Of a DNA stretch of 64,000 bases, positions 1-64,000 are shown piece by piece. Below the pieces are notes generated by a model. The model was not told where the DNA came from, made no database searches, and saw only the letters and a program-made list of their open reading frames with translations. Position 1 is the stretch's first letter, and the number at the start of each line of letters is the position of its first letter. This DNA is from Clostridia bacterium (GTDB taxonomy: Bacteria > Bacillota > Clostridia > Oscillospirales > Acutalibacteraceae), in assembly GCA_017409265.1 (NCBI GenBank), contig JAFQSY010000075.1, forward strand, positions 1 through 64,000, given 5' to 3'. Made by a program: the position numbers and the translations under genes.

Positions 1-1
1 A

Positions 2-1813
2 ATCGAAGAGCCCGAAACACCCGCAGATCCCAACGGCGGTACATTCGAAGGTTGGGAAGATGAAGACGGCGAAGAGGTTGAATTCCCCTACAACGTACCT
101 GACGAAGAGGATAAGGAAATCACCATCACTCCCGTATATCATTACACAGTAATTTACGATGCAGAGGGCGCAACAGTTCATACTGTTAAGAACAGAGCAG
201 GTTCAGACCTTGAAGTTCCCGAAGCTCCCGCAAAGGAAGGCTATAAGTTCATTATGTGGGCTGATGCTGACGGCAAGACTCCTGCTGATTATGCAACAAT
301 CCCCGAAAAGAACGTAACATTCAATGCTATTTACGAAGTAAGTGCTTACCAGATTTATTACTATGTAAACGGCGAACTTGTTGCTAACAAGTCAGCTGAA
401 TACGGTGAAACAATCGTAACAGGCGTTGATGCAGATGCAAAGAAGGTTAATATCCTTACTTACAGCACTCCCGAAGGCTATGAGTTCGACGGCTGGTACA
501 CAGATTCTGCAATGACAACCAAGCTTGCAGACGGTGCAACAGTTGGTGCTGCAAAGGTTTACCTCTACGCAAAGGAAACTGCAGGTACTTATGATGCAAC
601 CTTCATGGTAGACGACGAAGTTTATGAAACTGTTCCCACCGTTTACGGCAAGGAAATCGTTCTTCCCGAAGAACCCACCAAGGAAGGCTATACATTCCTC
701 GGCTGGACTCCCAATGCTATCATCATGGATGCCGAAGGCATGACCTTCGAGGCAACATGGGTTGAAACAGCAGGTGCTTACACAGCAACATACTATGTTG
801 ACGGTGAAATGTACGGCAAGCCCTTTGCAATGGCATACGGCGACGAGCTTGATGTTCCCGCTGATCCCGATAAGGAAGGCTACACCTTCGTTGGTTGGGC
901 AACCAAGTCGGATGCAACACCTGAAGAAGTAGTAGATCTTACCGGAGCAACAATGCCCGCACATGATGTTGAGTACTATGCAGTATTCACAATCAATAAC
1001 TACACCGTAAACTTCAACAACAACCTCGCTCTTGATGAATCACCCTACATGTCAGAGGAAACAGAAGTTTACTCAACAGATGATTACGATTATGCTGAAC
1101 CGGTAGTTATTCCTGCTGATCCCACTAACATCAACTCCGCATATTACACCTTCATGGGTTGGACAGATGTTAAGGGCGGCACAGAAGCAAAGTACACAGC
1201 AGAATCAGTTCTCCCGATGCCCGCAGACGACCTTGAACTCTATGCGGTTTACGAGAGAGTAGGCGTTAAGCTTATTCCCGGCGACGGTTCAACAACTGTT
1301 ATCGAGAGAGACGGCGTTAAGGAAAGCATCGCAGCCGGCAGTGTAACAAATGTACCTTACGATACCGAAGGCTACACAGATGAAGACTTCGATAAAGCAT
1401 GGTTTGTTTACGGTCTTAAGGAAGGTCTCACTCAAAAGACTTTTGAGGCCGGCAACTATGTAGCTGTTCAGGGTGACGGTGAAATCCGCATCACAGCTAA
1501 CAGAGGCCGTATGGGTACAGGCGCTGTTATCGAGGTATACGATAATGTTACCGGCGAAAGAGTAGAAAAATTCATTGTTATTATCTTCGGTGATCTTAAC
1601 GGTGATGCAAAGATTAGTAGCCCTGACAGTGGCTTGCTTAAGGATGAACTTTCAGATCCCTCTTGGTCAGCTACCAAGACGAGAGTTGAATACATGTTCA
1701 GAGCAGCTAATGTAAGCGGCGACAGAAAGGTTAGTTCGGCTGATAGTGGTAGACTTTCAGATGCAATCTCCAAGATAAAGACTATTGACCAGGTAACCGG
1801 TAAAGCTTCGTAA
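2..1813 (+). CDS. InlB-repeat surface protein with C-terminal dockerin-like domain (5' end outside window)
   Basis: The frame is open from the first bases of the window, so the true start lies upstream; about 603 residues are visible. The visible part holds about six InlB-B/Listeria-Bacteroides repeats, recognised by the ending EGYTFxGW and by yTaTYYVDGE-type first strands. A module around residues 420-530 follows (VKLIPGDGS, then GTGAVIEVYD). The C-terminus is dockerin-like, with two calcium loops, GDLNGDAKISSPD and ANVSGDRKVSSAD, about 45 residues apart. The last InlB unit (TNINSAYYTFMGW, YAVYERV) closely matches the last unit of the gene at 9155-19738, so the two are paralogues. Family knowledge: InlB-B repeats are beta-grasp stalk modules and dockerins bind cohesins. 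Role as a secreted surface protein is inferred. No LPXTG or SLH anchor is seen. Confidence 0.85.
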   Translation: MEEPETPADPNGGTFEGWEDEDGEEVEFPYNVPDEEDKEITITPVYHYTVIYDAEGATVHTVKNRAGSDLEVPEAPAKEGYKFIMWADADGKTPADYATIPEKNVTFNAIYEVSAYQIYYYVNGELVANKSAEYGETIVTGVDADAKKVNILTYSTPEGYEFDGWYTDSAMTTKLADGATVGAAKVYLYAKETAGTYDATFMVDDEVYETVPTVYGKEIVLPEEPTKEGYTFLGWTPNAIIMDAEGMTFEATWVETAGAYTATYYVDGEMYGKPFAMAYGDELDVPADPDKEGYTFVGWATKSDATPEEVVDLTGATMPAHDVEYYAVFTINNYTVNFNNNLALDESPYMSEETEVYSTDDYDYAEPVVIPADPTNINSAYYTFMGWTDVKGGTEAKYTAESVLPMPADDLELYAVYERVGVKLIPGDGSTTVIERDGVKESIAAGSVTNVPYDTEGYTDEDFDKAWFVYGLKEGLTQKTFEAGNYVAVQGDGEIRITANRGRMGTGAVIEVYDNVTGERVEKFIVIIFGDLNGDAKISSPDSGLLKDELSDPSWSATKTRVEYMFRAANVSGDRKVSSADSGRLSDAISKIKTIDQVTGKAS

Positions 1814-1827
1814 CTTAAAATATTTGA

Positions 1828-1857
1828 CCCACATGGGAGTTTCGACTCCCATGTGGG
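1828..1857 (+). other. Perfect 13-bp hairpin with TTCG loop, no T-tract
   Basis: The arms at 1828-1840 and 1845-1857 are perfectly complementary and enclose the extra-stable TTCG tetraloop. It starts 15 bases after the stop of the first giant gene. The bases that follow are AAAACGCG, so there is no T-run of a classical intrinsic terminator. It may stabilise the 3' end of the mRNA or stop transcription with a factor; function is inferred. Confidence 0.6.
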
Positions 1858-1895
1858 AAAACGCGATTTAACAGAATGATTTATTCTGAAGAGCG

Positions 1896-1949
1896 GGGAG
1901 CGATGCGTGCATCGTTGTTTTAATAAAAAATGATGCAGGCATCGTTCCC
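1896..1949. repeat. Two palindromic direct repeats forming a larger inverted repeat
   Basis: Two 16-base units share the pattern (C/T)GATGC-2-GCATCGTT: CGATGCGTGCATCGTT at 1901-1916 and TGATGCAGGCATCGTT at 1931-1946. Each is itself a near-perfect palindrome, and their centres are 30 bp apart, about three helical turns. The flanks extend this into one inverted repeat, 1896-1914 against 1931-1949 with few mismatches. It lies upstream of the gene at 2068. It could be a tandem operator for a dimeric regulator or an RNA hairpin. Confidence 0.5.
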
Positions 1950-1971
1950 TGCGCAGAGTAAATTTCGCAAA

Positions 1972-2000
1972 TTTTCAATGCCTGTAAATAAGGCTATAAA
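1972..2000 (+). promoter_or_regulatory. Possible weak sigma-A promoter for the 2313-residue protein gene
   Basis: TTTTCA at 1972-1977 and TATAAA at 1995-2000 are separated by 17 bases. The -35 matches poorly, so this is tentative. The site lies 68 bases upstream of the start codon and just after the palindromic repeats at 1896-1949. Confidence 0.3.
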
Positions 2001-2067
2001 AGGCGGACGTTAAAATTTCGTTTGCTTTATGCAAATAAATATTCCTTAAATTAAGGGAGGAAAATGC

Positions 2068-5000
2068 ATGAAATTAATCAAAAGGTCGGTTTCTGTTTTT
2101 CTTGCTGTTTTGATGATTTTCAGTTCCTTTTCCCTGCTTGCAACCGCTGCTGAAAGTGCAGTTGAGGATACCAATCCTATAACTACAAAAGCAGATTACA
2201 ACTGGGCAATCGATACTATTTTTTACAGACAGAAAAGAACAACAACCGGCGAAATCATTACAGACAATTGGATTCCAACTGAAAATGTAATGAAAGATGA
2301 AACTGTTAAAGCAAGAGTGTTTATGAAGACAGATTTCCCTCTTGCAAACTCACAGTTCTTCTTCTTATACCCTTCAAACTTCCTGACAATGGACGTAACA
2401 AACTGTCCTCCTACGTCAGGTGGTTATGAGTTACTTACTGGCGGAATCAACGGATTTGACGGTAACTTTGATTACAGCACAGAATGTGATGCAGTTTTCC
2501 AGGAAATGGTTGATGAAGGTTATCTTACAGAAGATGATATTATTGACCGTGGTTGGATTTATGTTAACATGGATACCGGCACAAGCCCCTATCAGCTTGA
2601 CGGTTCACAGTGGCTGTTTGAGTTTGAATTTACTGTTAATAAGGATGCAACCAATGTTGGCCAGCTTTATCTTTCAGCAGAATGTATTGCTGATAATGAT
2701 AAATATATGGGTAGAACCGATATTACAGCTAACCCTTACAATGATGATTATCAGGACGGCGATCTTTCCAGCTGGACAGATATGACCTTCGGCTATACTC
2801 TTAACGACACCGATGCCAACAGTACAATCGACCTTTACTCATCACTTACTTTTGATGCAGGCGAAGGTAAATTTGCTGACGGAACATCAACCTTCACAGT
2901 TGAAAACTATGAAGTTCAGGCAACAACACCTATTGATAACTTCCCCGGCGCTCCCGTGCTTGAGGGCGAAGAGTTCCTCGGTTGGGTTCCTGCTGAGAAG
3001 TATGATAATTATACCGCAGAAGACCTTATCAATGATGAGTATGTTTTAAAAGGTAATTACAACTATCAGCATGAAGAAGCAACCTATAAGGCTGTTTATA
3101 CAACAGAAAACACAGTAACAGTTAATGTTCATTACTATGATTTGGTTAAAAAAGAAGATGTTGTTGTTGATACCAATAAGTATGCAACAAAGACAGGTTA
3201 TGCAGTAGAGATTATCGCTGACGAAGATATCCCTGCTGAAATCCCTGCTGAAACAACATATATTGCATTCTCAAAGCTTCCTGCAATCGAACACTACAAG
3301 TTTGATTCAACTAATGCTTTGAATGTTCTTAAGGTTGAGAGCGCTGCTGAGAATGGCGCATCAACACTTGATGTTTACTATATTCCCGAAACATACACAG
3401 TAACATTCAATCCCGCTAACGGCGGTGCGGTTGCAACAAATTCTGATGTTGTCTATTACACAGAGCTTACTTCTCCTGCAGCTCCCGAAAAGAGTGGCTG
3501 GAAGTTCACAGAATGGCTTGGTGATGATGAAGATAAGTCAACACTTGGTGCAGAGCAGAAGTTCAATGTTACAGGCAACGTAAACTATGTTGCACAGTAT
3601 GAATCCGCTGAAACAACAGTAGCTGTTAAGGTTAAGTATACTGACCTTGCAAACAACAAAGAGGAAAAGATTGTTCCTCATACAACTGTTGATACAATCG
3701 CAGGCTACACAGTAGCTCTTGTTGAAACAGCAGGAGATGCAGAAAACACAACATATTATCTTATCAAAGATCTTCCCGTAATCGAACACTATGAGTATGA
3801 TGCAGATAGCACAACAACAACCGTAACGGCTGCTGCTGACGGCACATCAGAGCTCATTGTTGCTTACAAGCCTAAGAAGTATACTGCAACCTTCACAGGC
3901 GCAGAAACAATGGGTAATGTTGATTATTACACCGAGCTTACCGTTCCCGCAGGTCCCGTTGAAGACGGTAAGACCTTTGTTAAATGGGTAGGCAGCGACG
4001 GAACAGAGCTTGTTCCCGGAACAGCCGAAGCACCTGCAACATTTATCCTTAAGGGCGATGTAATTTATACTGCTGATTATAGTCTTAATACTTACAACAC
4101 AACACTCAGCTTCACAGGTGAAGCAGGTGTTGATTATCCCGTAACTGCAACTCTTCCCACAGTAAAACCCGGTAATATAGGTGATGAAATCGTTCTCAAC
4201 GATCCTGATCCCGTAACGGGCTGGGAATTCAACGGTTGGGATACACCCGTTGGTGCAGTTGAAAAGGACGGCAAGTATTATTACGGCACATCCGATGTAA
4301 CCGTTTCAGGTTCATGGACTCATACCGTATACTACATTAATTACTGGCTTGATGATGCAAAGACAATTCAGTATGGCGATACCGCTGAAGCTTACTATGA
4401 CGAACCCATTGAGCTTATTGACGGTCCCACAGAGAATGAACTTGCGCTTAGCGGAATTAACGGCAAGAAATTCAACGAATGGATTTGCGATTACACAGAA
4501 ATGCCTGCGGCAAATGTTGATGTTATTGCTGACCTCGAATCCATTTTGTATACAGTAAATGTCAGATATACTGATGGAACAACAGAGACTCTCTACCGTT
4601 ACTATGGCGAAGAGGTAACAATCGATGATCTTCCTGACATTGAAGATATCGAGGGTTATACCTTCTCAAGCTGGACCATCAACGGTAAGAAGAATGCAAC
4701 TCTTCCTTACAAAGTTGTAGGTACAACAAGTATTCTCGGTAATTTTGATATTCATAAGTGGGATCTTTATTACTGGATTGATGAGGATGCTTACAAAGCA
4801 TTCGATACAGAAAAAGCAGTTGAACCCATTATGCATGTTGAAGATTTAGATTATGGCTCGGAAATCCTCAATATTCCAGCTAACCCCGAAAAGGAAGGCC
4901 ATGTATTCACATCATGGGATACAGATCCTGTCGGAGCAGAGATGGGCGACGGAGATATGCACTTCTTTGCTTGCTGGAGACCGGAAACATACACCGTAAT

Positions 5001-8000
5001 CTGGGATAACGAAGGCGAAAAGGAAACAGTTGAAAACGTTCCTTACGGTTCGGTTCTCGAAATTCCTGCTCCCACAAAGACAGGCTACACCCTTAAGGGT
5101 TGGACCGGTCTTGAAATAGCTGAAGAAGGCGACACAACAATGCCTGATGTCGGCGATAATGGCGCAACAATTACTTACTATGCAGATTGGGAAGCTAATA
5201 AGTATCCTGTAACATTTAATGCAAACGGCGGTATCTTTGCTGATAACACAGATGAAAAGACAATTGAAGTTGCATACGGCGATACTATCAAAGCTCCCGA
5301 AATCCCCACCAGAAGCGGTTATGCATGGGGTGGCTGGAATCCTGCTGATCTCGGCACTATGGATACAACCGATGGCAAGAAGGTCTTCAATGCAACCTGG
5401 ATTGCAAGCGATGTTAATTACACAATCGAAACCTACATTATGGATACAGAAGGTAAATACGGTGATCCTACTGTTGAAACCAAGCCCAGCACAACAGATG
5501 CTAACGTATCCGTAACTCCTGAAATCAAGACAGGCTTCAAAGTTGACGAAGCAGCCAGCAAGCTTTCAGGTACAGTAGGTGTTGACGGATTAACTCTTAA
5601 GATTTACTACATCCGTGAACAGTATACTCTTAAAAAAGTTGTTGAAGATAAAACCACAACAACTATACTTTACTATGGTGCAAAGGTTTCACTTGAAGAG
5701 CCCGGAAAGACCGGTCACTCCTTCGGCGGTTGGACATGGACAAATGATGCAGACGAAACAGTAGCGGCTCCCGCAACAATGCCTGCATACAATGTAACAG
5801 CAACAGCATCGTTCACACCTAACACTCATAACGTTATCTATAAGGTAAACGGAGAAGTTTACCAGACAATTGAAAATGTTGCATACGGCACACAGGTAAC
5901 AGTAATTGCAAAGCCCGTTGAAACAGGTAAGACCTTCAGCGATTGGGATAAGACAGACTTTACAATGCCTGATGAAGACGTAATCATCAACTGTACAGCA
6001 ACAGTAAACACTCATGACGTTATCTATAAGGTAAACGGAGAGGTTTATAAGACAGTTGAAGACGTAGCATACGGCACACAGGTAACAGTAATTGCAAAGC
6101 CCGTTGAAACAGGTAAGACCTTCAGCGATTGGGATAAGACAGACTTTACAATGCCTGATGAAGACGTAGTTATCAACTGTACTGCAACAGTAAATACTCA
6201 CGACGTTATCTACATGGTAGGTAATGCTGAACACGCAAGAATTAAGGATGTTGCATACGGCACACAGGTAACAATCCTTGCTGACCTCAAAGAAGACGGC
6301 AAGACCTTCAGCGGCTGGACTATCAACGGCGTTAAGGCTGAAGACTTCACAATGCCCGACAATGATGTAACAATCGTTGGTTCATGGACAGTAAACGACT
6401 TCACAGTAACTTACTTCAAAGATAAGAATAAGACTGACGTTCATTACACCTACACAGGTGCATACGGTGCAGAATATAATGTTCCTGCAATCGACAAAGA
6501 AGGTCATGAATTCCTCGGTTGGTTCAATGCAGACGGTTCAGAAGCTAATCTTCCCGCTGCAGGAGAATTAACAACCGTTCCTCTCAATGGTGCAGTTTAC
6601 TATGCTGATTGGAAGGTAAACGAATACGAGCTTGTTTATAACGCAGGTGCAGGTAAGTTTGCAGACGGTAAGAACACCGTAACATTCAATACAGCTTACG
6701 GAACAGCTCAGGCTGATTGGAAAGTTCCTGAAGTACCCACAAGAGCAGGTTACACCTTCGGCGGCTGGAATGTCACCTCAACTGACACAATGCCCGCAAG
6801 CAAGAAGGTAATTACCGCAATATGGAATGCAATTCCTTACACAGTAACATGGATTAACGGCAGCCAGCAGATTGTTGACGATTACATCTATGGTAATGAA
6901 ATCATAGCTCCCGAAGAGCCCTCAAGAACAGGTTGGACATTCACCGGTTGGCTTGAAGCTGACGGCGTAACCTACTTCTCCGAAGGCGATGTAATGGGTG
7001 AAAAGAGCCTTGTTTATACCGCACAGTGGGAAGGCAACGAAGGCATCACTTATGAAATTTACAGATACTTTGCTCCCACAGAAGGAACAGAGTGGATGGA
7101 TTCAACTGAAGCTGAAAAGCTTTACGGCAAGCCCGGCATGACATCTCTTACAGGTAAGGCAGGCGAAACCGCAAAGGTTGACACAGCAGCTGAAGCAGTT
7201 GCAGGCTTCTACATTGACGAAGAGAACAGTATCCTTTCAAAGGAAATCGCCGGCAACGGCTCAACAGATCTCGTTATCTACTATCTTAGAGAGAAAGTTA
7301 ACGTAACTGTTAAGGATCCCGACGGCGAAACCTACTACGAAGGCGAAGTTGACTTCGGCGATGAAATCACAGTTCCCGATCCCGAGAAGGAAGGCCACGA
7401 GTTTGATAAGTGGGTTGACGAAGACGGCAACACCGTAACATTCCCGATGCCCGCTCCTTCAGAAGATATCGTTATCAAGCCCGTATGGACTGTTAACAAG
7501 TATGGCATCACATTCGTTGATGACAACGGTGATGTTATCCAGGCAACCAAGGAAGTTGAATACGGCAGCACAATCGTTGCTCCTGAAGATCCCAAGAAGG
7601 AAGGTTATAACTTCGCTTATTGGCGTGATAAGGAAACAAAGGCTGTAATGCCCGCAACAATGCCTGCAAAGGATGTAACTTACGAAGCATACTATACTGC
7701 AGGTGAAGATACCACATACTATATCGAAGTTTACATGATGGATACCAACGGCGAGTACACAATGGCTTCACAGACCATTGCTACAGGCACAACAGGTGAT
7801 CCCATCAGCATCACTCCGGGTACAGTTGAAGGCTGCACATATGATGCAACCAAGAGCGTACTTACAGGTATAATCACAGCAGAAGGAACAACCCTTAAGG
7901 TTTACTACGCGCGTAATAAGTACACAGTAACCTTCAATTCCGGCGACGGCGTATTTGCCGACGATGCAACAGTTGTAGGTCCCACATCTGTATACTTCGG

Positions 8001-9009
8001 TGCAGCGATCCCTGTTCCTGCTGCTCCCGCAAGAGAAGGCTATGACTTCACAGGCTGGGATAAGGAAGTTCCCGCAACAATGCCTGCTGATAATCTTACC
8101 TTCAATGCAACATGGACCGAAGCAGAGTACACAATCACTTATATCATTAATGATAAGAAGGAAGTTGTACCCTACAAGTTCGGCGCTGATGTTGCAACTC
8201 CTGATGAGCCCGTTGTTGAAGGCATGACATTCCTTGATTGGGATACAGAAATTCCTGTAACAATGCCTGCAAAGGATCTCATCATCATCGCTCTGTTTGA
8301 AACCGCTGTTTATAAGGTAACATTCATGATTGATGGCGAGGTTTATGAAGAAATCATGGTTAAGGCCGGTTCGGAAATTCCCGTACCTTCAGTAGAACCC
8401 ACCAAGGAATATCATGTATTTGCAGGCTGGCAGAATGTTCCCGCAACAATGCCCGCAAATGATATTGAAATCGAAGGCAAGTTCGACAGAGTTCCCGTTA
8501 AGCTTGTACCTTATGATGACAACGCAACAACCGTTATTGATGATGAAAATAAGGCTATCTACGGTCTTGCAGAAGACATGGAAGAAGGTCTTCTCCGCGC
8601 TGCATATCTCCGCGTTGAGGGCGACGGTTACTTCACCGTAACACCTTCAAAGGCTGCCAGCGGCAGAGTAATCTGCGGTACAGGTGCAGTTGTCAAGCTT
8701 TATGACCGTATGGGTACAGAAGACGAGTCAGACGACGTGCTTAAAGAAACTTACACAATCGTCATCTTCGGCGATCTTAACGGTGATGCACGAATCAGCA
8801 ATACTGACTACTCAATAGCTCAGGCTGAAGTTGATTGGATTACCACATGGTCAGATCCCATGAGTTCTGATTATAACCTTTACAAAACAATGGCTGCTGA
8901 CTTCAACGGCGACTCAATGATCAGCGTTGGTGAAGCATCAAGCATTGAAAGAGCTGTTCTTGGCACAGTTGATTTCGATCAGACAACAGGTACAGTTATT
9001 CGCGATTAA
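2068..9009 (+). CDS. Giant secreted InlB/MucBP-repeat protein with dockerin-like C-terminus (2313 aa)
   Basis: The ATG follows a good ribosome site (AAGGGAGG) and opens a signal peptide, MKLIKRSVSVFLAVLMIF..LLATAAE, residues 1-28. Residues of about 45-260 form a unique beta-rich domain (IFYRQ, VKARVFMKTDF) similar to N-terminal segments of the next gene's product. From about residue 265 to 2140 there are about 21 InlB-B repeats ending in GYxFxGW-like motifs and often followed by PATMPAxD. About five MucBP-like units ending in YYxRE or YYxPE are interspersed. A pre-dockerin module (VKLVPYDD, CGTGAVVKLYDR) leads to loops GDLNGDARISNTD and ADFNGDSMISVGE. The second loop has Glu instead of Asp at position 12. 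The product is strongly acidic. It is probably a secreted stalk or scaffold-attached protein; ligand unknown. No other anchor motif is seen. Confidence 0.85.
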   Translation: MKLIKRSVSVFLAVLMIFSSFSLLATAAESAVEDTNPITTKADYNWAIDTIFYRQKRTTTGEIITDNWIPTENVMKDETVKARVFMKTDFPLANSQFFFLYPSNFLTMDVTNCPPTSGGYELLTGGINGFDGNFDYSTECDAVFQEMVDEGYLTEDDIIDRGWIYVNMDTGTSPYQLDGSQWLFEFEFTVNKDATNVGQLYLSAECIADNDKYMGRTDITANPYNDDYQDGDLSSWTDMTFGYTLNDTDANSTIDLYSSLTFDAGEGKFADGTSTFTVENYEVQATTPIDNFPGAPVLEGEEFLGWVPAEKYDNYTAEDLINDEYVLKGNYNYQHEEATYKAVYTTENTVTVNVHYYDLVKKEDVVVDTNKYATKTGYAVEIIADEDIPAEIPAETTYIAFSKLPAIEHYKFDSTNALNVLKVESAAENGASTLDVYYIPETYTVTFNPANGGAVATNSDVVYYTELTSPAAPEKSGWKFTEWLGDDEDKSTLGAEQKFNVTGNVNYVAQYESAETTVAVKVKYTDLANNKEEKIVPHTTVDTIAGYTVALVETAGDAENTTYYLIKDLPVIEHYEYDADSTTTTVTAAADGTSELIVAYKPKKYTATFTGAETMGNVDYYTELTVPAGPVEDGKTFVKWVGSDGTELVPGTAEAPATFILKGDVIYTADYSLNTYNTTLSFTGEAGVDYPVTATLPTVKPGNIGDEIVLNDPDPVTGWEFNGWDTPVGAVEKDGKYYYGTSDVTVSGSWTHTVYYINYWLDDAKTIQYGDTAEAYYDEPIELIDGPTENELALSGINGKKFNEWICDYTEMPAANVDVIADLESILYTVNVRYTDGTTETLYRYYGEEVTIDDLPDIEDIEGYTFSSWTINGKKNATLPYKVVGTTSILGNFDIHKWDLYYWIDEDAYKAFDTEKAVEPIMHVEDLDYGSEILNIPANPEKEGHVFTSWDTDPVGAEMGDGDMHFFACWRPETYTVIWDNEGEKETVENVPYGSVLEIPAPTKTGYTLKGWTGLEIAEEGDTTMPDVGDNGATITYYADWEANKYPVTFNANGGIFADNTDEKTIEVAYGDTIKAPEIPTRSGYAWGGWNPADLGTMDTTDGKKVFNATWIASDVNYTIETYIMDTEGKYGDPTVETKPSTTDANVSVTPEIKTGFKVDEAASKLSGTVGVDGLTLKIYYIREQYTLKKVVEDKTTTTILYYGAKVSLEEPGKTGHSFGGWTWTNDADETVAAPATMPAYNVTATASFTPNTHNVIYKVNGEVYQTIENVAYGTQVTVIAKPVETGKTFSDWDKTDFTMPDEDVIINCTATVNTHDVIYKVNGEVYKTVEDVAYGTQVTVIAKPVETGKTFSDWDKTDFTMPDEDVVINCTATVNTHDVIYMVGNAEHARIKDVAYGTQVTILADLKEDGKTFSGWTINGVKAEDFTMPDNDVTIVGSWTVNDFTVTYFKDKNKTDVHYTYTGAYGAEYNVPAIDKEGHEFLGWFNADGSEANLPAAGELTTVPLNGAVYYADWKVNEYELVYNAGAGKFADGKNTVTFNTAYGTAQADWKVPEVPTRAGYTFGGWNVTSTDTMPASKKVITAIWNAIPYTVTWINGSQQIVDDYIYGNEIIAPEEPSRTGWTFTGWLEADGVTYFSEGDVMGEKSLVYTAQWEGNEGITYEIYRYFAPTEGTEWMDSTEAEKLYGKPGMTSLTGKAGETAKVDTAAEAVAGFYIDEENSILSKEIAGNGSTDLVIYYLREKVNVTVKDPDGETYYEGEVDFGDEITVPDPEKEGHEFDKWVDEDGNTVTFPMPAPSEDIVIKPVWTVNKYGITFVDDNGDVIQATKEVEYGSTIVAPEDPKKEGYNFAYWRDKETKAVMPATMPAKDVTYEAYYTAGEDTTYYIEVYMMDTNGEYTMASQTIATGTTGDPISITPGTVEGCTYDATKSVLTGIITAEGTTLKVYYARNKYTVTFNSGDGVFADDATVVGPTSVYFGAAIPVPAAPAREGYDFTGWDKEVPATMPADNLTFNATWTEAEYTITYIINDKKEVVPYKFGADVATPDEPVVEGMTFLDWDTEIPVTMPAKDLIIIALFETAVYKVTFMIDGEVYEEIMVKAGSEIPVPSVEPTKEYHVFAGWQNVPATMPANDIEIEGKFDRVPVKLVPYDDNATTVIDDENKAIYGLAEDMEEGLLRAAYLRVEGDGYFTVTPSKAASGRVICGTGAVVKLYDRMGTEDESDDVLKETYTIVIFGDLNGDARISNTDYSIAQAEVDWITTWSDPMSSDYNLYKTMAADFNGDSMISVGEASSIERAVLGTVDFDQTTGTVIRD
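5823..6194 (+). repeat. Tandem 186-bp duplication inside the giant gene
   Basis: Two copies, 5823-6008 and 6009-6194, are nearly identical over a 186-bp period, exactly one 62-residue InlB-type module (HxVIYKVNGEVY, VAYGTQVTV, GKTFSDWDKT). A third, more diverged unit of the same phase starts at 6195. The low divergence indicates recent in-frame module duplication. Confidence 0.9.
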
Positions 9010-9030
9010 ACTGCACATCTAACCAAATAA

Positions 9031-9056
9031 CACCTGCGGGGGAAACCCCGCAGGTG
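9031..9056 (+). other. Perfect 11-bp hairpin with GAAA loop, no T-tract
   Basis: The arms at 9031-9041 and 9046-9056 (CACCTGCGGGG and its complement) close a GAAA tetraloop. It begins 22 bases after the stop of the 2313-residue protein gene and is followed by AGGAAAGAT rather than a T-run. Its placement mirrors the hairpin at 1828-1857. It may mark the mRNA 3' end or let some transcription continue into the next gene. Confidence 0.6.
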
Positions 9057-9154
9057 AGGAAAGATAAATCCGATATTATTTAGAGCAGAGGGTGCAATCT
9101 GTTCTATGGTTTGCCTGTTTTTTTCGGGCAGATACAAATCAAGGAGGATATCTC

Positions 9155-12100
9155 ATGAAATTAACAAAAAGGTTAGTTGCTGTTGCCTTAGCGATACTGA
9201 TGATTTTTGGCTCATTTTCAGTTGCGATGACCGCAAGTGCGGTCGATGGTACAACATTGGGTATCACAACGAAAATCCTCAGAAACGTTAATAATGCTTG
9301 GATTGAAACAGATAAAGTATTAGCCGGCGAAGATGTAAAATTAGGTGTTTATCTTGACACCGATTATTACGCCGGTGACGGCAACATTTTGTTGTTCTTT
9401 AACAACAATTTTTTTGAAACAACAACAGGTACAACACAGCAGACCCTCACCATTGGTGATACATATAAGGAAGGCACAAGCTACGATATAACCGGTTATT
9501 ATTATATCGGTGCAGGTTTACAGGCTTCAACTGCTGAAAATGCCATGCTTAACTACGGAAAAATTGACAGCGATTATGCAGATGCCCATGAGCCTATATA
9601 TATCAGCTACAAGTTCGGAGAAGATGCCGAAACACAGAAGTTTGACGGCAAAAAGCTTTTCTGCGAAATTCCCCTTAAGGTAAAAAAAGATGCTCCCGCT
9701 GCAGTTGAAGGCTATGGCGAGGCTAAAAAAGAAACAACTGCTTCAACAGACTTCACACGAGGCAGAATTAACGTCATGAAAGGCGAAGCTGGCGGTTATC
9801 CCGAAGAAGCAGTTGATATGTGGAATTGGGATGCAAATCCTGTTTATGAGAGAAAGCCCGTAACCCTTTTCACCAACTGCACAGCTGCATCATTTGATGC
9901 AGACGGCGGTGTGCTTTATTCAGTAACAGACAACGAAGGCAATGTTACCAACTATGATATTCTTTACACAGAAGGCGAAGCAGGAGAGAAGTTTGAGAAC
10001 CTTGTTACCGAAGACGGAGCAAAGGTTGTAACAACTCTTCCCAGCCCCACCAAAGAAGGCTATACCTTTGAAGGTTGGAAGGTAGTCGGTGCTGATGATT
10101 CAACAGCATCAAAGGTTACCGTTTATCCCGAAGCAGACACAGATTATGTTGCTGTCTGGAAGCAGATTGAGGTTGTAGGCAACGAGCTTACCTTCAGAAC
10201 CGAAATCTACAGACAGGATGAAAACGGCAATTGGGTTAAGACCGAAAAGGTTAAGCCCGGCGAAGAAGTTAAGGCTAGACTTTTCATTGATACCGGATAT
10301 CTTGCCGGTGACGGTGACATCATCTTATTCTATGACGGCGATTTCTTTGAGGACAGCTACGAATCAGAGACGGAATATGACCTCAACAAGGAATATGACT
10401 TCAAATTCAATGAGGAATACAGTTCTGATGATAAAAAAATGTTCAACCAGAGCGCAACTGGCGCACCTGCAGCCTATGGACTGACAGGTAAGATGATTAA
10501 GCCTGACGACTCAAACGATGTTATTGAGGATTTGATAGCTGATGAATATATCACATCAAGTTTCTTCGGTCAGCATCCTGCATTAATTGCAAAGTATGAG
10601 TTCCCCGTTGGCTCAAATTGCCAGGTTATCAGCGGCAACGAATGGTTCGTTCAATTTGACCTTAAGGTTAAAGATAATGCCGTTGATGAAGGTGATTTCT
10701 ACATTGTTCCCGAAACAATCGCACAGCCCGGCGAACAGTACTATGCATACATCAACATTCCCATGAGATCTGAAGACAGCGATCTTGCGATGAACGCTGA
10801 TCATATGATGCTTTGGGAAGCTGATATCGAAATCTACAGCACCCCCGTAAGCATTTATAACACAATCACATTCAACGCAAACGGCGGTGAATTTGCAGCT
10901 GACGATACAGAAAATTATGTTATCAGCGGCACTGTCGGCGAAGCAGTGGATTATTCAACAATCCCCGAAATCTCAAGACCCGGCTGGACCTTCATGGGTT
11001 GGATTGATGCATCAGACGATACTCCCACTCTTGAAGAGGCTATGACTGCAGATGAGCTTCCCGCAACAATGACCTATAAGTCAGATAATAAGGATGAGAC
11101 AAAGCTCATTTATAATGCATTCTGGGTAAGCGAAGTTGATATCACCTTCAAGGGAATCAATCCCGAAGATGAAACCGCTTACGAGATCGAAACAATTCCC
11201 GTAACAGCAGGCGAGCCCTTCGTTACTCCTGCAACACCCGAGCTTGCTGGCTATCGCTTTGTCGGTTGGACAACAGAAGTAACATGGAATGATCAGGGCA
11301 AGCTTGTTATTGGCTCTGTTCTTCCGAAGCTTCCCGAGAAGTATCCGACAGTTGACACAACCTATTATGCTATCTTTGATTCAAATGCATATCCTGTCAA
11401 CTATTATGTTCTCGATGCAGATATTGAGAATCCCACACTTGCTGATTTTGAGCTTGTTGCAGAGCTGAATATTGAATATAATACAGTAATCCCCGCAACA
11501 CCTCACGGCTATACTGCTCCTGAAGGCTATGTTCTTTCAGTTGCTTACACAGATGTTTCCTATGCAGATACAATCGTATTTGCAGATGCAAATATGTTTG
11601 TTGCAGGAACAACAATGCCCGCAAGCGAATATAACCTCTATTATAAACTTGAAAGAGGCGAATTTGAGGCTGTATTTGATGCAAACGAAGGCGCATGGGC
11701 AGACGGCGAAACAACGAAGACTGTTTCCGCCCGTTTTGAAGATGCAATCGTTGCTCCCGAAGCTCCTGCTCGCGAAGGCTATGTATTCGCAGGTTGGGAA
11801 CCCAACGTTCAGGTAATGGACGAAGAAGGCAAGACCTTCAAGGCAACATGGAATCCCGATGAGTTCACAGCAACATATTATGTTGACGGTGAACAATACG
11901 GCAAGGCATATGATATCCTCTTCGGCGACGAAATGGATATTCCTGCCGACCCCTATAAGGAAGGCCATGAATTCAAGGGCTGGGCAGATTCAGCAGAGTC
12001 AACAACTCCCGTTGCTATTCCTGCAACAATGCCCGCAAATGATGTAAACTACTACGCTGTATTTGAAGCAATCGAATACACAATCAAGTTTGCAGATACA

Positions 12101-15100
12101 GGCGATGAAACAATTGCTGATATCACTCTTCCCTACGGTACTGAAATCGTTGCTCCCGAAGATCCCACCAGAGAAGGCTACACCTTCAAGGGTTGGGCTG
12201 AAACAAAGAGTGCAACAGCAGATGCAAAGGTAGAGCTTCCCGCAACGATGCCTGTTACACCCAAGCCCGACGGAAAGACCTATTACGGAATCTGGGAAAT
12301 CAACGAGTATACCGTAACATGGATTGTTGACGGCAACGAAACAGTTGTTCCCTACAAATATGCAACGCCTGTCATTAAGGTAGATAATCCCTCAAAGACA
12401 GGTTACACCTTCACAGGCTGGTCACCCGAATTCCCCGAAGAGGGTATGGCAATGCCTGCAAAGGATCTTGAGTTTACAGCAGTATTTACTGCAAACACAT
12501 ACAATGCACTCTTCTTAACCAAAGCTGATGACGAAACTCATGACGGTAGATTCGACAGCGATGATTCAACAGTAATCGTAGTTCCCACCGTATTCAACGA
12601 AAAAATTGTTGCTCCTGCTGAAGTTCCTGTAAGAACAGGTTATACCTTCGCAGGCTGGGATCCCATCGTTGGTGCAATGGACGAAGAAGGCAAGGAATAC
12701 TACGCAGTATGGACTCCCAACGCTGATACAAAGTATACCGTTGAGTTCTATTCAATGGATACAGCAGGTGATTATAAACTCACAGATACACAGACAAGAA
12801 CCGGTACATCCGATTCAGTTATCGACCTTATAATCAGTGCTCCCACAAACTATAAGATTGATAAAGTAAAGAGCACATATGATGACGGTGTCACAATCGC
12901 AGCTGACGGTTCAACAGTAGTAACCGTTTACTTTGAGAGAGATCTCTTCACAATCGCTTTCGACGGTAACGGCGGTACAGTTAACGGCGTAGCATCAGAA
13001 AGCGATGCAAAGCGTTACGGTGCAGCAGTTGCAGTTCCCGTAGTTGAAAGAGAAGGTTATACATTCACAGGCTGGAAGGATGCTGAAGGCAAAGATGTTG
13101 ATGTTAACCTTACCGCAATTGAGAACGTAACTTATATTGCACAGTGGGAAATCAATCAGTACACAATTACCTTCGAAACCGTAGGCGGTACTGAAATTGC
13201 TCCCATCAAGCAGGATTATGCAACAGCAGTTACAGCTCCTGCAGATCCCACAAAGCTTGGTCACACATTCGCAGGCTGGGATAAGGAAATTCCCTCAACA
13301 ATGCCTGCAGAAGATATGACTATCACAGCACAGTGGACTCCTAACATCTATGATGCAACCTTCGACGCAGGCGACGGCAAGTTTGCAGATGATTCAACTA
13401 TCGCAACAGTTCCCGGCGTAACATTCGGAGAAGATATTACAGCTCCCACAGAAAAGCCCGAAAAAGAAGGCTATACATTCACAGGCTGGCTTGATGCAGA
13501 CGGCAACCCCGTAGGCACAATGGATGCAGAAGGCAAGGCATTCTTTGCACAGTGGGAAATCAACCAGTACACAATCACCTTTGATACAAAGGGCGGTACT
13601 GAAATTGCTCCCATCAAGCAGGATTATGCAACAGCAGTTACTGCTCCTGCTGATCCCGAGAGGGAAGGCCATACCTTCGCAGGTTGGGATGTAGAGGTTC
13701 CCTCAACAATGCCCGCGGAAGATATAACAATCACAGCAAAGTGGGATGTTAATCCTTATGATGCAATCTTCGATGCAGGCGAAGGTGTATTCGAGTCAAC
13801 AGGCGTTGCAACAGAAACCGTTCCCGTTGATTATGATACAGCTATCACCGCTCCTGACGAAGAGCCTACAAAGACCGGCTATACCTTCGCAGGTTGGGAA
13901 GATGAAGACGGCAACATCATCTCCGCAGGTGCAAACGCAGGCAAGATGGATGCTGACGGAGAAACCTTCACAGCAACATGGACTCCCAACGAAGATACAG
14001 AGTACACAGTAATTGTCAAGGATGTCGATACAGACGCTGTACTCAAAGAAGTCCTCAAGACAGGTACAACCGACAACGCTATTGAAGTTGTTGAATCTGT
14101 TCCCGATCCTGCAGCAGACAAGACAGAGTATGTTCTCTTTGAAGATGTAGATGTCAATGGATATCACCTCTTTGAAAATGCTGCTAATGATCTTACAGGC
14201 AAAACCGTTGCTCCCGATGGCTCAACAGTTGTAACTCTTTACTATGCAGTAACCGAGTATACAGTTGTTTATGATGCAAACGGCGGTGCTTATGCAGACG
14301 GAACCAAGGAAATTTCAAAGGTTCTTCCTTACGGTGCATCAACATCGGCAAACGCTCCCATCGCTCCCACAAGAGAAGGCTACACCTTCGATAAGTGGCT
14401 CGGTAATCCCACAGTTCCCGAAAACGGAACAACAATGAGAGCTAATTGGACTCCCAACAAGTATACAATTAATTGGGATACCAACGGTGAAGTAGCTGAA
14501 GGCACAATCAAAGAAGAGTATGAATATACTGCTCTTATCAACAAGAAGGTAGCTGATCCAAGAGAAGGCTACAAATTCGTTGAATGGGTAGATGAGAATG
14601 GTGTTGCAATCACCATTCCCGACAATATGCCCGCAAAGAATCTCACTATCATCGCTAAATACGAGTTAGAGAGCTTCACAATCAACTTCAATTCAAACGG
14701 CGGCTCAGCAGTTGATCCCATTACACAGGATTACGGCACAACCATCAAGGCTCCCGCAGATCCCACCAAGGAAGGCTATAAGTTTGAAGGCTGGTCACCC
14801 GACCTTCCCACAACAATGCCCGATCTCGGTGAAACAGGCGATTCAACAACCGTTACCGCACAGTGGTCAAAGAACAGCTACAATGTTAACTACTTTGTAA
14901 AGAATCCTGAAACAGGCAAGTTCGGCGAAGCAGTTGCAACAGCAACAGTTGCTTACGAAGATCCTATTTCAACTGTATTCACTTACAAAGCTCCCACAGG
15001 TTACTCACTTGTTGCCGTAGCTTACACAGACACAGATCTCACAGCTCCTCTTGCAACAGGTGTAACAATGCCCGCAAACGATGTAAATCTCTACTATGAC

Positions 15101-18100
15101 GTAATTGCAAACGAATATGATGCAATATTCAATGCAAATGACGGCGCATGGGCAGACGGCGAAAAGTCAAAGACTGTTAAGGCTGCATATAACGATGTTA
15201 TCAAAACTCCTGCAGATCCTTCAAGAACCGGCTATGAGTTCGCAGGTTGGGATCCCGTTGTTGGTACAATGAATGCCGAAGGCAAGACCTTTGAAGCAAA
15301 ATGGGAACCCAAGACCTATACCGTAACTTATAAGGCAAACGGCGGCGCATGGGGCAAAGACGAAGCAATGGAAACAACCAAGACATTTGATGTTGTTTTC
15401 GGCACAGCAGTAACAGCTCCCGATGCCGATCCCACAAGAACGGGCTACAACTTCAAGGGCTGGGATAATAAAGCTCCCGCAACAATGCCTGCTGAAGACC
15501 TCGTATTTACAGCTCAGTGGGAAATCAAGACAGCAAAAGTAATCTTCAAGAACGGTGACGAAACAGTTAAGACTGTTTCCGGCAACTACGGCGATGCTGT
15601 TGAAGCTCCCGCAGATCCCGTTAAGGAAGGCCACACCTTCAAGGGTTGGGATAAGACAGTTCCCGCAACAATTCCCGAAGCTGATGTAACTATCAATGCA
15701 ACATGGGAAAAGAACTCCTATGATGTAATCTGGAGTGTTGATGGCGTAACAACAATCATTAAGGATGTTCCTTATGACACCGTAATTGATAAGTCAAAGG
15801 CTCCTGCAACCGAAAAGGTTGGTTATGACTTTACAGGCTGGAACGGCTACACAGACGGCATGAAGATGCCTGCTAACGATGTAACCTTCACAGCAGCCTA
15901 TACTCCCAAGACCTTCACCGTAACATTTGATGCTAACGGAGGTGCATGGGATAACGGCGATACAGAACAGACTGTTACAGACGCTTACGGTGCAGAGCTT
16001 AAGGCTCCCGTAGCTCCCGGCAGAACAGGCTACACCTTCCAGACATGGTCACCTTCAGTTCCCACAACAATCCCTGCTGAAAATGCAACATATAAGGCAA
16101 TCTGGACAACTGCAGGTAAGGTTGACTACACAGTAGAAACCTATTACATGAATACCGTAGGAACATATGACGAGGTTGATCCCGTTGTAACAGGCGGTAC
16201 CGCAACAATCGATGCATATGTTAAGATTCCCGTAGACACAGCTCCTGAAGGCTTCACTTATGATGCTGATGAAGCTAACTACATCGAAGGTGTTGTAAAG
16301 GGCGACGGCTCAACGGTATTCAAGGTATACTACGAGAGAAACACTTACACAATCAAGTTCGTTGGTAATGAAGGCACAATCAACGGCACCCCCGAACAGA
16401 GTGCAGATTATTACTACGGAACAACAGTTGTTGAACCCGTACCTGTAAGAACAGGCTACAACTTCATCGGTTGGGCAGATGCTGCTGAAAACGGCAACAA
16501 AGTTGCAGTCGAAGTAACAGCTATTGCAGATGCTACTTACTACGCACAGTGGGAAGAAGCAACTTATACCGCAACTTTCAAGGCACTTCCCGGTGCATTT
16601 GAAGATGGTGAAACAACCGACACAACAGAGTTTGTTTACGGCAATGCAATCGCAGAGCCCGCAGATAAGCCTGTAAGAGACGGTTATACCTTTGATAAGT
16701 GGGTTGACGAAAAGACAGGCAAGACTCCTGCTGAACTCGGTACAGAAGTTGCTGACGATGTAACCTTCATCGCAACATGGAATGAGATTTACTACGACAT
16801 AGTATTCTATACCGATGAAACTCTTGATGCTGCAACAGCAACAACAATCAGAGTTCTTTACAACGGTGAATACAGCATTCCCATTGATCCTGAAAAGACA
16901 GGTTACAGCTTTGCAGGCTGGAACAAGGTTATTGACGGCGAAGCATCAAATCTTTCCGGCAATCTTGGCATAGCAGGCTCAAAGAAGATAAAGGATACTC
17001 TTGGCAAGGAAGAATATTACGCAACATGGGATGTAAACGATGTTAACCTTGTTTATATGTCAAACGGCGGTATATTTGCTGACGATTCAAACAGAATCAC
17101 TTATAAGGTTCCCTTCGGAACACCTAAGGCTGACATGCCTGTTCCTGAAGAACCCACAAGAGAGGGCTATACCTTCAATAACTACAACATTGAGCTTCCT
17201 GCAACAATGCCCGCAACTCCGGTTAACCTTCTTGCACAGTGGACTGCAAACGAATATGACGTAGTATTCGATGCAGGCGAAGGCGTATTTGATAACGGTA
17301 CTGAAGATACTTCAGATGACGTTCCCACAAGAACAGAAGATGTTATCTATGAACAGCAGTCTGCATTTGCTCCCGATGAAGAGCCTGTAAGACCCGGTTA
17401 TGAATTTGGCGGTTGGACAGACGGCGAAAACACCTACTATCCCGGCGAAGAAATTCCCATGGTAGCAGATGATGTTAAGCTTGATGCTGTCTGGACTGCA
17501 GTTGATTCAGCTTACACAGTTAACCACATCTACATGGATGTAAACGGCACTTATGACGATGCAGAAGTTGTTACTGAAAACCTTACAGGTACAACAGACA
17601 CAACAGCAACTGCAACCGAGAAGGCAAAGGATAACTTCACATTTGATGCAGCTGCATCAACAGTTGAAGGCACTATCACAGGTGACGGTAAGCTTACTCT
17701 TGAACTCTATTATGTACGCGAAAAGAACACCGTAACCATCTATGATAAAGACGGCAACGTTCTTGATACAGAAGAAGTTTACTTCGATGCTCCTCTCAAC
17801 GTTGAAAATCCCACCAAGGAAGGCTACACCTTCGCAGGTTGGACAGATGCTGAAGACAACCCCGTAGATGTTCCCGCAACAATGCCTGGCGATAAGCTTG
17901 ACATTTACGAGAGCTGGACACTTAACAGCTATGACGTAACATTCGATGCAAACACAGGCGCATGGGCAGACGGCGATAAGGTCAAGACTGTTGAAACAAA
18001 CTATGGCTCAGCAGTAACAGCTCCTGCAACTGATCCTATTAAGGCAGGCCATACCTTCAAGGGTTGGTTTGATGCAAAGGAAAACGGCAACTCCGTTGAT

Positions 18101-19738
18101 ACTTACACATCAATGCCTGAACTTGCAGAAGGCGAAACACTTACCTTCTATGCAAGATGGGAAGCAAACAAGAACGATTACACAATCGAGATTTATGAAA
18201 TGAATCCCGACGGAACAATGCCCACAGAGCCTACCTCAATGGTAATTAACAATGCTCTTGTTGGTGAAACGGTTAAGGCGAATGTAACAGTTCCCGCAGG
18301 CTTCACTCTTGACGAAGCAAACAGCGAGCTCGAAGGTGTTGTTCCTGAAGAAGGCGAGCTTGTTCTTAAGGTTGTTCTTGTAAGAGCTCCTCATAAGTTC
18401 ACAGCAATCGTTGACGGCAAAGCAATTGTTGACAGTGTTGAATATTACTTTGACCAGACAGTTGTACAGGTTGCAACTCCCACAAAGGACGGCTACACCT
18501 TTGCAGGTTGGTCAACAACAGCACCGGGCGGTATAATTGAAGAAGGTGCAGTTGCTGATACAGTTTATCCCGCAAGAATGCCCAACAACGATGTTACAAT
18601 CTATGGCGTATGGTCAACCAACAGCTATAATGCAATATTCGATGCAGGCAACGGTATGTTCCAGAACGGAACAGAGGATCCGGCAGACGATAAGCCTGTT
18701 GTATCAACACCCGTAGCTTTCGGCGATAAGATTTATGCTCCCACAGAGGTTCCTGTTCAGGAAGGCTTTGAGTTCGGCGGCTGGAAGGATAAGGACGGTA
18801 ACGTTCACGAACCCGGCGCTGAAGTCGGAACAATGGGTAAGGACGGCGCAAGCTTCGAGGCAGTATGGAATAAGTCAAGCTTCACAGCAACATTCTATGG
18901 CTATGAAGCACTCGCAGAAACACCCTATAAGTCAGAAAATGCAACAATGATGATCGGCGGCGAGCCCAAGACTTATGCTTACGGCGAAACAATCGAATTC
19001 CCTGCAGCTCCTACAAATATTGATGACAGATACTATACCTTCATTGGCTGGTCAAAGACTGAAGGCGGCAAAGCTTTGACAAATTCAGAGCTTTTCACCC
19101 AGACAATGCCTGCTGAAGATGTAATCTACTACGCTGTTTATGAGCGTGTAAAGGTTCAGCTTATCCCCAATGATGATGCTGATTATTGGACCAATAACGG
19201 TCTTGCATGCTCAACAGTTATCGACAGAGCCGGCGGCACAGTTGATGATTACGATGAAGCAACAAGCACATGGTATGTATACGGTCTTACCGACAGAATG
19301 ACCATTGATGCACGAAGAGATGAAAAGAGACCTGATACTTATGTTGATGTCAGCGGCGACGGTTACTACAAAGTTGTTGATTACAAGGTAAGAGAAGGCT
19401 CTGTTGGTACAGGTACCGTAATCGAAGTCTACGATAGAAACGAAACCCAAGATACTTCCGACGACATTCTTGTTGAAAGCTTCTGGATTATCGTTTACGG
19501 CGATCTTAACGGCGACGGCGCAATTTCCAATACTGACTATTCAATTGCACAGGCTGAAGTAGCTCAGGATACAAGCTGGAGCTATACGTTCTCACCTGAA
19601 TATTGCCACTATAAGGCAAAGGCTGCAAACATAAGCGGTGATAACAACTTCTCCATTACTGACGCAGCTCAGATCAACTACTTCGTACTTGGTACAGTTG
19701 ATATCAATCAGGCAACAGGTTGCGTAACATCCAAATAA
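9155..19738 (+). CDS. Giant secreted InlB/MucBP-repeat protein with dockerin-like C-terminus (about 3527 aa)
   Basis: The frame opens at 9092, but the ATG at 9155 has AAGGAGG eight bases upstream and begins the signal peptide MKLTKRLVAVALAILMIF..TASA, so it is chosen. Two related N-terminal domains follow (TKILRNVNNAWIETDKVLAG and TEIYRQDENGNWVKTEKVKPG, each with AGDG(N/D)I(L/I)LF(F/Y)). About 33 InlB-B repeats with about five interspersed MucBP-like units make up most of the protein. The end has VKVQLIP, GTGTVIEVYDR, then dockerin-like loops GDLNGDGAISNTD and ANISGDNNFSITD. The first loop continues YSIAQAEV exactly as in the 2313-residue neighbour, suggesting the same binding partner. Expected mass is near 380 kDa. 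It is probably an extracellular surface component; function unknown. A terminator follows at 19753. Confidence 0.85.
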   Translation: MKLTKRLVAVALAILMIFGSFSVAMTASAVDGTTLGITTKILRNVNNAWIETDKVLAGEDVKLGVYLDTDYYAGDGNILLFFNNNFFETTTGTTQQTLTIGDTYKEGTSYDITGYYYIGAGLQASTAENAMLNYGKIDSDYADAHEPIYISYKFGEDAETQKFDGKKLFCEIPLKVKKDAPAAVEGYGEAKKETTASTDFTRGRINVMKGEAGGYPEEAVDMWNWDANPVYERKPVTLFTNCTAASFDADGGVLYSVTDNEGNVTNYDILYTEGEAGEKFENLVTEDGAKVVTTLPSPTKEGYTFEGWKVVGADDSTASKVTVYPEADTDYVAVWKQIEVVGNELTFRTEIYRQDENGNWVKTEKVKPGEEVKARLFIDTGYLAGDGDIILFYDGDFFEDSYESETEYDLNKEYDFKFNEEYSSDDKKMFNQSATGAPAAYGLTGKMIKPDDSNDVIEDLIADEYITSSFFGQHPALIAKYEFPVGSNCQVISGNEWFVQFDLKVKDNAVDEGDFYIVPETIAQPGEQYYAYINIPMRSEDSDLAMNADHMMLWEADIEIYSTPVSIYNTITFNANGGEFAADDTENYVISGTVGEAVDYSTIPEISRPGWTFMGWIDASDDTPTLEEAMTADELPATMTYKSDNKDETKLIYNAFWVSEVDITFKGINPEDETAYEIETIPVTAGEPFVTPATPELAGYRFVGWTTEVTWNDQGKLVIGSVLPKLPEKYPTVDTTYYAIFDSNAYPVNYYVLDADIENPTLADFELVAELNIEYNTVIPATPHGYTAPEGYVLSVAYTDVSYADTIVFADANMFVAGTTMPASEYNLYYKLERGEFEAVFDANEGAWADGETTKTVSARFEDAIVAPEAPAREGYVFAGWEPNVQVMDEEGKTFKATWNPDEFTATYYVDGEQYGKAYDILFGDEMDIPADPYKEGHEFKGWADSAESTTPVAIPATMPANDVNYYAVFEAIEYTIKFADTGDETIADITLPYGTEIVAPEDPTREGYTFKGWAETKSATADAKVELPATMPVTPKPDGKTYYGIWEINEYTVTWIVDGNETVVPYKYATPVIKVDNPSKTGYTFTGWSPEFPEEGMAMPAKDLEFTAVFTANTYNALFLTKADDETHDGRFDSDDSTVIVVPTVFNEKIVAPAEVPVRTGYTFAGWDPIVGAMDEEGKEYYAVWTPNADTKYTVEFYSMDTAGDYKLTDTQTRTGTSDSVIDLIISAPTNYKIDKVKSTYDDGVTIAADGSTVVTVYFERDLFTIAFDGNGGTVNGVASESDAKRYGAAVAVPVVEREGYTFTGWKDAEGKDVDVNLTAIENVTYIAQWEINQYTITFETVGGTEIAPIKQDYATAVTAPADPTKLGHTFAGWDKEIPSTMPAEDMTITAQWTPNIYDATFDAGDGKFADDSTIATVPGVTFGEDITAPTEKPEKEGYTFTGWLDADGNPVGTMDAEGKAFFAQWEINQYTITFDTKGGTEIAPIKQDYATAVTAPADPEREGHTFAGWDVEVPSTMPAEDITITAKWDVNPYDAIFDAGEGVFESTGVATETVPVDYDTAITAPDEEPTKTGYTFAGWEDEDGNIISAGANAGKMDADGETFTATWTPNEDTEYTVIVKDVDTDAVLKEVLKTGTTDNAIEVVESVPDPAADKTEYVLFEDVDVNGYHLFENAANDLTGKTVAPDGSTVVTLYYAVTEYTVVYDANGGAYADGTKEISKVLPYGASTSANAPIAPTREGYTFDKWLGNPTVPENGTTMRANWTPNKYTINWDTNGEVAEGTIKEEYEYTALINKKVADPREGYKFVEWVDENGVAITIPDNMPAKNLTIIAKYELESFTINFNSNGGSAVDPITQDYGTTIKAPADPTKEGYKFEGWSPDLPTTMPDLGETGDSTTVTAQWSKNSYNVNYFVKNPETGKFGEAVATATVAYEDPISTVFTYKAPTGYSLVAVAYTDTDLTAPLATGVTMPANDVNLYYDVIANEYDAIFNANDGAWADGEKSKTVKAAYNDVIKTPADPSRTGYEFAGWDPVVGTMNAEGKTFEAKWEPKTYTVTYKANGGAWGKDEAMETTKTFDVVFGTAVTAPDADPTRTGYNFKGWDNKAPATMPAEDLVFTAQWEIKTAKVIFKNGDETVKTVSGNYGDAVEAPADPVKEGHTFKGWDKTVPATIPEADVTINATWEKNSYDVIWSVDGVTTIIKDVPYDTVIDKSKAPATEKVGYDFTGWNGYTDGMKMPANDVTFTAAYTPKTFTVTFDANGGAWDNGDTEQTVTDAYGAELKAPVAPGRTGYTFQTWSPSVPTTIPAENATYKAIWTTAGKVDYTVETYYMNTVGTYDEVDPVVTGGTATIDAYVKIPVDTAPEGFTYDADEANYIEGVVKGDGSTVFKVYYERNTYTIKFVGNEGTINGTPEQSADYYYGTTVVEPVPVRTGYNFIGWADAAENGNKVAVEVTAIADATYYAQWEEATYTATFKALPGAFEDGETTDTTEFVYGNAIAEPADKPVRDGYTFDKWVDEKTGKTPAELGTEVADDVTFIATWNEIYYDIVFYTDETLDAATATTIRVLYNGEYSIPIDPEKTGYSFAGWNKVIDGEASNLSGNLGIAGSKKIKDTLGKEEYYATWDVNDVNLVYMSNGGIFADDSNRITYKVPFGTPKADMPVPEEPTREGYTFNNYNIELPATMPATPVNLLAQWTANEYDVVFDAGEGVFDNGTEDTSDDVPTRTEDVIYEQQSAFAPDEEPVRPGYEFGGWTDGENTYYPGEEIPMVADDVKLDAVWTAVDSAYTVNHIYMDVNGTYDDAEVVTENLTGTTDTTATATEKAKDNFTFDAAASTVEGTITGDGKLTLELYYVREKNTVTIYDKDGNVLDTEEVYFDAPLNVENPTKEGYTFAGWTDAEDNPVDVPATMPGDKLDIYESWTLNSYDVTFDANTGAWADGDKVKTVETNYGSAVTAPATDPIKAGHTFKGWFDAKENGNSVDTYTSMPELAEGETLTFYARWEANKNDYTIEIYEMNPDGTMPTEPTSMVINNALVGETVKANVTVPAGFTLDEANSELEGVVPEEGELVLKVVLVRAPHKFTAIVDGKAIVDSVEYYFDQTVVQVATPTKDGYTFAGWSTTAPGGIIEEGAVADTVYPARMPNNDVTIYGVWSTNSYNAIFDAGNGMFQNGTEDPADDKPVVSTPVAFGDKIYAPTEVPVQEGFEFGGWKDKDGNVHEPGAEVGTMGKDGASFEAVWNKSSFTATFYGYEALAETPYKSENATMMIGGEPKTYAYGETIEFPAAPTNIDDRYYTFIGWSKTEGGKALTNSELFTQTMPAEDVIYYAVYERVKVQLIPNDDADYWTNNGLACSTVIDRAGGTVDDYDEATSTWYVYGLTDRMTIDARRDEKRPDTYVDVSGDGYYKVVDYKVREGSVGTGTVIEVYDRNETQDTSDDILVESFWIIVYGDLNGDGAISNTDYSIAQAEVAQDTSWSYTFSPEYCHYKAKAANISGDNNFSITDAAQINYFVLGTVDINQATGCVTSK
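13143..13958 (+). repeat. 408-bp two-module duplication in the giant gene
   Basis: The segments 13143-13550 and 13551-13958 are in-frame direct repeats with a 408-bp (136-residue) period. Each carries one QYTITF..GGTEIAPIKQDYATAVTAPADP unit and one YDAxFDAGxG unit. The first unit is almost identical at DNA level in both copies; the second has drifted. It shows expansion by pairs of modules, unlike the single-module duplication in the upstream gene. Confidence 0.8.
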
Positions 19739-19752
19739 CAAAACCTAAAAAG

Positions 19753-19780
19753 GACCCTCGGCGAAAGCCGGGGGTCTTTT
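19753..19780 (+). terminator. Intrinsic terminator of the 3527-residue protein gene
   Basis: The 10-bp stem GACCCTCGGC (19753-19762) pairs with 19767-19776 across a GAAA loop, with one wobble pair, and is followed by TTTT. It lies 14 bases after the stop codon. Confidence 0.8.
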
Positions 19781-19786
19781 GATACA

Positions 19787-19828
19787 AAAAAACAGTCTGT
19801 ACGGTATTTTTTCGTACAGACTGTTTTT
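19787..19828. terminator. Bidirectional terminator between convergent genes
   Basis: A perfect 12-bp stem, ACAGTCTGTACG at 19792-19803 with 19813-19824, is flanked by an A-run on the left and a T-run on the right. It can stop transcripts from both sides. It lies directly beyond the stop codon of the minus-strand GH89 gene. Confidence 0.85.
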
Positions 19829-19829
19829 G

Positions 19830-21935
19830 TTAATCCTCAAGAATTGCTCTTCTGTATTTTTCGAGCATTCTGCGCGCTGTTTCAACGGTATTGCCGTCGC
19901 TCGGAGCGTCGGGATTTGCAGTTGAAAGCCATTTACGCTCAAATTCGGCATAGTTTTTATAGAATTGATTGCCTCTGTAAATGTTTCTTTCGCAATGTTG
20001 TTTTCTTGTTGTGGTTGAGAATTTTCCTCTTTTCGGAAACTCATATGCAAGTCTTTCAAAAAAGCTCTGCCAACGCTTGACATAATATGTTTTAATCATT
20101 CCGCCCCATTCCTTCCACGCATAGTCGTAATTGACTGTGTTGGCAACGGGTCCCCAAAGAGTGACTTGAGTCAGAAGATTAAGTTCAAAATTCTGCTGGT
20201 CTTTTTCCGTGAAGGCAAGCTCTCGCGCTTCTTTGAGATGCTCGTGAAGAGTGAGCTCGGGTCTTGTCTGGAGAAGGTCATCAAGCTCCTCGCATATTTT
20301 AAGAAAAGCATTCGACGAACGTTCAAAAATATTGACATCCTTGTTGTTGAAGCCATACATAACCTTATCATAAAGATTTGAAACATAGTTGCTCATAACC
20401 TGACGGACAAGATCGCATGCATCATAAGCAAAGCCGTCCTTGGTTGCATTTTCAGCATTCAAAAGAAGCTCTGCAGCCTTGAAAAGCTTTTTATTATCAT
20501 ATCGAAGCTCGCGGAAATCATTTGGTGCAGTGTGACGAAGCTCCGTTGCGGGTCTTGCACAAATAACCGAGCCGGTTTCTCTACCCGTACATTTTTCGTT
20601 GTAACAGGTTTCGGCAAGAACATTCATGGCATCAACAAGGCATTTTTCCTTGCTGCCGTAGCGGCGGAATGAATAAGAGCGGAGCCATTCCTCAAGATTA
20701 ATCGGGGTATCCTCCGTAAGCATCTGAAATGCAAGGTCATAATAGAGAGGATTCTGAAAAATTCCTTCCATGAAAAGTCCTGTTCCGCTGCAGTTTTCGC
20801 ATTCAAGCGAAGAGTACGGATTGTCAGCAAGTGCTTTTATGCTGCCGTGGAGTGTGTTTCTGTCACCAAAGTTATGAAGATTACCAAGGATAAATTCATA
20901 GCCCCAGAAATTATCGTTTTCTTTATATTTGCTTCCGTCAATATCAAGAATGAGAAGTCTTTCTTTCGGAACAGATTTAACAATCTGTTCACGTAGCGAC
21001 CAGCTTTGCATAACCCAAACGGAATCCTTATCAAATTCCTTATACATGGTGTCGATTGCGCGTCCCACCTTCCAGAGATAATCTCTGGTTTTTACAGAAG
21101 GAGCGTTTTCATGGAATGGGTCGCAGGCATAATAATGATATGCTCCGAAAAGCTGACGCTGTTTTTCAAGAAGAGCAGTTCCGAACTTTTTGAAAACGGG
21201 GTCAGTCGGGTCAAGCTGATATGTAATCGGGAAGTTGCACCATGACGGAATCATGCGCAGACGTACTTTGTTGAAAAGTTTTGTTATCGTTGCGGGTACT
21301 GTTCCTGCAAAGCCCTGCTGAATCGGCGTCATACCGAGCTCGACCTCTCGCTCGATAATCTTTTTGCCGAGTTCAAGTCTGCTTTCAATATATTTAACGT
21401 CAGTAAGGCTGAAATATCCCGTGATGTTTGTCATAAGCTGCCACGGCCAAAAACCCGGACCCGAAATGAATGAGAGTGCGCCGGTTTCGCTGTAAGTGAA
21501 ATCTCGGAGAGTATAATACCAGACAGCTTCGCTGCCTACAACGGAAAGAGGCATGTTGATGCCGTTCATCGCCATAAAGTCAATTTCTTTTTCCCATTTA
21601 TCCCATTTCCAGAAGGCGAATGAATAGCCGAGTGTGCAGTAATTCATATATGCGCGTCTTTTCTGCGGAATAACCTTTCTGATTTTTTCTTCAAAAAGGG
21701 GAGCGGAAGAAACAGATATTTCGGTATTTCCGCAATGAGAAATATTAACGCCGCAATATGTTTTAAGATATGCGTAATATGCCATTGCCTGGCTGATTTT
21801 GCAGTCGCCGCAAAGAACAATTTTTCCGTTTTCGCAAAACAGTTCATATACATTTTTGCCGTCAACGCTTTCAATATTGCGTAGCTCAAACTTATCTGCA
21901 ATTTCAGGTGTGTTTCTTAAAATAAGATTTTTCAT
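19830..21935 (-). CDS. GH89 family alpha-N-acetylglucosaminidase
   Basis: The product (701 residues) resembles the NAGLU family, which removes terminal alpha-linked N-acetylglucosamine from glycans such as heparan sulfate or gastric-type mucin. The family signature is clear at about residues 115-165 (NYCTLGYSFAFWKWDKWEKEIDFMAMNGIN, shown in part). Candidate catalytic glutamates are E276 (DPFHENAP) and E390 (GLFMEGIFQN), matching the two conserved glutamates of the family. A start at 21998 is possible, but ATG 21935 has GGGAG five bases from it and lies downstream of a promoter at 21970-21998. No signal peptide is present, so the enzyme should be cytoplasmic and act on imported oligosaccharides. 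It is monocistronic, convergent with the giant genes and divergent from pyrH. The exact substrate is not readable. Confidence 0.85.
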   Translation of the reverse strand: MKNLILRNTPEIADKFELRNIESVDGKNVYELFCENGKIVLCGDCKISQAMAYYAYLKTYCGVNISHCGNTEISVSSAPLFEEKIRKVIPQKRRAYMNYCTLGYSFAFWKWDKWEKEIDFMAMNGINMPLSVVGSEAVWYYTLRDFTYSETGALSFISGPGFWPWQLMTNITGYFSLTDVKYIESRLELGKKIIEREVELGMTPIQQGFAGTVPATITKLFNKVRLRMIPSWCNFPITYQLDPTDPVFKKFGTALLEKQRQLFGAYHYYACDPFHENAPSVKTRDYLWKVGRAIDTMYKEFDKDSVWVMQSWSLREQIVKSVPKERLLILDIDGSKYKENDNFWGYEFILGNLHNFGDRNTLHGSIKALADNPYSSLECENCSGTGLFMEGIFQNPLYYDLAFQMLTEDTPINLEEWLRSYSFRRYGSKEKCLVDAMNVLAETCYNEKCTGRETGSVICARPATELRHTAPNDFRELRYDNKKLFKAAELLLNAENATKDGFAYDACDLVRQVMSNYVSNLYDKVMYGFNNKDVNIFERSSNAFLKICEELDDLLQTRPELTLHEHLKEARELAFTEKDQQNFELNLLTQVTLWGPVANTVNYDYAWKEWGGMIKTYYVKRWQSFFERLAYEFPKRGKFSTTTRKQHCERNIYRGNQFYKNYAEFERKWLSTANPDAPSDGNTVETARRMLEKYRRAILED

Positions 21936-21969
21936 TGATATCTCCCAATAAAAATGATTATACAAATTT

Positions 21970-21998
21970 ATTATACAACAAAACGCATATACAGGCAA
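21970..21998 (-). promoter_or_regulatory. Sigma-A-type promoter of the GH89 gene
   Basis: On the minus strand TTGCCT (21998-21993) and TATAAT (21975-21970) are 17 bases apart, 35 bases upstream of ATG 21935. Confidence 0.65.
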
Positions 21999-22111
21999 GT
22001 TTTTTTGATGAATTAACAGAATGTTTATTTATTTTAAACACAAAAACAGTAAACTAACATTATAATAATAAAATTAAAAGAGAAAATTTTGCATAAAATA
22101 TGAAATAAAGC

Positions 22112-22140
22112 TTTACACTTTGCCTTAAATAAAGTAAAAT
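22112..22140 (+). promoter_or_regulatory. Sigma-A-type promoter of the pyrH-frr-uppS run
   Basis: TTTACA at 22112-22117 and TAAAAT at 22135-22140 are 17 bases apart, 45 bases upstream of the pyrH start. The surroundings are very AT-rich. Confidence 0.6.
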
Positions 22141-22185
22141 ATATATTAATAATATCTATAATTTGTTAAAAAGGCGGTATCCTAC

Positions 22186-22896
22186 ATGAAACCTGTTTAT
22201 AAGCGAATCCTTCTCAAGCTCAGCGGTGAAGTTCTTGCTGGCGGGAAGGGTCACGGCTTTGATTTTGACACAATCAATTCCATCTGTTCGTCAGTAAGTG
22301 AGCTTACAAAGCTTGGAGTTGAGGTCGGACTTGTCGTCGGCGGCGGAAATTTCTGGAGAGGCCGTTCAGGCGGTAATATGGACAGAACTCGTGCAGACCA
22401 TATCGGTATGCTTGCAACCGTTATGAACTCTCTCGCTCTTGCAGATGCTCTTGAGCAGTATGGGGTTAATGTCAGAGTTCAGAGTGCAATTGAGATGCAC
22501 CAGATAGCTGAAACATATATCAGAAACAGAGCGGTACGTCACCTTGAAAAAGGCAGACTTGTTATCTTTGCAAGCGGAACAGGCAACCCGTTTTTCTCAA
22601 CAGATACCTGTGCAGCATTAAGAGCGGCTGAAATAAAGGCAGACATCATCTTTAAGGCAACAAATGTTGACGGCGTTTACGATAAGGATCCCAATAAATA
22701 TCCCGATGCAGTCAAGTATGATGTTGTTACTCACAGTGAGGTGCTTGAAAAGGACCTCAAGGTTATGGATTCAACGGCAGCTTCGCTTTGCCGTGACAAT
22801 AATATTCCGATTCTTGTTTTCAATCTTGAAAACCCGGAAAATATAATCAAAGCAGTTCTCGGTGAAAACATCGGAACAATAGTCAAGGAGGGCTAA
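22186..22896 (+). CDS. pyrH: UMP kinase
   Basis: Bacterial UMP kinase of the amino acid kinase fold converts UMP and ATP to UDP in the cytoplasm, feeding all pyrimidine nucleotides. The 236-residue length is typical. Motifs include [11 protein letters not shown] at the N-terminus (ATP site), GGGNFWRGR around residue 52, [15 protein letters not shown] in the UMP site region, and [11 protein letters not shown] near residue 160. The start ATG has a modest GGCGG ribosome site. It is followed after three bases by frr, the usual Firmicutes order. In many lineages rpsB and tsf precede it; here a promoter and the divergent GH89 gene take that place. Confidence 0.97.
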
Positions 22897-22899
22897 AAT

Positions 22900-23454
22900 A
22901 TGCAGACAGTTTTTGCGTTGGCAGAAGAGAAAATGGGCAAGACCCTAACCGCACTTAAAAACGAGTATTCATCAATGAGAGCAGGAAGAGCAAACCCTTC
23001 CGTTCTCGATAAAATCAGAGTTGATTATTACGGAACTCCCACACCCATCAACCAGATGGCGGCTGTTGCAGTTGCAGAGGCAAGAATCCTCACAATTCAG
23101 CCTTGGGATACCTCAACTCTTCACACAATCGAAAAGGCTATTCAGGCATCGGATATCGGCATCAATCCCCAGAACGATGGCAGAATCATCCGCCTTGTGT
23201 TCCCTCAGATTACAGAGGAACGCCGTAAGGATCTTTGCAAGGAAGTCAAGAAGCTTGCAGAGGATTCAAAGGTTTCAATCCGTTCAACAAGACGTGACTG
23301 CATAGATAAGGTGAAGAAGATGGAAAAGGCTTCGGAAATAACAGAAGATGACCTTAAGCAGGCAGAAAAGAAGCTTCAGGATATCACCGATAAGTATACC
23401 AAGGATATCGATAAGCTTTCCGAAGAAAAAGAAAAGGACATTATGGAAATCTGA
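22900..23454 (+). CDS. frr: Ribosome recycling factor
   Basis: RRF splits post-termination 70S ribosomes together with EF-G. The 184 residues match the family length of about 185. Recognisable stretches are MRAGRANPSVLDKIRVDYYGTPTPI in domain I (quoted within it: RAGRANPSVLD), the ILTIQPWD segment in domain II, and the helical C-terminus with RDCIDKVKKMEK. A GGAGGG ribosome site overlaps the end of pyrH, and the gap is only three bases, so the two genes are probably translationally linked. An imperfect-terminator hairpin follows before uppS. Confidence 0.97.
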   Translation: MQTVFALAEEKMGKTLTALKNEYSSMRAGRANPSVLDKIRVDYYGTPTPINQMAAVAVAEARILTIQPWDTSTLHTIEKAIQASDIGINPQNDGRIIRLVFPQITEERRKDLCKEVKKLAEDSKVSIRSTRRDCIDKVKKMEKASEITEDDLKQAEKKLQDITDKYTKDIDKLSEEKEKDIMEI

Positions 23455-23468
23455 TTTCGTTTATTTTT

Positions 23469-23494
23469 CAGAGGGCAGTTACCCCTGCCCTCTG
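23469..23494 (+). other. 10-bp hairpin between frr and uppS, no T-tract
   Basis: CAGAGGGCAG at 23469-23478 pairs perfectly with 23485-23494 over a six-base loop. It is followed by ATAGGGTAACG, so it is not a standard terminator. It could attenuate transcription or protect the upstream mRNA. Confidence 0.5.
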
Positions 23495-23547
23495 ATAGGG
23501 TAACGAGTATAATCTGAACCTACCTGTTGAAGGAGTCGGTTGAAAAA

Positions 23548-24279
23548 ATGACAAAGGAAGAACTTTCGAATATATCTCTGCCGCGCCATATCGGCATAAT
23601 TATGGACGGCAACGGACGTTGGGCAAAGCAGAGGGGGCTTAAAAGAAGTGAAGGACATAAAGAAGGCGCAAAGGTGTTCCGCGCAATCTGCGATTATGCT
23701 GCCGAAATCGGTATTGAATGTCTGACCTTTTATGCTTTTTCAACCGAAAATTGGAAGCGCCCTGCCGATGAGGTTGAGGCGATAATGAATCTTTTTAGAG
23801 ATTATCTGTTTGAAGCTCAGGAGAGAGAAGAAGAAAACGAGGCAAAGGGAATGAGTATACGCTATATCGGCGACAGAAAGGCTTTGCCCGGGGATATAAT
23901 CAATCTTATAAATCAGCTTGAAGCAAAATCGGCTGATAAAAACACAATAACGGTTAACCTTGCCGTTAACTACGGAGGAAGAGATGAAATTCTTCATTCT
24001 GTAAAAGAAATTGCAAAAAAAGTTGCAACGGGTGAGCTTAAACCCGAAGAAATAACGTTGAAAAATATAGACGATAATTTGTATACCGCAGGTCTGCCTG
24101 ACCCGGATTTGATAATCAGACCGAGCGGTGAATACCGTCTTTCAAATTTCCTTATCTGGCAGGCAGCATATTCCGAATTTTGGTTTTCGGATATTCTTTG
24201 GCCTGATTTTACTGCAAACGATCTTGATAAGGCGATTATAGATTACAGCAAAAGAAGCAGACGCTTTGGCGGAGTTTAA
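23548..24279 (+). CDS. uppS: Isoprenyl transferase (undecaprenyl diphosphate synthase)
   Basis: This cis-prenyltransferase extends farnesyl diphosphate with isopentenyl diphosphate to the C55 carrier used in peptidoglycan and surface polymer synthesis. Motifs are HIGIIMDGNGRWAKQRG near the N-terminus with the catalytic Asp, FYAFSTENWKRP, and the C-terminal DLIIRPSGEYRLSNFLIWQ region (RPSGExRLSNF). A TTG at 23527 could extend the frame, but ATG 23548 gives the usual family N-terminus of 243 residues and has GAAGGAG 12 bases upstream. It is followed by cdsA, as in most Firmicutes. Confidence 0.96.
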   Translation: MTKEELSNISLPRHIGIIMDGNGRWAKQRGLKRSEGHKEGAKVFRAICDYAAEIGIECLTFYAFSTENWKRPADEVEAIMNLFRDYLFEAQEREEENEAKGMSIRYIGDRKALPGDIINLINQLEAKSADKNTITVNLAVNYGGRDEILHSVKEIAKKVATGELKPEEITLKNIDDNLYTAGLPDPDLIIRPSGEYRLSNFLIWQAAYSEFWFSDILWPDFTANDLDKAIIDYSKRSRRFGGV

Positions 24280-24334
24280 GGGGTGATTTAAAAAGTAAAA
24301 CATATGAAAATAAAAACGAATTGAGAGTGAAAAT

Positions 24335-25204
24335 ATGAAAGTAAGAATTATAACAGGTGTAATCTGCGCACTTATAGTAATAATGCTGCTTGTGTTCACA
24401 GGTCTTGGTTTTCAGGGTGTTATGAGTATCCCCATGGGCGCTATAGCCTCAATTGCAGCATATGAAGTAATGCGTGTTTCAAAATGTAAAAATAAAGTTC
24501 TGACAGCTGTTTCAATGGTTGTTGCGGCAATCGGACCTGCATATGTTGATTTCGACCTTCAGAAATATGTTCCCGTGCCTATTTCGGTGCTGATTATAGT
24601 TTACGTTATTGCGTTGCTGATAATTATGCTTAAATTTTATGAAACAACAAAGTTTGAGCATGTTGCGCTTGCTCTTTTTGCAACGCTAGCAATTCCCGGT
24701 TCGCTCGGAACATTTTTTAAGGTCAGAGATCTTTGCGTTGAATATCCTGACCTTTTCCAGCGCTCACATTGTGTATTCCTTATCCTTTGCGCCATGTACT
24801 GCGCTTGGATGAGTGACACATGGGCATATTTTGTCGGCAGCAAGTTCGGCAAACATAAGCTTGCACCTAAAATCAGTCCCAAGAAGTCTGTTGAGGGTGC
24901 AATCGGCGGCGTTTTCGGTAATGCTCTTTTCTGCGTGGTAACATATTTTGTTTGTGACTATACATGCTTCCGAAATGAAACACTCAATGTTTGGGTTGTG
25001 TTTGCAGGCTCGATTATTCTTGCAATTCTCGGTATGTGCGGAGATCTTTCGGCATCAGTTATTAAAAGAAACTTCGGCGAAAAGGATTTCGGAAATCTTT
25101 TCCCCGGTCACGGCGGAGTGCTTGACAGGATTGACAGCTTTCTTGTAACAATGCCCTCACTTTATGTTATGATTCAGATAGGTCTTGCAATAGCAGGAAA
25201 ATAA
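24335..25204 (+). CDS. cdsA: Phosphatidate cytidylyltransferase
   Basis: CDP-diacylglycerol synthase, an integral membrane enzyme using CTP and phosphatidate, makes the precursor of phosphatidylglycerol, cardiolipin and other phospholipids. The 289-residue product has several hydrophobic segments from residue 5 onward. Its C-terminal family signature is SVIKRNFGEKDFGNLFPGHGG continuing to VLDRIDS, with the catalytic Asp pair (quoted in part: KDFGNLFPGHGGVLDRIDS). The ribosome site (GAGAGTG) is weak. It lies 55 bases after uppS and 19 bases before dxr, consistent with one operon. Confidence 0.95.
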   Translation: MKVRIITGVICALIVIMLLVFTGLGFQGVMSIPMGAIASIAAYEVMRVSKCKNKVLTAVSMVVAAIGPAYVDFDLQKYVPVPISVLIIVYVIALLIIMLKFYETTKFEHVALALFATLAIPGSLGTFFKVRDLCVEYPDLFQRSHCVFLILCAMYCAWMSDTWAYFVGSKFGKHKLAPKISPKKSVEGAIGGVFGNALFCVVTYFVCDYTCFRNETLNVWVVFAGSIILAILGMCGDLSASVIKRNFGEKDFGNLFPGHGGVLDRIDSFLVTMPSLYVMIQIGLAIAGK

Positions 25205-25223
25205 TTTAAGGATTTGATTTTAA

Positions 25224-26369
25224 ATGACCAAAACCCTTGCCGTTCTCGGCTCAACAGGTTCAATAGGGGTTCAGGCTCTTGAGGTGGCGGAGCTTTCGGG
25301 CTTTGAGGTTATTGCTCTTACAGCGAACTCAAGAACAGATATAATTGAGCAGCAAATCAGGAAATTCAGTCCGCGCGTTGCGGCGGTTGCAGATGAAAAA
25401 GCGGCGGCTGATTTAAAAATCAGAGTTGCCGATACCTCAACAAAGATTCTTGCAGGCAGGCAGGGTGTTGAAGAATGTGCGTGCTGCGGTGCGGATACGG
25501 TGCTTAACAGCATTGTCGGCATTGCAGGTCTTGCACCTACTCTTGCGGCGATAGAAGCAGGCAGCAACATTGCGCTTGCAAATAAAGAAACGCTCGTTGC
25601 AGGCGGAAAAATCGTTCTTGATGCAGCAGAGAAAAGGGGAGTCTCGATTCTTCCTGTTGACAGTGAGCATTCGGCTATCTTTCAGTCGCTTCAGGGCTGT
25701 CAGAGCAAAAAGCAGATTAAAAGACTCATTCTTACTGCATCAGGTGGACCGTTTTTCGGTAAGAAGCGTGAAGAGCTTGAAAAGGTTACTCTTGAGCAGG
25801 CTCTCAATCATCCCAATTGGAGCATGGGTGCAAAAATAACCATCGACTCTGCTACAATGATGAACAAGGGTCTGGAACTTATTGAAGCTGCATGGCTTTT
25901 CGGCATGAAGGCGGCGGATATTGATATTCTTGTTCACAGACAGAGTATAGTTCATTCACTTGTTGAATATGTTGATAATTCTGTTATTGCGCAGCTCGGA
26001 GTCCCTGATATGAGAATACCGATTCAGTATGCGCTGACTTATCCCGACAGATTTGAGAGTCCCGTAAAGCAGCTCGATTTGGCGCAGGCAGCAACACTTA
26101 CTTTTGAAAAGCCTGATTATGAAACCTTTTCCTGCATAAACTTATGCAGAAGAGCTTTTGAAAAAGGCGGTCTTTACCCTGCGGCTGTAAATGCCGCAAA
26201 TGAAAAGGCAAATGAGCTTTTCAGAAGCGGGAAAATTAAATTTCTCGATATCCCGAAGGCTGTTGAAGCGGCTTTCGACTACACGGCAGATGTTTCGGAA
26301 TACACTTTGGAACAGGTTTTTGAAACCGACAGTCTGGTGCGCACCGAAACAGAAAGGTTATTTATATGA
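25224..26369 (+). CDS. dxr: 1-deoxy-D-xylulose 5-phosphate reductoisomerase
   Basis: DXR makes 2-C-methylerythritol 4-phosphate with NADPH, the committed step of the MEP isoprenoid pathway. Seen in the 381-residue product are the NADPH fold LGSTGSIGVQALEV, the ANKETLVAGG segment, metal and substrate residues in VDSEHSAIFQ, SGGPFF, the NHPNWSMGAKITIDSATMMN core (IDSATMMNKGLE) and DILVHRQSIVHS. An AAGGAT ribosome site precedes the ATG. The stop overlaps the start of rseP (ATGA), indicating coupled translation. Together with ispG two genes on, two MEP enzymes sit in this operon. Confidence 0.97.
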   Translation: MTKTLAVLGSTGSIGVQALEVAELSGFEVIALTANSRTDIIEQQIRKFSPRVAAVADEKAAADLKIRVADTSTKILAGRQGVEECACCGADTVLNSIVGIAGLAPTLAAIEAGSNIALANKETLVAGGKIVLDAAEKRGVSILPVDSEHSAIFQSLQGCQSKKQIKRLILTASGGPFFGKKREELEKVTLEQALNHPNWSMGAKITIDSATMMNKGLELIEAAWLFGMKAADIDILVHRQSIVHSLVEYVDNSVIAQLGVPDMRIPIQYALTYPDRFESPVKQLDLAQAATLTFEKPDYETFSCINLCRRAFEKGGLYPAAVNAANEKANELFRSGKIKFLDIPKAVEAAFDYTADVSEYTLEQVFETDSLVRTETERLFI

Positions 26370-27448
26370 AAGCAATTTCGCTTGTTTCCGCAGCGGCGGT
26401 TTGGGGAAAGGTGTGGCCGATTCTTATTGCCATTCTTTTCTTCGGATTAATTATAATGTTCCATGAGTTTGGCCATTTTATTTTTGCAAAGCTCTTTAAA
26501 GTTCAGGTCAATGAATTTTCAATGGGCATGGGACCGACTTTGTTTAAATTTAAAAAAGGTGAAACAAAATATTCTCTCCGTCTTTTACCTATCGGCGGCT
26601 TTGTCAGTATGGAAGGCGAGGACGAAGAAAGTGAGAATGAAAGAGCATTCTCAAACAAGCCCGTTTGGCAGAGATTTATCATCGTTGCCGCAGGCGGCGT
26701 TGTTAACCTCATAATGGGCGTAATTATCGTTGCAATAATGCTTTGCCAGAGCGAGCTTATAGGACTTCCTCAGATTCATTCCTTCCATGAGAATGCAGTC
26801 AGCAGTCAGCACGGCTTGCAGGTTGGCGATAAGATAAAGAAAATCAACGGTAAAAAAGTTTTTTCGGAATATGATTTGAGCTTTCTCATGGCAAGAGATA
26901 AAGACGGAATAATTGATTTCGTTGTTGAAAGAGAAGGCGAGAAGATAAATCTTGATGCAGTTAAATTTCAAACAGTTGATAACAACGGAACACTTACAAT
27001 CATTTATGATTTTATAATCCAAGGTGTTGAGCCGGGATTTTTATCAGTTACCCAAAATGCGGTTCTTGAATCTGTTTCGATTGGCAGAGTTGTCTGGATA
27101 AGTCTTATGGACTTGGTAACAGGTCAGTACGGCTTGAGCGACCTTTCGGGTCCGATTGGCACGGTTTCTATCATAGCCGATGCGGCGCAGAGCGCAACGC
27201 AGCAGATGGATTGGACAATGCTTCTGATGATAATGGCGCTGATTGCAATTAACATCGGACTCTTCAATCTTCTTCCTCTTCCCGCACTTGACGGCGGCAG
27301 ACTTTTCTTCATGGCAATTGAGCTTATATTCAGAAAGCCCGTGCCGAAAAAATATGAAGGCTGGGTTCATGCAGTTGGTCTTGTACTTCTCATGCTTTTG
27401 ATGGTTGTTATCTCATTCAGCGATATTATGAGGCTGATAAAGGGTTAG
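26366..27448 (+). CDS. rseP: RIP metalloprotease, site-2 protease family
   Basis: This intramembrane zinc protease (RseP/RasP) cleaves membrane-embedded anti-sigma factors and signal peptide remnants. The zinc motif HEFGH is at residues 33-37 in the first membrane segment, and the third ligand motif NLLPLPALDGGR lies near the C-terminus. A PDZ-like domain is in between (GLQVGDKIKKINGKKV, around residues 150-210). Its 360 residues are slightly shorter than E. coli RseP because there is one PDZ rather than two. It starts within the last codons of dxr by ATGA overlap and ends seven bases before ispG. Confidence 0.93.
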   Translation: MKAISLVSAAAVWGKVWPILIAILFFGLIIMFHEFGHFIFAKLFKVQVNEFSMGMGPTLFKFKKGETKYSLRLLPIGGFVSMEGEDEESENERAFSNKPVWQRFIIVAAGGVVNLIMGVIIVAIMLCQSELIGLPQIHSFHENAVSSQHGLQVGDKIKKINGKKVFSEYDLSFLMARDKDGIIDFVVEREGEKINLDAVKFQTVDNNGTLTIIYDFIIQGVEPGFLSVTQNAVLESVSIGRVVWISLMDLVTGQYGLSDLSGPIGTVSIIADAAQSATQQMDWTMLLMIMALIAINIGLFNLLPLPALDGGRLFFMAIELIFRKPVPKKYEGWVHAVGLVLLMLLMVVISFSDIMRLIKG

Positions 27449-27455
27449 GTGAAAT

Positions 27456-28505
27456 ATGATTAGGCGAAACAGCAAGCGAGTAAAGGTTGGTAATATTTAT
27501 ATCGGCGGAAATGAAAAAATAACCGTTCAGTCAATGCTTAACCGCCCAGCTTCGGACATTGAAGGAAGCATCAGACAGGCAGTTGAGCTTGAAAAAGCGG
27601 GCTGTGAGATTATCCGCGCTGCAGTGCCCGATATGGCGGCGGTAAAGCTTATAGAAAAACTCAAGGAAAATCTTACCGTACCCGTTGTTGCGGATATTCA
27701 TTTTGATTACCGCCTTGCGCTTGCAAGCCTTGATGCAGGTGTTGATAAAATCAGAATCAATCCAGGCAATATCGGCTCGATGGATAGAGTCAAAGCTGTT
27801 GCGGATGCATGCAAAGCCAAAAATGTTCCCATTCGTATCGGTGTAAATTCGGGCTCACTTGAAAAAGAACTTCTCTTAAAATACGGCTCACCTTGTGCTG
27901 AGGCGCTTGCCGAGAGTGCACTTAACCATGTGTCGCTTCTTGAACAATGCGATTTTGACGATATTGTTATTTCGATTAAATCATCTTCAGTTCCGATCAT
28001 GATGGATTCTTACCGTCTTGTTGCCGAGAAATGCAATTATCCTCTGCACCTCGGCGTTACCGAGGCAGGCACACACGACATGGCGCTTATCAAATCCTCT
28101 GTCGGAATCGGTGCACTTCTGCTTGAAGGTATCGGCGACACAATCAGAGTTTCAATGACCGATGATCCTGTCAATGAGGTTTCTGCAGCAAACGGAATTT
28201 TGAAGGCATGCGGTATAAAAAAAGACGGCGTTGATATTGTTGCCTGCCCGACCTGCGGCAGAACAAAGATTGACCTCATCGGTCTTGCAAAAGAGGTTGA
28301 ATCAAGGCTTTCGGGATACAAGAAAAATATTAAGGTTGCCGTTATGGGCTGTGCGGTCAACGGACCCGGCGAAGCACGTGAGGCAGATATCGGAATTGCA
28401 GGCGGTGACGGCTGCGCTCTTATTTTCAAAAAGGGCGAAATAGTTTGCAAGGTTCCCGAAAACGAAGCTGTCGATATACTTATAAAAGAAATAGAAAAGA
28501 TATAA
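27456..28505 (+). CDS. ispG: 4-hydroxy-3-methylbut-2-enyl diphosphate synthase
   Basis: IspG (GcpE) is a cytoplasmic [4Fe-4S] enzyme that converts methylerythritol cyclodiphosphate to HMBPP, the penultimate MEP step. The N-terminal TIM-barrel part shows VGGNEKITVQSM-like sequence (here IGGNEKITVQSML) and VADIHFDYRLAL. The cluster cysteines are in ACPTCGR around residue 265 and MGCAVNGPGEAREADIG around residue 300. Its 349 residues fit the short bacterial form. Its position between rseP and polC, where Bacillus has proS, is common in Clostridia. Confidence 0.96.
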   Translation: MIRRNSKRVKVGNIYIGGNEKITVQSMLNRPASDIEGSIRQAVELEKAGCEIIRAAVPDMAAVKLIEKLKENLTVPVVADIHFDYRLALASLDAGVDKIRINPGNIGSMDRVKAVADACKAKNVPIRIGVNSGSLEKELLLKYGSPCAEALAESALNHVSLLEQCDFDDIVISIKSSSVPIMMDSYRLVAEKCNYPLHLGVTEAGTHDMALIKSSVGIGALLLEGIGDTIRVSMTDDPVNEVSAANGILKACGIKKDGVDIVACPTCGRTKIDLIGLAKEVESRLSGYKKNIKVAVMGCAVNGPGEAREADIGIAGGDGCALIFKKGEIVCKVPENEAVDILIKEIEKI

Positions 28506-28509
28506 CCAC

Positions 28510-28529
28510 AGGGCAGAGAAATCTGCCCT
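28510..28529 (+). other. 8-bp hairpin with GAAA loop between ispG and polC
   Basis: AGGGCAGA (28510-28517) and its complement (28522-28529) close a GAAA loop. No T-run follows, so readthrough into polC is likely. It is another tetraloop hairpin of the kind seen after other genes here. Confidence 0.5.
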
Positions 28530-28551
28530 CATTTAGACTGTCGAGGGTAAA

Positions 28552-31500
28552 ATGCAGGAAAATAACATTTTAAATTTTATAGGTGAATATATAAATGCAG
28601 GGCTGCGTGAGATTTTCTCGGGCGGTCTTGTTGAGCATATCAGTCTTGAAGAAGAAACAATGAAGCTGAACATAACCGCTCGCTTTGACAGATACATAGA
28701 GGATAAGTTTATTCTTTCGGCGCAGAATGAAATCAAGAATGCTCTGGGGATAAACAAGGCTGTTATAAAACCTCTTTTCCCACAAAGTGCATTTTCGGAT
28801 AAATGCATACCCCAGCTTATCAGAGCAATGAAGGAAAACATTGCTGCCGCAAACGGATTTCTGGAGAATGCAAAATTTACTTTTAAAGAGGATGCTGTTG
28901 AGATTTTTGTTTTCAACGGTGCGGATATTCTTTGCGATGCAGGAGCAAAGGATTTTCTTTCAAGATACATAAGAGATACATTTGGCATTCAGCTTGCAGT
29001 TGAAATCAGCGGCGAGGCAGGGGCAAAGCTCGACTCTCCCGAATATGTTCAAATGCAGGCATCGGGTGTAAAAATCGAAGTGCCCGTTGAAGAAAACGTC
29101 AACAAGCCCAAGGCACCCAAGCAGGAATATGATGATCTGCCGATTTCGCTTACCAATGCAAAGGTTATTTACGGAAGTAAAATCAAATCAAAGCCCGTTC
29201 CCCTCAACGAAATCTCTATTGAGGATGGTAACGTTACAGTATGGGGTAAGGTTTTCTCGCTTGATATGCGTGATACCAAGGATGGTAAGCGAAAAATTAT
29301 AAATTTCAATATTACCGATAAAACCAATTCATACACGGTCAAAATTTTTGAGGCTGTTCAGAATTGCGAACAGCTTGTTGCAGGTATTTCAAACGGAAAA
29401 ACAGTTATGCTTCGAGGTCATGTTGAGTATGATGACTACATCAAGACCTATTGCATAAAGGCAAATTCCGTTATGCTCATTGATGAGATTGCTTTAAAAG
29501 ATACAGCCGAGGAAAAACGTATTGAGCTGCATATGCATACCAATATGTCGGCAATGGACGGCTTGACGGGCGCGGCAAAGCTTGTTGCAAGAGCGGCAAA
29601 GTGGGGGCATAAGGCTGTGGCAATAACCGACCACGGTGTTGTTCAGGCGTTCCCCGAAGCGGCTGCGGCGGCAAAGGAAAACGGAATAAAGGTTATCTAC
29701 GGCATGGAGGGTTATTTCGTTGACGATTCGGTTAAAATCGTAACCGGTGATGCGGACATGCCATTAAGCGGAACTTTCATCGTTTTTGACGTTGAAACAA
29801 CGGGTCTTCGTACAGACATGGTGCGCCTTACCGAAATCGGCGCAGTTAAATATGTTGACGGCGCGGAGAGAGCGAGATTCCAGACTTTTGTCAATCCCGA
29901 AATGCCGATTCCTGCAAAAATAACCGAGCTTACGGGTATAACAAATGCGATGGTTGCCAATGCTCCCAAAGAGGCAGAAGCCGTTAAAAAATTCTTTGAG
30001 TTTTGCGGTGACGGAATCCTTGTTGCTCACAATGCAACCTTTGATACCGATGTTATTAAACATACCTGCCGAAGAAACGGCATTGATTATAACTTTACTC
30101 ATATTGACACCCTTGTTATGGCGCAGAGCCTTATTGAGGGCATCAAGAATTATAAACTTGATTCGCTTCAGAAACATTTCAAGCTCCCGTCGTTTGACCA
30201 TCACAGAGCAGACGAAGATGCGGGTGCACTTGCAGGCATTTTTGAAAAGCTGCTTGAGATTTGCGCAGAAAAGGGCGTTGAAAAGGTTTCGGATATCAAC
30301 GAAAAGATACCTGTTAATATTAAGCGCCTGCCCACATATCATATAATTCTTCTTGCGAAGAATAAGGTCGGTCTTAAGCATCTTTATCAGCTTATTTCAA
30401 AATCAAATCTTGAATATTATTACCGCCATCCCAGAATCCCGAAGAGTGAGCTTATGGCTCACAGAGAGGGGCTTATCGTCGGCAGCGCTTGTGAAGCAGG
30501 TCAGCTTTATCAGGCTATTTTCATGGGCAGACAGAAAGAAAAGCTCATTGAGATGGCGAGTATCTACGATTATCTTGAAATTCAGCCCAACGGCAACAAT
30601 GCTTTCATGATTCGCGAGGGTATGGTTGACTCAAATGAGGACTTGAACGAGATAAACAGACGAATCATTCATCTTGCGGACGAACTTAATATTCCTGTTG
30701 TTGCGACGGGTGATGTTCACTTCATGGAAGAAAGCGATAGTATTTTCAGAGAGATTCTTATGGCAGGTCAGGGCTTTAAAGATGCTTCGGAGCAGGCTCC
30801 GCTTTATTTCAGAACGACGCAGAATATGCTCAATGAATTTGAGTATCTCGGCGAGGATACGGCATACGAGGTTGTTGTTAAAAATCCCAACCTTATTGCC
30901 GATATGTGCGAAGAAATAAAGCCCATCCCCGACGGAACCTATCCTCCCAAAATTGAGGGCTCGGATGAAGAACTGAGAAAAATCTGCTATGAAAGAATGG
31001 AGGATTATTACGGTTCTCCGTTGCCCGAATACATCAAGGAAAGACTCGATAAAGAGCTTGAATCTATTATTAAAAACGGATTCGCCGTTCTTTATATCAT
31101 CGCCCAAAAGCTTGTCTGGAACTCGATGGAAAACGGCTATTACGTCGGCTCCAGAGGCTCAGTAGGTTCGTCGTTTGTTGCCTTTGCGGCAGGTATATCC
31201 GAGGTTAATCCGCTTGTTCCGCACTATATCTGTGAAGACTGCAAGCACAGTGAATTTTTCTACAAGGGCGAATACGGCTCGGGTTATGATATGCCGCCGA
31301 AGGATTGTCCTGTCTGCGGAAAGCCCATGCACCGTGACGGTCACGACATTCCATTTGAAACCTTCCTTGGCTTTTACGGTGACAAGCAGCCCGATATTGA
31401 CCTTAACTTTTCGGGTGAATATCAGTTTTATGCGCACAGATATACCGAAGAGCTTTTCGGTAAAACTCATGTTTTCAAGGCGGGTACAATCGGTACTCTT

Positions 31501-32832
31501 GCCGATAAAACCGCATTCGGATTTGTTAAAAAGTGGGCAGAGGAAAAGGGCGTTTTCCTTTCAAGAGCAGAGGAAGAGCGCCTTGTTCAGGGTTGTGTCG
31601 GTGTTAAAAGAACAACGGGTCAGCACCCGGGTGGCATGGTTGTTGTGCCTGCCGATATGGATGCGGAGGATTTTACTCCTATTCAGCACCCTGCGGATGA
31701 TGCCGATTCAATTCACAGAACAACCCACTTTGATTTCCACTCGCTTCATGATACGATTCTTAAGCTTGATAATCTTGGCCATGATGTTCCGACTCTTTAT
31801 AAGCATCTTGAGGATCTGACGGGTATCTGCGTTATGGATGTTGATATCTGCGACCCGAAGCTTTATGAGCTTCTGACAACGCCCGAACCCTTGGGTGTAA
31901 CCGCAGAGGATATCGACTGCGAAACGGGAACTCTTTCTCTTCCCGAGCTCGGCACACCGTTTGTGCGGCAGATGCTTATGGAATCGCAGCCGAAGAATTT
32001 CTCTGATATGCTTCAGATTTCGGGTCTTTCACATGGTACGGACGTTTGGATTGGCAACGCACAGGAGCTTATCAAAAACGGTACCTGCACAATTTCGGAG
32101 GTTATCGGTACCCGTGACAATATCATGGTTTACCTTATCAACAAGGGAGTTGAAAAGGGTATGGCTTTCAAAATCATGGAGATTGTCCGTAAGGGTAAGG
32201 CAACAAAGCTTCTGACCGATGAGCATAAGCAGGCGATGATAGATAACGGCGTTCCGCAGTGGTATCTTGATTCATGCATGAAAATTAAGTATATGTTCCC
32301 GAAGGCCCATGCCGCTGCTTATGTTAGTGCAGCGATGCGTCTTGCTTGGTACAAGCTTTACAGACCCGTTGAATACTATGCGACCTTTATGACTGTTCGA
32401 GGTGAAGATATCGACACTGCATCTGTTCTTGCAGGTAGGGGAGCAGTCAAAAAGAAGATGGACGAAATAAAGCAGAAAATGCAGATGAAAACTGCAACTG
32501 CAAAGGAAGAAGGCACTTTTACATCTCTTCAGGTTATCAACGAAATGATGGCAAGAGGTGTTGAAATTCTTCCCATTGATATTTATAAATCAACTGCAAA
32601 CCGCTATATTATCGAGGACGGAAAAATAAGACTGCCGTTTTCTGCAATTGCGGGCTGCGGCGGCAGGGCTGCAGAGGGTCTTGAGGCTGCAAGAAATGAC
32701 GGTGGCGGAGATTTCCTTTCAATTGAGGATTTTCAGCTCCGTTCGGGTGCTTCAAAAACAATTATTGCTGCTCTTGAAGAAGGCGGCGCCTTTGCATCAT
32801 TGCCGAAATCAACACAGCTCAGCTTCTTTTAA
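28552..32832 (+). CDS. polC: DNA polymerase III alpha subunit, Gram-positive PolC type
   Basis: PolC is the replicative polymerase of low-GC Gram-positive bacteria. The 1426 residues match the family (about 1440). In order: N-terminal domain; OB-fold region around residues 215-320 (VTVWGKVFSLDMRDTKDG); PHP domain starting ELHMHTNMSAMDG near 325, split by the inserted DEDDh exonuclease (FIVFDVETTGLRTD near 410, HNATFDTDVIKH, and HRADEDAGAL); then the polymerase core. The core carries a four-cysteine zinc site (CEDCKHSEFF and CPVCGKP) and the active-site PDIDLNFSGEYQ near residue 950. A GAGGG ribosome site precedes the ATG. It lies 12 bases before the next gene, so the acyltransferase-like gene is probably cotranscribed. 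Confidence 0.97.
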   Translation: MQENNILNFIGEYINAGLREIFSGGLVEHISLEEETMKLNITARFDRYIEDKFILSAQNEIKNALGINKAVIKPLFPQSAFSDKCIPQLIRAMKENIAAANGFLENAKFTFKEDAVEIFVFNGADILCDAGAKDFLSRYIRDTFGIQLAVEISGEAGAKLDSPEYVQMQASGVKIEVPVEENVNKPKAPKQEYDDLPISLTNAKVIYGSKIKSKPVPLNEISIEDGNVTVWGKVFSLDMRDTKDGKRKIINFNITDKTNSYTVKIFEAVQNCEQLVAGISNGKTVMLRGHVEYDDYIKTYCIKANSVMLIDEIALKDTAEEKRIELHMHTNMSAMDGLTGAAKLVARAAKWGHKAVAITDHGVVQAFPEAAAAAKENGIKVIYGMEGYFVDDSVKIVTGDADMPLSGTFIVFDVETTGLRTDMVRLTEIGAVKYVDGAERARFQTFVNPEMPIPAKITELTGITNAMVANAPKEAEAVKKFFEFCGDGILVAHNATFDTDVIKHTCRRNGIDYNFTHIDTLVMAQSLIEGIKNYKLDSLQKHFKLPSFDHHRADEDAGALAGIFEKLLEICAEKGVEKVSDINEKIPVNIKRLPTYHIILLAKNKVGLKHLYQLISKSNLEYYYRHPRIPKSELMAHREGLIVGSACEAGQLYQAIFMGRQKEKLIEMASIYDYLEIQPNGNNAFMIREGMVDSNEDLNEINRRIIHLADELNIPVVATGDVHFMEESDSIFREILMAGQGFKDASEQAPLYFRTTQNMLNEFEYLGEDTAYEVVVKNPNLIADMCEEIKPIPDGTYPPKIEGSDEELRKICYERMEDYYGSPLPEYIKERLDKELESIIKNGFAVLYIIAQKLVWNSMENGYYVGSRGSVGSSFVAFAAGISEVNPLVPHYICEDCKHSEFFYKGEYGSGYDMPPKDCPVCGKPMHRDGHDIPFETFLGFYGDKQPDIDLNFSGEYQFYAHRYTEELFGKTHVFKAGTIGTLADKTAFGFVKKWAEEKGVFLSRAEEERLVQGCVGVKRTTGQHPGGMVVVPADMDAEDFTPIQHPADDADSIHRTTHFDFHSLHDTILKLDNLGHDVPTLYKHLEDLTGICVMDVDICDPKLYELLTTPEPLGVTAEDIDCETGTLSLPELGTPFVRQMLMESQPKNFSDMLQISGLSHGTDVWIGNAQELIKNGTCTISEVIGTRDNIMVYLINKGVEKGMAFKIMEIVRKGKATKLLTDEHKQAMIDNGVPQWYLDSCMKIKYMFPKAHAAAYVSAAMRLAWYKLYRPVEYYATFMTVRGEDIDTASVLAGRGAVKKKMDEIKQKMQMKTATAKEEGTFTSLQVINEMMARGVEILPIDIYKSTANRYIIEDGKIRLPFSAIAGCGGRAAEGLEAARNDGGGDFLSIEDFQLRSGASKTIIAALEEGGAFASLPKSTQLSFF

Positions 32833-32844
32833 TGGGAGTTAATT

Positions 32845-34158
32845 ATGGAAAAACTAAAAATCCCTCTTCGCCAGAGAACATGGTATAAACTTGATAATGC
32901 GGCAAAGGTTTTTCCGGGACAGGACAGCTCGTCATGGTCAAACGTTTACAGGCTTTCGGCAACACTGACCGAAACAATCGATCCTGAACTGCTTGAAAAG
33001 GCGTTGGAGATTACTTTGAAGCGGTTTCCGACCTTTGATGTGAGAATGAAAAACGGCTTGTTCTGGCATTATCTTGAAAAAAACCCTTACGGTACTCCGC
33101 CTGTTATGCAGGATATAGCAAATCCCTGCACAAGATTCAAGCGGAAGGAAAACAGGGGATATCTTTTCAAGGTTTATTATTACGACAACCGTTTGTCCGT
33201 TGAATTTTATCATTCTTTGACCGACGGTTACGGTGCATCACGTTTTTTTATGACTTTAACCGCCGTTTATCTTCGTCTGACGGGTAAAGATATCCCAAGC
33301 GGAGAAAGTGTTTTTGATGTTAATGAAAAACCCCGCCCCGAAGAAGCGGAGGATTCATATTCAAAGGTCTGCAATTCAAAGGCAAAGGCGAAAAGACTTC
33401 AGAAGTTTACTTACCGTTTTAAAGGAGAAAGACTTCCTAAGCATGTTGTTAATGTAACAACGGGTTATATGCCTGTTGCAGCTATAAAAGAAAAGGCATC
33501 AGAGCACGGAGTAACCGTTACTGAGTATCTTGCGGCTGTGCTTCTGTGGGTTATGTATAACATGCAGAAATCCGAGCCGAAAAACAAAGAGAAGCATGTG
33601 GGCATTCAGATTCCCGTTAATGCAAGAGGATTTTTCGGCAGTCAGACCTTGCGCAATTTCATGCTCTGTTATTCTTTTCAGATTGACCCCAAAATGGGTG
33701 AATATACCTTTCCCGAAATTGTAAAACAGCTATCGCTCTATCTTCGTTTTATCAATAATGAAAAAGAACTTCAGGCAATGATGAACGGCAACATGGGTAT
33801 TGAAAGAAATCCGCTGATGAAAATTGTTCCGTCTTTCCTTAAGGATTTCGGTGTCAGCGTGGTTTACAAAATAGCCGGTGAAAAAGCGACAAGCTGTTTG
33901 CTTTCAAATGTCGGAGTTATCAAAGTCCCGAAGGAAATGGAGCAGTATATCGAAAAGCTTGTTTTGGTTATGGGACCTGCCATGATTAACGGTGCAAGGT
34001 GCGGCTCGCTTTCGTTTAAAGGCACTCTTGCTTTCAGCATTTCCAATATTTATGTGAGCACTGAAATTCAAAGAGAATTTTTTACAACTCTTGTCAAATT
34101 CGGCATTCCCGTTAAAATTGAAAGTAATAAAAATGCAATTATGGGAGGTGACTGCTGA
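32845..34158 (+). CDS. Condensation/acetyltransferase-fold protein (HxxxDG)
   Basis: The 437-residue product has a HSLTDG motif at residues 123-128, the HxxxDG active site of the chloramphenicol acetyltransferase/condensation-domain superfamily, with H123 as presumed catalytic base. The preceding LFKVYYYDNRLSVEFYHSLTDG and the C-terminal GSLSFKGTLAFSISN are like annotated alcohol acetyltransferase-type proteins. Family knowledge: such enzymes move acyl groups to alcohols or amines; donor and acceptor here are unknown. GGGAG precedes the ATG. The stop overlaps the start of the zinc-ribbon membrane protein gene (TGATG), so the two are likely partners, perhaps in modifying a lipid or envelope component. 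No signal peptide is present. Confidence 0.7.
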   Translation: MEKLKIPLRQRTWYKLDNAAKVFPGQDSSSWSNVYRLSATLTETIDPELLEKALEITLKRFPTFDVRMKNGLFWHYLEKNPYGTPPVMQDIANPCTRFKRKENRGYLFKVYYYDNRLSVEFYHSLTDGYGASRFFMTLTAVYLRLTGKDIPSGESVFDVNEKPRPEEAEDSYSKVCNSKAKAKRLQKFTYRFKGERLPKHVVNVTTGYMPVAAIKEKASEHGVTVTEYLAAVLLWVMYNMQKSEPKNKEKHVGIQIPVNARGFFGSQTLRNFMLCYSFQIDPKMGEYTFPEIVKQLSLYLRFINNEKELQAMMNGNMGIERNPLMKIVPSFLKDFGVSVVYKIAGEKATSCLLSNVGVIKVPKEMEQYIEKLVLVMGPAMINGARCGSLSFKGTLAFSISNIYVSTEIQREFFTTLVKFGIPVKIESNKNAIMGGDC

Positions 34159-34856
34159 TGTCATATTGTGTTAACTGCGGTGTTGAGCTTGAAAAGGGTT
34201 GCTCGTCATGCCCCTTGTGCGATACTCCCGTTATCAATCCGAGAGAAAAGAATACAGACTGTGAGAAGCCTGTATATCCCGAAAATCTTATAATTCCCAA
34301 ATCTTTGAGCAAGAAATACTGGGTTTTTGTTCTTTCTCTTGTCCTGCTGATTCCGAATCTGGTTCTGGTAATTCTGAATACTCTTATTTTCGACAGCGGA
34401 GTTGTTAAATATATCGTCGGCGGTACCGTTGTTGCGTGGATTTGGTTTCTTTTTCCGCTGCTTTGGAAAAAGCCGATACCCGTTATTTTGCTTGCGATAG
34501 ATGCGCTTGCACTTTTGACATATCTTGATATGTTCAGAATTTACGGTGATGATAACGGCTGGTTTAAATCAATTGTTATGCCGGTTGTTATTGCTTTGTG
34601 GGCAATATGTAACCTGTTTATTTTCTGGCTGAAAAAGCCGAGAAATAAACCGCTTATTGCAATCGCCGTGCTTGGCGCAATAAACGTTATGTCCTTTGTA
34701 ATAGAAATCTGCATGAATATGTTTTATAACGGAAGACTTGAGATTGTCATTTCGCTCGTAATGACAGCATGCTGTGTTTCGCTTATGATTTTCTTTGCAT
34801 TTATTGAAAGAAGCAGGCGCCTTAAAGCATGGGCAAAGCGAAAGTTTTTTATGTAA
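34158..34856 (+). CDS. Zinc-ribbon membrane protein (DUF6320-like)
   Basis: A short N-terminal zinc ribbon (C4, C7, C18 and C21 in YCVNCGVELEKGCSSCPLCDTPV, shown in part: CVNCG and CPLCDTP) is followed from about residue 55 by roughly six hydrophobic segments, so the 232-residue protein is integral to the membrane. It resembles proteins annotated with DUF6320, which often lie beside acetyltransferase-like genes; this is from memory and not checked. It starts one base inside the stop of the upstream acyltransferase-like gene behind GGGAGGTGA, a strong translational coupling. Function is unknown; a membrane partner or sensor for the acyltransferase is plausible. Confidence 0.65.
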   Translation: MSYCVNCGVELEKGCSSCPLCDTPVINPREKNTDCEKPVYPENLIIPKSLSKKYWVFVLSLVLLIPNLVLVILNTLIFDSGVVKYIVGGTVVAWIWFLFPLLWKKPIPVILLAIDALALLTYLDMFRIYGDDNGWFKSIVMPVVIALWAICNLFIFWLKKPRNKPLIAIAVLGAINVMSFVIEICMNMFYNGRLEIVISLVMTACCVSLMIFFAFIERSRRLKAWAKRKFFM

Positions 34857-34894
34857 AGTAAAAATAAAACCAATTTCAGAAAGGAAGCATGAAA

Positions 34895-36367
34895 ATGTCC
34901 ATCGTTCGTAATGTTGTTCTTGGTGCAATCGGTGTTGCGTCAGGTGCAACGGCAATAAAAGCAGCAAAGTATGTTCCCCAAAAAAGAGATTTAGGTCAGC
35001 CTACGGAAGAAATGGTTGACGCAAAAAGATGTCAGGAGCATCTTTCAAAGGCCATCTCAATCCCCACAATCAGTTACCCGGATAAAGAGAAAATTGATTT
35101 TTCACAGTTTGATAGATTCCATGTATTTCTTGAAGAAGCATTTCCGCTTATCCATAAAACACTCAAAAAAGAGGTCGTTCAGGAAGCAAGCCTTATCTAT
35201 CATTGGAAGGGAACAAGGGATGACCTTGAACCTATCGCTCTTCTTGCCCATCAGGACGTAGTTCCAATTTCCGAGGGAACAGAGCAGGATTGGGAGCATG
35301 AGCCATTCAGCGGTCATAATGACGGTGAATTTATCTGGGGCAGAGGTGCTCTTGATATGAAAAATCATCTTATCGGTGTTATGGATGCGGTTGAAACTCT
35401 TCTTGAAGAGGGTTTTCAGCCTGAAAGAGACGTTTATCTTCTCTTCGGTCAGGACGAAGAGGTTGTTGCTTCCGAGGACGGCGGCGCAAAGAACATAATG
35501 CGCACTCTTAAAGAAAGAGGCATTCATCTTGATTGCGTTCTTGACGAAGGCGGTGCAATTATTCCGGTTAATGTCAAGGGTATTCTCAACAATAAAGAGC
35601 TTGTTGGCGTCGGTGTTGCAGAAAAGGGCTATACAGATTTTGAAATTACCGTTAATGCAAAGGGCGGTCATTCGTCACAGCCTCCCGTACATTCGGGTCT
35701 TGGCGAGCTTGCAAATGTTATTAAGGACCTTGAAAATAATCAGTTCAAGGCGGAGCTTCTTCCCTTTGTTAAGGAGCTTTTCTCAAACATCGGCAGAAAC
35801 TGTACTTACCCTGCAAGACTTGTTATGTGCAACCTCAATTTGCTTTATCCTCTCCTTAAATTCGGCATGACCAAAATTCCTTTTACCGCTTGTCTGGTAA
35901 GAACAACAACGGCCGTTACCATGGCGCAGGGCAGTCCCGCTGCAAATGTTCTTCCACAGAAGTCAAGTGTTACCGTTAATTTCAGACAGATGCCCGGCAC
36001 AACCGTTAAGGATGTTGAAAATCATATCCGCAAGGTTTGCAGAAACAAGGATATTGAGGTTAAGGTGCTTAAAGCAAAGGAAGCATCAAAGTTCTCACCC
36101 ACAGATTCAAGAGCATTTAAGATTATTGAAGAAATCTGTCTTCAGGATAACAAAGACAGCATAGTTGCGCCTTATCTTGTTATGGGCGGCACAGATGCAT
36201 GCTACTATGAACCCATTTGTGAGAATATTTACCGTTACGCTCCCTACAGAGTCAGCGTTTCTCTTCTTCGCTGCACTCACGGAACAAACGAAAGAATCCC
36301 TGTTGATACAGTCGCTTCGGGCGTTGCATTCTTCAAGAGATTCATCAGAAAAGCATCTGCAGAATAA
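34895..36367 (+). CDS. M20 family metallopeptidase (PM20D1/CPS1-like)
   Basis: The product (490 residues) is a di-zinc M20 peptidase/amidohydrolase. Metal-site motifs are LAHQDVVP (about residue 115), GRGALDMKN with the bridging Asp, GQDEEV with the catalytic Glu pair, and a late RCTHGTNERIPV His. The dimerisation segment GGHSSQPPVHSG is also present. It resembles the carboxypeptidase S/PM20D1 branch that hydrolyses N-acyl amino acids or small peptides; substrate not determinable. ATG 34895 is preferred over ATG 34889 because AAGGAAG then has seven-base spacing. A weak hydrophobic stretch lies at residues 1-25. It is followed four bases later by glycerate kinase. Confidence 0.85.
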   Translation: MSIVRNVVLGAIGVASGATAIKAAKYVPQKRDLGQPTEEMVDAKRCQEHLSKAISIPTISYPDKEKIDFSQFDRFHVFLEEAFPLIHKTLKKEVVQEASLIYHWKGTRDDLEPIALLAHQDVVPISEGTEQDWEHEPFSGHNDGEFIWGRGALDMKNHLIGVMDAVETLLEEGFQPERDVYLLFGQDEEVVASEDGGAKNIMRTLKERGIHLDCVLDEGGAIIPVNVKGILNNKELVGVGVAEKGYTDFEITVNAKGGHSSQPPVHSGLGELANVIKDLENNQFKAELLPFVKELFSNIGRNCTYPARLVMCNLNLLYPLLKFGMTKIPFTACLVRTTTAVTMAQGSPAANVLPQKSSVTVNFRQMPGTTVKDVENHIRKVCRNKDIEVKVLKAKEASKFSPTDSRAFKIIEEICLQDNKDSIVAPYLVMGGTDACYYEPICENIYRYAPYRVSVSLLRCTHGTNERIPVDTVASGVAFFKRFIRKASAE

Positions 36368-36371
36368 TATT

Positions 36372-37490
36372 ATGAAAATTCTTATTGCGCCCGACAGCTT
36401 TAAAGGCACGCTCACCGCACAGCAGGTCTGCGACATCATCGGGCAGGCTTTTGCCGACACAATAAATGATGTAAAAATAACAAAGCTCCCCGCTGCCGAC
36501 GGCGGCGAGGGGCTTTGCTCCTGTTTGCATAAAGTCTGCGGAGGAGAGCTTAAAAAAGCAGAGGTCAGCGGTGTTTTCGGCGACAAAATGACCTCGGAAT
36601 ATCTTATGCTTGACGATAAAACCGCTGTTATAGAAATGGCGGTGTGTGCGGGTCTTGCTCTTGCAGAGAATAACAGAAATCCCGAAAGGGCAACAACGTA
36701 CGGAGTTGGAGAGCTTATAACTCACGCAAAAAACGGCGGAGCAAATCAGATACTTCTCGGACTCGGCGGCAGTGCAACAAATGATTGCGGTTTTGGTATG
36801 GCTTCGGCACTCGGTTGGCAGTTTTGGACCAGAAACGGGAGAAATTTTATTCCTACAGGCGAAACAATGCATGAAATTGAGAAAATATCAAAACCTGAAA
36901 ATCTGTTTATGTTACCTGTTATCGCTGCATGTGATGTGGAAAATCCGCTTTACGGAGAAAATGGAGCGGCATATGTTTTTGCACCGCAAAAAGGTGCTGA
37001 TTCACGAATGGTTGAACGCCTTGATGCAGGACTTCGCCATGCAGCAGAAATCATCAAGAGAGATTTGAAAATTGATGTTTCCGAAATCGAAGGCGCAGGA
37101 GCAGCAGGCGGAATGGGTGCAGGTGCCGTAGCATTCCTTAATGCGGAGCTTAAAAGCGGAATAGAAATTCTGCTTAAAAAAGCCGATTTTGATAAAAAAG
37201 CTGCCGATGCTGATTTGATTGTAACGGGCGAGGGCAGGCTTGATTATCAGAGTGTCAAAGGAAAGGTGATTTCGGGAATTGCCAAAAGAGCGGCAAGACA
37301 GAATAAAAAGGTAATTGCAATCTGCGGAAGCAAGGGTGAGGGCGCAGAAGAAATAAAAAAACTTGCTGTATCGGAACTTTATTTTTCGAGTGAAAGCGAA
37401 AAGCCTTTCGATGAAATAATCAAAACCTGCAAAGAAGATTTATATAATGCCGCCGTCAGAGCGGCAAAAGAAATAAGCGGTGTCGTGTGA
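36372..37490 (+). CDS. Glycerate kinase (GarK/GlxK family)
   Basis: The 372-residue product has the family N-terminus MKILIAPDSFKGTLTA, then ADGGEG near residue 40, LGGSATNDCGFGMASALG near 135 and VTGEGRLDYQSVKGK near 295. These enzymes phosphorylate D-glycerate with ATP to a phosphoglycerate that enters glycolysis. A longer frame is open upstream from 36165, but it would overlap the M20 gene by about 200 bases and adds no family sequence, so ATG 36372 is chosen. No ribosome site is evident; translation is probably coupled to the M20 gene that ends four bases upstream. It closes the long + strand run. Confidence 0.9.
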   Translation: MKILIAPDSFKGTLTAQQVCDIIGQAFADTINDVKITKLPAADGGEGLCSCLHKVCGGELKKAEVSGVFGDKMTSEYLMLDDKTAVIEMAVCAGLALAENNRNPERATTYGVGELITHAKNGGANQILLGLGGSATNDCGFGMASALGWQFWTRNGRNFIPTGETMHEIEKISKPENLFMLPVIAACDVENPLYGENGAAYVFAPQKGADSRMVERLDAGLRHAAEIIKRDLKIDVSEIEGAGAAGGMGAGAVAFLNAELKSGIEILLKKADFDKKAADADLIVTGEGRLDYQSVKGKVISGIAKRAARQNKKVIAICGSKGEGAEEIKKLAVSELYFSSESEKPFDEIIKTCKEDLYNAAVRAAKEISGVV

Positions 37491-37498
37491 CACCGCTT
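37475..37498. terminator. Hairpin terminator between glycerate kinase and copA
   Basis: AAGCGGTGTC (37475-37484) pairs perfectly with 37489-37498 over GTGT, overlapping the glycerate kinase stop codon. A T-rich stretch (TTTAACTTTTATTT) follows on the + strand, and A/T-rich sequence lies on the other side for the converging copA transcript. Confidence 0.6.
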
Positions 37499-37504
37499 TA
37501 ACTT

Positions 37505-37714
37505 TTATTTAATTTCAACAACCTTGTAGTCTTGCGCTTCAATTGCATTTTTGAGAACTTCATCTGCAAGAGGGGCATTAAGGGTGACAACTGCGCTGTC
37601 GTTTTCATGGCTGACCTCTGCACTTTCAACCTCGGGGATTGCTTCAAGAGTTTTCTTGACTCTTGCTTCGCAGTGTCCGCACATCATACCTTCAATTTTT
37701 ATTGTCTTTGTCAT
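37505..37714 (-). CDS. copZ: Putative internal start giving free CopZ-like copper chaperone
   Basis: Within copA, in the same frame, the minus strand reads AAGGAG, nine bases, then ATG at 37714. The protein from this ATG ([20 protein letters not shown]...) is 69 residues, the usual size of free CopZ. It has the MxCxxC copper site, with no missing strand of the ferredoxin-like fold. The Shine-Dalgarno bases are read as Lys-Glu in the full-length CopA linker. Seen: the signal and the domain boundary. Inferred: that ribosomes initiate here and yield a separate chaperone alongside the fusion. Confidence 0.55.
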
Positions 37715-40006
37715 ATCTTTTTTCTCCTTTATTTTGATTTTTATTTTTTTATCCTTTTTATCGCTGTGGATTTTAAACAGATTCAGCCTTAATGCGTTTG
37801 AAATAACGCAGAAGCTTGAAAGACTCATAGCTGCCGCTCCGAACATTGGGTTAAGTTCCCAACCGAACGCATTTATAAAAGCACCTGCCGCTAAAGGAAT
37901 GCCGATGATGTTATACATAAATGCCCAGAAAAGATTCTGATGAATGTTGCGCAGAGTTGCACGGCTGAGTCTTATTGCTGCAGGAACATCGCTCAAACGG
38001 CTTTTCATAAGAACAATATCCGCCGCATCAATTGCAATATCCGTTCCTGCGCCGATTGCAATGCCTATATCAGCTCTTGTGAGTGCGGGTGCGTCGTTAA
38101 TTCCGTCGCCTACCATTGCAACCTTGCCTTGCTTCATCAGATTGCGGATAACGCTTTCTTTTCCGTCGGGCAGTACGCCTGCAATAACCTCATCAACGCC
38201 TGCAATTTTTCCTACAGCATTTGCTGTTTTTTTGTTGTCACCCGTCAGCATAACAACTTTTATTCCCATGTTTTTGAGCTGTTTTATGGCTTCTGGACTG
38301 TCCTCTTTAATTGTATCGGCAACAGCAATTATTCCTATGATTTTTTTGCTTTTTGAAAAAAACAGGGGAGTTTTGCCGCTTTTGGCAAGACTCTCTGATT
38401 TCTTTTTTACATCTTCGGGTATCTCTGCCGATTTTTCGATGAGTTTAAGATTACCGCCGAAAACATCGGCACCTTCAAGCTTTGCGTGAAGTCCGTTGCC
38501 CGGAAGAGCTTCAAAGCTTTCAACCTCGTGAAGAGGAATGTTTTCCTGCTCTGCTTTTTCGATGATTGCTCTTGCAAGGGGATGTTCGCTTTTCTTTTCA
38601 AGCGAGTATGCAAGGCTTAAAAGCTCAATTTCGTCGACTCCGCACGGAATAATATCCGTCACCTTCGGGGCGCCGTTGGTGATTGTTCCCGTTTTGTCAA
38701 GAACAACGGTGTTTACCTTGCCTGCGGTTTCAAGCGATGATGCGGTTTTAAAAAGAATACCGTTTTTAGCTCCCATTCCGCTTCCGACCATTATTGCAAC
38801 GGGTGTTGCAAGACCCAAAGCGCATGGGCAGCTTATAACAAGAACGGAAATTCCTCTTGCAAGTGCAAAACCGAAGCTTTCGCCCGAAATGAGCCATAAT
38901 AATATTGTGATAACTGCTATGCCGATAACTGCAGGCACAAAAACGCCAGAAACTTTGTCGGCAGCTTTTGCGATAGGAGCTTTGGTTGCGGCGGCATTGC
39001 TGACCATTTTTATAATCTGTGAAAGTGTCATATCTTCGCCTACTCTTACCGCTTCGCATCTGATATAACCCGATTGATTTATTGTTGCGGCAGAAACAGA
39101 ATCGCCTATCACCTTGTCAACCGGAATGCTTTCACCCGTCAGAGCGGATTCGTCAACGGCGCTTTCGCCGTCAACAACAACTCCGTCAACCGGAATGCTT
39201 TCGCCTGGCTTTACTGCGAACAAATCACCTTTTTTTACCTGCGAAACTGCAACGGATAATTCCTTACCGTCGCGGATGACAGTTGCTGTTTTGGGCGCAA
39301 GCTTCATCAGTCCCTTTAGCGCATCAGTTGTTTTTCCTTTTGAACGCGCTTCAAGCATTTTGCCGACGGTTATGAGAGTCAGAATCATTGCGGCGGATTC
39401 AAAATAAAATTCGTGCATATATTTTGCCGCTGCGGTATGGTTTTCGGCAGCGGTCATCTGAAACAGAGCATAAACACTCCACACGAACGATGCACCTGAG
39501 CCGAGAGCAACAAGAGTATCCATATTCGGTGCGCCGTGAATCACGCTTTTAAATCCGCTTATAAAGAATTTTTGGTTTATAACCATTATAATGACCGTCA
39601 GTAAAAGCTGAAGCAATCCGTTTGCAATGTGGTTTTCTGCAAAGAAAGCAGGTATCGGCAGATTCAGCATCATGTGTCCCATCGAGAAGTACATCAGAAC
39701 AATGAGAAACCCTGCCGAGGCAATCAGTCTGCGTTTAAGAACGGGTGTTTCCTTGTCTTTGAGCATGGCTTCATCTTTATTTTCATCACTCTGAACGGCT
39801 CCGGAATCAGCTTTAAGCGATGCGCCGTAGCCTGCGTTTTCGACAGCGGCAATGATATCTGCGGCCGATGCCGTTCCTTCAACGCTCATTGAGTTTGTCA
39901 GGAGACTGACGGAACATGAGTTTACTCCCGTAACCTTTGCAACTGCTTTTTCAACTCTTGCGCTGCAAGCAGCGCAACTCATGCCTGATACGTTATATTG
40001 TTCCAT
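37505..40006 (-). CDS. copA: Copper-exporting P1B-type ATPase with fused C-terminal CopZ-like domain
   Basis: The 833-residue product exports Cu(I) with ATP. It starts with one heavy-metal domain ([11 protein letters not shown]11 and C14). Membrane helices, the actuator TGES, the CPC ion-site motif [12 protein letters not shown] at about residue 393, the phosphorylation motif DKTGT near 435 and [10 protein letters not shown] follow. After the last membrane segment a lysine-rich linker (residues of about 750-764) leads to a second heavy-metal domain of 69 residues ([10 protein letters not shown]). This domain corresponds to a complete CopZ chaperone and has its own internal ribosome site and ATG at 37714. 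The ribosome site AGGTGAAACA precedes the main ATG. It lies eight bases after csoR, forming a copper-responsive operon. Confidence 0.96.
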
Positions 40007-40014
40007 TGTTTCAC

Positions 40015-40311
40015 CTATTTCATCAGTTTCTGAAGAGTTGCTACCAATTCGTCAATTGTTTCATCTTTCCCGTCACGGATGTCCTGCGCAACGCAGGTTT
40101 TTATATGGCTTGCAAGCAGTTCTTTGTTAAAAGCATTCATTGCGGCGCTGACCGCAGAGGACTGAACAAGAATATCGGTGCAATACGCACTTTTCTCTAT
40201 CATTCCCTTTATTCCTCTGATTTGACCTTCAATTCTGTTGAGTCTGTGAATGAGGTTTTTATATTCTTCCTCGGAGCGATTTTTTGTTTTTTTGCAGCAT
40301 TCATTATTCAT
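40015..40311 (-). CDS. csoR: CsoR family copper-sensing repressor
   Basis: The 98-residue product is a CsoR/RcnR-type all-helical repressor that releases its operator when Cu(I) binds. The Cu ligands expected for CsoR are present: C44 (YCTDIL), H69 and C73 (ASHIKTC). [16 protein letters not shown] is the typical helix 1 sequence. The frame continues upstream to 40362, but that would place the start inside the -35 box; ATG 40311 has AGGTCGGTGAT just upstream. A perfect-match operator lies in its promoter, implying autoregulation together with copA. Nearby extra cysteines C5 and C6 are not part of the usual site. Confidence 0.93.
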
Positions 40312-40333
40312 TAGTATCACCGACCTTTGTTTA

Positions 40334-40362
40334 ATTGTATACCCATATGGGGTATATGTCAA
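40334..40362 (-). promoter_or_regulatory. csoR-copA promoter with embedded CsoR-type operator
   Basis: On the minus strand TTGACA (40362-40357) and TACAAT (40339-40334) are exactly 17 bases apart. The spacer carries the inverted repeat TATACCC-5-GGGTATA at 40338-40356, the CsoR-type GC-centred palindrome. Repressor binding would cover both promoter elements. This is strong sequence evidence for copper-induced expression. Confidence 0.85.
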
Positions 40363-40673
40363 GATCTCAAAACAAATAGCAAAGAGTTCCGCAGATAAAT
40401 CCGCAGAACTCTTTGCTTAGCTATATATCCGAACGAATACTGGAGTGCAATCTAATGTATTCACATTATAACACATACTTTTTGATTTGTCATTAGTTTT
40501 TTGAAAAAATTTTAAATTTTTTTATTCTTTTTAAAAATAATTTGACAAGGCAAAAAACTTGAAGTTAAGAAAAATTTTTACGGCTTATTTATCCGCCGTT
40601 TAAAGCAAAGTTTCCGTGATAAATTATTAGTGCTCCGAAAATATCGGAGCAAATTGAAACACGGAGGTGAATG
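40363..40673. other. Intergenic region between csoR promoter and spoIVB
   Basis: No gene is seen in these 311 bases. A 12-bp-arm hairpin lies at 40378-40417 (AGCAAAGAGTTC and complement). A very AT-rich tract runs from about 40480 to 40600, with TTGACA at 40542-40547 but no good -10 behind it. An 8-bp hairpin (TGCTCCGA/TCGGAGCA) lies at 40631-40651, just before the GGAGG of spoIVB. A sporulation sigma-factor promoter is expected from spoIVB biology, but no convincing one could be identified by eye. Confidence 0.5.
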
Positions 40674-41891
40674 ATGAAGCGTTTTTTTAAGGCTGCAAGC
40701 GCTGTGATGTTTATAATATGTATTGCTCTTTTTTCAGCTGTTGCTTACGGAACAGAAACTTTGCCCGATGAAATAAGCATCAGTGAGGATGAAACACCGA
40801 ATTTTGGAAATATATTTTATTTTGAAAAAGGGGAGCAGGTTCAGACTGCTGCAACGGGCAGCAGAAATATTGAATATAAGTCGCGGATTATGGCGCTTAA
40901 GGTTGTTCCTGTTAAAGATATTAAGATTAATATAACTAAGCGCAGGTATGTTGCCCCCGGAGGGGATGTTTTCGGAATAAAGCTTTATACAAAAGGCGTA
41001 ATAGTTGTAGGCATTGATTCCGTAACATGTGCGAGCGGGTCGGTTGATCCTGCGGTGACAGCAGGATTGAAATGCGGAGATATAATAACTCATATCAATG
41101 GAAATGCCGCAACAAGCTCGCAGCAGATGACTGATGCGGTTGAAAGCTCGGACGGAAATCCCCTGCATCTGAAGGTTGACAGAAACGGGGAAACAGTTGA
41201 AGTTTATCTTCGTCCCGTTATGTCCGTTAACGGAAAATACAAGGCAGGACTTTGGGTCAGGGACAGCTCTGCCGGTATAGGAACGATAACCTATTATGAC
41301 GATGAAACGGGAATATTTGCAGGTCTGGGTCATGGCGTTTGTGATGTTGATACGGGAAAAATAATGCCTCTTGATAACGGAGAGGCAGTCAGAGCAAAAG
41401 TCAACGGCTTCTATAAAAGCAGTGCGGGGAATCCCGGTGAGCTTTGCGGCTCGTTTACAGATGTTGCATTGGGCAGCCTTCGTGTTAATCATGAGATGGG
41501 GGTTTACGGTACGCTTTTACGTCCGTCAGGGGCAAAGGTGGTGCCCGTTGCGCTCGAAAGCGAGGTTAAGCTCGGAAAGGCTCAAGTGATAACAACAATT
41601 GATGACAGCGGTCCGCAATATTATGATATCGAAATAATAAAGATTTATCCCTCAACGGATTTATCGGCGAGAAATATGATAATAAAAATAACGGATCCCG
41701 TTCTTCTTGAAAAAACAGGAGGAATTTTGCAGGGGATGAGCGGCAGTCCGATTGTTCAGGATTCTATGCTTGTGGGTGCAGTAACCCATGTATTCGTTAA
41801 TTCTCCCGATCAGGGATATGCGATTTTTGCCGAGAGAATGCTTGAAACAATGGACTCGCTCAAAAGCAAAGATTTGGCAAAAGCTTCATAG
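40674..41891 (+). CDS. spoIVB: SpoIVB serine peptidase
   Basis: SpoIVB is made in the forespore, crosses its membrane and triggers SpoIVFB to activate sigma-K in the mother cell. The 405-residue product has an N-terminal membrane/signal segment (MKRFFKAASAVMFIICIALF) and a PDZ domain (about residues 110-180, LKCGDIITHINGNAATS). The S55 peptidase domain follows, with GLGHGVCD carrying the catalytic His and MSGSPIVQD carrying the nucleophilic Ser. Two adjacent ATGs exist; the second (40674) has the better six-base distance to GGAGG. It lies directly upstream of spo0A, the conserved order in spore formers. Confidence 0.95.
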   Translation: MKRFFKAASAVMFIICIALFSAVAYGTETLPDEISISEDETPNFGNIFYFEKGEQVQTAATGSRNIEYKSRIMALKVVPVKDIKINITKRRYVAPGGDVFGIKLYTKGVIVVGIDSVTCASGSVDPAVTAGLKCGDIITHINGNAATSSQQMTDAVESSDGNPLHLKVDRNGETVEVYLRPVMSVNGKYKAGLWVRDSSAGIGTITYYDDETGIFAGLGHGVCDVDTGKIMPLDNGEAVRAKVNGFYKSSAGNPGELCGSFTDVALGSLRVNHEMGVYGTLLRPSGAKVVPVALESEVKLGKAQVITTIDDSGPQYYDIEIIKIYPSTDLSARNMIIKITDPVLLEKTGGILQGMSGSPIVQDSMLVGAVTHVFVNSPDQGYAIFAERMLETMDSLKSKDLAKAS

Positions 41892-41950
41892 TTTTTGTGG
41901 CATACAGTCATATTTTGCGAAAAGTTTTGTCAAAAATTACCTGTAAATTA

Positions 41951-41992
41951 TTGACAAATTTGATAGGAATATGGTAATATCTCCATGAACTA
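41951..41992 (+). promoter_or_regulatory. spo0A promoter region, sigma-A-type with overlapping sigma-H-like elements
   Basis: TTGACA (41951-41956) and TAATAT (41975-41980) are 18 bases apart. Overlapping it, AGGAATA (41965-41971) and GAACTA (41987-41992) resemble a sigma-H promoter with near-normal spacing but a mismatched -10. In Bacillus spo0A also has vegetative and sigma-H promoters; the second call here is tentative. Confidence 0.5.
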
Positions 41993-42012
41993 AATCAATT
42001 GGAGGTATAACC

Positions 42013-42774
42013 ATGAGAAAATTGTTGAGAGCTATGATAACCGAGGACGGAAGCGAAACCTTGCATGAGCTTGCAGGAATTCTGCGCTCAAACGGTTTTG
42101 AGGTTTCAACCGTAATCAAAGACGGAACGCAGATTGTTGAGAAATTCAAGAGCGGCGAAAGACCCGATGTTCTTTTGATGGATGGATTTATGCCAAGGCT
42201 TGATGCGCTGGGAGTGCTTCGCGAGCTTGAAAGTATGCATCTTGAAAAAAGACCGATGGTCATGGTTCTTTCCGGTGCAGACAATCAGCGTTTTGAGAGT
42301 GAGATTCTTCGAAGCGGGGCGGATTATTATTTCATTAAACCCTATAATCCGAAAATGCTTGCGGAGCGCATAATTCAGTTCTCCAGCATTCATAATTCTT
42401 GCGTAAGTCAGAACGGAGTTAAGGATCTGGAGGTTGTTGTTTCGCAAATAATGCATCAGATAGGCGTTCCCGCTCACATCAGAGGATATCAGTATCTTCG
42501 TGAAGCGATTATTCTTTCGGTCAATAACAGCGAAATGATAAGTTCAGTAACGAAGATACTTTATCCTACGGTTGCAAAGCATTTTAAAACCACACCGTCA
42601 AGAGTTGAAAGAGCAATAAGGCATGCAATTGAGGTTGCATGGGACAGAGGCGATGTTGACGTCTTAAGCTCATATTTCGGCTATACGATTCAGAATGAGC
42701 GCGGTAAACCCACCAACAGCGAGTTTATTGCAATGATAAGCGATAATCTTAAGCTTCAAATGAAAACTGTATAA
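42013..42774 (+). CDS. spo0A: Stage 0 sporulation protein A, response regulator
   Basis: Spo0A is the master transcription factor of sporulation entry. The 253-residue product has a receiver domain with acidic pair E11/D12, phosphoacceptor D57 (LLMDGFMP), S87 in place of the usual Thr, and K109. The DNA-binding domain is unmistakable (HQIGVPAHIRGYQYLREAI, shown in part: GVPAHIRGYQYLREAI; SRVERAIRHAIEVAW recognition region; KPTNSEFIAMISD). GGAGGT precedes the ATG. No kinase or phosphorelay gene is in the window. It is followed by a terminator and a convergent gene. Confidence 0.98.
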   Translation: MRKLLRAMITEDGSETLHELAGILRSNGFEVSTVIKDGTQIVEKFKSGERPDVLLMDGFMPRLDALGVLRELESMHLEKRPMVMVLSGADNQRFESEILRSGADYYFIKPYNPKMLAERIIQFSSIHNSCVSQNGVKDLEVVVSQIMHQIGVPAHIRGYQYLREAIILSVNNSEMISSVTKILYPTVAKHFKTTPSRVERAIRHAIEVAWDRGDVDVLSSYFGYTIQNERGKPTNSEFIAMISDNLKLQMKTV

Positions 42775-42779
42775 AAAAG

Positions 42780-42812
42780 CGGCAGGGAGCAATTGCTCTC
42801 TGCCGTTGTTAT
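42780..42812. terminator. Bidirectional terminator after spo0A
   Basis: CGGCAGGGAGCAA at 42780-42792 pairs with 42793-42805 with one wobble. It is preceded by AAAAAA and followed by TTGTTATTT. It separates spo0A from the convergent minus-strand gene ending at 42820. Confidence 0.7.
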
Positions 42813-42819
42813 TTAATAT

Positions 42820-43491
42820 TTATCCCACAATCAAAGTGAGAAAGAATGTTTTAAGTAAAGGCGAAAGGTCAAATGCCGTTGCAGGCACGCTGAATATGCT
42901 GTCATCAACATCAAATGTTATATTATCGAAATATGTGCGCTGAACGGAGCCTGTTGAGGAATCAGTGACTACAAGCATTTTGAGTTTATCGCCGATATAG
43001 TAGAATTTGCTTGTTACAAATTCTCTGTCATCATATTCTTCAACGTAATATTTCGTGCCGTCAACGGTTTCTTCATAGCTCTTGAGATATCTTGTGAATG
43101 CCTGTGTCATATTTGCCGCTTCAAGGACCATCGACCATACATCAGCACCTTTGAGCGGATTACTGTCCATTTTGACATAAAAGAACGGAAGAGTGGGGAG
43201 AAATCCGTAAATACCGTCGTCAGCGGTAACGATTCTTGCCTTGATAAAGCCTGTGCTGTATTCATAACAGATGTTATTTTCCTTAACGGCAACTGTATTT
43301 GTGATTGTTGCCGGCATAAAACCGAAAAGCTTTGTTTCGCCCGACTTGATGGTAACGGAAACCTCGTTTGCAGTTTCAAGCTTATCAAGCAGAGCATCGG
43401 TTTTGGGAGTTTCTGCCGCAAAAGCATTAACCGAGAAAACCGACATTATGAGAATTATTGATGCAATAAAAACGCTTATTGTCCTTTTCAT
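42820..43491 (-). CDS. Exported protein of unknown function
   Basis: I do not recognise a family. The 223-residue product begins with a clear signal peptide (MKRTISVFIASIILIMSVFS..AFAAE). The rest is beta-strand-rich, with repeated Tyr/Phe/Val patterns (KYYVEEYDDREFVTSKFYYIGDKLKMLVV), somewhat like outer-surface or LolA/LppX-type lipid-binding folds. There is no lipobox cysteine, so it is probably secreted or membrane-tethered. ATG 43491 is chosen over 43506 because AGGAC lies eight bases before it. Its own promoter overlaps the end of hemW. It is convergent with spo0A, which alone does not imply a sporulation role. Confidence 0.7.
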   Translation of the reverse strand: MKRTISVFIASIILIMSVFSVNAFAAETPKTDALLDKLETANEVSVTIKSGETKLFGFMPATITNTVAVKENNICYEYSTGFIKARIVTADDGIYGFLPTLPFFYVKMDSNPLKGADVWSMVLEAANMTQAFTRYLKSYEETVDGTKYYVEEYDDREFVTSKFYYIGDKLKMLVVTDSSTGSVQRTYFDNITFDVDDSIFSVPATAFDLSPLLKTFFLTLIVG

Positions 43492-43514
43492 AATTTTTGT
43501 CCTCATTTTTCTTT

Positions 43515-43543
43515 ATTTTACCATAAAAATATTATTTTATCAA
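43515..43543 (-). promoter_or_regulatory. Promoter of the exported-protein gene, overlapping the hemW stop
   Basis: On the minus strand TTGATA (43543-43538) and TAAAAT (43520-43515) are 17 bases apart. The -35 box lies within the last codons of hemW. Confidence 0.55.
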
Positions 43544-44623
43544 CTCGTATATCACCGAATTTGAAACCAGAAATCCTTCAGAAGTGAGTGAAATACTTTT
43601 ATCTGTGACTTTTATAAGTTTATGTTTTTCCAATTCTTTGGCTTTTAAAATGATGTTTTCTGATAGCGGTTTGTTGAATCGCTTTTCAAACTCCCCAAAA
43701 ATCAGACCTTCCGAAAGGCGAAGGGCAAGCATGATATACTCTTCTTCATCACCGCCGAAGCCGTCATCAACGGGAGGTTTTTCTCTTATAAATCCGTCAA
43801 TACTTCGCTCATAATAAAACCTTTTGCCGTCGGTAAATGAATGAGCAGATGCACCGATGCCAAGGTATTCTTCACAATGCCAATATTTAAGATTATGGCG
43901 GCTTTCAAAGCCTTTTTGTGAAAAATTTGAAATTTCATATTGATAAAACCCCGATTTTTCAAGTTCGCTGACTGCATATAGATATAAATCGCAGGTTTCG
44001 TCTTCGTCGGGAAGAGAAAGCTTATCTTTTATCCTGTAAAACGGAGTGTTTTCTTCAATCTTTAAAATATATGCACTGACATGTTTTGCACCGGAGCTTT
44101 TACAGAAATCAATTGATTTTTTCAGGCTTTCCTCTGTCTGATTTGGAATGCCGAGCATCAAATCGAGAGAGATGTTGTCAATTCCCGCTCTTTTTACTCT
44201 TTTAATTGCCCTTTCAACATCATCGCATCCGCCACGCCTGCCGAGAGCCTGTCTCTCAACATCAACGGCGCTCTGCAGACCCATTGAAATTCTGTTTATT
44301 CCGCTTTTTGCAACAATGTCAAAATCAAAGACTGAATTTATTGCGCCCGTATCCGACGGATTGCACTCAAGAGTTGCTTCGCAGTCGGGAGTGCGGATGA
44401 TGTGTGACATTATTTTTGCTATATTATCCGAGCCTATGAGTGACGGAGTGCCGCCACCGAAATAGACCGTGTCATAAATTCTGTCTGTTTTGTCAAGCTT
44501 TTTGCAAATTGCCAAAACATAGCTTTTAACAGTTTCATCTTGAGGAGTGACGGAATAAAAATCGCAGTAAGGGCATTTGCCGTTGCAGAATGGGATGTGA
44601 ATATATAAACCTATGGGATTCAT
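43532..44623 (-). CDS. hemW: HemW-type radical SAM protein (heme chaperone)
   Basis: The 363-residue product has the radical SAM cluster motif CNGKCPYC (C13, C17, C20) followed by DFYS. It also has FGGGTPSLI and the C-terminal HemW/HemN_C region. It was formerly called oxygen-independent coproporphyrinogen III oxidase-like. Family knowledge: HemW binds and hands over heme, and lacks the residues of true HemN. AGGTGATTAA precedes the ATG. It follows lepA on the same strand, the conserved Firmicutes order, but a terminator-like hairpin lies between them at 44637-44661. Confidence 0.92.
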   Translation of the reverse strand: MNPIGLYIHIPFCNGKCPYCDFYSVTPQDETVKSYVLAICKKLDKTDRIYDTVYFGGGTPSLIGSDNIAKIMSHIIRTPDCEATLECNPSDTGAINSVFDFDIVAKSGINRISMGLQSAVDVERQALGRRGGCDDVERAIKRVKRAGIDNISLDLMLGIPNQTEESLKKSIDFCKSSGAKHVSAYILKIEENTPFYRIKDKLSLPDEDETCDLYLYAVSELEKSGFYQYEISNFSQKGFESRHNLKYWHCEEYLGIGASAHSFTDGKRFYYERSIDGFIREKPPVDDGFGGDEEEYIMLALRLSEGLIFGEFEKRFNKPLSENIILKAKELEKHKLIKVTDKSISLTSEGFLVSNSVIYELIK

Positions 44624-44636
44624 TTAATCACCTGAT

Positions 44637-44661
44637 AAAAATGGCGGCAAAATGCCGCCAT
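44637..44661 (-). terminator. Terminator or attenuator between lepA and hemW
   Basis: A perfect 9-bp stem (ATGGCGGCA and complement, 44641-44661) is followed on the minus strand by TTTTTAT. It lies just after the lepA stop and just before the hemW ribosome site, so it could lower hemW expression. Confidence 0.65.
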
Positions 44662-44665
44662 ATAA

Positions 44666-46480
44666 TTAATCATTATCGTCAAGCTTAAGGACTGCCATAA
44701 ATGCTTCCTGCGGAACTTCAACAGTACCGAAGTGGCGCATTCTCTTTTTGCCTTCCTTCTGCTTTTCAAGAAGCTTTTTCTTTCTCGTGATATCGCCGCC
44801 GTAGCATTTTGCAAGAACGTCCTTGCGCATTGCTTTAACGGTTTCTCTTGCGATAATCTTGCCGCCGATACCAATCTGAATGGGGATTTCAAACATCTGG
44901 CGGGGGATATGCTCCTTGAGTCTTTCAGCAATCTTTCTTGCCTTTGAATATGCCTTTTCGGAGTGGATAATAAACGAAAGGGCATCAACGATATCGCCGT
45001 TGAGAAGAACATCGAGCTTAACAAGGTTTGACTTGCGGTAATCCGCAATCTCATAGTCAAACGATGCGTAACCTCTTGTTCTTGACTTAAGAGAATCAAA
45101 GAAATCGTAAATTATTTCGTTAAGTGGCAGTTCATAGTGGATATCAACTCTGTCGGGAGTGATGTAGTCCATATTCTTGAAAACACCACGTCTGTCCTGG
45201 CATAAATCCATGATTGCGCCTACATATTCTGACGGAGCATAGATGTGGGCATCTGTGAAAGGCTCTTCGCACGATGCGATTGTTGCAGGGTCGGGATAAT
45301 GAGTGGGGTTGTCAATTTCAACCATGGAGCCGTCGGTAAGATTTATTTTGTAAACAACGCTGGGAATGGTTGTCACAAGGTCAAGATCATATTCTCTCTC
45401 GAGTCTTTCTTGAATAATCTCAAGGTGGAGCAGACCGAGAAAGCCGCAGCGGAAGCCGAAGCCGAGAGCACCCGAGGTTTCAGGCTCATATGTCAGAGCG
45501 GCATCGTTGAGTTGAAGCTTTTCGAGTGCATCGCGGAGATTTTCATAATCCGCACCGTCTGCAGGATAAACACCGCAATAAACCATGGGGTTTACTTTTC
45601 GGTAACCGGGAAGAGGCTCTGAAGCAGGATTTTCAACCGTTGTAACCGTGTCGCCGACTCTTGCATCGCCGACAGTTTTGATTGATGCTGTTATATATCC
45701 GACTTCGCCTGCAGTAAGTTCATTGCAGGGTTCGGGAATTGTTGCTCTCATGTAGCCCGTTTCAACAACGGTAAATTCAGCTCCTGTTGCCATCATTCTC
45801 ATTGTGTCGCCGGGCTTGATTTTGCCTTCTTTAACTCTTACATAAACGATGACACCTTTGTAGCTGTCATAAACCGAATCAAAGATGAGCGCACGAAGAG
45901 GAAGGTCATCGTTTGCAACAGGTGCGGGAACATCTTTGACGATTCTTTCAAGCACCTGCTCAATATTTATGCCGGTCTTTGCCGAAACTCTCGGAGCTTC
46001 GGAGCAGTCAAGACCGATAACATCCTCAACCTCTGCAGCAACTCTGTCCGGGTCAGCAGAAGGAAGGTCTATTTTGTTTATAACTGGAACAAGCTCAAGG
46101 TCGTGGTCAAGAGCAAGGTATGTGTTTGCGAGGGTCTGCGCCTCAACGCCCTGCGATGCATCTATGATAAGAACGGCACCTTCGCAGGCTGCAAGTGAGC
46201 GAGAAACCTCATAGTTAAAGTCAACGTGACCCGGAGTGTCAATGAGGTTGAGAACATATTCTTCTCCGTCCTCGGCAAGGTAATTAAGCTTAACGGCATG
46301 GGCCTTGATTGTGATTCCGCGTTCTCTCTCGAGGTCCATTTTGTCAAGAAGTTGCGCTGTCATATCACGCAGAGCAACAGACTTTGTTTTTTCAAGAAGT
46401 CTGTCTGCAAGCGTTGACTTGCCGTGGTCTATGTGAGCGATAATGCAAAAATTTCTGATTTTATCCTTTGAAACTGCCAA
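44666..46480 (-). CDS. lepA: Elongation factor 4
   Basis: LepA/EF4 is a ribosome-bound GTPase thought to remodel stalled or assembling ribosomes. The 604 residues match the family. G motifs are [15 protein letters not shown] (G1), DTPGHVDF (G3) and NKIDLP (G4). EF-G-like domains and the LepA-specific C-terminal domain with [14 protein letters not shown] complete it. The start codon is TTG (46480) with GGAG nine bases away; the ribosome site overlaps the stop codon of the upstream symporter gene. The two are therefore probably translated from one message, an unusual partner for lepA. Confidence 0.97.
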
Positions 46481-46493
46481 TGTGTTTTTCTCC

Positions 46494-48059
46494 TTAAATG
46501 TTTGCTATTTCTTCAAGCTTTCGGTCAATGTTGCCTGAACCTATCCACATGTCTTCCCATTTGTGTCCTGCAATCTGCTCAAGGCGTTTCTTGTCGCCGG
46601 CAGTGATTTCGCATGCGCCGGTTTCATGTTTCTGTGCAATGACAGACTGAATGATTTCATGGTCTCTCTTCTTCATTTTGAATCTGAAAATAAGAATGAG
46701 CGAGGTGATTGCAAAAAGAGCGGGAAGCCAGCTTACAATAAGTCGCAGACCAAATTCGGTTGAGCTGTTAAGAGCTGCATATTCGATATTATCAAGATTT
46801 GTTGTATCGTATCCGATAACCTGAAGGAAGATGCCGAGGAATCCCGTAACAAAGCTGTTGATTGTTTTTCTGACGAAGGAATAGAATGTCGCAATAACTC
46901 CTTCGCGGCGTCTGCCTGTTATAAGCTCGTCAACATCGGTAACGTCGGGCTGAATATTGTTGATAACAAATCCGGGACCGGAGAATCCGAAATTATAAAG
47001 AATTGTTGCAATGTAAATGATGAAAACCGGGGTTGAGGGGGTAACAAAGCCATTGAGCAGCAGACCGATTATCATCAGGGGAGCCATAATGATTCCGCAC
47101 ATGCGTTTGTCCATATAACGGGTAAGGAAATAATTGAAGGGTCCGCCTGCGACTTCAGCAGCACCGCCGATGGTGTTGAGCATGCTGAAATGGCTGTATC
47201 TGTCTGCTATGCTTCGGATATAGAACTGGTCCGCATAGCTGTAAAAGCTCTTTGAAAAGCCGTAGAAAAGATTTATAAGGAAATATTGCCTGAAAGCTTT
47301 GTTTCTGAAAACCTGAATATATTCCTTGATGAAATACTTATAGTCGATGGGCGGGTTTTTAAGGTCGAGCGAGCTTTTTTCTTTTGTTGAAAAGAAGGTT
47401 ACAATCGGCGACCAACAGAAATATATAACAAAAACGATACCGCAGATAAGATATTTTGGTCTGTCGGCAGGAGTGGGGTTAACCATGTTTGTTCCGCCGA
47501 GAACAATGCTCATGAAAATGAACGACGGGAACATACCGAACATGTTGAAGATATATTCCATTATTTTGTATTGTGTTCTCTCAAAATATCTCGGCGCAAT
47601 TGTCGGCAGCATTGCTGCGTGGGGAATGTTAATCATGGTGTAGCCTGCGCTGTAAATAAGCGAAGCCATGAGATAATAAATGAAAAGTGCTGTGGTATTA
47701 CCTGTGCCGGAAATGCCGAAGGAATACCACTTCATGAAATAACCGATAAGAAGAACCGGCAGACCTGCGATAATCCATACTCTGTGCTTGCCAAAACGGG
47801 ATTTTGTTCTGTCAGTAATAAAACCCATGGCAAGGTCGGTTATGGCATCTATAACACCGCCGATTGTGCTGATAATGCCCGACATTCCCGTGCTCATTCC
47901 TTCAACAAAGTTGAGGAATTGCTGGTGATACATGCCGAGGGGATTGGTAACACCGCCGATTGTTATGTTCGCAACGTTATAACCGACAATCGGTCTTAAA
48001 TATTCCCAGGTATTGCCTTCAATTCCGACGGCATCTTTGATTTTGTTTCCGATACCCAA
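46494..48059 (-). CDS. GPH-type cation:sugar symporter (MFS)
   Basis: The 521-residue membrane protein shows about twelve hydrophobic segments and the hallmark of the glycoside-pentoside-hexuronide symporters (MelB-like): [24 protein letters not shown] around residue 70-95 (shown in part: [20 protein letters not shown]). Members couple sugar uptake to Na+ or H+. The substrate is unknown. The frame extends to 48125, but the TTG at 48059 has an excellent AAAGGAGGAG site and lies downstream of the promoter at 48093-48121. It precedes lepA by 13 bases. A short charged C-terminal tail of about 60 residues follows the last membrane segment. Confidence 0.85.
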
Positions 48060-48092
48060 AAGATACTCCTCCTTTATAGTATATACTAATTT

Positions 48093-48121
48093 ATAATACC
48101 AAATAATCAATCGAAGGTCAA
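48093..48121 (-). promoter_or_regulatory. Promoter of the symporter-lepA transcript
   Basis: On the minus strand TTGACC (48121-48116) and TATTAT (48098-48093) are 17 bases apart, 34 bases upstream of the TTG start codon. Confidence 0.65.
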
Positions 48122-48123
48122 GC

Positions 48124-48158
48124 ATAAAAAATCCCGAACGTGCCGTACGTTCGGGATT
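48124..48158 (-). terminator. Intrinsic terminator of the cytidylate-kinase-like gene
   Basis: A perfect 12-bp stem, AATCCCGAACGT (48130-48141) with 48147-48158, has a five-base loop. On the minus strand it ends in TTTTTTA. It lies seven bases beyond the stop codon at 48165. Confidence 0.85.
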
Positions 48159-48164
48159 GATACA

Positions 48165-48749
48165 TTAAAGGCTTGCAATAATTTCTGCACATTTGTCGAT
48201 GCCGATCATTTCACTGTTGAGACATATATCGTAATGCTTGGGGTCCCCCCACACCATTCCGGTGAAATGCTCATAATATGCTGCGCGCTTTTTGTCTTTT
48301 TCTTTGACTCTTTTTTCGGGCAAATCATCATTCTCGCCGTAGATTTCAACAATTCTTTCAGCTTTTGATTTTTCGCCTGCATAAATAAAAACTTTAACAA
48401 TATCATCACGCTCACGGAGAACATAGTCTGCACATCTGCCTACTATGACACACGGACCTTTTTCTGCAAGCTGTTTGATGACCTTAATCTGTGCATGCCA
48501 AATAATATCATCTTTGGTCATGTTACTGTAAAGGTTATAGAGAGTGAAAATGGTTGGCGTTTTGATACCTGCGGACAGTTGTTCGCCGTTTTTCTCAATT
48601 TCTTCTTTCAAAAGCCCGCTTTCGACTGCAACCTCATCAATTATTTCTTTATCGTAGCAGGGAATGCTGAGTTTATCAGCAACTATTTTTGCAATTGTTC
48701 TTCCGCCACTTCCAAATTCACGACCGATAGTTATTATCTTATTATACAT
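48165..48749 (-). CDS. Cytidylate kinase-like protein
   Basis: The 194-residue product has a P-loop GREFGSGGRTIAK at residues 9-21 and the YDKEII segment of the cytidylate-kinase-like family (Cytidylate_kin2). It then has VIVGRCADYVL and an Arg/Lys-rich lid (EKRVKEKDKKRAAYYEHF). It differs from true Cmk, which is larger and has a different NMP-binding region. Many Clostridia carry several copies with unknown substrate; a nucleotide-phosphorylating role is inferred. GGAG lies nine bases before the ATG. It is downstream of the glycosyltransferase gene but separated by a terminator. Confidence 0.85.
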   Translation of the reverse strand: MYNKIITIGREFGSGGRTIAKIVADKLSIPCYDKEIIDEVAVESGLLKEEIEKNGEQLSAGIKTPTIFTLYNLYSNMTKDDIIWHAQIKVIKQLAEKGPCVIVGRCADYVLRERDDIVKVFIYAGEKSKAERIVEIYGENDDLPEKRVKEKDKKRAAYYEHFTGMVWGDPKHYDICLNSEMIGIDKCAEIIASL

Positions 48750-48811
48750 ATGTATCAGCTCCTTTCTATAAGGTGGTTTTAGTGCAAACCCGATTTTAGA
48801 AAATGTTTTTA

Positions 48812-48853
48812 TATAAAATGCCGCAAAACAGGTGATAATACTTGTTTCGCGGC
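48812..48853 (-). terminator. Terminator of the glycosyltransferase gene
   Basis: An 11-bp stem with one wobble (48820-48830 with 48843-48853) has GCCGC at its base. On the minus strand it is followed by ATTTTATA. It lies 10 bases after the stop at 48864. Confidence 0.6.
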
Positions 48854-48863
48854 GGTCACGCTT

Positions 48864-49814
48864 TTATTTTTCAATCTTATCCTGCTTTAAATGCTCTTTC
48901 AGAATATAGACGGGACGGTCTTTAATCTGAACATACATTTTTGAGAGGTATTCTCCGATGATGCCGAGGCAGAAAAGAAGAAGTCCGCCTATCAGCAGCA
49001 GGAGAACAACAATTGTTGCATATCCGGGAACATCGATTCCGAACGCAAGCTTCTGGACTACAACAACAATCAGATAAAGAATTGAGCATATGGAGGAGAA
49101 AAGACCGATAAATGTTGCAAATTTCAGGGGCATGGTTGAAAAGGCAAATATGCCTTCAAGTGCATATTTGAAAAGCTTTTTAAAGCCCCACTTTGTTTCG
49201 CCGCTTTCCCTTTCGCAAACCTCGTAGGGAATATATTTTGTGTTAAATCCGACATAGCTGAAAAGACCTTTTGAGAATCTGTGAAATTCTGTCATCTGAA
49301 GAATGGCATCAACCATAACTCTCTTCATCAGCCTGAAATCGGATGCGCCGTTGACAAATTCAACATCGGAAATTTTGTTGATAATTTTATAGAACATTGA
49401 TTTGAATGCAGAGATAACAGAATTTTCCTTTCGTTGCTGCTGATATGCCGCAACGCAGTCAATCTCTTCGTCGGATTTCATAACCTCAAGCATTTCGAGA
49501 ACAACCTCGGGTCTTTGCTGAAGGTCTGCATCTATAAGACAGACAAGGTCGCCCTCTGCCTTTGAAAGCCCTGCATAAATTGCGGCTTCTTTACCGAAAT
49601 TTCTGCTGAAGGTTAAAACCTGAATATTGTTTTTATCGCTGTGATTATTATAAATCTGTTTTAATTTCTGATATGTTTTATCTTTGCTGCCGTCGTTGAC
49701 AAAAACAAACTCGTAGTCACCGACCTTATCCTTGAAAACTCTGTTTACTTCGCTGAAAAATTTTTCAACATTGCCTTCTTCATTGTAGCATGGAATAACT
49801 AACGATAATTTCAT
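48864..49814 (-). CDS. Family 2 glycosyltransferase with membrane anchor (GtrB/DPM1-like)
   Basis: The 316-residue product starts with the GT2 fold (LSLVIPCYNEEGNVEKF) and has the DxD-type metal site LIDADLQQRPE near residue 95. It also has GASDFRLMKR and RFSKGLFSYVGF acceptor-side motifs of the DPM1/GtrB group. Two C-terminal hydrophobic helices (about residues 230-290) anchor it. Family knowledge: such enzymes charge undecaprenyl or dolichyl phosphate with a sugar for surface glycan decoration. AGAGGTGAC precedes the ATG. It is divergent from hrcA across 270 bases. Confidence 0.9.
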   Translation of the reverse strand: MKLSLVIPCYNEEGNVEKFFSEVNRVFKDKVGDYEFVFVNDGSKDKTYQKLKQIYNNHSDKNNIQVLTFSRNFGKEAAIYAGLSKAEGDLVCLIDADLQQRPEVVLEMLEVMKSDEEIDCVAAYQQQRKENSVISAFKSMFYKIINKISDVEFVNGASDFRLMKRVMVDAILQMTEFHRFSKGLFSYVGFNTKYIPYEVCERESGETKWGFKKLFKYALEGIFAFSTMPLKFATFIGLFSSICSILYLIVVVVQKLAFGIDVPGYATIVVLLLLIGGLLLFCLGIIGEYLSKMYVQIKDRPVYILKEHLKQDKIEK

Positions 49815-49986
49815 GATCCGTCACCTCTTTATACCGTTATTATAACACAGAATGATTAATAAACAGTGAACTGTACGAAAAATTCTTTATAATTTAAAAT
49901 TGTATCATTTCAATAATACAAAGTCAATACAGTGGTTTTTAAAAATCAAGGAATAACGATTTTACAAAGTGTTCACAATTAAATTA

Positions 49987-50015
49987 TTGACAAATTCTTC
50001 ATATTGGGGTATAGT
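49987..50015 (+). promoter_or_regulatory. Promoter of the hrcA-grpE-dnaK-dnaJ operon
   Basis: TTGACA (49987-49992) and TATAGT (50010-50015) are 17 bases apart. The CIRCE operator begins 12 bases downstream, covering the likely transcription start. Confidence 0.8.
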
Positions 50016-50026
50016 AATAACCGTAG

Positions 50027-50064
50027 TTAGCACTCGACAGTTTTGAGTGCTAAAATTAGCACTC
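50027..50064 (+). promoter_or_regulatory. CIRCE operator plus an extra half-site
   Basis: TTAGCACTC (50027-50035), nine bases, GAGTGCTAA (50045-50053) is a perfect CIRCE, the HrcA repressor site. A third perfect half-site TTAGCACTC follows at 50056-50064, only two bases after the second. The second and third arms can form a hairpin that competes with the normal CIRCE pairing. HrcA, stabilised by GroEL in known systems, should repress this operon. Confidence 0.95.
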
Positions 50065-50084
50065 GGCGAGAGAAGGTGTGGAGA

Positions 50085-51113
50085 ATGACCGAATTAAGCG
50101 AAAGAAAAAAACTGATTCTTGCTGCTGTTGTTGAGCAATATATCAAAACAGGCGAGCCTGTAGGTTCAAAGGAGCTTCTTTCTTTAACGGGTATGTCGGT
50201 ATCCTCCGCAACCGTGCGAAATGAAATGAGCGAGCTTTCGGCGATGGGCTATCTTGAACAGCCGCACACCTCGGCAGGCAGAGTTCCTTCACAAAAGGGT
50301 TACAGATATTATGTTGATAACCTTATGAAGGACAGAGAGATTGACGAGCTTAACCGCAGAATGATTGAAGCGGGAATTTCCTCGGCGGCAGGTGACCCCG
50401 AAAAGCTTATCGCCCAGGCGGGAGAGGTTCTTGCAGAGCTTACAAAATGTGCCTGCGTTTCAACTGCACCCGGCGGAGATGCGGTTATAATCCGCAAAAT
50501 AGAGCTTGTTCCCGTCGGGCTTCATTCGGCAATGCTTGTTCTTTTAACATCAAACGGAATACTCAAAAGCAGGCTTTGCAGGCTTGACTGTGAGCTTACT
50601 GCAAAAATCTGCGAGGAATTTTATAATATAGTTGATTCGTGCATAATCGGAAAGCCTGCAGCTGATATCAGTGTTGTTTCAATGCAGACAGCTGCTGCGT
50701 CGGTTGACAGTGACCCGTTTGCAATGCTTCCGCTCATGGCAGCTGTTTGTGAGCTTGCGAGAAGCATGGAGGATTCAAGAATAATGCTCGGGGGCAGCTC
50801 AAACCTGTTTTCGCATAAGGATTACGGAGTAGGAGCAATCGAGCTTTTTGAGTTTCTAAACAAAAGAGAGCCTCTTACGGCGGTAATGAGCGGAGTTAAA
50901 GAGCCGCTTGATATTATAATCGGCAAGGAAAATCTTTATCGTCAGCTTGAAAATTCGAGCGTGATAGTTGCAAAGTATTCCGTCAGCGGAAAGGATTCGG
51001 GCTCAATTGGGCTTATAGGACCTACCAGAATGGATTATGAAAGCATTATCCCGAGCGTTAAATATCTTACAGATATCGTCGGCAGAATGATTACGCAGGC
51101 GATTGAGGAATAG
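50085..51113 (+). CDS. hrcA: Heat-inducible transcription repressor HrcA
   Basis: HrcA binds CIRCE and represses chaperone genes. The 342-residue product has the N-terminal winged helix (LAAVVEQYIKTGEPVGSKEL and SSATVRNEMSELSAMGYLEQPHTSAGRVPS, shown in part). A GAF-like dimerisation region follows, with the conserved C-terminal IGPTRMDYESIIPSVKYL. The frame continues upstream into the CIRCE element from a TTG at 50043, but ATG 50085 has AGAAGG eight bases away and gives the normal family N-terminus. It is first in the canonical hrcA-grpE-dnaK-dnaJ order and is autoregulated by the operator just upstream. Confidence 0.96.
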   Translation: MTELSERKKLILAAVVEQYIKTGEPVGSKELLSLTGMSVSSATVRNEMSELSAMGYLEQPHTSAGRVPSQKGYRYYVDNLMKDREIDELNRRMIEAGISSAAGDPEKLIAQAGEVLAELTKCACVSTAPGGDAVIIRKIELVPVGLHSAMLVLLTSNGILKSRLCRLDCELTAKICEEFYNIVDSCIIGKPAADISVVSMQTAAASVDSDPFAMLPLMAAVCELARSMEDSRIMLGGSSNLFSHKDYGVGAIELFEFLNKREPLTAVMSGVKEPLDIIIGKENLYRQLENSSVIVAKYSVSGKDSGSIGLIGPTRMDYESIIPSVKYLTDIVGRMITQAIEE

Positions 51114-51126
51114 AAAGGACAGAGTA

Positions 51127-51642
51127 ATGAAGAAGGAAAAAAAGACTCCCGAGCAGACAGAAGAAGTCAAGGAAACTGTTGAGGAAGTTAAAGAAGAAAC
51201 CGCGGAAGAAAAGCTCCGTAAGGAGCTTGATGAAAAAAACGACCAATTTTTAAGACTGTATGCGGAATACGATAACTTCCGCAAGCGTTCGCAGAAAGAA
51301 AAGCAGGATATATATTCGTCTTCAAAGGCGGATGTGGTTAAAGAACTGCTTCCCGTTCTCGATAATTTTGACAGAGCGGCTAACAATACCGAATGCAGTT
51401 TTGAGGATTACAAAAAGGGAATTGATTTGATTTTTAATCAGTTCGGCGAAATCCTCAAAAAGATAGGCGTTGAAAGCTACGGCGAAAGAGGCGATGCTTT
51501 TGACCCGAATATCCACAATGCGGTTATGACCGTTGAGGATGATGAGCTCGGCGAAAATGTTATCGCAGAAGTATTCACAAAAGGATATAAGCTTGGCGAC
51601 AAAATCATAAGAGATGCAGTCGTTAAGGTTGCAAATTCATAA
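51127..51642 (+). CDS. grpE: Nucleotide exchange factor GrpE
   Basis: GrpE releases ADP from DnaK. The 171-residue product has a charged, disordered N-terminus (KKTPEQTEEVKE), a long coiled coil (YAEYDNFRKRSQKEKQD) and the C-terminal beta domain with GDAFDPNIHNAV and VFTKGYKLGDKIIRDAVVKV. ATG 51127 is chosen because AAAGGA lies eight bases upstream; a start at 51103 would overlap hrcA. The gene lies 13 bases after hrcA and 43 bases before dnaK. Confidence 0.96.
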   Translation: MKKEKKTPEQTEEVKETVEEVKEETAEEKLRKELDEKNDQFLRLYAEYDNFRKRSQKEKQDIYSSSKADVVKELLPVLDNFDRAANNTECSFEDYKKGIDLIFNQFGEILKKIGVESYGERGDAFDPNIHNAVMTVEDDELGENVIAEVFTKGYKLGDKIIRDAVVKVANS

Positions 51643-51685
51643 ATCAGGTTAATAAATTTCATTTATTTATAGGAGGAAAATTATT

Positions 51686-53512
51686 ATGGCAAAGATTATC
51701 GGTATCGACTTGGGTACAACAAATTCATGTGTAGCGGTTATCGAAGGCGGCGAACCCGTAGTTATCGCAAACGCAGAGGGTGCAAGAACAACTCCCTCTG
51801 TTGTGGCTTTCGGCAAAACAGGCGAAAGAATGGTAGGTCAGGTTGCAAAAAGACAGGCTGTTACCAATTCCGACAGAACAGTTGCTTCAATCAAAAGACA
51901 GATGGGCTCCGATTATAAGGTAACTATCGACGATAAGAAGTATACCCCACAGGAAATCTCCGCAATGATTCTTCAGAAGCTCAAGACAGACGCAGAGGCA
52001 TATCTTGGTGATAAGGTAACAGAAGCTGTTATTACAGTTCCTGCATACTTTACCGATGCACAGAGACAGGCAACAAAGGATGCAGGTAAAATTGCAGGTC
52101 TTGAAGTTAAGAGAATTATCAACGAGCCCACAGCTGCAGCTCTTGCATACGGCATTGACAAGGAGACCGACCAGAAGGTTATGGTTTATGACCTTGGCGG
52201 CGGTACCTTTGACGTTTCAATTATCGAAATGGGTGACGGCGTCCAGGAAGTTCTTGCAACCGCAGGTAACAACAAGCTTGGCGGCGACGATTTTGACCAG
52301 AGAGTTATCAATTGGCTTGCTGACGGCTTCAAGGCAGAGCAAGGTATTGACCTTCGCGGTGATAAGATGGCTATGCAGAGACTTAAGGAAGCTGCTGAAA
52401 AGGCAAAGATTGAGCTTTCCGGTGTTACAACCTCAAATATCAGCCTTCCCTTCATCACAGCCGATGCAACAGGTCCCAAGCACCTTGAAATGACTCTTAC
52501 AAGAGCAAAGTTCAACGAGCTTACAGCAGACCTTGTTGATGCAACAATGGGTCCCGTTCGCCAGGCAATGAATGATTCGGGCCTTAAGACTTCTGAAATA
52601 GATAAGGTTCTCATGGTCGGCGGTTCTTCAAGAATCCCTGCTGTTCAGGAAGCAATCAAGCAGTTTATGGGAGCAGAGCCCTTTAAGGGAATCAACCCCG
52701 ATGAATGCGTTGCTATCGGTGCTGCTCTTCAGGCAGGTGTTCTCGGCGGCGAGGTTACAGGTCTCCTTCTTCTCGACGTTACTCCGCTTTCACTCGGTAT
52801 TGAGACCATGGGTGGTATCAGCACAAAGATTATCGACAGAAACACAACAATCCCCGTAAAGAAGAGCCAGATTTTCTCAACAGCAGCCGACAATCAGCCC
52901 TCTGTTGAAGTCCATGTTCTTCAGGGTGAAAGAGAATTTGCAAAGGATAACAAAACTCTCGGTGTATTCCACCTTGACGGCATTATGCCCGCACCCAGAG
53001 GCATTCCTCAGATTGAAGTTACATTTGATATAGATGCAAACGGTATCGTTCATGTTTCCGCAAAGGATCTCGGTACGCAGAAAGAGCAGTCAATCAATAT
53101 CACATCTTCAACAAACATGTCCAAAGAAGATATTGAAAAGGCTGTTGCAGATGCAGAAAGATTTGCACAGGAAGATAAGGAGCGCCGTGAAAGTGTTGAC
53201 ACACGCAACGCAGCAGACCAGATGGTTTATCAGTGCGAAAAGCTCATGAACGAAAACGGCGATAAGTTCAGCGACGAAGAAAAAGCAGGTGTTAACGAGA
53301 AGATTGAAGCTCTCAAGGATGCTCTTAAGGGCGAGGATATCAATCTTATCAAATCACGTCAGGAAGAACTGACCGCAAAGTTCCACGAGGTTTCGGAAAA
53401 GCTTTATAAGGCAGCTGCCGAAGCAGCACAGGCACAGCAGGGCGGCGCAGCTCCCGGCGGTGAAGGCTATACCGAAGCAAACTACACTGATGTTGACGAT
53501 AACAACCAGTAA
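51686..53512 (+). CDS. dnaK: Chaperone DnaK (Hsp70)
   Basis: DnaK folds and protects client proteins in an ATP cycle driven by DnaJ and GrpE. The 608-residue product has [14 protein letters not shown] at the N-terminus, GGTFDVSI and [14 protein letters not shown] in the nucleotide domain, and the [14 protein letters not shown] linker/substrate-domain junction. The C-terminus is rich in Ala/Gln/Gly and ends DVDDNNQ. AGGAGG precedes the ATG with good spacing, suggesting high expression, and codon choice (mostly AAG, CCC) agrees. The length is normal for Gram-positive DnaK. Confidence 0.98.
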
Positions 53513-53534
53513 TCGGAGTGAGGAGTAAATCCCC

Positions 53535-54695
53535 TTGGCAGATAAAAGAGATTATTATGAAGTCCTCGGTGTTTCAAAAAGCGCAAGTGAGGACGAAATA
53601 AAAAAAGCATACAGAAAAAAAGCAAAAGAGTATCACCCGGACCTTCATCCGGGTGATGCTGAGGCAGAAGCTAAATTCAAAGAGGCAAACGAAGCATATG
53701 AGGTGCTTTCCGACAGCCAGAAAAAGGCGCGATATGACCAGTTCGGTCATGCAGGCGTAGATCCTAACTACGGCGCAGGCGGTGGCGGATACGGCGGAGG
53801 CTTCGGAGGCGGATTTGATTTCGGTGACCTCGGTGATATCTTCGGCTCATTCTTCGGTGGCGGTTTCGGAGGCGGCAGACAGTCAAATCCCAATGCCCCA
53901 AGAAGAGGCGAGGATGTTCAGGCGAGGGTCACTATTTCGTTTGAAGAGGCTGCAAAAGGCTGTAAGAGAACGGTTGATATCAACCGTGTTGATACATGTA
54001 CCGAATGCGGCGGCTCGGGCGCAAAATCGGGAACATCGCCCAAAACCTGCCCAGATTGCGGCGGCAGAGGTTATGTCAATGTTCAGCAGAGAACGGCTTT
54101 CGGCGTTATCCAGACCCAAAAATCCTGCCCGAAATGTCAGGGACAGGGTAAGGTTATCGAAAACCCCTGCGCAAAATGCCGCGGAACGGGAAGAACATCA
54201 AACCGTGCTTCGGTAGAAGTCAACATACCTGCAGGTATTGATGACCGTCAGGTGTTCAATGTAAGCGGAGCAGGAAATGCGGGTGTCAACGGTGGACCTA
54301 AAGGCGATCTTCGTGTTGCAGTTTTTGTCAGACCTCATCCCTATTTTGAACGTGACGGCTATAATGTATGGCTTGAGCAGAGAGTCAGCTATCCGCAGGC
54401 AGTTCTCGGTGACACTTTAAGAATACAGACACTTGACGGTGACGTTAAGTTTGACCTTCCTGCAGGAACGCAGTCCGGTGCCGTATTCAATCTTAAGGGC
54501 AGGGGAATACAGGTTCTCAACGGCAGAGGCAGAGGCGACCAGCTGGTGCGTGTTATTGTTGATGTTCCGAAGAATCTCACCCAGCGACAGAAGGAAATTC
54601 TTGTTGAATTTGAAAAGGAACTCGGAGTCAAGAGAGGCGCACCTGTCGGAAACGGCAAGGAAGGCTTCTTTGATAAATTCAAGAATAAAAAATAA
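53535..54695 (+). CDS. dnaJ: Chaperone DnaJ (Hsp40)
   Basis: DnaJ delivers clients to DnaK and stimulates its ATPase. The 386-residue product has a J domain with HPD (EYHPDLHPG) near residue 35 and a Gly/Phe-rich linker (residues of about 78-115). Four CxxCxGxG zinc repeats follow ([32 protein letters not shown]), then the C-terminal client-binding domains. The start codon is TTG with GAGGAG nine bases upstream; no ATG fits the family N-terminus [12 protein letters not shown]. It lies 22 bases after dnaK. Confidence 0.97.
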
Positions 54696-54699
54696 GATT

Positions 54700-54727
54700 A
54701 ACGCCGTGTCTTTTAATGACACGGCGT
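54700..54727 (+). terminator. Hairpin after dnaJ
   Basis: AACGCCGTGTC (54700-54710) pairs perfectly with 54717-54727 approximately, over a TTTTAAT loop. The following sequence TGAGGT has no T-run, so termination may be incomplete. It lies 13 bases before the next start codon. Confidence 0.5.
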
Positions 54728-54740
54728 TTGAGGTATATTT

Positions 54741-55385
54741 ATGAACTATAAGGCAGTTATTTTTGACCTTGACGGAACTCTGACAGATACCCTTGAGGAT
54801 TTAAAAAACAGCGTTAATTATGCTCTCGAAAAGTCCGGTTTTCCCGAAAAAAATCTTGAAGAAATCCGTTCCTTTGTGGGAAACGGAGTGAAAAGGCTCA
54901 TTTTTTTAAGCGTTCCCGAGAATACTCCCGATGAAGTTTCGGAGAAGTGTCTTGAGATTTTCAAAGAGCATTATAACGTAAATTCCTGTGTGAAAACAAA
55001 GCCTTATGACGGTATAATCGAAATGCTTTCGGAACTGAAAAATCGTGGCATAAAAACTGCTGTCGTAACAAACAAAATGAACTCGGCAGCAACTGAAATT
55101 GTAAAGTTTTTCTTTGGAGATTTGATTGATGAAACCATCGGGCAGCTCGACGGTGTTGCTCAAAAGCCGCAGCCTGACGGAATATATAATGTTCTTGAAA
55201 AGCTTGGCGTTTCAAAAGAAAACACTGTTTATGTCGGTGATTCCGAGGTTGACTGTATAACCGCAAAAAACGCAAGCATTCCCTGCATCGGAGTGACATG
55301 GGGCTTTCGTGACAAATCTGTACTTAATGAAAATGGTGCTGATTTTATAATTAATTCTCCGACGGAAATATTTCACTATATCTGA
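54741..55385 (+). CDS. HAD family phosphatase (phosphoglycolate phosphatase-like)
   Basis: The 214-residue product is a HAD subfamily IA hydrolase. Motif I is FDLDGTLTDT (nucleophile Asp at about residue 9), motif II VVTNK near 108, motif III Lys in AQKPQPDG, and motif IV VGDSEVDC. The helical cap lies between motifs I and II. It resembles Gph/PpaX-type phosphatases acting on phosphoglycolate or pyrophosphate; the substrate is not resolved. GAGGT precedes the ATG. It lies 45 bases after dnaJ with a hairpin between, so it may receive readthrough from the heat-shock operon. Confidence 0.85.
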   Translation: MNYKAVIFDLDGTLTDTLEDLKNSVNYALEKSGFPEKNLEEIRSFVGNGVKRLIFLSVPENTPDEVSEKCLEIFKEHYNVNSCVKTKPYDGIIEMLSELKNRGIKTAVVTNKMNSAATEIVKFFFGDLIDETIGQLDGVAQKPQPDGIYNVLEKLGVSKENTVYVGDSEVDCITAKNASIPCIGVTWGFRDKSVLNENGADFIINSPTEIFHYI

Positions 55386-55400
55386 TTGTCGAATTTTGTA

Positions 55401-55429
55401 TTGACAAAATTAAACCGTCATTATATAAT
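55401..55429 (+). promoter_or_regulatory. Consensus sigma-A promoter of the metK riboswitch transcript
   Basis: TTGACA (55401-55406) and TATAAT (55424-55429) are both perfect and 17 bases apart. The riboswitch begins about 20 bases downstream. Confidence 0.9.
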
Positions 55430-55449
55430 AAAGTGTCAATAGAATATGT

Positions 55450-55545
55450 CCTTATTGAGAGTGGCAGAGGGACAGGCCCTGTGAAGCCCGGCAACCTGTA
55501 TTAATCAAGGTGCTAAATCCTGCGGCTTGAAGCCGAAAGATAAGG
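55450..55545 (+). ncRNA. SAM-I (S-box) riboswitch aptamer
   Basis: The S-box core is clear: closing stem CCTTAT/ATAAGG (55450-55455 and 55540-55545), AGGGACAGGCCC, TGAAGCCCGGCAACC, GGTGCTAAATCC and GCCGAAAGAT. It binds S-adenosylmethionine and switches off the downstream gene. A plausible antiterminator pairs CCGAAAG (55533-55539) with CCTTCGG (55568-55574) of the terminator. It lies directly upstream of metK, a common S-box target in Firmicutes. Confidence 0.97.
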
Positions 55546-55552
55546 TGTTTTC

Positions 55553-55585
55553 GCCCGCTGAAGACTCCTTCGGCGGGTATTTTTT
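55553..55585 (+). terminator. Expression-platform terminator of the S-box riboswitch
   Basis: GCCCGCTGAAG (55553-55563) pairs with 55568-55578 with wobbles over ACTC, followed by ATTTTTT. It is the SAM-dependent off switch of metK. Confidence 0.9.
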
Positions 55586-55629
55586 GGGACTTAATCATTG
55601 ATAATACTTATTTTAAAGAGGTCAGGAAA

Positions 55630-56775
55630 ATGGCAAACTATTTATTTACTTCCGAATCCGTAACAGGCGGCCATCCCGATAAAATCTGCGACCAGATTTC
55701 GGATGCCGTTCTTGATGCGATTCTTGCAAAAGACCCCATGGGCAGAGTTGCCTGTGAAACCTGCTGCACAACAGGCATGGTTCTCGTTATGGGTGAAATC
55801 ACAACAACTGCCGATATTGATATCCCCAAAATCGTAAGAGAGGTTGTTGACGATATCGGTTATAACAATGCCGAATACGGCTTTGACTGCAATACCTGCG
55901 CTGTTATGACAGCTCTTGACAAGCAGTCTGGCGATATTGCTATGGGCGTTGACAGACTTGGCGCAGGCGACCAGGGAATGATGTTCGGCTTTGCATGCGA
56001 CGAAACCCCAGAGCTTATGCCGCTTCCCATTTCTCTTGCACATAAGCTTTGCGCAAAGCTTACCGAAGTTCGTAAAGACGGAACTCTCGGCTATCTTCGC
56101 CCCGATGGAAAGAGTCAGGTTACTGTTGAGTATGATGAGAACAACAATCCCGTCAGAGTTGATACGGTTGTTATTTCTTCACAGCATTCTGCAGACGTTA
56201 CTCTTGAGCAGATAAGAGCAGACATTGTTGAAAAGGTAATCAAGCCCGTCATTCCCGCAGCAATGCTTGATGAGAACACAAAATATCACATTAATCCCAC
56301 AGGAAGATTTGTAACAGGCGGTCCGCAGGGTGACAGCGGTCTTACCGGCAGAAAGATTATCGTTGATACCTATGGTGGCTATGCACGCCATGGCGGCGGC
56401 GCTTTCAGCGGCAAGGATCCCACAAAGGTTGACCGTTCGGCAGCTTATGCAGCACGCTATGTTGCAAAAAATATCGTTGCCGCAGGCCTTGCAAAGAAGT
56501 GCGAGGTTGAGCTTGCATATGCAATCGGTGTTGAGCAGCCCGTTTCGGTTTTTGTTGATACCTTCGGAACAGGCAAAATTGCTGACAGCGAAATCTCTGC
56601 AATTGTTAATGAGCTTTTTGACCTCAGCCCCGCAGGAATCATAAAAACTCTTGATTTGAGAAGACCCATTTACAGACAGATTGCAGCTCTCGGACATATC
56701 GGAAGAACAGATGTTGACCTTCCATGGGAAAAGACAGACAGGGTTGAAGATATCAAAAATGCAGCAAACATCTGA
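55630..56775 (+). CDS. metK: S-adenosylmethionine synthetase
   Basis: MetK makes SAM from methionine and ATP in the cytoplasm. The 381-residue product shows [20 protein letters not shown] at the N-terminus (shown in part: [12 protein letters not shown]). It also has the [12 protein letters not shown] nucleotide/methionine motif near residue 115 and the [15 protein letters not shown]-loop-like region near 235 with [28 protein letters not shown] precedes the ATG. Expression is controlled by the SAM-I riboswitch just upstream. A GAAA-loop terminator follows. Confidence 0.98.
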
Positions 56776-56793
56776 AAACAAACATAAAAATTA

Positions 56794-56824
56794 CGCCGTT
56801 ACCTGAAAGGGTAACGGCGATTTT
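56794..56824. terminator. Terminator between metK and the convergent transporter gene
   Basis: CGCCGTTACC (56794-56803) pairs perfectly with 56810-56819; the inner loop is GAAA closed by a T-G pair. ATTTTGTTGTTT follows. A-rich sequence on the other side allows bidirectional use. Confidence 0.75.
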
Positions 56825-56835
56825 GTTGTTTCTAA

Positions 56836-59256
56836 TTATTTTTTGCCTTTTTTAGCAGCCTTTTCAGCCTTAAGCTTTTCGGCATAAGCCTTTTCTTCGG
56901 CAGCTAAACGTTCTTTTTCTGCAATTGCATCCGCCTGTGCCTTTTCGTAGCGTGCCTTTGCTTCGTCATACATTGCTGCAATCTCATCAAATCTTGCATA
57001 GTTTTCGCTCTGTGTGAGAAGCTTCTTTGCGTTGATATAAGGCTTTGCGGCGCGGTTATAAACAGAGTTTTCGCTTGTAGCCTTTTTGATTTCGTTTTCT
57101 GTGGCTTTCTGTTCTGCCCTGATGCTCTTGACCGCTTTCATATAAAGGTCAATATCCTCTTTATCCTTGCGGTCTCTTGCATCATAAAGCTTTTTATATG
57201 TTGCTTCAAGCTCTTCTGCAAGTCTGTCTTCTTTATCAAACAGCTTTTCAAATATGCCTGCATCAAATTCCTTGATTCCACCGGGGAAATATTTTGAAGC
57301 AGCTTTTTGAGCATAAACAAAATCCTTTGCCTTTGAAATGGCGGATTTTCTGTATTCTTTTTCCTCTTGTGTGCCGCGGGGAAGAGCCTTTGCTTCAGCA
57401 AGCTCGGATTTGTCAAAGCTGTAAATTGCTTCGTAACCTGCGTTTGCGGTTTTGCGGGCTTCTTCAAGCTGCATTTTACCGTAAGGAGTGTTGAAACGGT
57501 TCATTTCGTCAATAACAAACTTTGAAATTTCAATATTCTGATTGAATTTGATGGCATCCTTATATGCCTTTTTAGCAGCCTTTTTCTCTTCTTTTGAAGA
57601 TGCTTGCTTTCTGGCGTTCTTAAGTTCTTTTATGTCCTTTGGCTGTGCATTTTCAAAATCATTTGCTTCTCTTATGATTTCTATTGCCTCGACAAGGTCT
57701 TTATCTTTGAGAATACCGTTACCGTAGTCTTCAAAAAGAGCACGGATTTTTAAAACGTTAATCATACCCTTCTGCTTGATTTCAGAAAGATCATAGAAGA
57801 AATACGGAAGGACATTCATAAATGCGCCGAGAACGGAAACTGCAATAAGAACACCGAAAATACTTATAAAAGTTTCTTTATGATAAAGAACATTATAAAC
57901 ATTTGTCGGGTCTATCAGCTCGCCTTCCTGAGCAATGATTTCGGGGAGGAGCTCATTGAGCTTTTCTTCGTTGAAACCGATTTTTTCATAAATTGCGGGA
58001 AGAACAGAGCTTGTTGCCATTGTAATAACGCTGCCGATAAGACCGACTGCAGCAAACATGCCGTCAATTCTTTCACCCGTTATGTACTGCTGATAGTCAC
58101 GTATATCGCCGTTAAGGCTGGGAGTAAGAATATGGGCGAAAGAGCCGAAAAGAGCGTTAAACCACAGGCATATCATAACAATCCATATCATAATACTCAT
58201 GTCAGCGTATTTTACTACGGGATAAATAAGTGCAATAAACAGAATGTTCATTGTATTTATTAAGATAAGGGTATTCTTTTTACCGAATTTCTTGATAGAA
58301 AGCGGTGCAAGAAGCATGCCCCAGAAAGAAGCGTTGCCGTAAATTGTGAATAAAAGAGAATATTCTCCGCTTGAGCAGGCGTGCTGATAAGAATAAAGCC
58401 AGTTAAGAATGCTTCCGTATGCGCCTTCAAGGAAGCCAAGCCAGCCGGCAAGAGAAATAACCCAAAAATACTTGTTCTTGGCAACTGCACGAAGAGCATC
58501 CAAAAACTTAATCTGAACAACGTGGGTTTTGGCCTGAACGATTTTTTCTTCTGTGTTGACATAGACTATAACGCTCAAAAGAAAACCGAGAATAAGAATT
58601 GGCGGCCATATGTATCTGTAAATCCTGATATCGTTGAGGTTATTTGTACCGATAATTGCGGTTGCAAGTAAGGGGATAACCGCATTGGTTATTGTGGGAG
58701 CAAGCGAATCGGTTACCGATTTAATCGAAGAAACATTTGCACGTTCCTGAGTGTTGGGAGAAAGAACAACGATGTAGTTGTCATAAGCATCGTAAAGAAA
58801 ATTATAGAAAAATTGGAACCCGATGTTGAAAAGAAGAACAACGGCGCATTTCATCATCTGACTGCTCATTTTTTCATAGGGCATCCAGAAATAGCCTATT
58901 GCAAGAATAATTGTCGGCAGACCCATTGTAAGAATATAAGGTCTGTATTTGCCTTTTCTGTTGCGCGCATTGTCTATTATGTATGCTCTGAACATGGTCA
59001 GAGGGAAGCTGATAATAACCGCAAGAATGTATATGAAATACATGTTCATCGGCTCAATGCCGATGGTATTTCCGACGAAAACGTTTGTTGCGGAAAGAAG
59101 AACAGCAGATATGCATGTAATTATAAATTTAACGCCTATACCGCCGCCTGCGAGAGATACAATTTCCTTAAAACTCATGTAGTTGCCGAGAGGCGGAGTT
59201 TTCCAATAGGTTCTTACTTTTGAAAATCCGTCCTTGACTTGTGAAATGAGATTCAT
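56836..59256 (-). CDS. GPH-like MFS transporter with long charged coiled-coil C-terminal tail
   Basis: The 806-residue product has about twelve membrane segments in residues 20-535. It carries a GPH-type loop motif, DNARNRKGKYRPY near residue 100, so it belongs near the sugar:cation symporters. After the last helix (VLPYFFYDLSEIKQKGM) comes an unusual tail of about 265 residues, rich in Lys, Glu and Ala. The tail reads as cytoplasmic alpha-helix/coiled coil and ends AAEEKAYAEKLKAEKAAKKGKK (shown for its composition). ATG 59256 with AGGAGG is chosen; an upstream extension to 59370 crosses the promoter. Known GPH proteins are about 450-500 residues, so the tail is the odd part. Substrate unknown; neighbours suggest a sugar. 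Confidence 0.8.
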   Translation of the reverse strand: MNLISQVKDGFSKVRTYWKTPPLGNYMSFKEIVSLAGGGIGVKFIITCISAVLLSATNVFVGNTIGIEPMNMYFIYILAVIISFPLTMFRAYIIDNARNRKGKYRPYILTMGLPTIILAIGYFWMPYEKMSSQMMKCAVVLLFNIGFQFFYNFLYDAYDNYIVVLSPNTQERANVSSIKSVTDSLAPTITNAVIPLLATAIIGTNNLNDIRIYRYIWPPILILGFLLSVIVYVNTEEKIVQAKTHVVQIKFLDALRAVAKNKYFWVISLAGWLGFLEGAYGSILNWLYSYQHACSSGEYSLLFTIYGNASFWGMLLAPLSIKKFGKKNTLILINTMNILFIALIYPVVKYADMSIMIWIVMICLWFNALFGSFAHILTPSLNGDIRDYQQYITGERIDGMFAAVGLIGSVITMATSSVLPAIYEKIGFNEEKLNELLPEIIAQEGELIDPTNVYNVLYHKETFISIFGVLIAVSVLGAFMNVLPYFFYDLSEIKQKGMINVLKIRALFEDYGNGILKDKDLVEAIEIIREANDFENAQPKDIKELKNARKQASSKEEKKAAKKAYKDAIKFNQNIEISKFVIDEMNRFNTPYGKMQLEEARKTANAGYEAIYSFDKSELAEAKALPRGTQEEKEYRKSAISKAKDFVYAQKAASKYFPGGIKEFDAGIFEKLFDKEDRLAEELEATYKKLYDARDRKDKEDIDLYMKAVKSIRAEQKATENEIKKATSENSVYNRAAKPYINAKKLLTQSENYARFDEIAAMYDEAKARYEKAQADAIAEKERLAAEEKAYAEKLKAEKAAKKGKK

Positions 59257-59286
59257 AGTCTTCCTCCTAATTGTCATATAGAAATA

Positions 59287-59315
59287 ATTATAGCAAAAGT
59301 TATAAAAAAAAGCAA
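59287..59315 (-). promoter_or_regulatory. Promoter of the large transporter gene
   Basis: On the minus strand TTGCTT (59315-59310) and TATAAT (59292-59287) are 17 bases apart, 31 bases upstream of ATG 59256. Confidence 0.6.
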
Positions 59316-59354
59316 CATAAAAGAAACATTTATGTATAAAAAAGTATTGTTCAC

Positions 59355-59383
59355 TTGACGGTTGTATCATATTTTGATATTAT
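59355..59383 (+). promoter_or_regulatory. Promoter of the FGGY kinase gene
   Basis: TTGACG (59355-59360) and TATTAT (59378-59383) are 17 bases apart. It is back to back with the divergent transporter promoter, leaving about 40 bases between the two -35 boxes. Confidence 0.65.
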
Positions 59384-59435
59384 AACAGAGTAGAAAATTG
59401 CGTTTTTCTGACTAATGAAACGGAGTGTGATAATT

Positions 59436-61025
59436 ATGGAAAAAATCAAGCTTGCAATTGAAGCGGGTCAGACCGCTCTCGGCATTGAATTTGGTTCAAC
59501 AAGAATCAAGGCTGTTCTTATCGGCAAAAACCATGAGCCTCTTGCATCGGGCAGTTTTGATTGGGAAAATACATATGATAACGGCGTATGGACTTATCCT
59601 ATTTCGCAGGTATGGGAAGGACTTCAGGGTGCATTTTCCGCTCTTAAAAAGAATGTTTCTGAAAAATACGGAGTGAAGCTTACAACAGTCGGTGCACTTG
59701 GCATCAGCGGTATGATGCACGGATATCTTGCTTTTGACAAAGACGGCAATCAGCTTGCACAGTTCAGAACATGGAGAAACACAATTACTGCAAAGGCAGC
59801 TGAAGAATTAAGCGAACTTTTTGATTTCAATATTCCGCAGCGCTGGAGCATTGCCCATCTTTATCAGTCAATTCTGAACGGTGAAGAGCATGTGAAAGAT
59901 GTTGATTTTATTGCAACTCTTGCTGCCTATGTTCATTGGAAGCTTACCGGCAAAAAGGTTATCGGCGTCGGAGAAGCCTCGGGAATGTTCCCCATTGACA
60001 GCGAAACAAATGATTACGATAAGAAAATGCTCGAGCAGTTTGACGAAAAAATTGCAGGCAAAAACTTTCCGTGGAACATTGAAGGGATTCTTCCGAAGGT
60101 TCTTGTTGCAGGCGAAAGTGCAGGCGTTCTGACCGAAGAGGGAGCACTTCTTCTTGACCCCACTGGTGAGTTTAAGGCAGGCGTTGTGCTTTGCCCGCCT
60201 GAGGGCGATGCAGGAACAGGTATGGTTGCAACAAATTCCGTTGCAGTCAGAACGGGCAATGTTTCCGCAGGCACATCAATATTCCTCATGGTTGTGCTTG
60301 AAAAAGCACTCTCAAAGCTTTATCCCGAAATTGATATGGTAACAACTCCTGCAGGTAAGCCTGTTGCGATGGTGCATTGCAACAACTGTTCGGGTGAAAT
60401 TGATGCGTGGGCAGGACTTTTTACATCTATGTGTAAAGCAATGGGTATGGATGTCAGTATTTATAAGGTGCTTGACAAGATGTTTGAGTCCGCTCTTTCG
60501 GGCGATAAAGATTGCGGCGGACTCGTTGCATATAACTATCTTTCGGGAGAGGTTATCACAGGTCTTGACAGCGGTAAGCCTATGTTCTTCAGAGGCCCCG
60601 ACAGCAAGTTCAATCTTGAAAACTTTGCAAGAGTGCAGCTTTGCTCCGCGGCGGCGACATTAAGCATCGGTATGGAAATCCTTGCAGATGAAGATGTTAA
60701 GGTTGACCGTATTCTCGGACATGGCGGATATTTCAAGGCTCCCGTTGCAGGTCAGAAGATAATGGGTGCAGCTCTTAATGCTCCCGTATCGGTTATGAAA
60801 ACGGCAGGCGAGGGTGGACCATGGGGTGTTGCTATTCTTGCAGAATACATGCTCAGTAAGGCTGACGGTGAAACACTTGACGAATACCTTGAAAACAAAG
60901 TGTTTGCAGGTCAGGATTCAACAGAAGTGACTCCCGATGCGGATGATATTGCAGGCTTCAAGGCTTTCCTTGAAAATTATAAGAAGGGCCTTGCAGCCGA
61001 AAAAGCAGCGGTTGAAGCTTTCTGA
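59436..61025 (+). CDS. FGGY family carbohydrate kinase
   Basis: The 529-residue product has the FGGY/ASKHA fold. An N-terminal phosphate-binding segment [17 protein letters not shown] begins at about residue 14, followed by [25 protein letters not shown], and a C-terminal half with [13 protein letters not shown] and [11 protein letters not shown]. Such kinases phosphorylate pentuloses, hexuloses or related sugars with ATP; xylulokinase or ribulokinase-like specificity is possible but not proven. ATG 59436 has GGAGTG nine bases away; an upstream ATG at 59415 lacks a site. It is divergent from the large transporter and upstream of a GtaA-like gene, which suggests one sugar-use locus. Confidence 0.87.
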
Positions 61026-61086
61026 TAATTTTTAATCTGTTATTGAGGGTTATATCTTTTCTGTTCTGTCTGAATTGATTTAAATT

Positions 61087-61117
61087 ACCTGCGTGCTGAA
61101 AAGTGCGCAGGTTTTTA
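61087..61117 (+). terminator. Intrinsic terminator of the FGGY kinase gene
   Basis: ACCTGCGTGCT (61087-61097) pairs with 61102-61112 with two wobbles over a GAAA loop, then TTTT. Confidence 0.8.
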
Positions 61118-61127
61118 TATTTTTCTG

Positions 61128-61156
61128 TTGGTTTATTGCAGATGCTATGATATAAT
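61128..61156 (+). promoter_or_regulatory. Possible promoter of the GtaA-like gene
   Basis: TATAAT (61151-61156) is perfect; TTGGTT (61128-61133) is a weak -35 at 17 bases. It follows the kinase terminator and lies 27 bases before the start codon. Confidence 0.5.
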
Positions 61157-61182
61157 TATAAAAAACATGAGAGGATGTTATT

Positions 61183-63072
61183 ATGAAATTGAGAGCACCG
61201 TGTGTTCCGCTTATAACAATTGACCCCTATTTTTCAGTATGGTCACAGGATACCGTACTTAATGTATCACGTACTGTTCATTGGACAGGCAAAAGCAACT
61301 ACCTTCTCGGCACTGCGATTGTTGACGGAAAAGAATACACTTTCTTCGGATATCACAGGGATAAGCATAAGCTTACGCAGATTTCGCTTGAGATTGATGC
61401 GCTTTCAACAACTGCAGTTTTTGAGAATGATGAAATAATTCTGAAGGCTGTTTTTACTTCTCCCGTTATCCCTGATGATTACATGCTTTTGACAAGACCT
61501 GTCTCTTATCTTTCGGTTTCATATTCGTCGCGTGACGGAAAAGAGCATGATGTTAAAATAAATGTCAGAGCAAGCGAAGAGCTTTGCCTTGACAAAGCAT
61601 GGCAGAATGATGTTGATATTAAAGAAATCAGCATCGGCTCCGTTAAAGGTATGCAAATGGGTAATGTTGAGCAAAAGCCTCTTAATCGATGCGGTGATGA
61701 TGTAAGAATAGATTGGGGCTATTTTTATCTTGCTGTTGATTCGGAAATTGCCGAAACAAACACAGACAGAGAATGGGGTATGGACGTAGTTACTGTCAGC
61801 TCCGGAATCAAAGAGAACGAAAATCTGCTTTTCCTTTTCGCGTATGACGATATTGAAAGCATTGAGTATTTCGGCAAGCATCTTAAATCTTATTGGAACA
61901 AAGACGGTCAGACAATTCTTGAAGCAATATCGGATGCGGCTGCCGAATATGATGAAGTAATGAACCGTTGCCGTGAATTTTCTCAAAATCTTTATATTGA
62001 CGCGAAAAATGCAGGCGGAGAAAAATATGCAGAGCTGCTTTCGCTTGCATATCGTCAAGTTATCGCAGGTCATAAGCTTGCCATTGACGAAAACGGAGAG
62101 ATTCTCTACATATCAAAAGAATGCTTCTCCAACGGCTGTGCAGCAACAGTTGATGTTTCCTATCCGTCAATCCCGATGTTCCTTATTTACAATCCTGAGC
62201 TTGTCAAGGGAATGATGCGTCCTGTTTTCCGCTATGCGAAAAGCGATACATGGATTTATGATTTTGCACCGCATGATGTGGGATGTTATCCTCTTGTTAA
62301 CGGTCAGGTTTACGGCGAGAATGCTCTTAAATGGCAGATGCCTGTCGAAGAATGCGGCAATATGCTTGTCATGGCAACAAATGTTTCTCTTGCAGAAGGC
62401 TCTGCAGAGTTTGCAAAAGAAAATCTTGATCTTCTTAATGCTTGGTGCGACTATCTTATCGAATACGGAGCAGACCCCGGTCACCAGCTTTGCACAGATG
62501 ATTTTGCGGGTCATCTTGCGCACAACTGCAATCTTTCGCTCAAGGCAATCATGGGCCTTTGCGGAATGTCGATAATCGAGGATATGCTCGGCGATAAAGA
62601 AAAATCGGATTACTATCGTTCAGAAGCAGAGAAAATGGCTGATAATTGGATGAAAACCGCACTCAACAGCGACGGCACATCAAATCTTGCCTTTGACCAG
62701 CCCTATACCTATTCCATGAAATATAACATGGTTTGGGACAAGGTTTGGGGAACAAAACTTTTCACACAGGAATTTATGGACAGTGAAATTGCGGATAACA
62801 TGAAGCACTTCAATAAATACGGAATGCCGCTTGACTGCCGTGCGGATTACACAAAGTCTGATTGGCTTGTCTGGGTTGCGTCGATGTCATCTTCAAAAGA
62901 GGTTTTTGAGCAGTACATTGTACCTCTTTGGGAATCGTATAACGAAAGTGACAGCCGTGTGCCCATGACGGATTGGTATGATACAATCAGCGGCAAAACA
63001 GTATCATTCCAGCACAGAACGGTTCAAGGCGGTCTGTTTATGAGAATGCTTATGGACCAAAAAAGTAAATAA
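61183..63072 (+). CDS. GtaA-like protein (DUF4964/5127/4965/1793-type architecture)
   Basis: The 629-residue product matches the fungal glutaminase A-type architecture common in gut bacteria. The N-terminal APCVPLITIDPYFSVWS and VHWTGKSN segments are typical of the DUF4964/DUF5127 part. The central ISKECFSNGCAATVDVSYPS is present, and the C-terminal (alpha/alpha)6-like part carries DFAGHLAHNCNLSLKAIMGL. It has no signal peptide, whereas many relatives are secreted. Enzymatic activity is unproven in bacteria: glutaminase or glycoside hydrolase-like roles have been suggested by fold. AGAGGA lies eight bases before the ATG. It follows the FGGY kinase, with its own promoter. Confidence 0.75.
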   Translation: MKLRAPCVPLITIDPYFSVWSQDTVLNVSRTVHWTGKSNYLLGTAIVDGKEYTFFGYHRDKHKLTQISLEIDALSTTAVFENDEIILKAVFTSPVIPDDYMLLTRPVSYLSVSYSSRDGKEHDVKINVRASEELCLDKAWQNDVDIKEISIGSVKGMQMGNVEQKPLNRCGDDVRIDWGYFYLAVDSEIAETNTDREWGMDVVTVSSGIKENENLLFLFAYDDIESIEYFGKHLKSYWNKDGQTILEAISDAAAEYDEVMNRCREFSQNLYIDAKNAGGEKYAELLSLAYRQVIAGHKLAIDENGEILYISKECFSNGCAATVDVSYPSIPMFLIYNPELVKGMMRPVFRYAKSDTWIYDFAPHDVGCYPLVNGQVYGENALKWQMPVEECGNMLVMATNVSLAEGSAEFAKENLDLLNAWCDYLIEYGADPGHQLCTDDFAGHLAHNCNLSLKAIMGLCGMSIIEDMLGDKEKSDYYRSEAEKMADNWMKTALNSDGTSNLAFDQPYTYSMKYNMVWDKVWGTKLFTQEFMDSEIADNMKHFNKYGMPLDCRADYTKSDWLVWVASMSSSKEVFEQYIVPLWESYNESDSRVPMTDWYDTISGKTVSFQHRTVQGGLFMRMLMDQKSK

Positions 63073-63115
63073 AAAATGAGCTGATTCCTTTAGCGGGAAT
63101 CAGCTCTGATTTTTT
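63071..63115. terminator. Bidirectional terminator between the GtaA-like gene and trx
   Basis: GAGCTGATTCC (63078-63088) pairs perfectly with 63096-63106 over a seven-base loop. AAAAAA precedes it and TGATTTTTTA follows, so it works for both convergent transcripts. Confidence 0.85.
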
Positions 63116-63419
63116 ATTTCAGCAGTTCAAGAATTGAGTCCTTCGGTCTTGCACCGACTGCCTTATTTGTAATTTTTCCGTTTTTCATAACTGCCAGCAT
63201 CGGAATGCTTGAGACACCGAATGCGGCAGCAAGCTCGGGTTCCTCATCAACATTGATTTTGCCGACAAGGTACTGCGGATTTTCATTGGCGATTTCATCA
63301 ACTATCGGCGAAACCATTCGGCAGGGAACGCACCAATCTGCATAGAAATCAAGAAGAACGGTTTTTTCGCTTGATTTGACTGATTCGAAATTGTTTTTAT
63401 TTACACTTAAAACTGACAT
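63114..63419 (-). CDS. Thioredoxin with WCVPC active site
   Basis: The 101-residue product has the thioredoxin fold: LLDFYADWCVPCRMVSPIV with redox cysteines C30 and C33, VDEEPELAAAFGVSSIPML with the cis-Pro, and a Gly-containing C-terminal helix. The active site is WCVPC rather than the usual WCGPC, which would change the redox potential or partner choice. AGGA lies seven bases before the ATG. It follows the metallophosphoesterase gene by 15 bases, so the two are likely cotranscribed. A general disulfide-reducing role in the cytoplasm is expected. Confidence 0.92.
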   Translation of the reverse strand: MSVLSVNKNNFESVKSSEKTVLLDFYADWCVPCRMVSPIVDEIANENPQYLVGKINVDEEPELAAAFGVSSIPMLAVMKNGKITNKAVGARPKDSILELLK

Positions 63420-63434
63420 ATCAATATCCTTTCT

Positions 63435-64000
63435 TTACCAATAAAGGAAAACTGCGCCGATACCTGAAATTTCAGAGAGTACAAGCAGAATTTTTCCTAA
63501 AATAACCCAAAAGCCTGCATCGAGACGGTTGATAGCCATATCTTCCGCAAAGTCTGCATTTTTTAATGCAAGATCGTTAACGGTAATAACTTCCGATTTG
63601 AATTTGGAGGTGTTATCCTCATTAACTGTGATAAGTCGTCCGCCTCTTACAAACTCATTGCCGTATGCACGAAAAGCCATGCCCGGAGTGTTGATAATCA
63701 TAATATCCTTATGCTCAACCTCATAACTGTTGATATGGTCATGGCCTGCGAAAACTGCGAGAACATCGCCGTTTTCAGCCATCGCATCAAACTGACCGTA
63801 ATTATATACGCCTGGTGAAGGTGGTTCCAAAAGATGACCGTCAAAAACGCTTGTGTCGGGACAGACGATAGGATAGTTTTTGCCGTTGTATTTTTCGGTG
63901 AGGGGTGAAAGTTCAAACGGAACATCGGGGAACATAACGTCATAAACATCGGGAGGTACCATATGCTGGAATGCGAGAGAATTAATCTTTTCTCCAGCTT
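63435..64000 (-). CDS. Calcineurin-like metallophosphoesterase (5' end outside window)
   Basis: The frame is open to the right edge of the window, so the N-terminal part is missing; about 188 residues are visible. They include SLAFQHMVPPDVYD, where the His is a likely metal ligand, and the family motif FAGHDHINSY with two metal-binding His. A C-terminal hydrophobic segment (FWVILGKILLVLSEISGIGAVFLYW, quoted in part) probably spans the membrane. Metal-dependent phosphomonoester or diester hydrolysis is expected; substrate unknown. It lies upstream of thioredoxin on the same strand with a 15-base gap. Confidence 0.85.
   Translation of the reverse strand, partial: AGEKINSLAFQHMVPPDVYDVMFPDVPFELSPLTEKYNGKNYPIVCPDTSVFDGHLLEPPSPGVYNYGQFDAMAENGDVLAVFAGHDHINSYEVEHKDIMIINTPGMAFRAYGNEFVRGGRLITVNEDNTSKFKSEVITVNDLALKNADFAEDMAINRLDAGFWVILGKILLVLSEISGIGAVFLYW

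Follow-up and report, generated by a model that had tools for sequence, protein, structure and literature searches.

Giant InlB-repeat proteins with divergent cohesin-like heads and dockerin-like tails: candidate parts of a non-enzymatic surface fibre in a Clostridia bacterium

Three consecutive genes at the start of a contig from a Clostridia bacterium encode giant InlB-repeat stalks that end in a dockerin-like tail, and both complete proteins begin with divergent cohesin-like heads. With moderate confidence, we propose that these proteins (A, B and C) are parts of a non-enzymatic cohesin–dockerin surface fibre, in which the tails would dock onto a wall-anchored paralogue and possibly onto sister stalks. 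A more elaborate form of this idea is a self-assembling, calcium-dependent and non-covalent pilus, linked head to tail, with stalks of up to 3500 residues, that branches from a sortase-anchored cohesin stalk and carries no enzymes. We regard this form as tentative. Cohesin–dockerin docking is known mainly as the way in which anaerobes gather enzymes, and its parts are best known from cellulose-digesting machines. Here, by contrast, genes B and C place one kind of module at each end of giant stalks without a detected enzyme domain. We file the system under the cohesin–dockerin kind, and not as a cellulosome. Should docking be confirmed, the result would be a modular surface fibre made without covalent polymerisation, and a divergent group would prove to escape standard cohesin searches.

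The window that we analysed covers the first 64 kb of contig C71 (G000:C71), from a 2.5 Mb genome that is assembled in 91 contigs and is 80% complete. The open reading frame listing contains the three consecutive plus-strand paralogues described in the original prediction, with frames at 2-1813, 2068-9009 and 9092-19738. The contig starts within gene A (2..1813, +), whose N-terminus is therefore outside the assembly; the 3′ part that is present is open at the first base of the contig and encodes 603 residues of an InlB-repeat protein with an X-module and a dockerin. Gene B (2068..9009, +) encodes 2313 residues, with one cohesin-like head, 17 Flg_new stretches, an X-module and a dockerin. Gene C (9155..19738, +) has two cohesin-like heads, 31 Flg_new stretches and the same kind of C-terminus. 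Its open frame, 9092-19738, would give 3548 residues if counted from a GTG, and the most likely start, judging from the sequence, is the ATG at 9155 behind AAGGAGG, giving 3527 residues. The lengths originally proposed, 2313 and about 3527 residues, are thus both recovered. By eye, the N-termini of B and C resemble signal peptides. A Pfam-A scan and inspection by eye agree with the earlier claim that LPXTG and SLH are absent from the A, B and C proteins, and no enzyme domain was found in the giant stalk proteins.

The stalks consist of tandem Flg_new repeats that score over the Pfam-A cut-off for the InlB B-repeat family (PF09479), with E-values of 8.8e-43, 8e-94 and 1.9e-204 in A, B and C. 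Pfam-A resolves 5, 17 and 31 Flg_new/InlB stretches respectively; the InlB-repeat arrays are real, and the counts first suggested for B and C (about 21 and 33) are higher than these. The MucBP-like units that were thought to be interspersed among the repeats fared less well. Eight irregular units were selected between repeats, three from B and five from C, and two of these match MucBP (PF06458), with E-values of 0.01 and 0.23, both below the cut-off. We have therefore set MucBP aside as a defining part of the system.

The dockerin fold of the tails is well supported. The X-module and dockerin occupy 1256..1810 in gene A (dockerin 1589-1759), 8488..9006 in gene B (dockerin 8770-8955, below the Pfam cut-off) and 19145..19735 in gene C (dockerin 19496-19678), all on the plus strand; in gene A the assignment comes from profile matches and an alignment of the calcium loops. 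In a protein scan with Dockerin_1 the three C-termini fall under the cut-off of 22.9 bits (20.4, 12.7 and 17.6 bits). When the whole genome is searched, two of these tails pass, of which one does so only if its neighbours are counted, and the third reaches an E-value of 0.007. We aligned 31 C-termini taken from the window and from 11 named relatives and found a conserved module of about 110 residues followed by the dockerin. We call the former an X-module because it precedes a dockerin. Dockerin_1 matches 30 of the 31 tails at E 0.1, and a profile made from the tails finds solved dockerins, the best being a double dockerin in a chain labelled serine protease (2.1e-7) and the next a scaffoldin dockerin (2.6e-7). 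The two calcium-loop-helix motifs of dockerin type I (PF00404) are present: ligand positions 1, 3, 5 and 12 are kept in loop 1 of all 31 tails and in loop 2 of 24, and the same pattern at any other offset occurs in at most 3 of 31. For the gene C tail, the 14 best PDB matches of an AlphaFold model (pLDDT 91.3) are all dockerin chains, at a probability of at least 0.99, though the best E-value is 1.4e-3 and none reaches 0.001. The same PDB search gave no confident structural match for the X-module; Ruminococcus flavefaciens X-dockerin chains appear among the matches only at a probability of 0.20-0.25. The dockerin-like C-termini with calcium loops noticed at the outset are thus borne out by ligand conservation and by the model, with a borderline Pfam match.

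The heads were overlooked in the original prediction, which had read the repeats and the dockerin ends correctly. They are non-repeat N-terminal domains of about 215-235 residues, one in gene B (2194..2853, +) and two in gene C (9242..9892, + and 10172..10882, +); the first two are placed by profile matches, and the first gene C head also by a head tree. The third, which is the second head of gene C and one of three in the window, was modelled with AlphaFold (pLDDT 94.2, pTM 0.90). A Foldseek search of the PDB with this model gave 770 matches at E 10, of which 40 reach E 0.001. The 50 matches listed are all cohesins or cohesin-bearing chains, with a best E-value of 3.0e-6, and they include the R. 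flavefaciens ScaE cohesin and a Clostridium perfringens cohesin-like module, as well as chains 4fl4, 3kcp and 2o4e, which we take to be cohesins. TM-scores against the listed matches reach 0.72 by target length and are 0.35-0.48 by query length; the head is longer than standard cohesins, and its docking face may be altered as a result. In the model, helices are inserted between strands at 48-54 and 137-143, for which reason we read the head as a divergent, elaborated cohesin. We consider this modelled fold the decisive evidence for cohesin identity, and divergent cohesins are a well-supported reading of the N-terminal heads in the window.

Direct sequence proof of cohesin homology failed for the heads of the window itself. 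None of them matches Pfam Cohesin (PF00963) over the cut-off, a PDB sequence search with the heads returned nothing at E 10, a profile–profile comparison of heads and cohesins gave a probability of 10%, and an HMM trained on 17 cohesins of relatives that passed the threshold scores the three heads at 5.8, 4.9 and 2.0 bits. This failure is answered by the fold and by intermediates in relatives, which connect the heads to PF00963. Pfam Cohesin matches coincide with head matches at eight places in relatives (G018:C10, G032:C37, G019:C27, G021:C9, G028:C72, G013:C212, G022:C12 and G014:C40), at E-values from 1.3e-4 to 0.08, and only that of G018 is over the cut-off, with neighbours counted; at G028:C72 the two matches are adjoining pieces of one domain. 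When 40 head sequences are searched alone, 6 match Cohesin (best E 0.0016), and no other Pfam family matches as many as two of them. The HMM reaches 8 bits or more in 30 of 61 heads; among the controls this score is reached by 3 of 1240 shuffled copies, by none of 62 reversed copies and by none of 323 other segments of the head-bearing proteins. A Cohesin match was part of the reason for fetching six loci (L105, L106, L107, L111, L112 and L124); without these the count is 24 of 54 heads. Among the 62 regions the L103 head appeared twice, and the duplicate was dropped here, giving 61, but kept in the head tree.

It had been suggested that the full genome be searched for a cohesin scaffoldin. 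A PF00963 search of the genome, which is 80% complete, finds no cohesin even at E 0.1, and a scaffoldin of the classical kind was accordingly rejected; divergent heads are present instead. There are five of these, in B, in C (C1 and C2) and on contigs C33 and C65, the last being weak. The C33 protein (L058) has 2637 residues, with a head (E 2.5e-23), an InlB stalk and a tail reading IPDTG...KKK; three sortase matches are present in the genome. By its tail motif the protein is a candidate wall-anchored cohesin-like scaffoldin. The earlier view of long stalks fixed non-covalently by dockerins fits these data, although it had missed both the C33 paralogue with its sortase-like tail and the layout of cohesin-like and dockerin modules at opposite ends. 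What that view depended on, a cohesin-like domain and loops able to bind calcium, has counterparts in the predicted cohesin fold of the gene C head and in the conserved calcium ligands.

Six frames of the genome bear a dockerin (profile A6). In addition to A, B and C, these are on contigs C23 (L064:8184-13787), C31 (L136:1825-7056) and C69 (L137:3328-8460), and encode secreted-looking, dockerin-ended proteins of 1710-1867 residues. The C23 protein has no Pfam domain besides the dockerin at E 0.001. Dockerin frames of similar length recur in many genomes of the genus. At E 10 Dockerin_1 has one extra match in the genome, with an E-value of 0.45, inside an InlB-repeat frame of C49, and this is probably due to chance. 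No dockerin-bearing enzyme was seen among the six frames, in a genome that is 80% complete and with a domain scan covering C23 among the three further proteins.

The same head kind is found with more than one kind of tail. We surveyed 46 head-bearing ORFs in the fetched loci, which were selected by matches and so do not make up a random sample; 9 lack their 3′ end and 37 are complete. Of the complete ones 22 have a dockerin tail, 9 a sortase-like tail (defined as [IVN]P.TGS, a hydrophobic stretch and a lysine-rich end) and 6 another: 3 of an FFxK type (L107 included), 2 of a WWQ type and 1 that is none of these. That one kind of head is joined to either a dockerin or a sortase-like signal is as expected if the dockerin is an attachment device.

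Judging from profile searches, the head family is nearly confined to one genus. The head profile matches in 31 of 37 genomes of the genus, some of these weakly, and in 0 of 23 genomes of other families. In a draw of 295 genomes from the order, heads were found in two, namely the genome studied here and one of another genus in the same family. We therefore rejected a wide spread of the heads. Viral contigs showed no relative when scanned with patterns taken from the second of the gene C heads, and a virus origin was likewise rejected.

Eleven named relatives, all MAGs called 'Clostridia bacterium RGIG', were found by a query with the second head of gene C. Their sources are the colon, cecum or rectum of buffalo, goat, sheep and deer. 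All 11 have a two-headed gene C with a dockerin-like tail, and in seven (L125, L126, L127, L129, L132, L133 and L135) a one-headed gene B lies upstream of it; in the other four the gene immediately upstream of C ends in a dockerin and is cut by the start of the contig. Breaks of the contig inside the upstream dockerin-ended gene are seen in several genomes (G000:C71, G022:C12, G032:C37 and others), as is expected from the long repeats.

A tree of the heads (62 rows) groups 12 of 13 C1 heads, 12 of 13 C2 heads and 6 of 7 B heads, and the exceptions are all from L091. Several joins of this tree are weak or lie on long branches, and some joins may be false. Both heads of the two-headed L095 and L097 proteins fall with those of the L091 C protein, with support of 100/99 for head 1 and 93/91 for head 2. 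The L095 and L097 proteins have a sortase-like tail and, directly upstream on the same strand, a dockerin-ended gene. The tail of L091 is seen in part, as its stretch ends inside the first dockerin loop.

The gene next to C (19830..21998, minus strand) is convergent with it and, by domain scan, encodes a GH89 alpha-N-acetylglucosaminidase (NAGLU). A similar-ending ORF is at this position in 7 of the 11 named relatives, which are those whose locus reaches that far, the domain scan being of the window copy. The GH89 protein has no obvious signal peptide by eye and no Dockerin_1 match at E 0.001. An adjoining GH89 gene is compatible with mucin glycans as a target, and contact of the fibres with mucus or host, as first proposed, is a guess, given the weak MucBP matches.

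We propose the following mechanism for the fibre. The proteins would be secreted, and a stalk of the C33 type, anchored in the wall with its cohesin head facing outward, would take up the tails of A, B and C, whose dockerins would be loaded with calcium. The heads of B and C, which would now be distal, might then receive further tails, either from A, B and C or from the C23, C31 and C69 proteins, and with two heads the gene C protein could branch the fibre. Heads left free at the tip may hold a ligand.

Alternatively, the cohesin-fold heads could be adhesin tips for host or dietary ligands, while the dockerin alone anchors the protein to a cohesin outside the assembly. They are N-terminal, distant from the tail and carry long insertions, their subtypes diverge strongly, and heads are also borne by proteins with sortase-like tails, as in classical adhesins. 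However, the genome has no Pfam cohesin at E 0.1, so its dockerins would lack a known partner unless the heads serve as one, and the listed structural matches of the head are modules known for dockerin binding. On balance we think adhesin tips rather unlikely. Some relatives do carry classical cohesins (PF00963); these could be the true dockerin partners, which counts against docking onto the heads. A related difficulty is that G003 (81% complete), G006 (100%) and G017 (91%) have a dockerin match without a head at E 0.01, and these 3 of the 25 genus genomes with a dockerin search have no Pfam cohesin at E 0.1 either. This implies that at least one dockerin class is independent of the heads, or that its partner is too divergent. 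Counts of dockerins and heads per genome were set aside, because both occur on the same proteins.

The same three genomes could be taken to mean that the tails are vestigial, calcium-stiffened caps without a partner, as could the incomplete ligand set of loop 2 in 7 of 31 tails. Loop 1 is nevertheless kept in all 31, and dockerin and sortase-like signals both serve as tails behind the same head kind, which makes such caps the least probable reading. It is also improbable, if a little less so, that the proteins are a scaffold like a cellulosome or mucinolysome, whose heads recruit dockerin-bearing enzymes. The mucinolysome of Limousia has a wall-anchored N-terminal cohesin together with dockerin-ended cohesin scaffoldins (PMC12997984), and the GH89 gene adjoins gene C. 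Against this, the dockerin frames found in the 80% complete genome are A, B, C and the three proteins of 1710-1867 residues, of which the one scanned, C23, shows no other Pfam domain at E 0.001, and the GH89 protein gives no Dockerin_1 match at that threshold. A non-enzymatic surface fibre is thus the reading that we prefer.

Several known systems resemble this arrangement in part. The Listeria InlB B-repeat or Flg_new surface proteins use the same stalk repeat family (PF09479). To our knowledge these are without cohesin and dockerin ends. In R. flavefaciens a sortase-anchored cohesin, ScaE, receives the X-module-dockerin of a binding protein, CttA, and this pairing of cohesin and adhesin has extreme mechanical stability; CttA differs from our proteins in carrying cellulose-binding modules (PMC4266597). 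The ScaE cohesin is among the structural matches of the second gene C head, whereas the X-module here is without a confident structural match. We know of no InlB stalk in CttA. The cohesin-like modules of C. perfringens glycoside hydrolases (2jh2, 2w1n) are a further likeness, as they have a non-cellulosomal cohesin fold and come from a gut clostridium. They differ in being parts of enzymes and in interacting pairwise with one another (PMC12997984).

The Limousia system is another close parallel. It belongs to a gut anaerobe, its scaffoldins cSca1, cSca2 and cSca5 combine cohesins with a C-terminal dockerin, and a wall-anchored LPxTG protein whose N-terminus carries a cohesin is predicted to bind those dockerins; the cohesins of the system were found by the Pfam model, and it has dockerin-bearing enzymes (PMC12997984). 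In contrast, the proteins described here have divergent cohesin-like heads and giant InlB stalks, and no dockerin enzyme was found in the incomplete genome. A literature search, with preprints and most subscription journals outside its reach, returned no paper that joins 'dockerin' with a Flg_new, Listeria-Bacteroides-repeat or InlB-B-repeat term, though cohesin, dockerin, InlB and repeat co-occur in three.

Some further features of these protein families were recorded. A short, amphipathic-looking tail of the FFxKIxxFFxxLF type is found on head or InlB proteins of L094, L106 and L107 and of the genome itself (L059, L060 and L061), and is possibly an undescribed surface anchor. A C-terminal tail of the WWQxxIRIxLLGFxWY type recurs in L100, L124 and the genome itself (L062:4464-7787). 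On contig C42 of the same genome, the ends of two neighbouring genes (L063:4786-10371 and 10459-15060) carry copies of the repeat GRCWPSLRNDLLPAGYY. Finally, L096:4516-13794(+) and L104:6754-15939(+) are open frames that exceed 3000 codons and lie on the opposite strand from gene C; they are probably a composition effect of the repeats.
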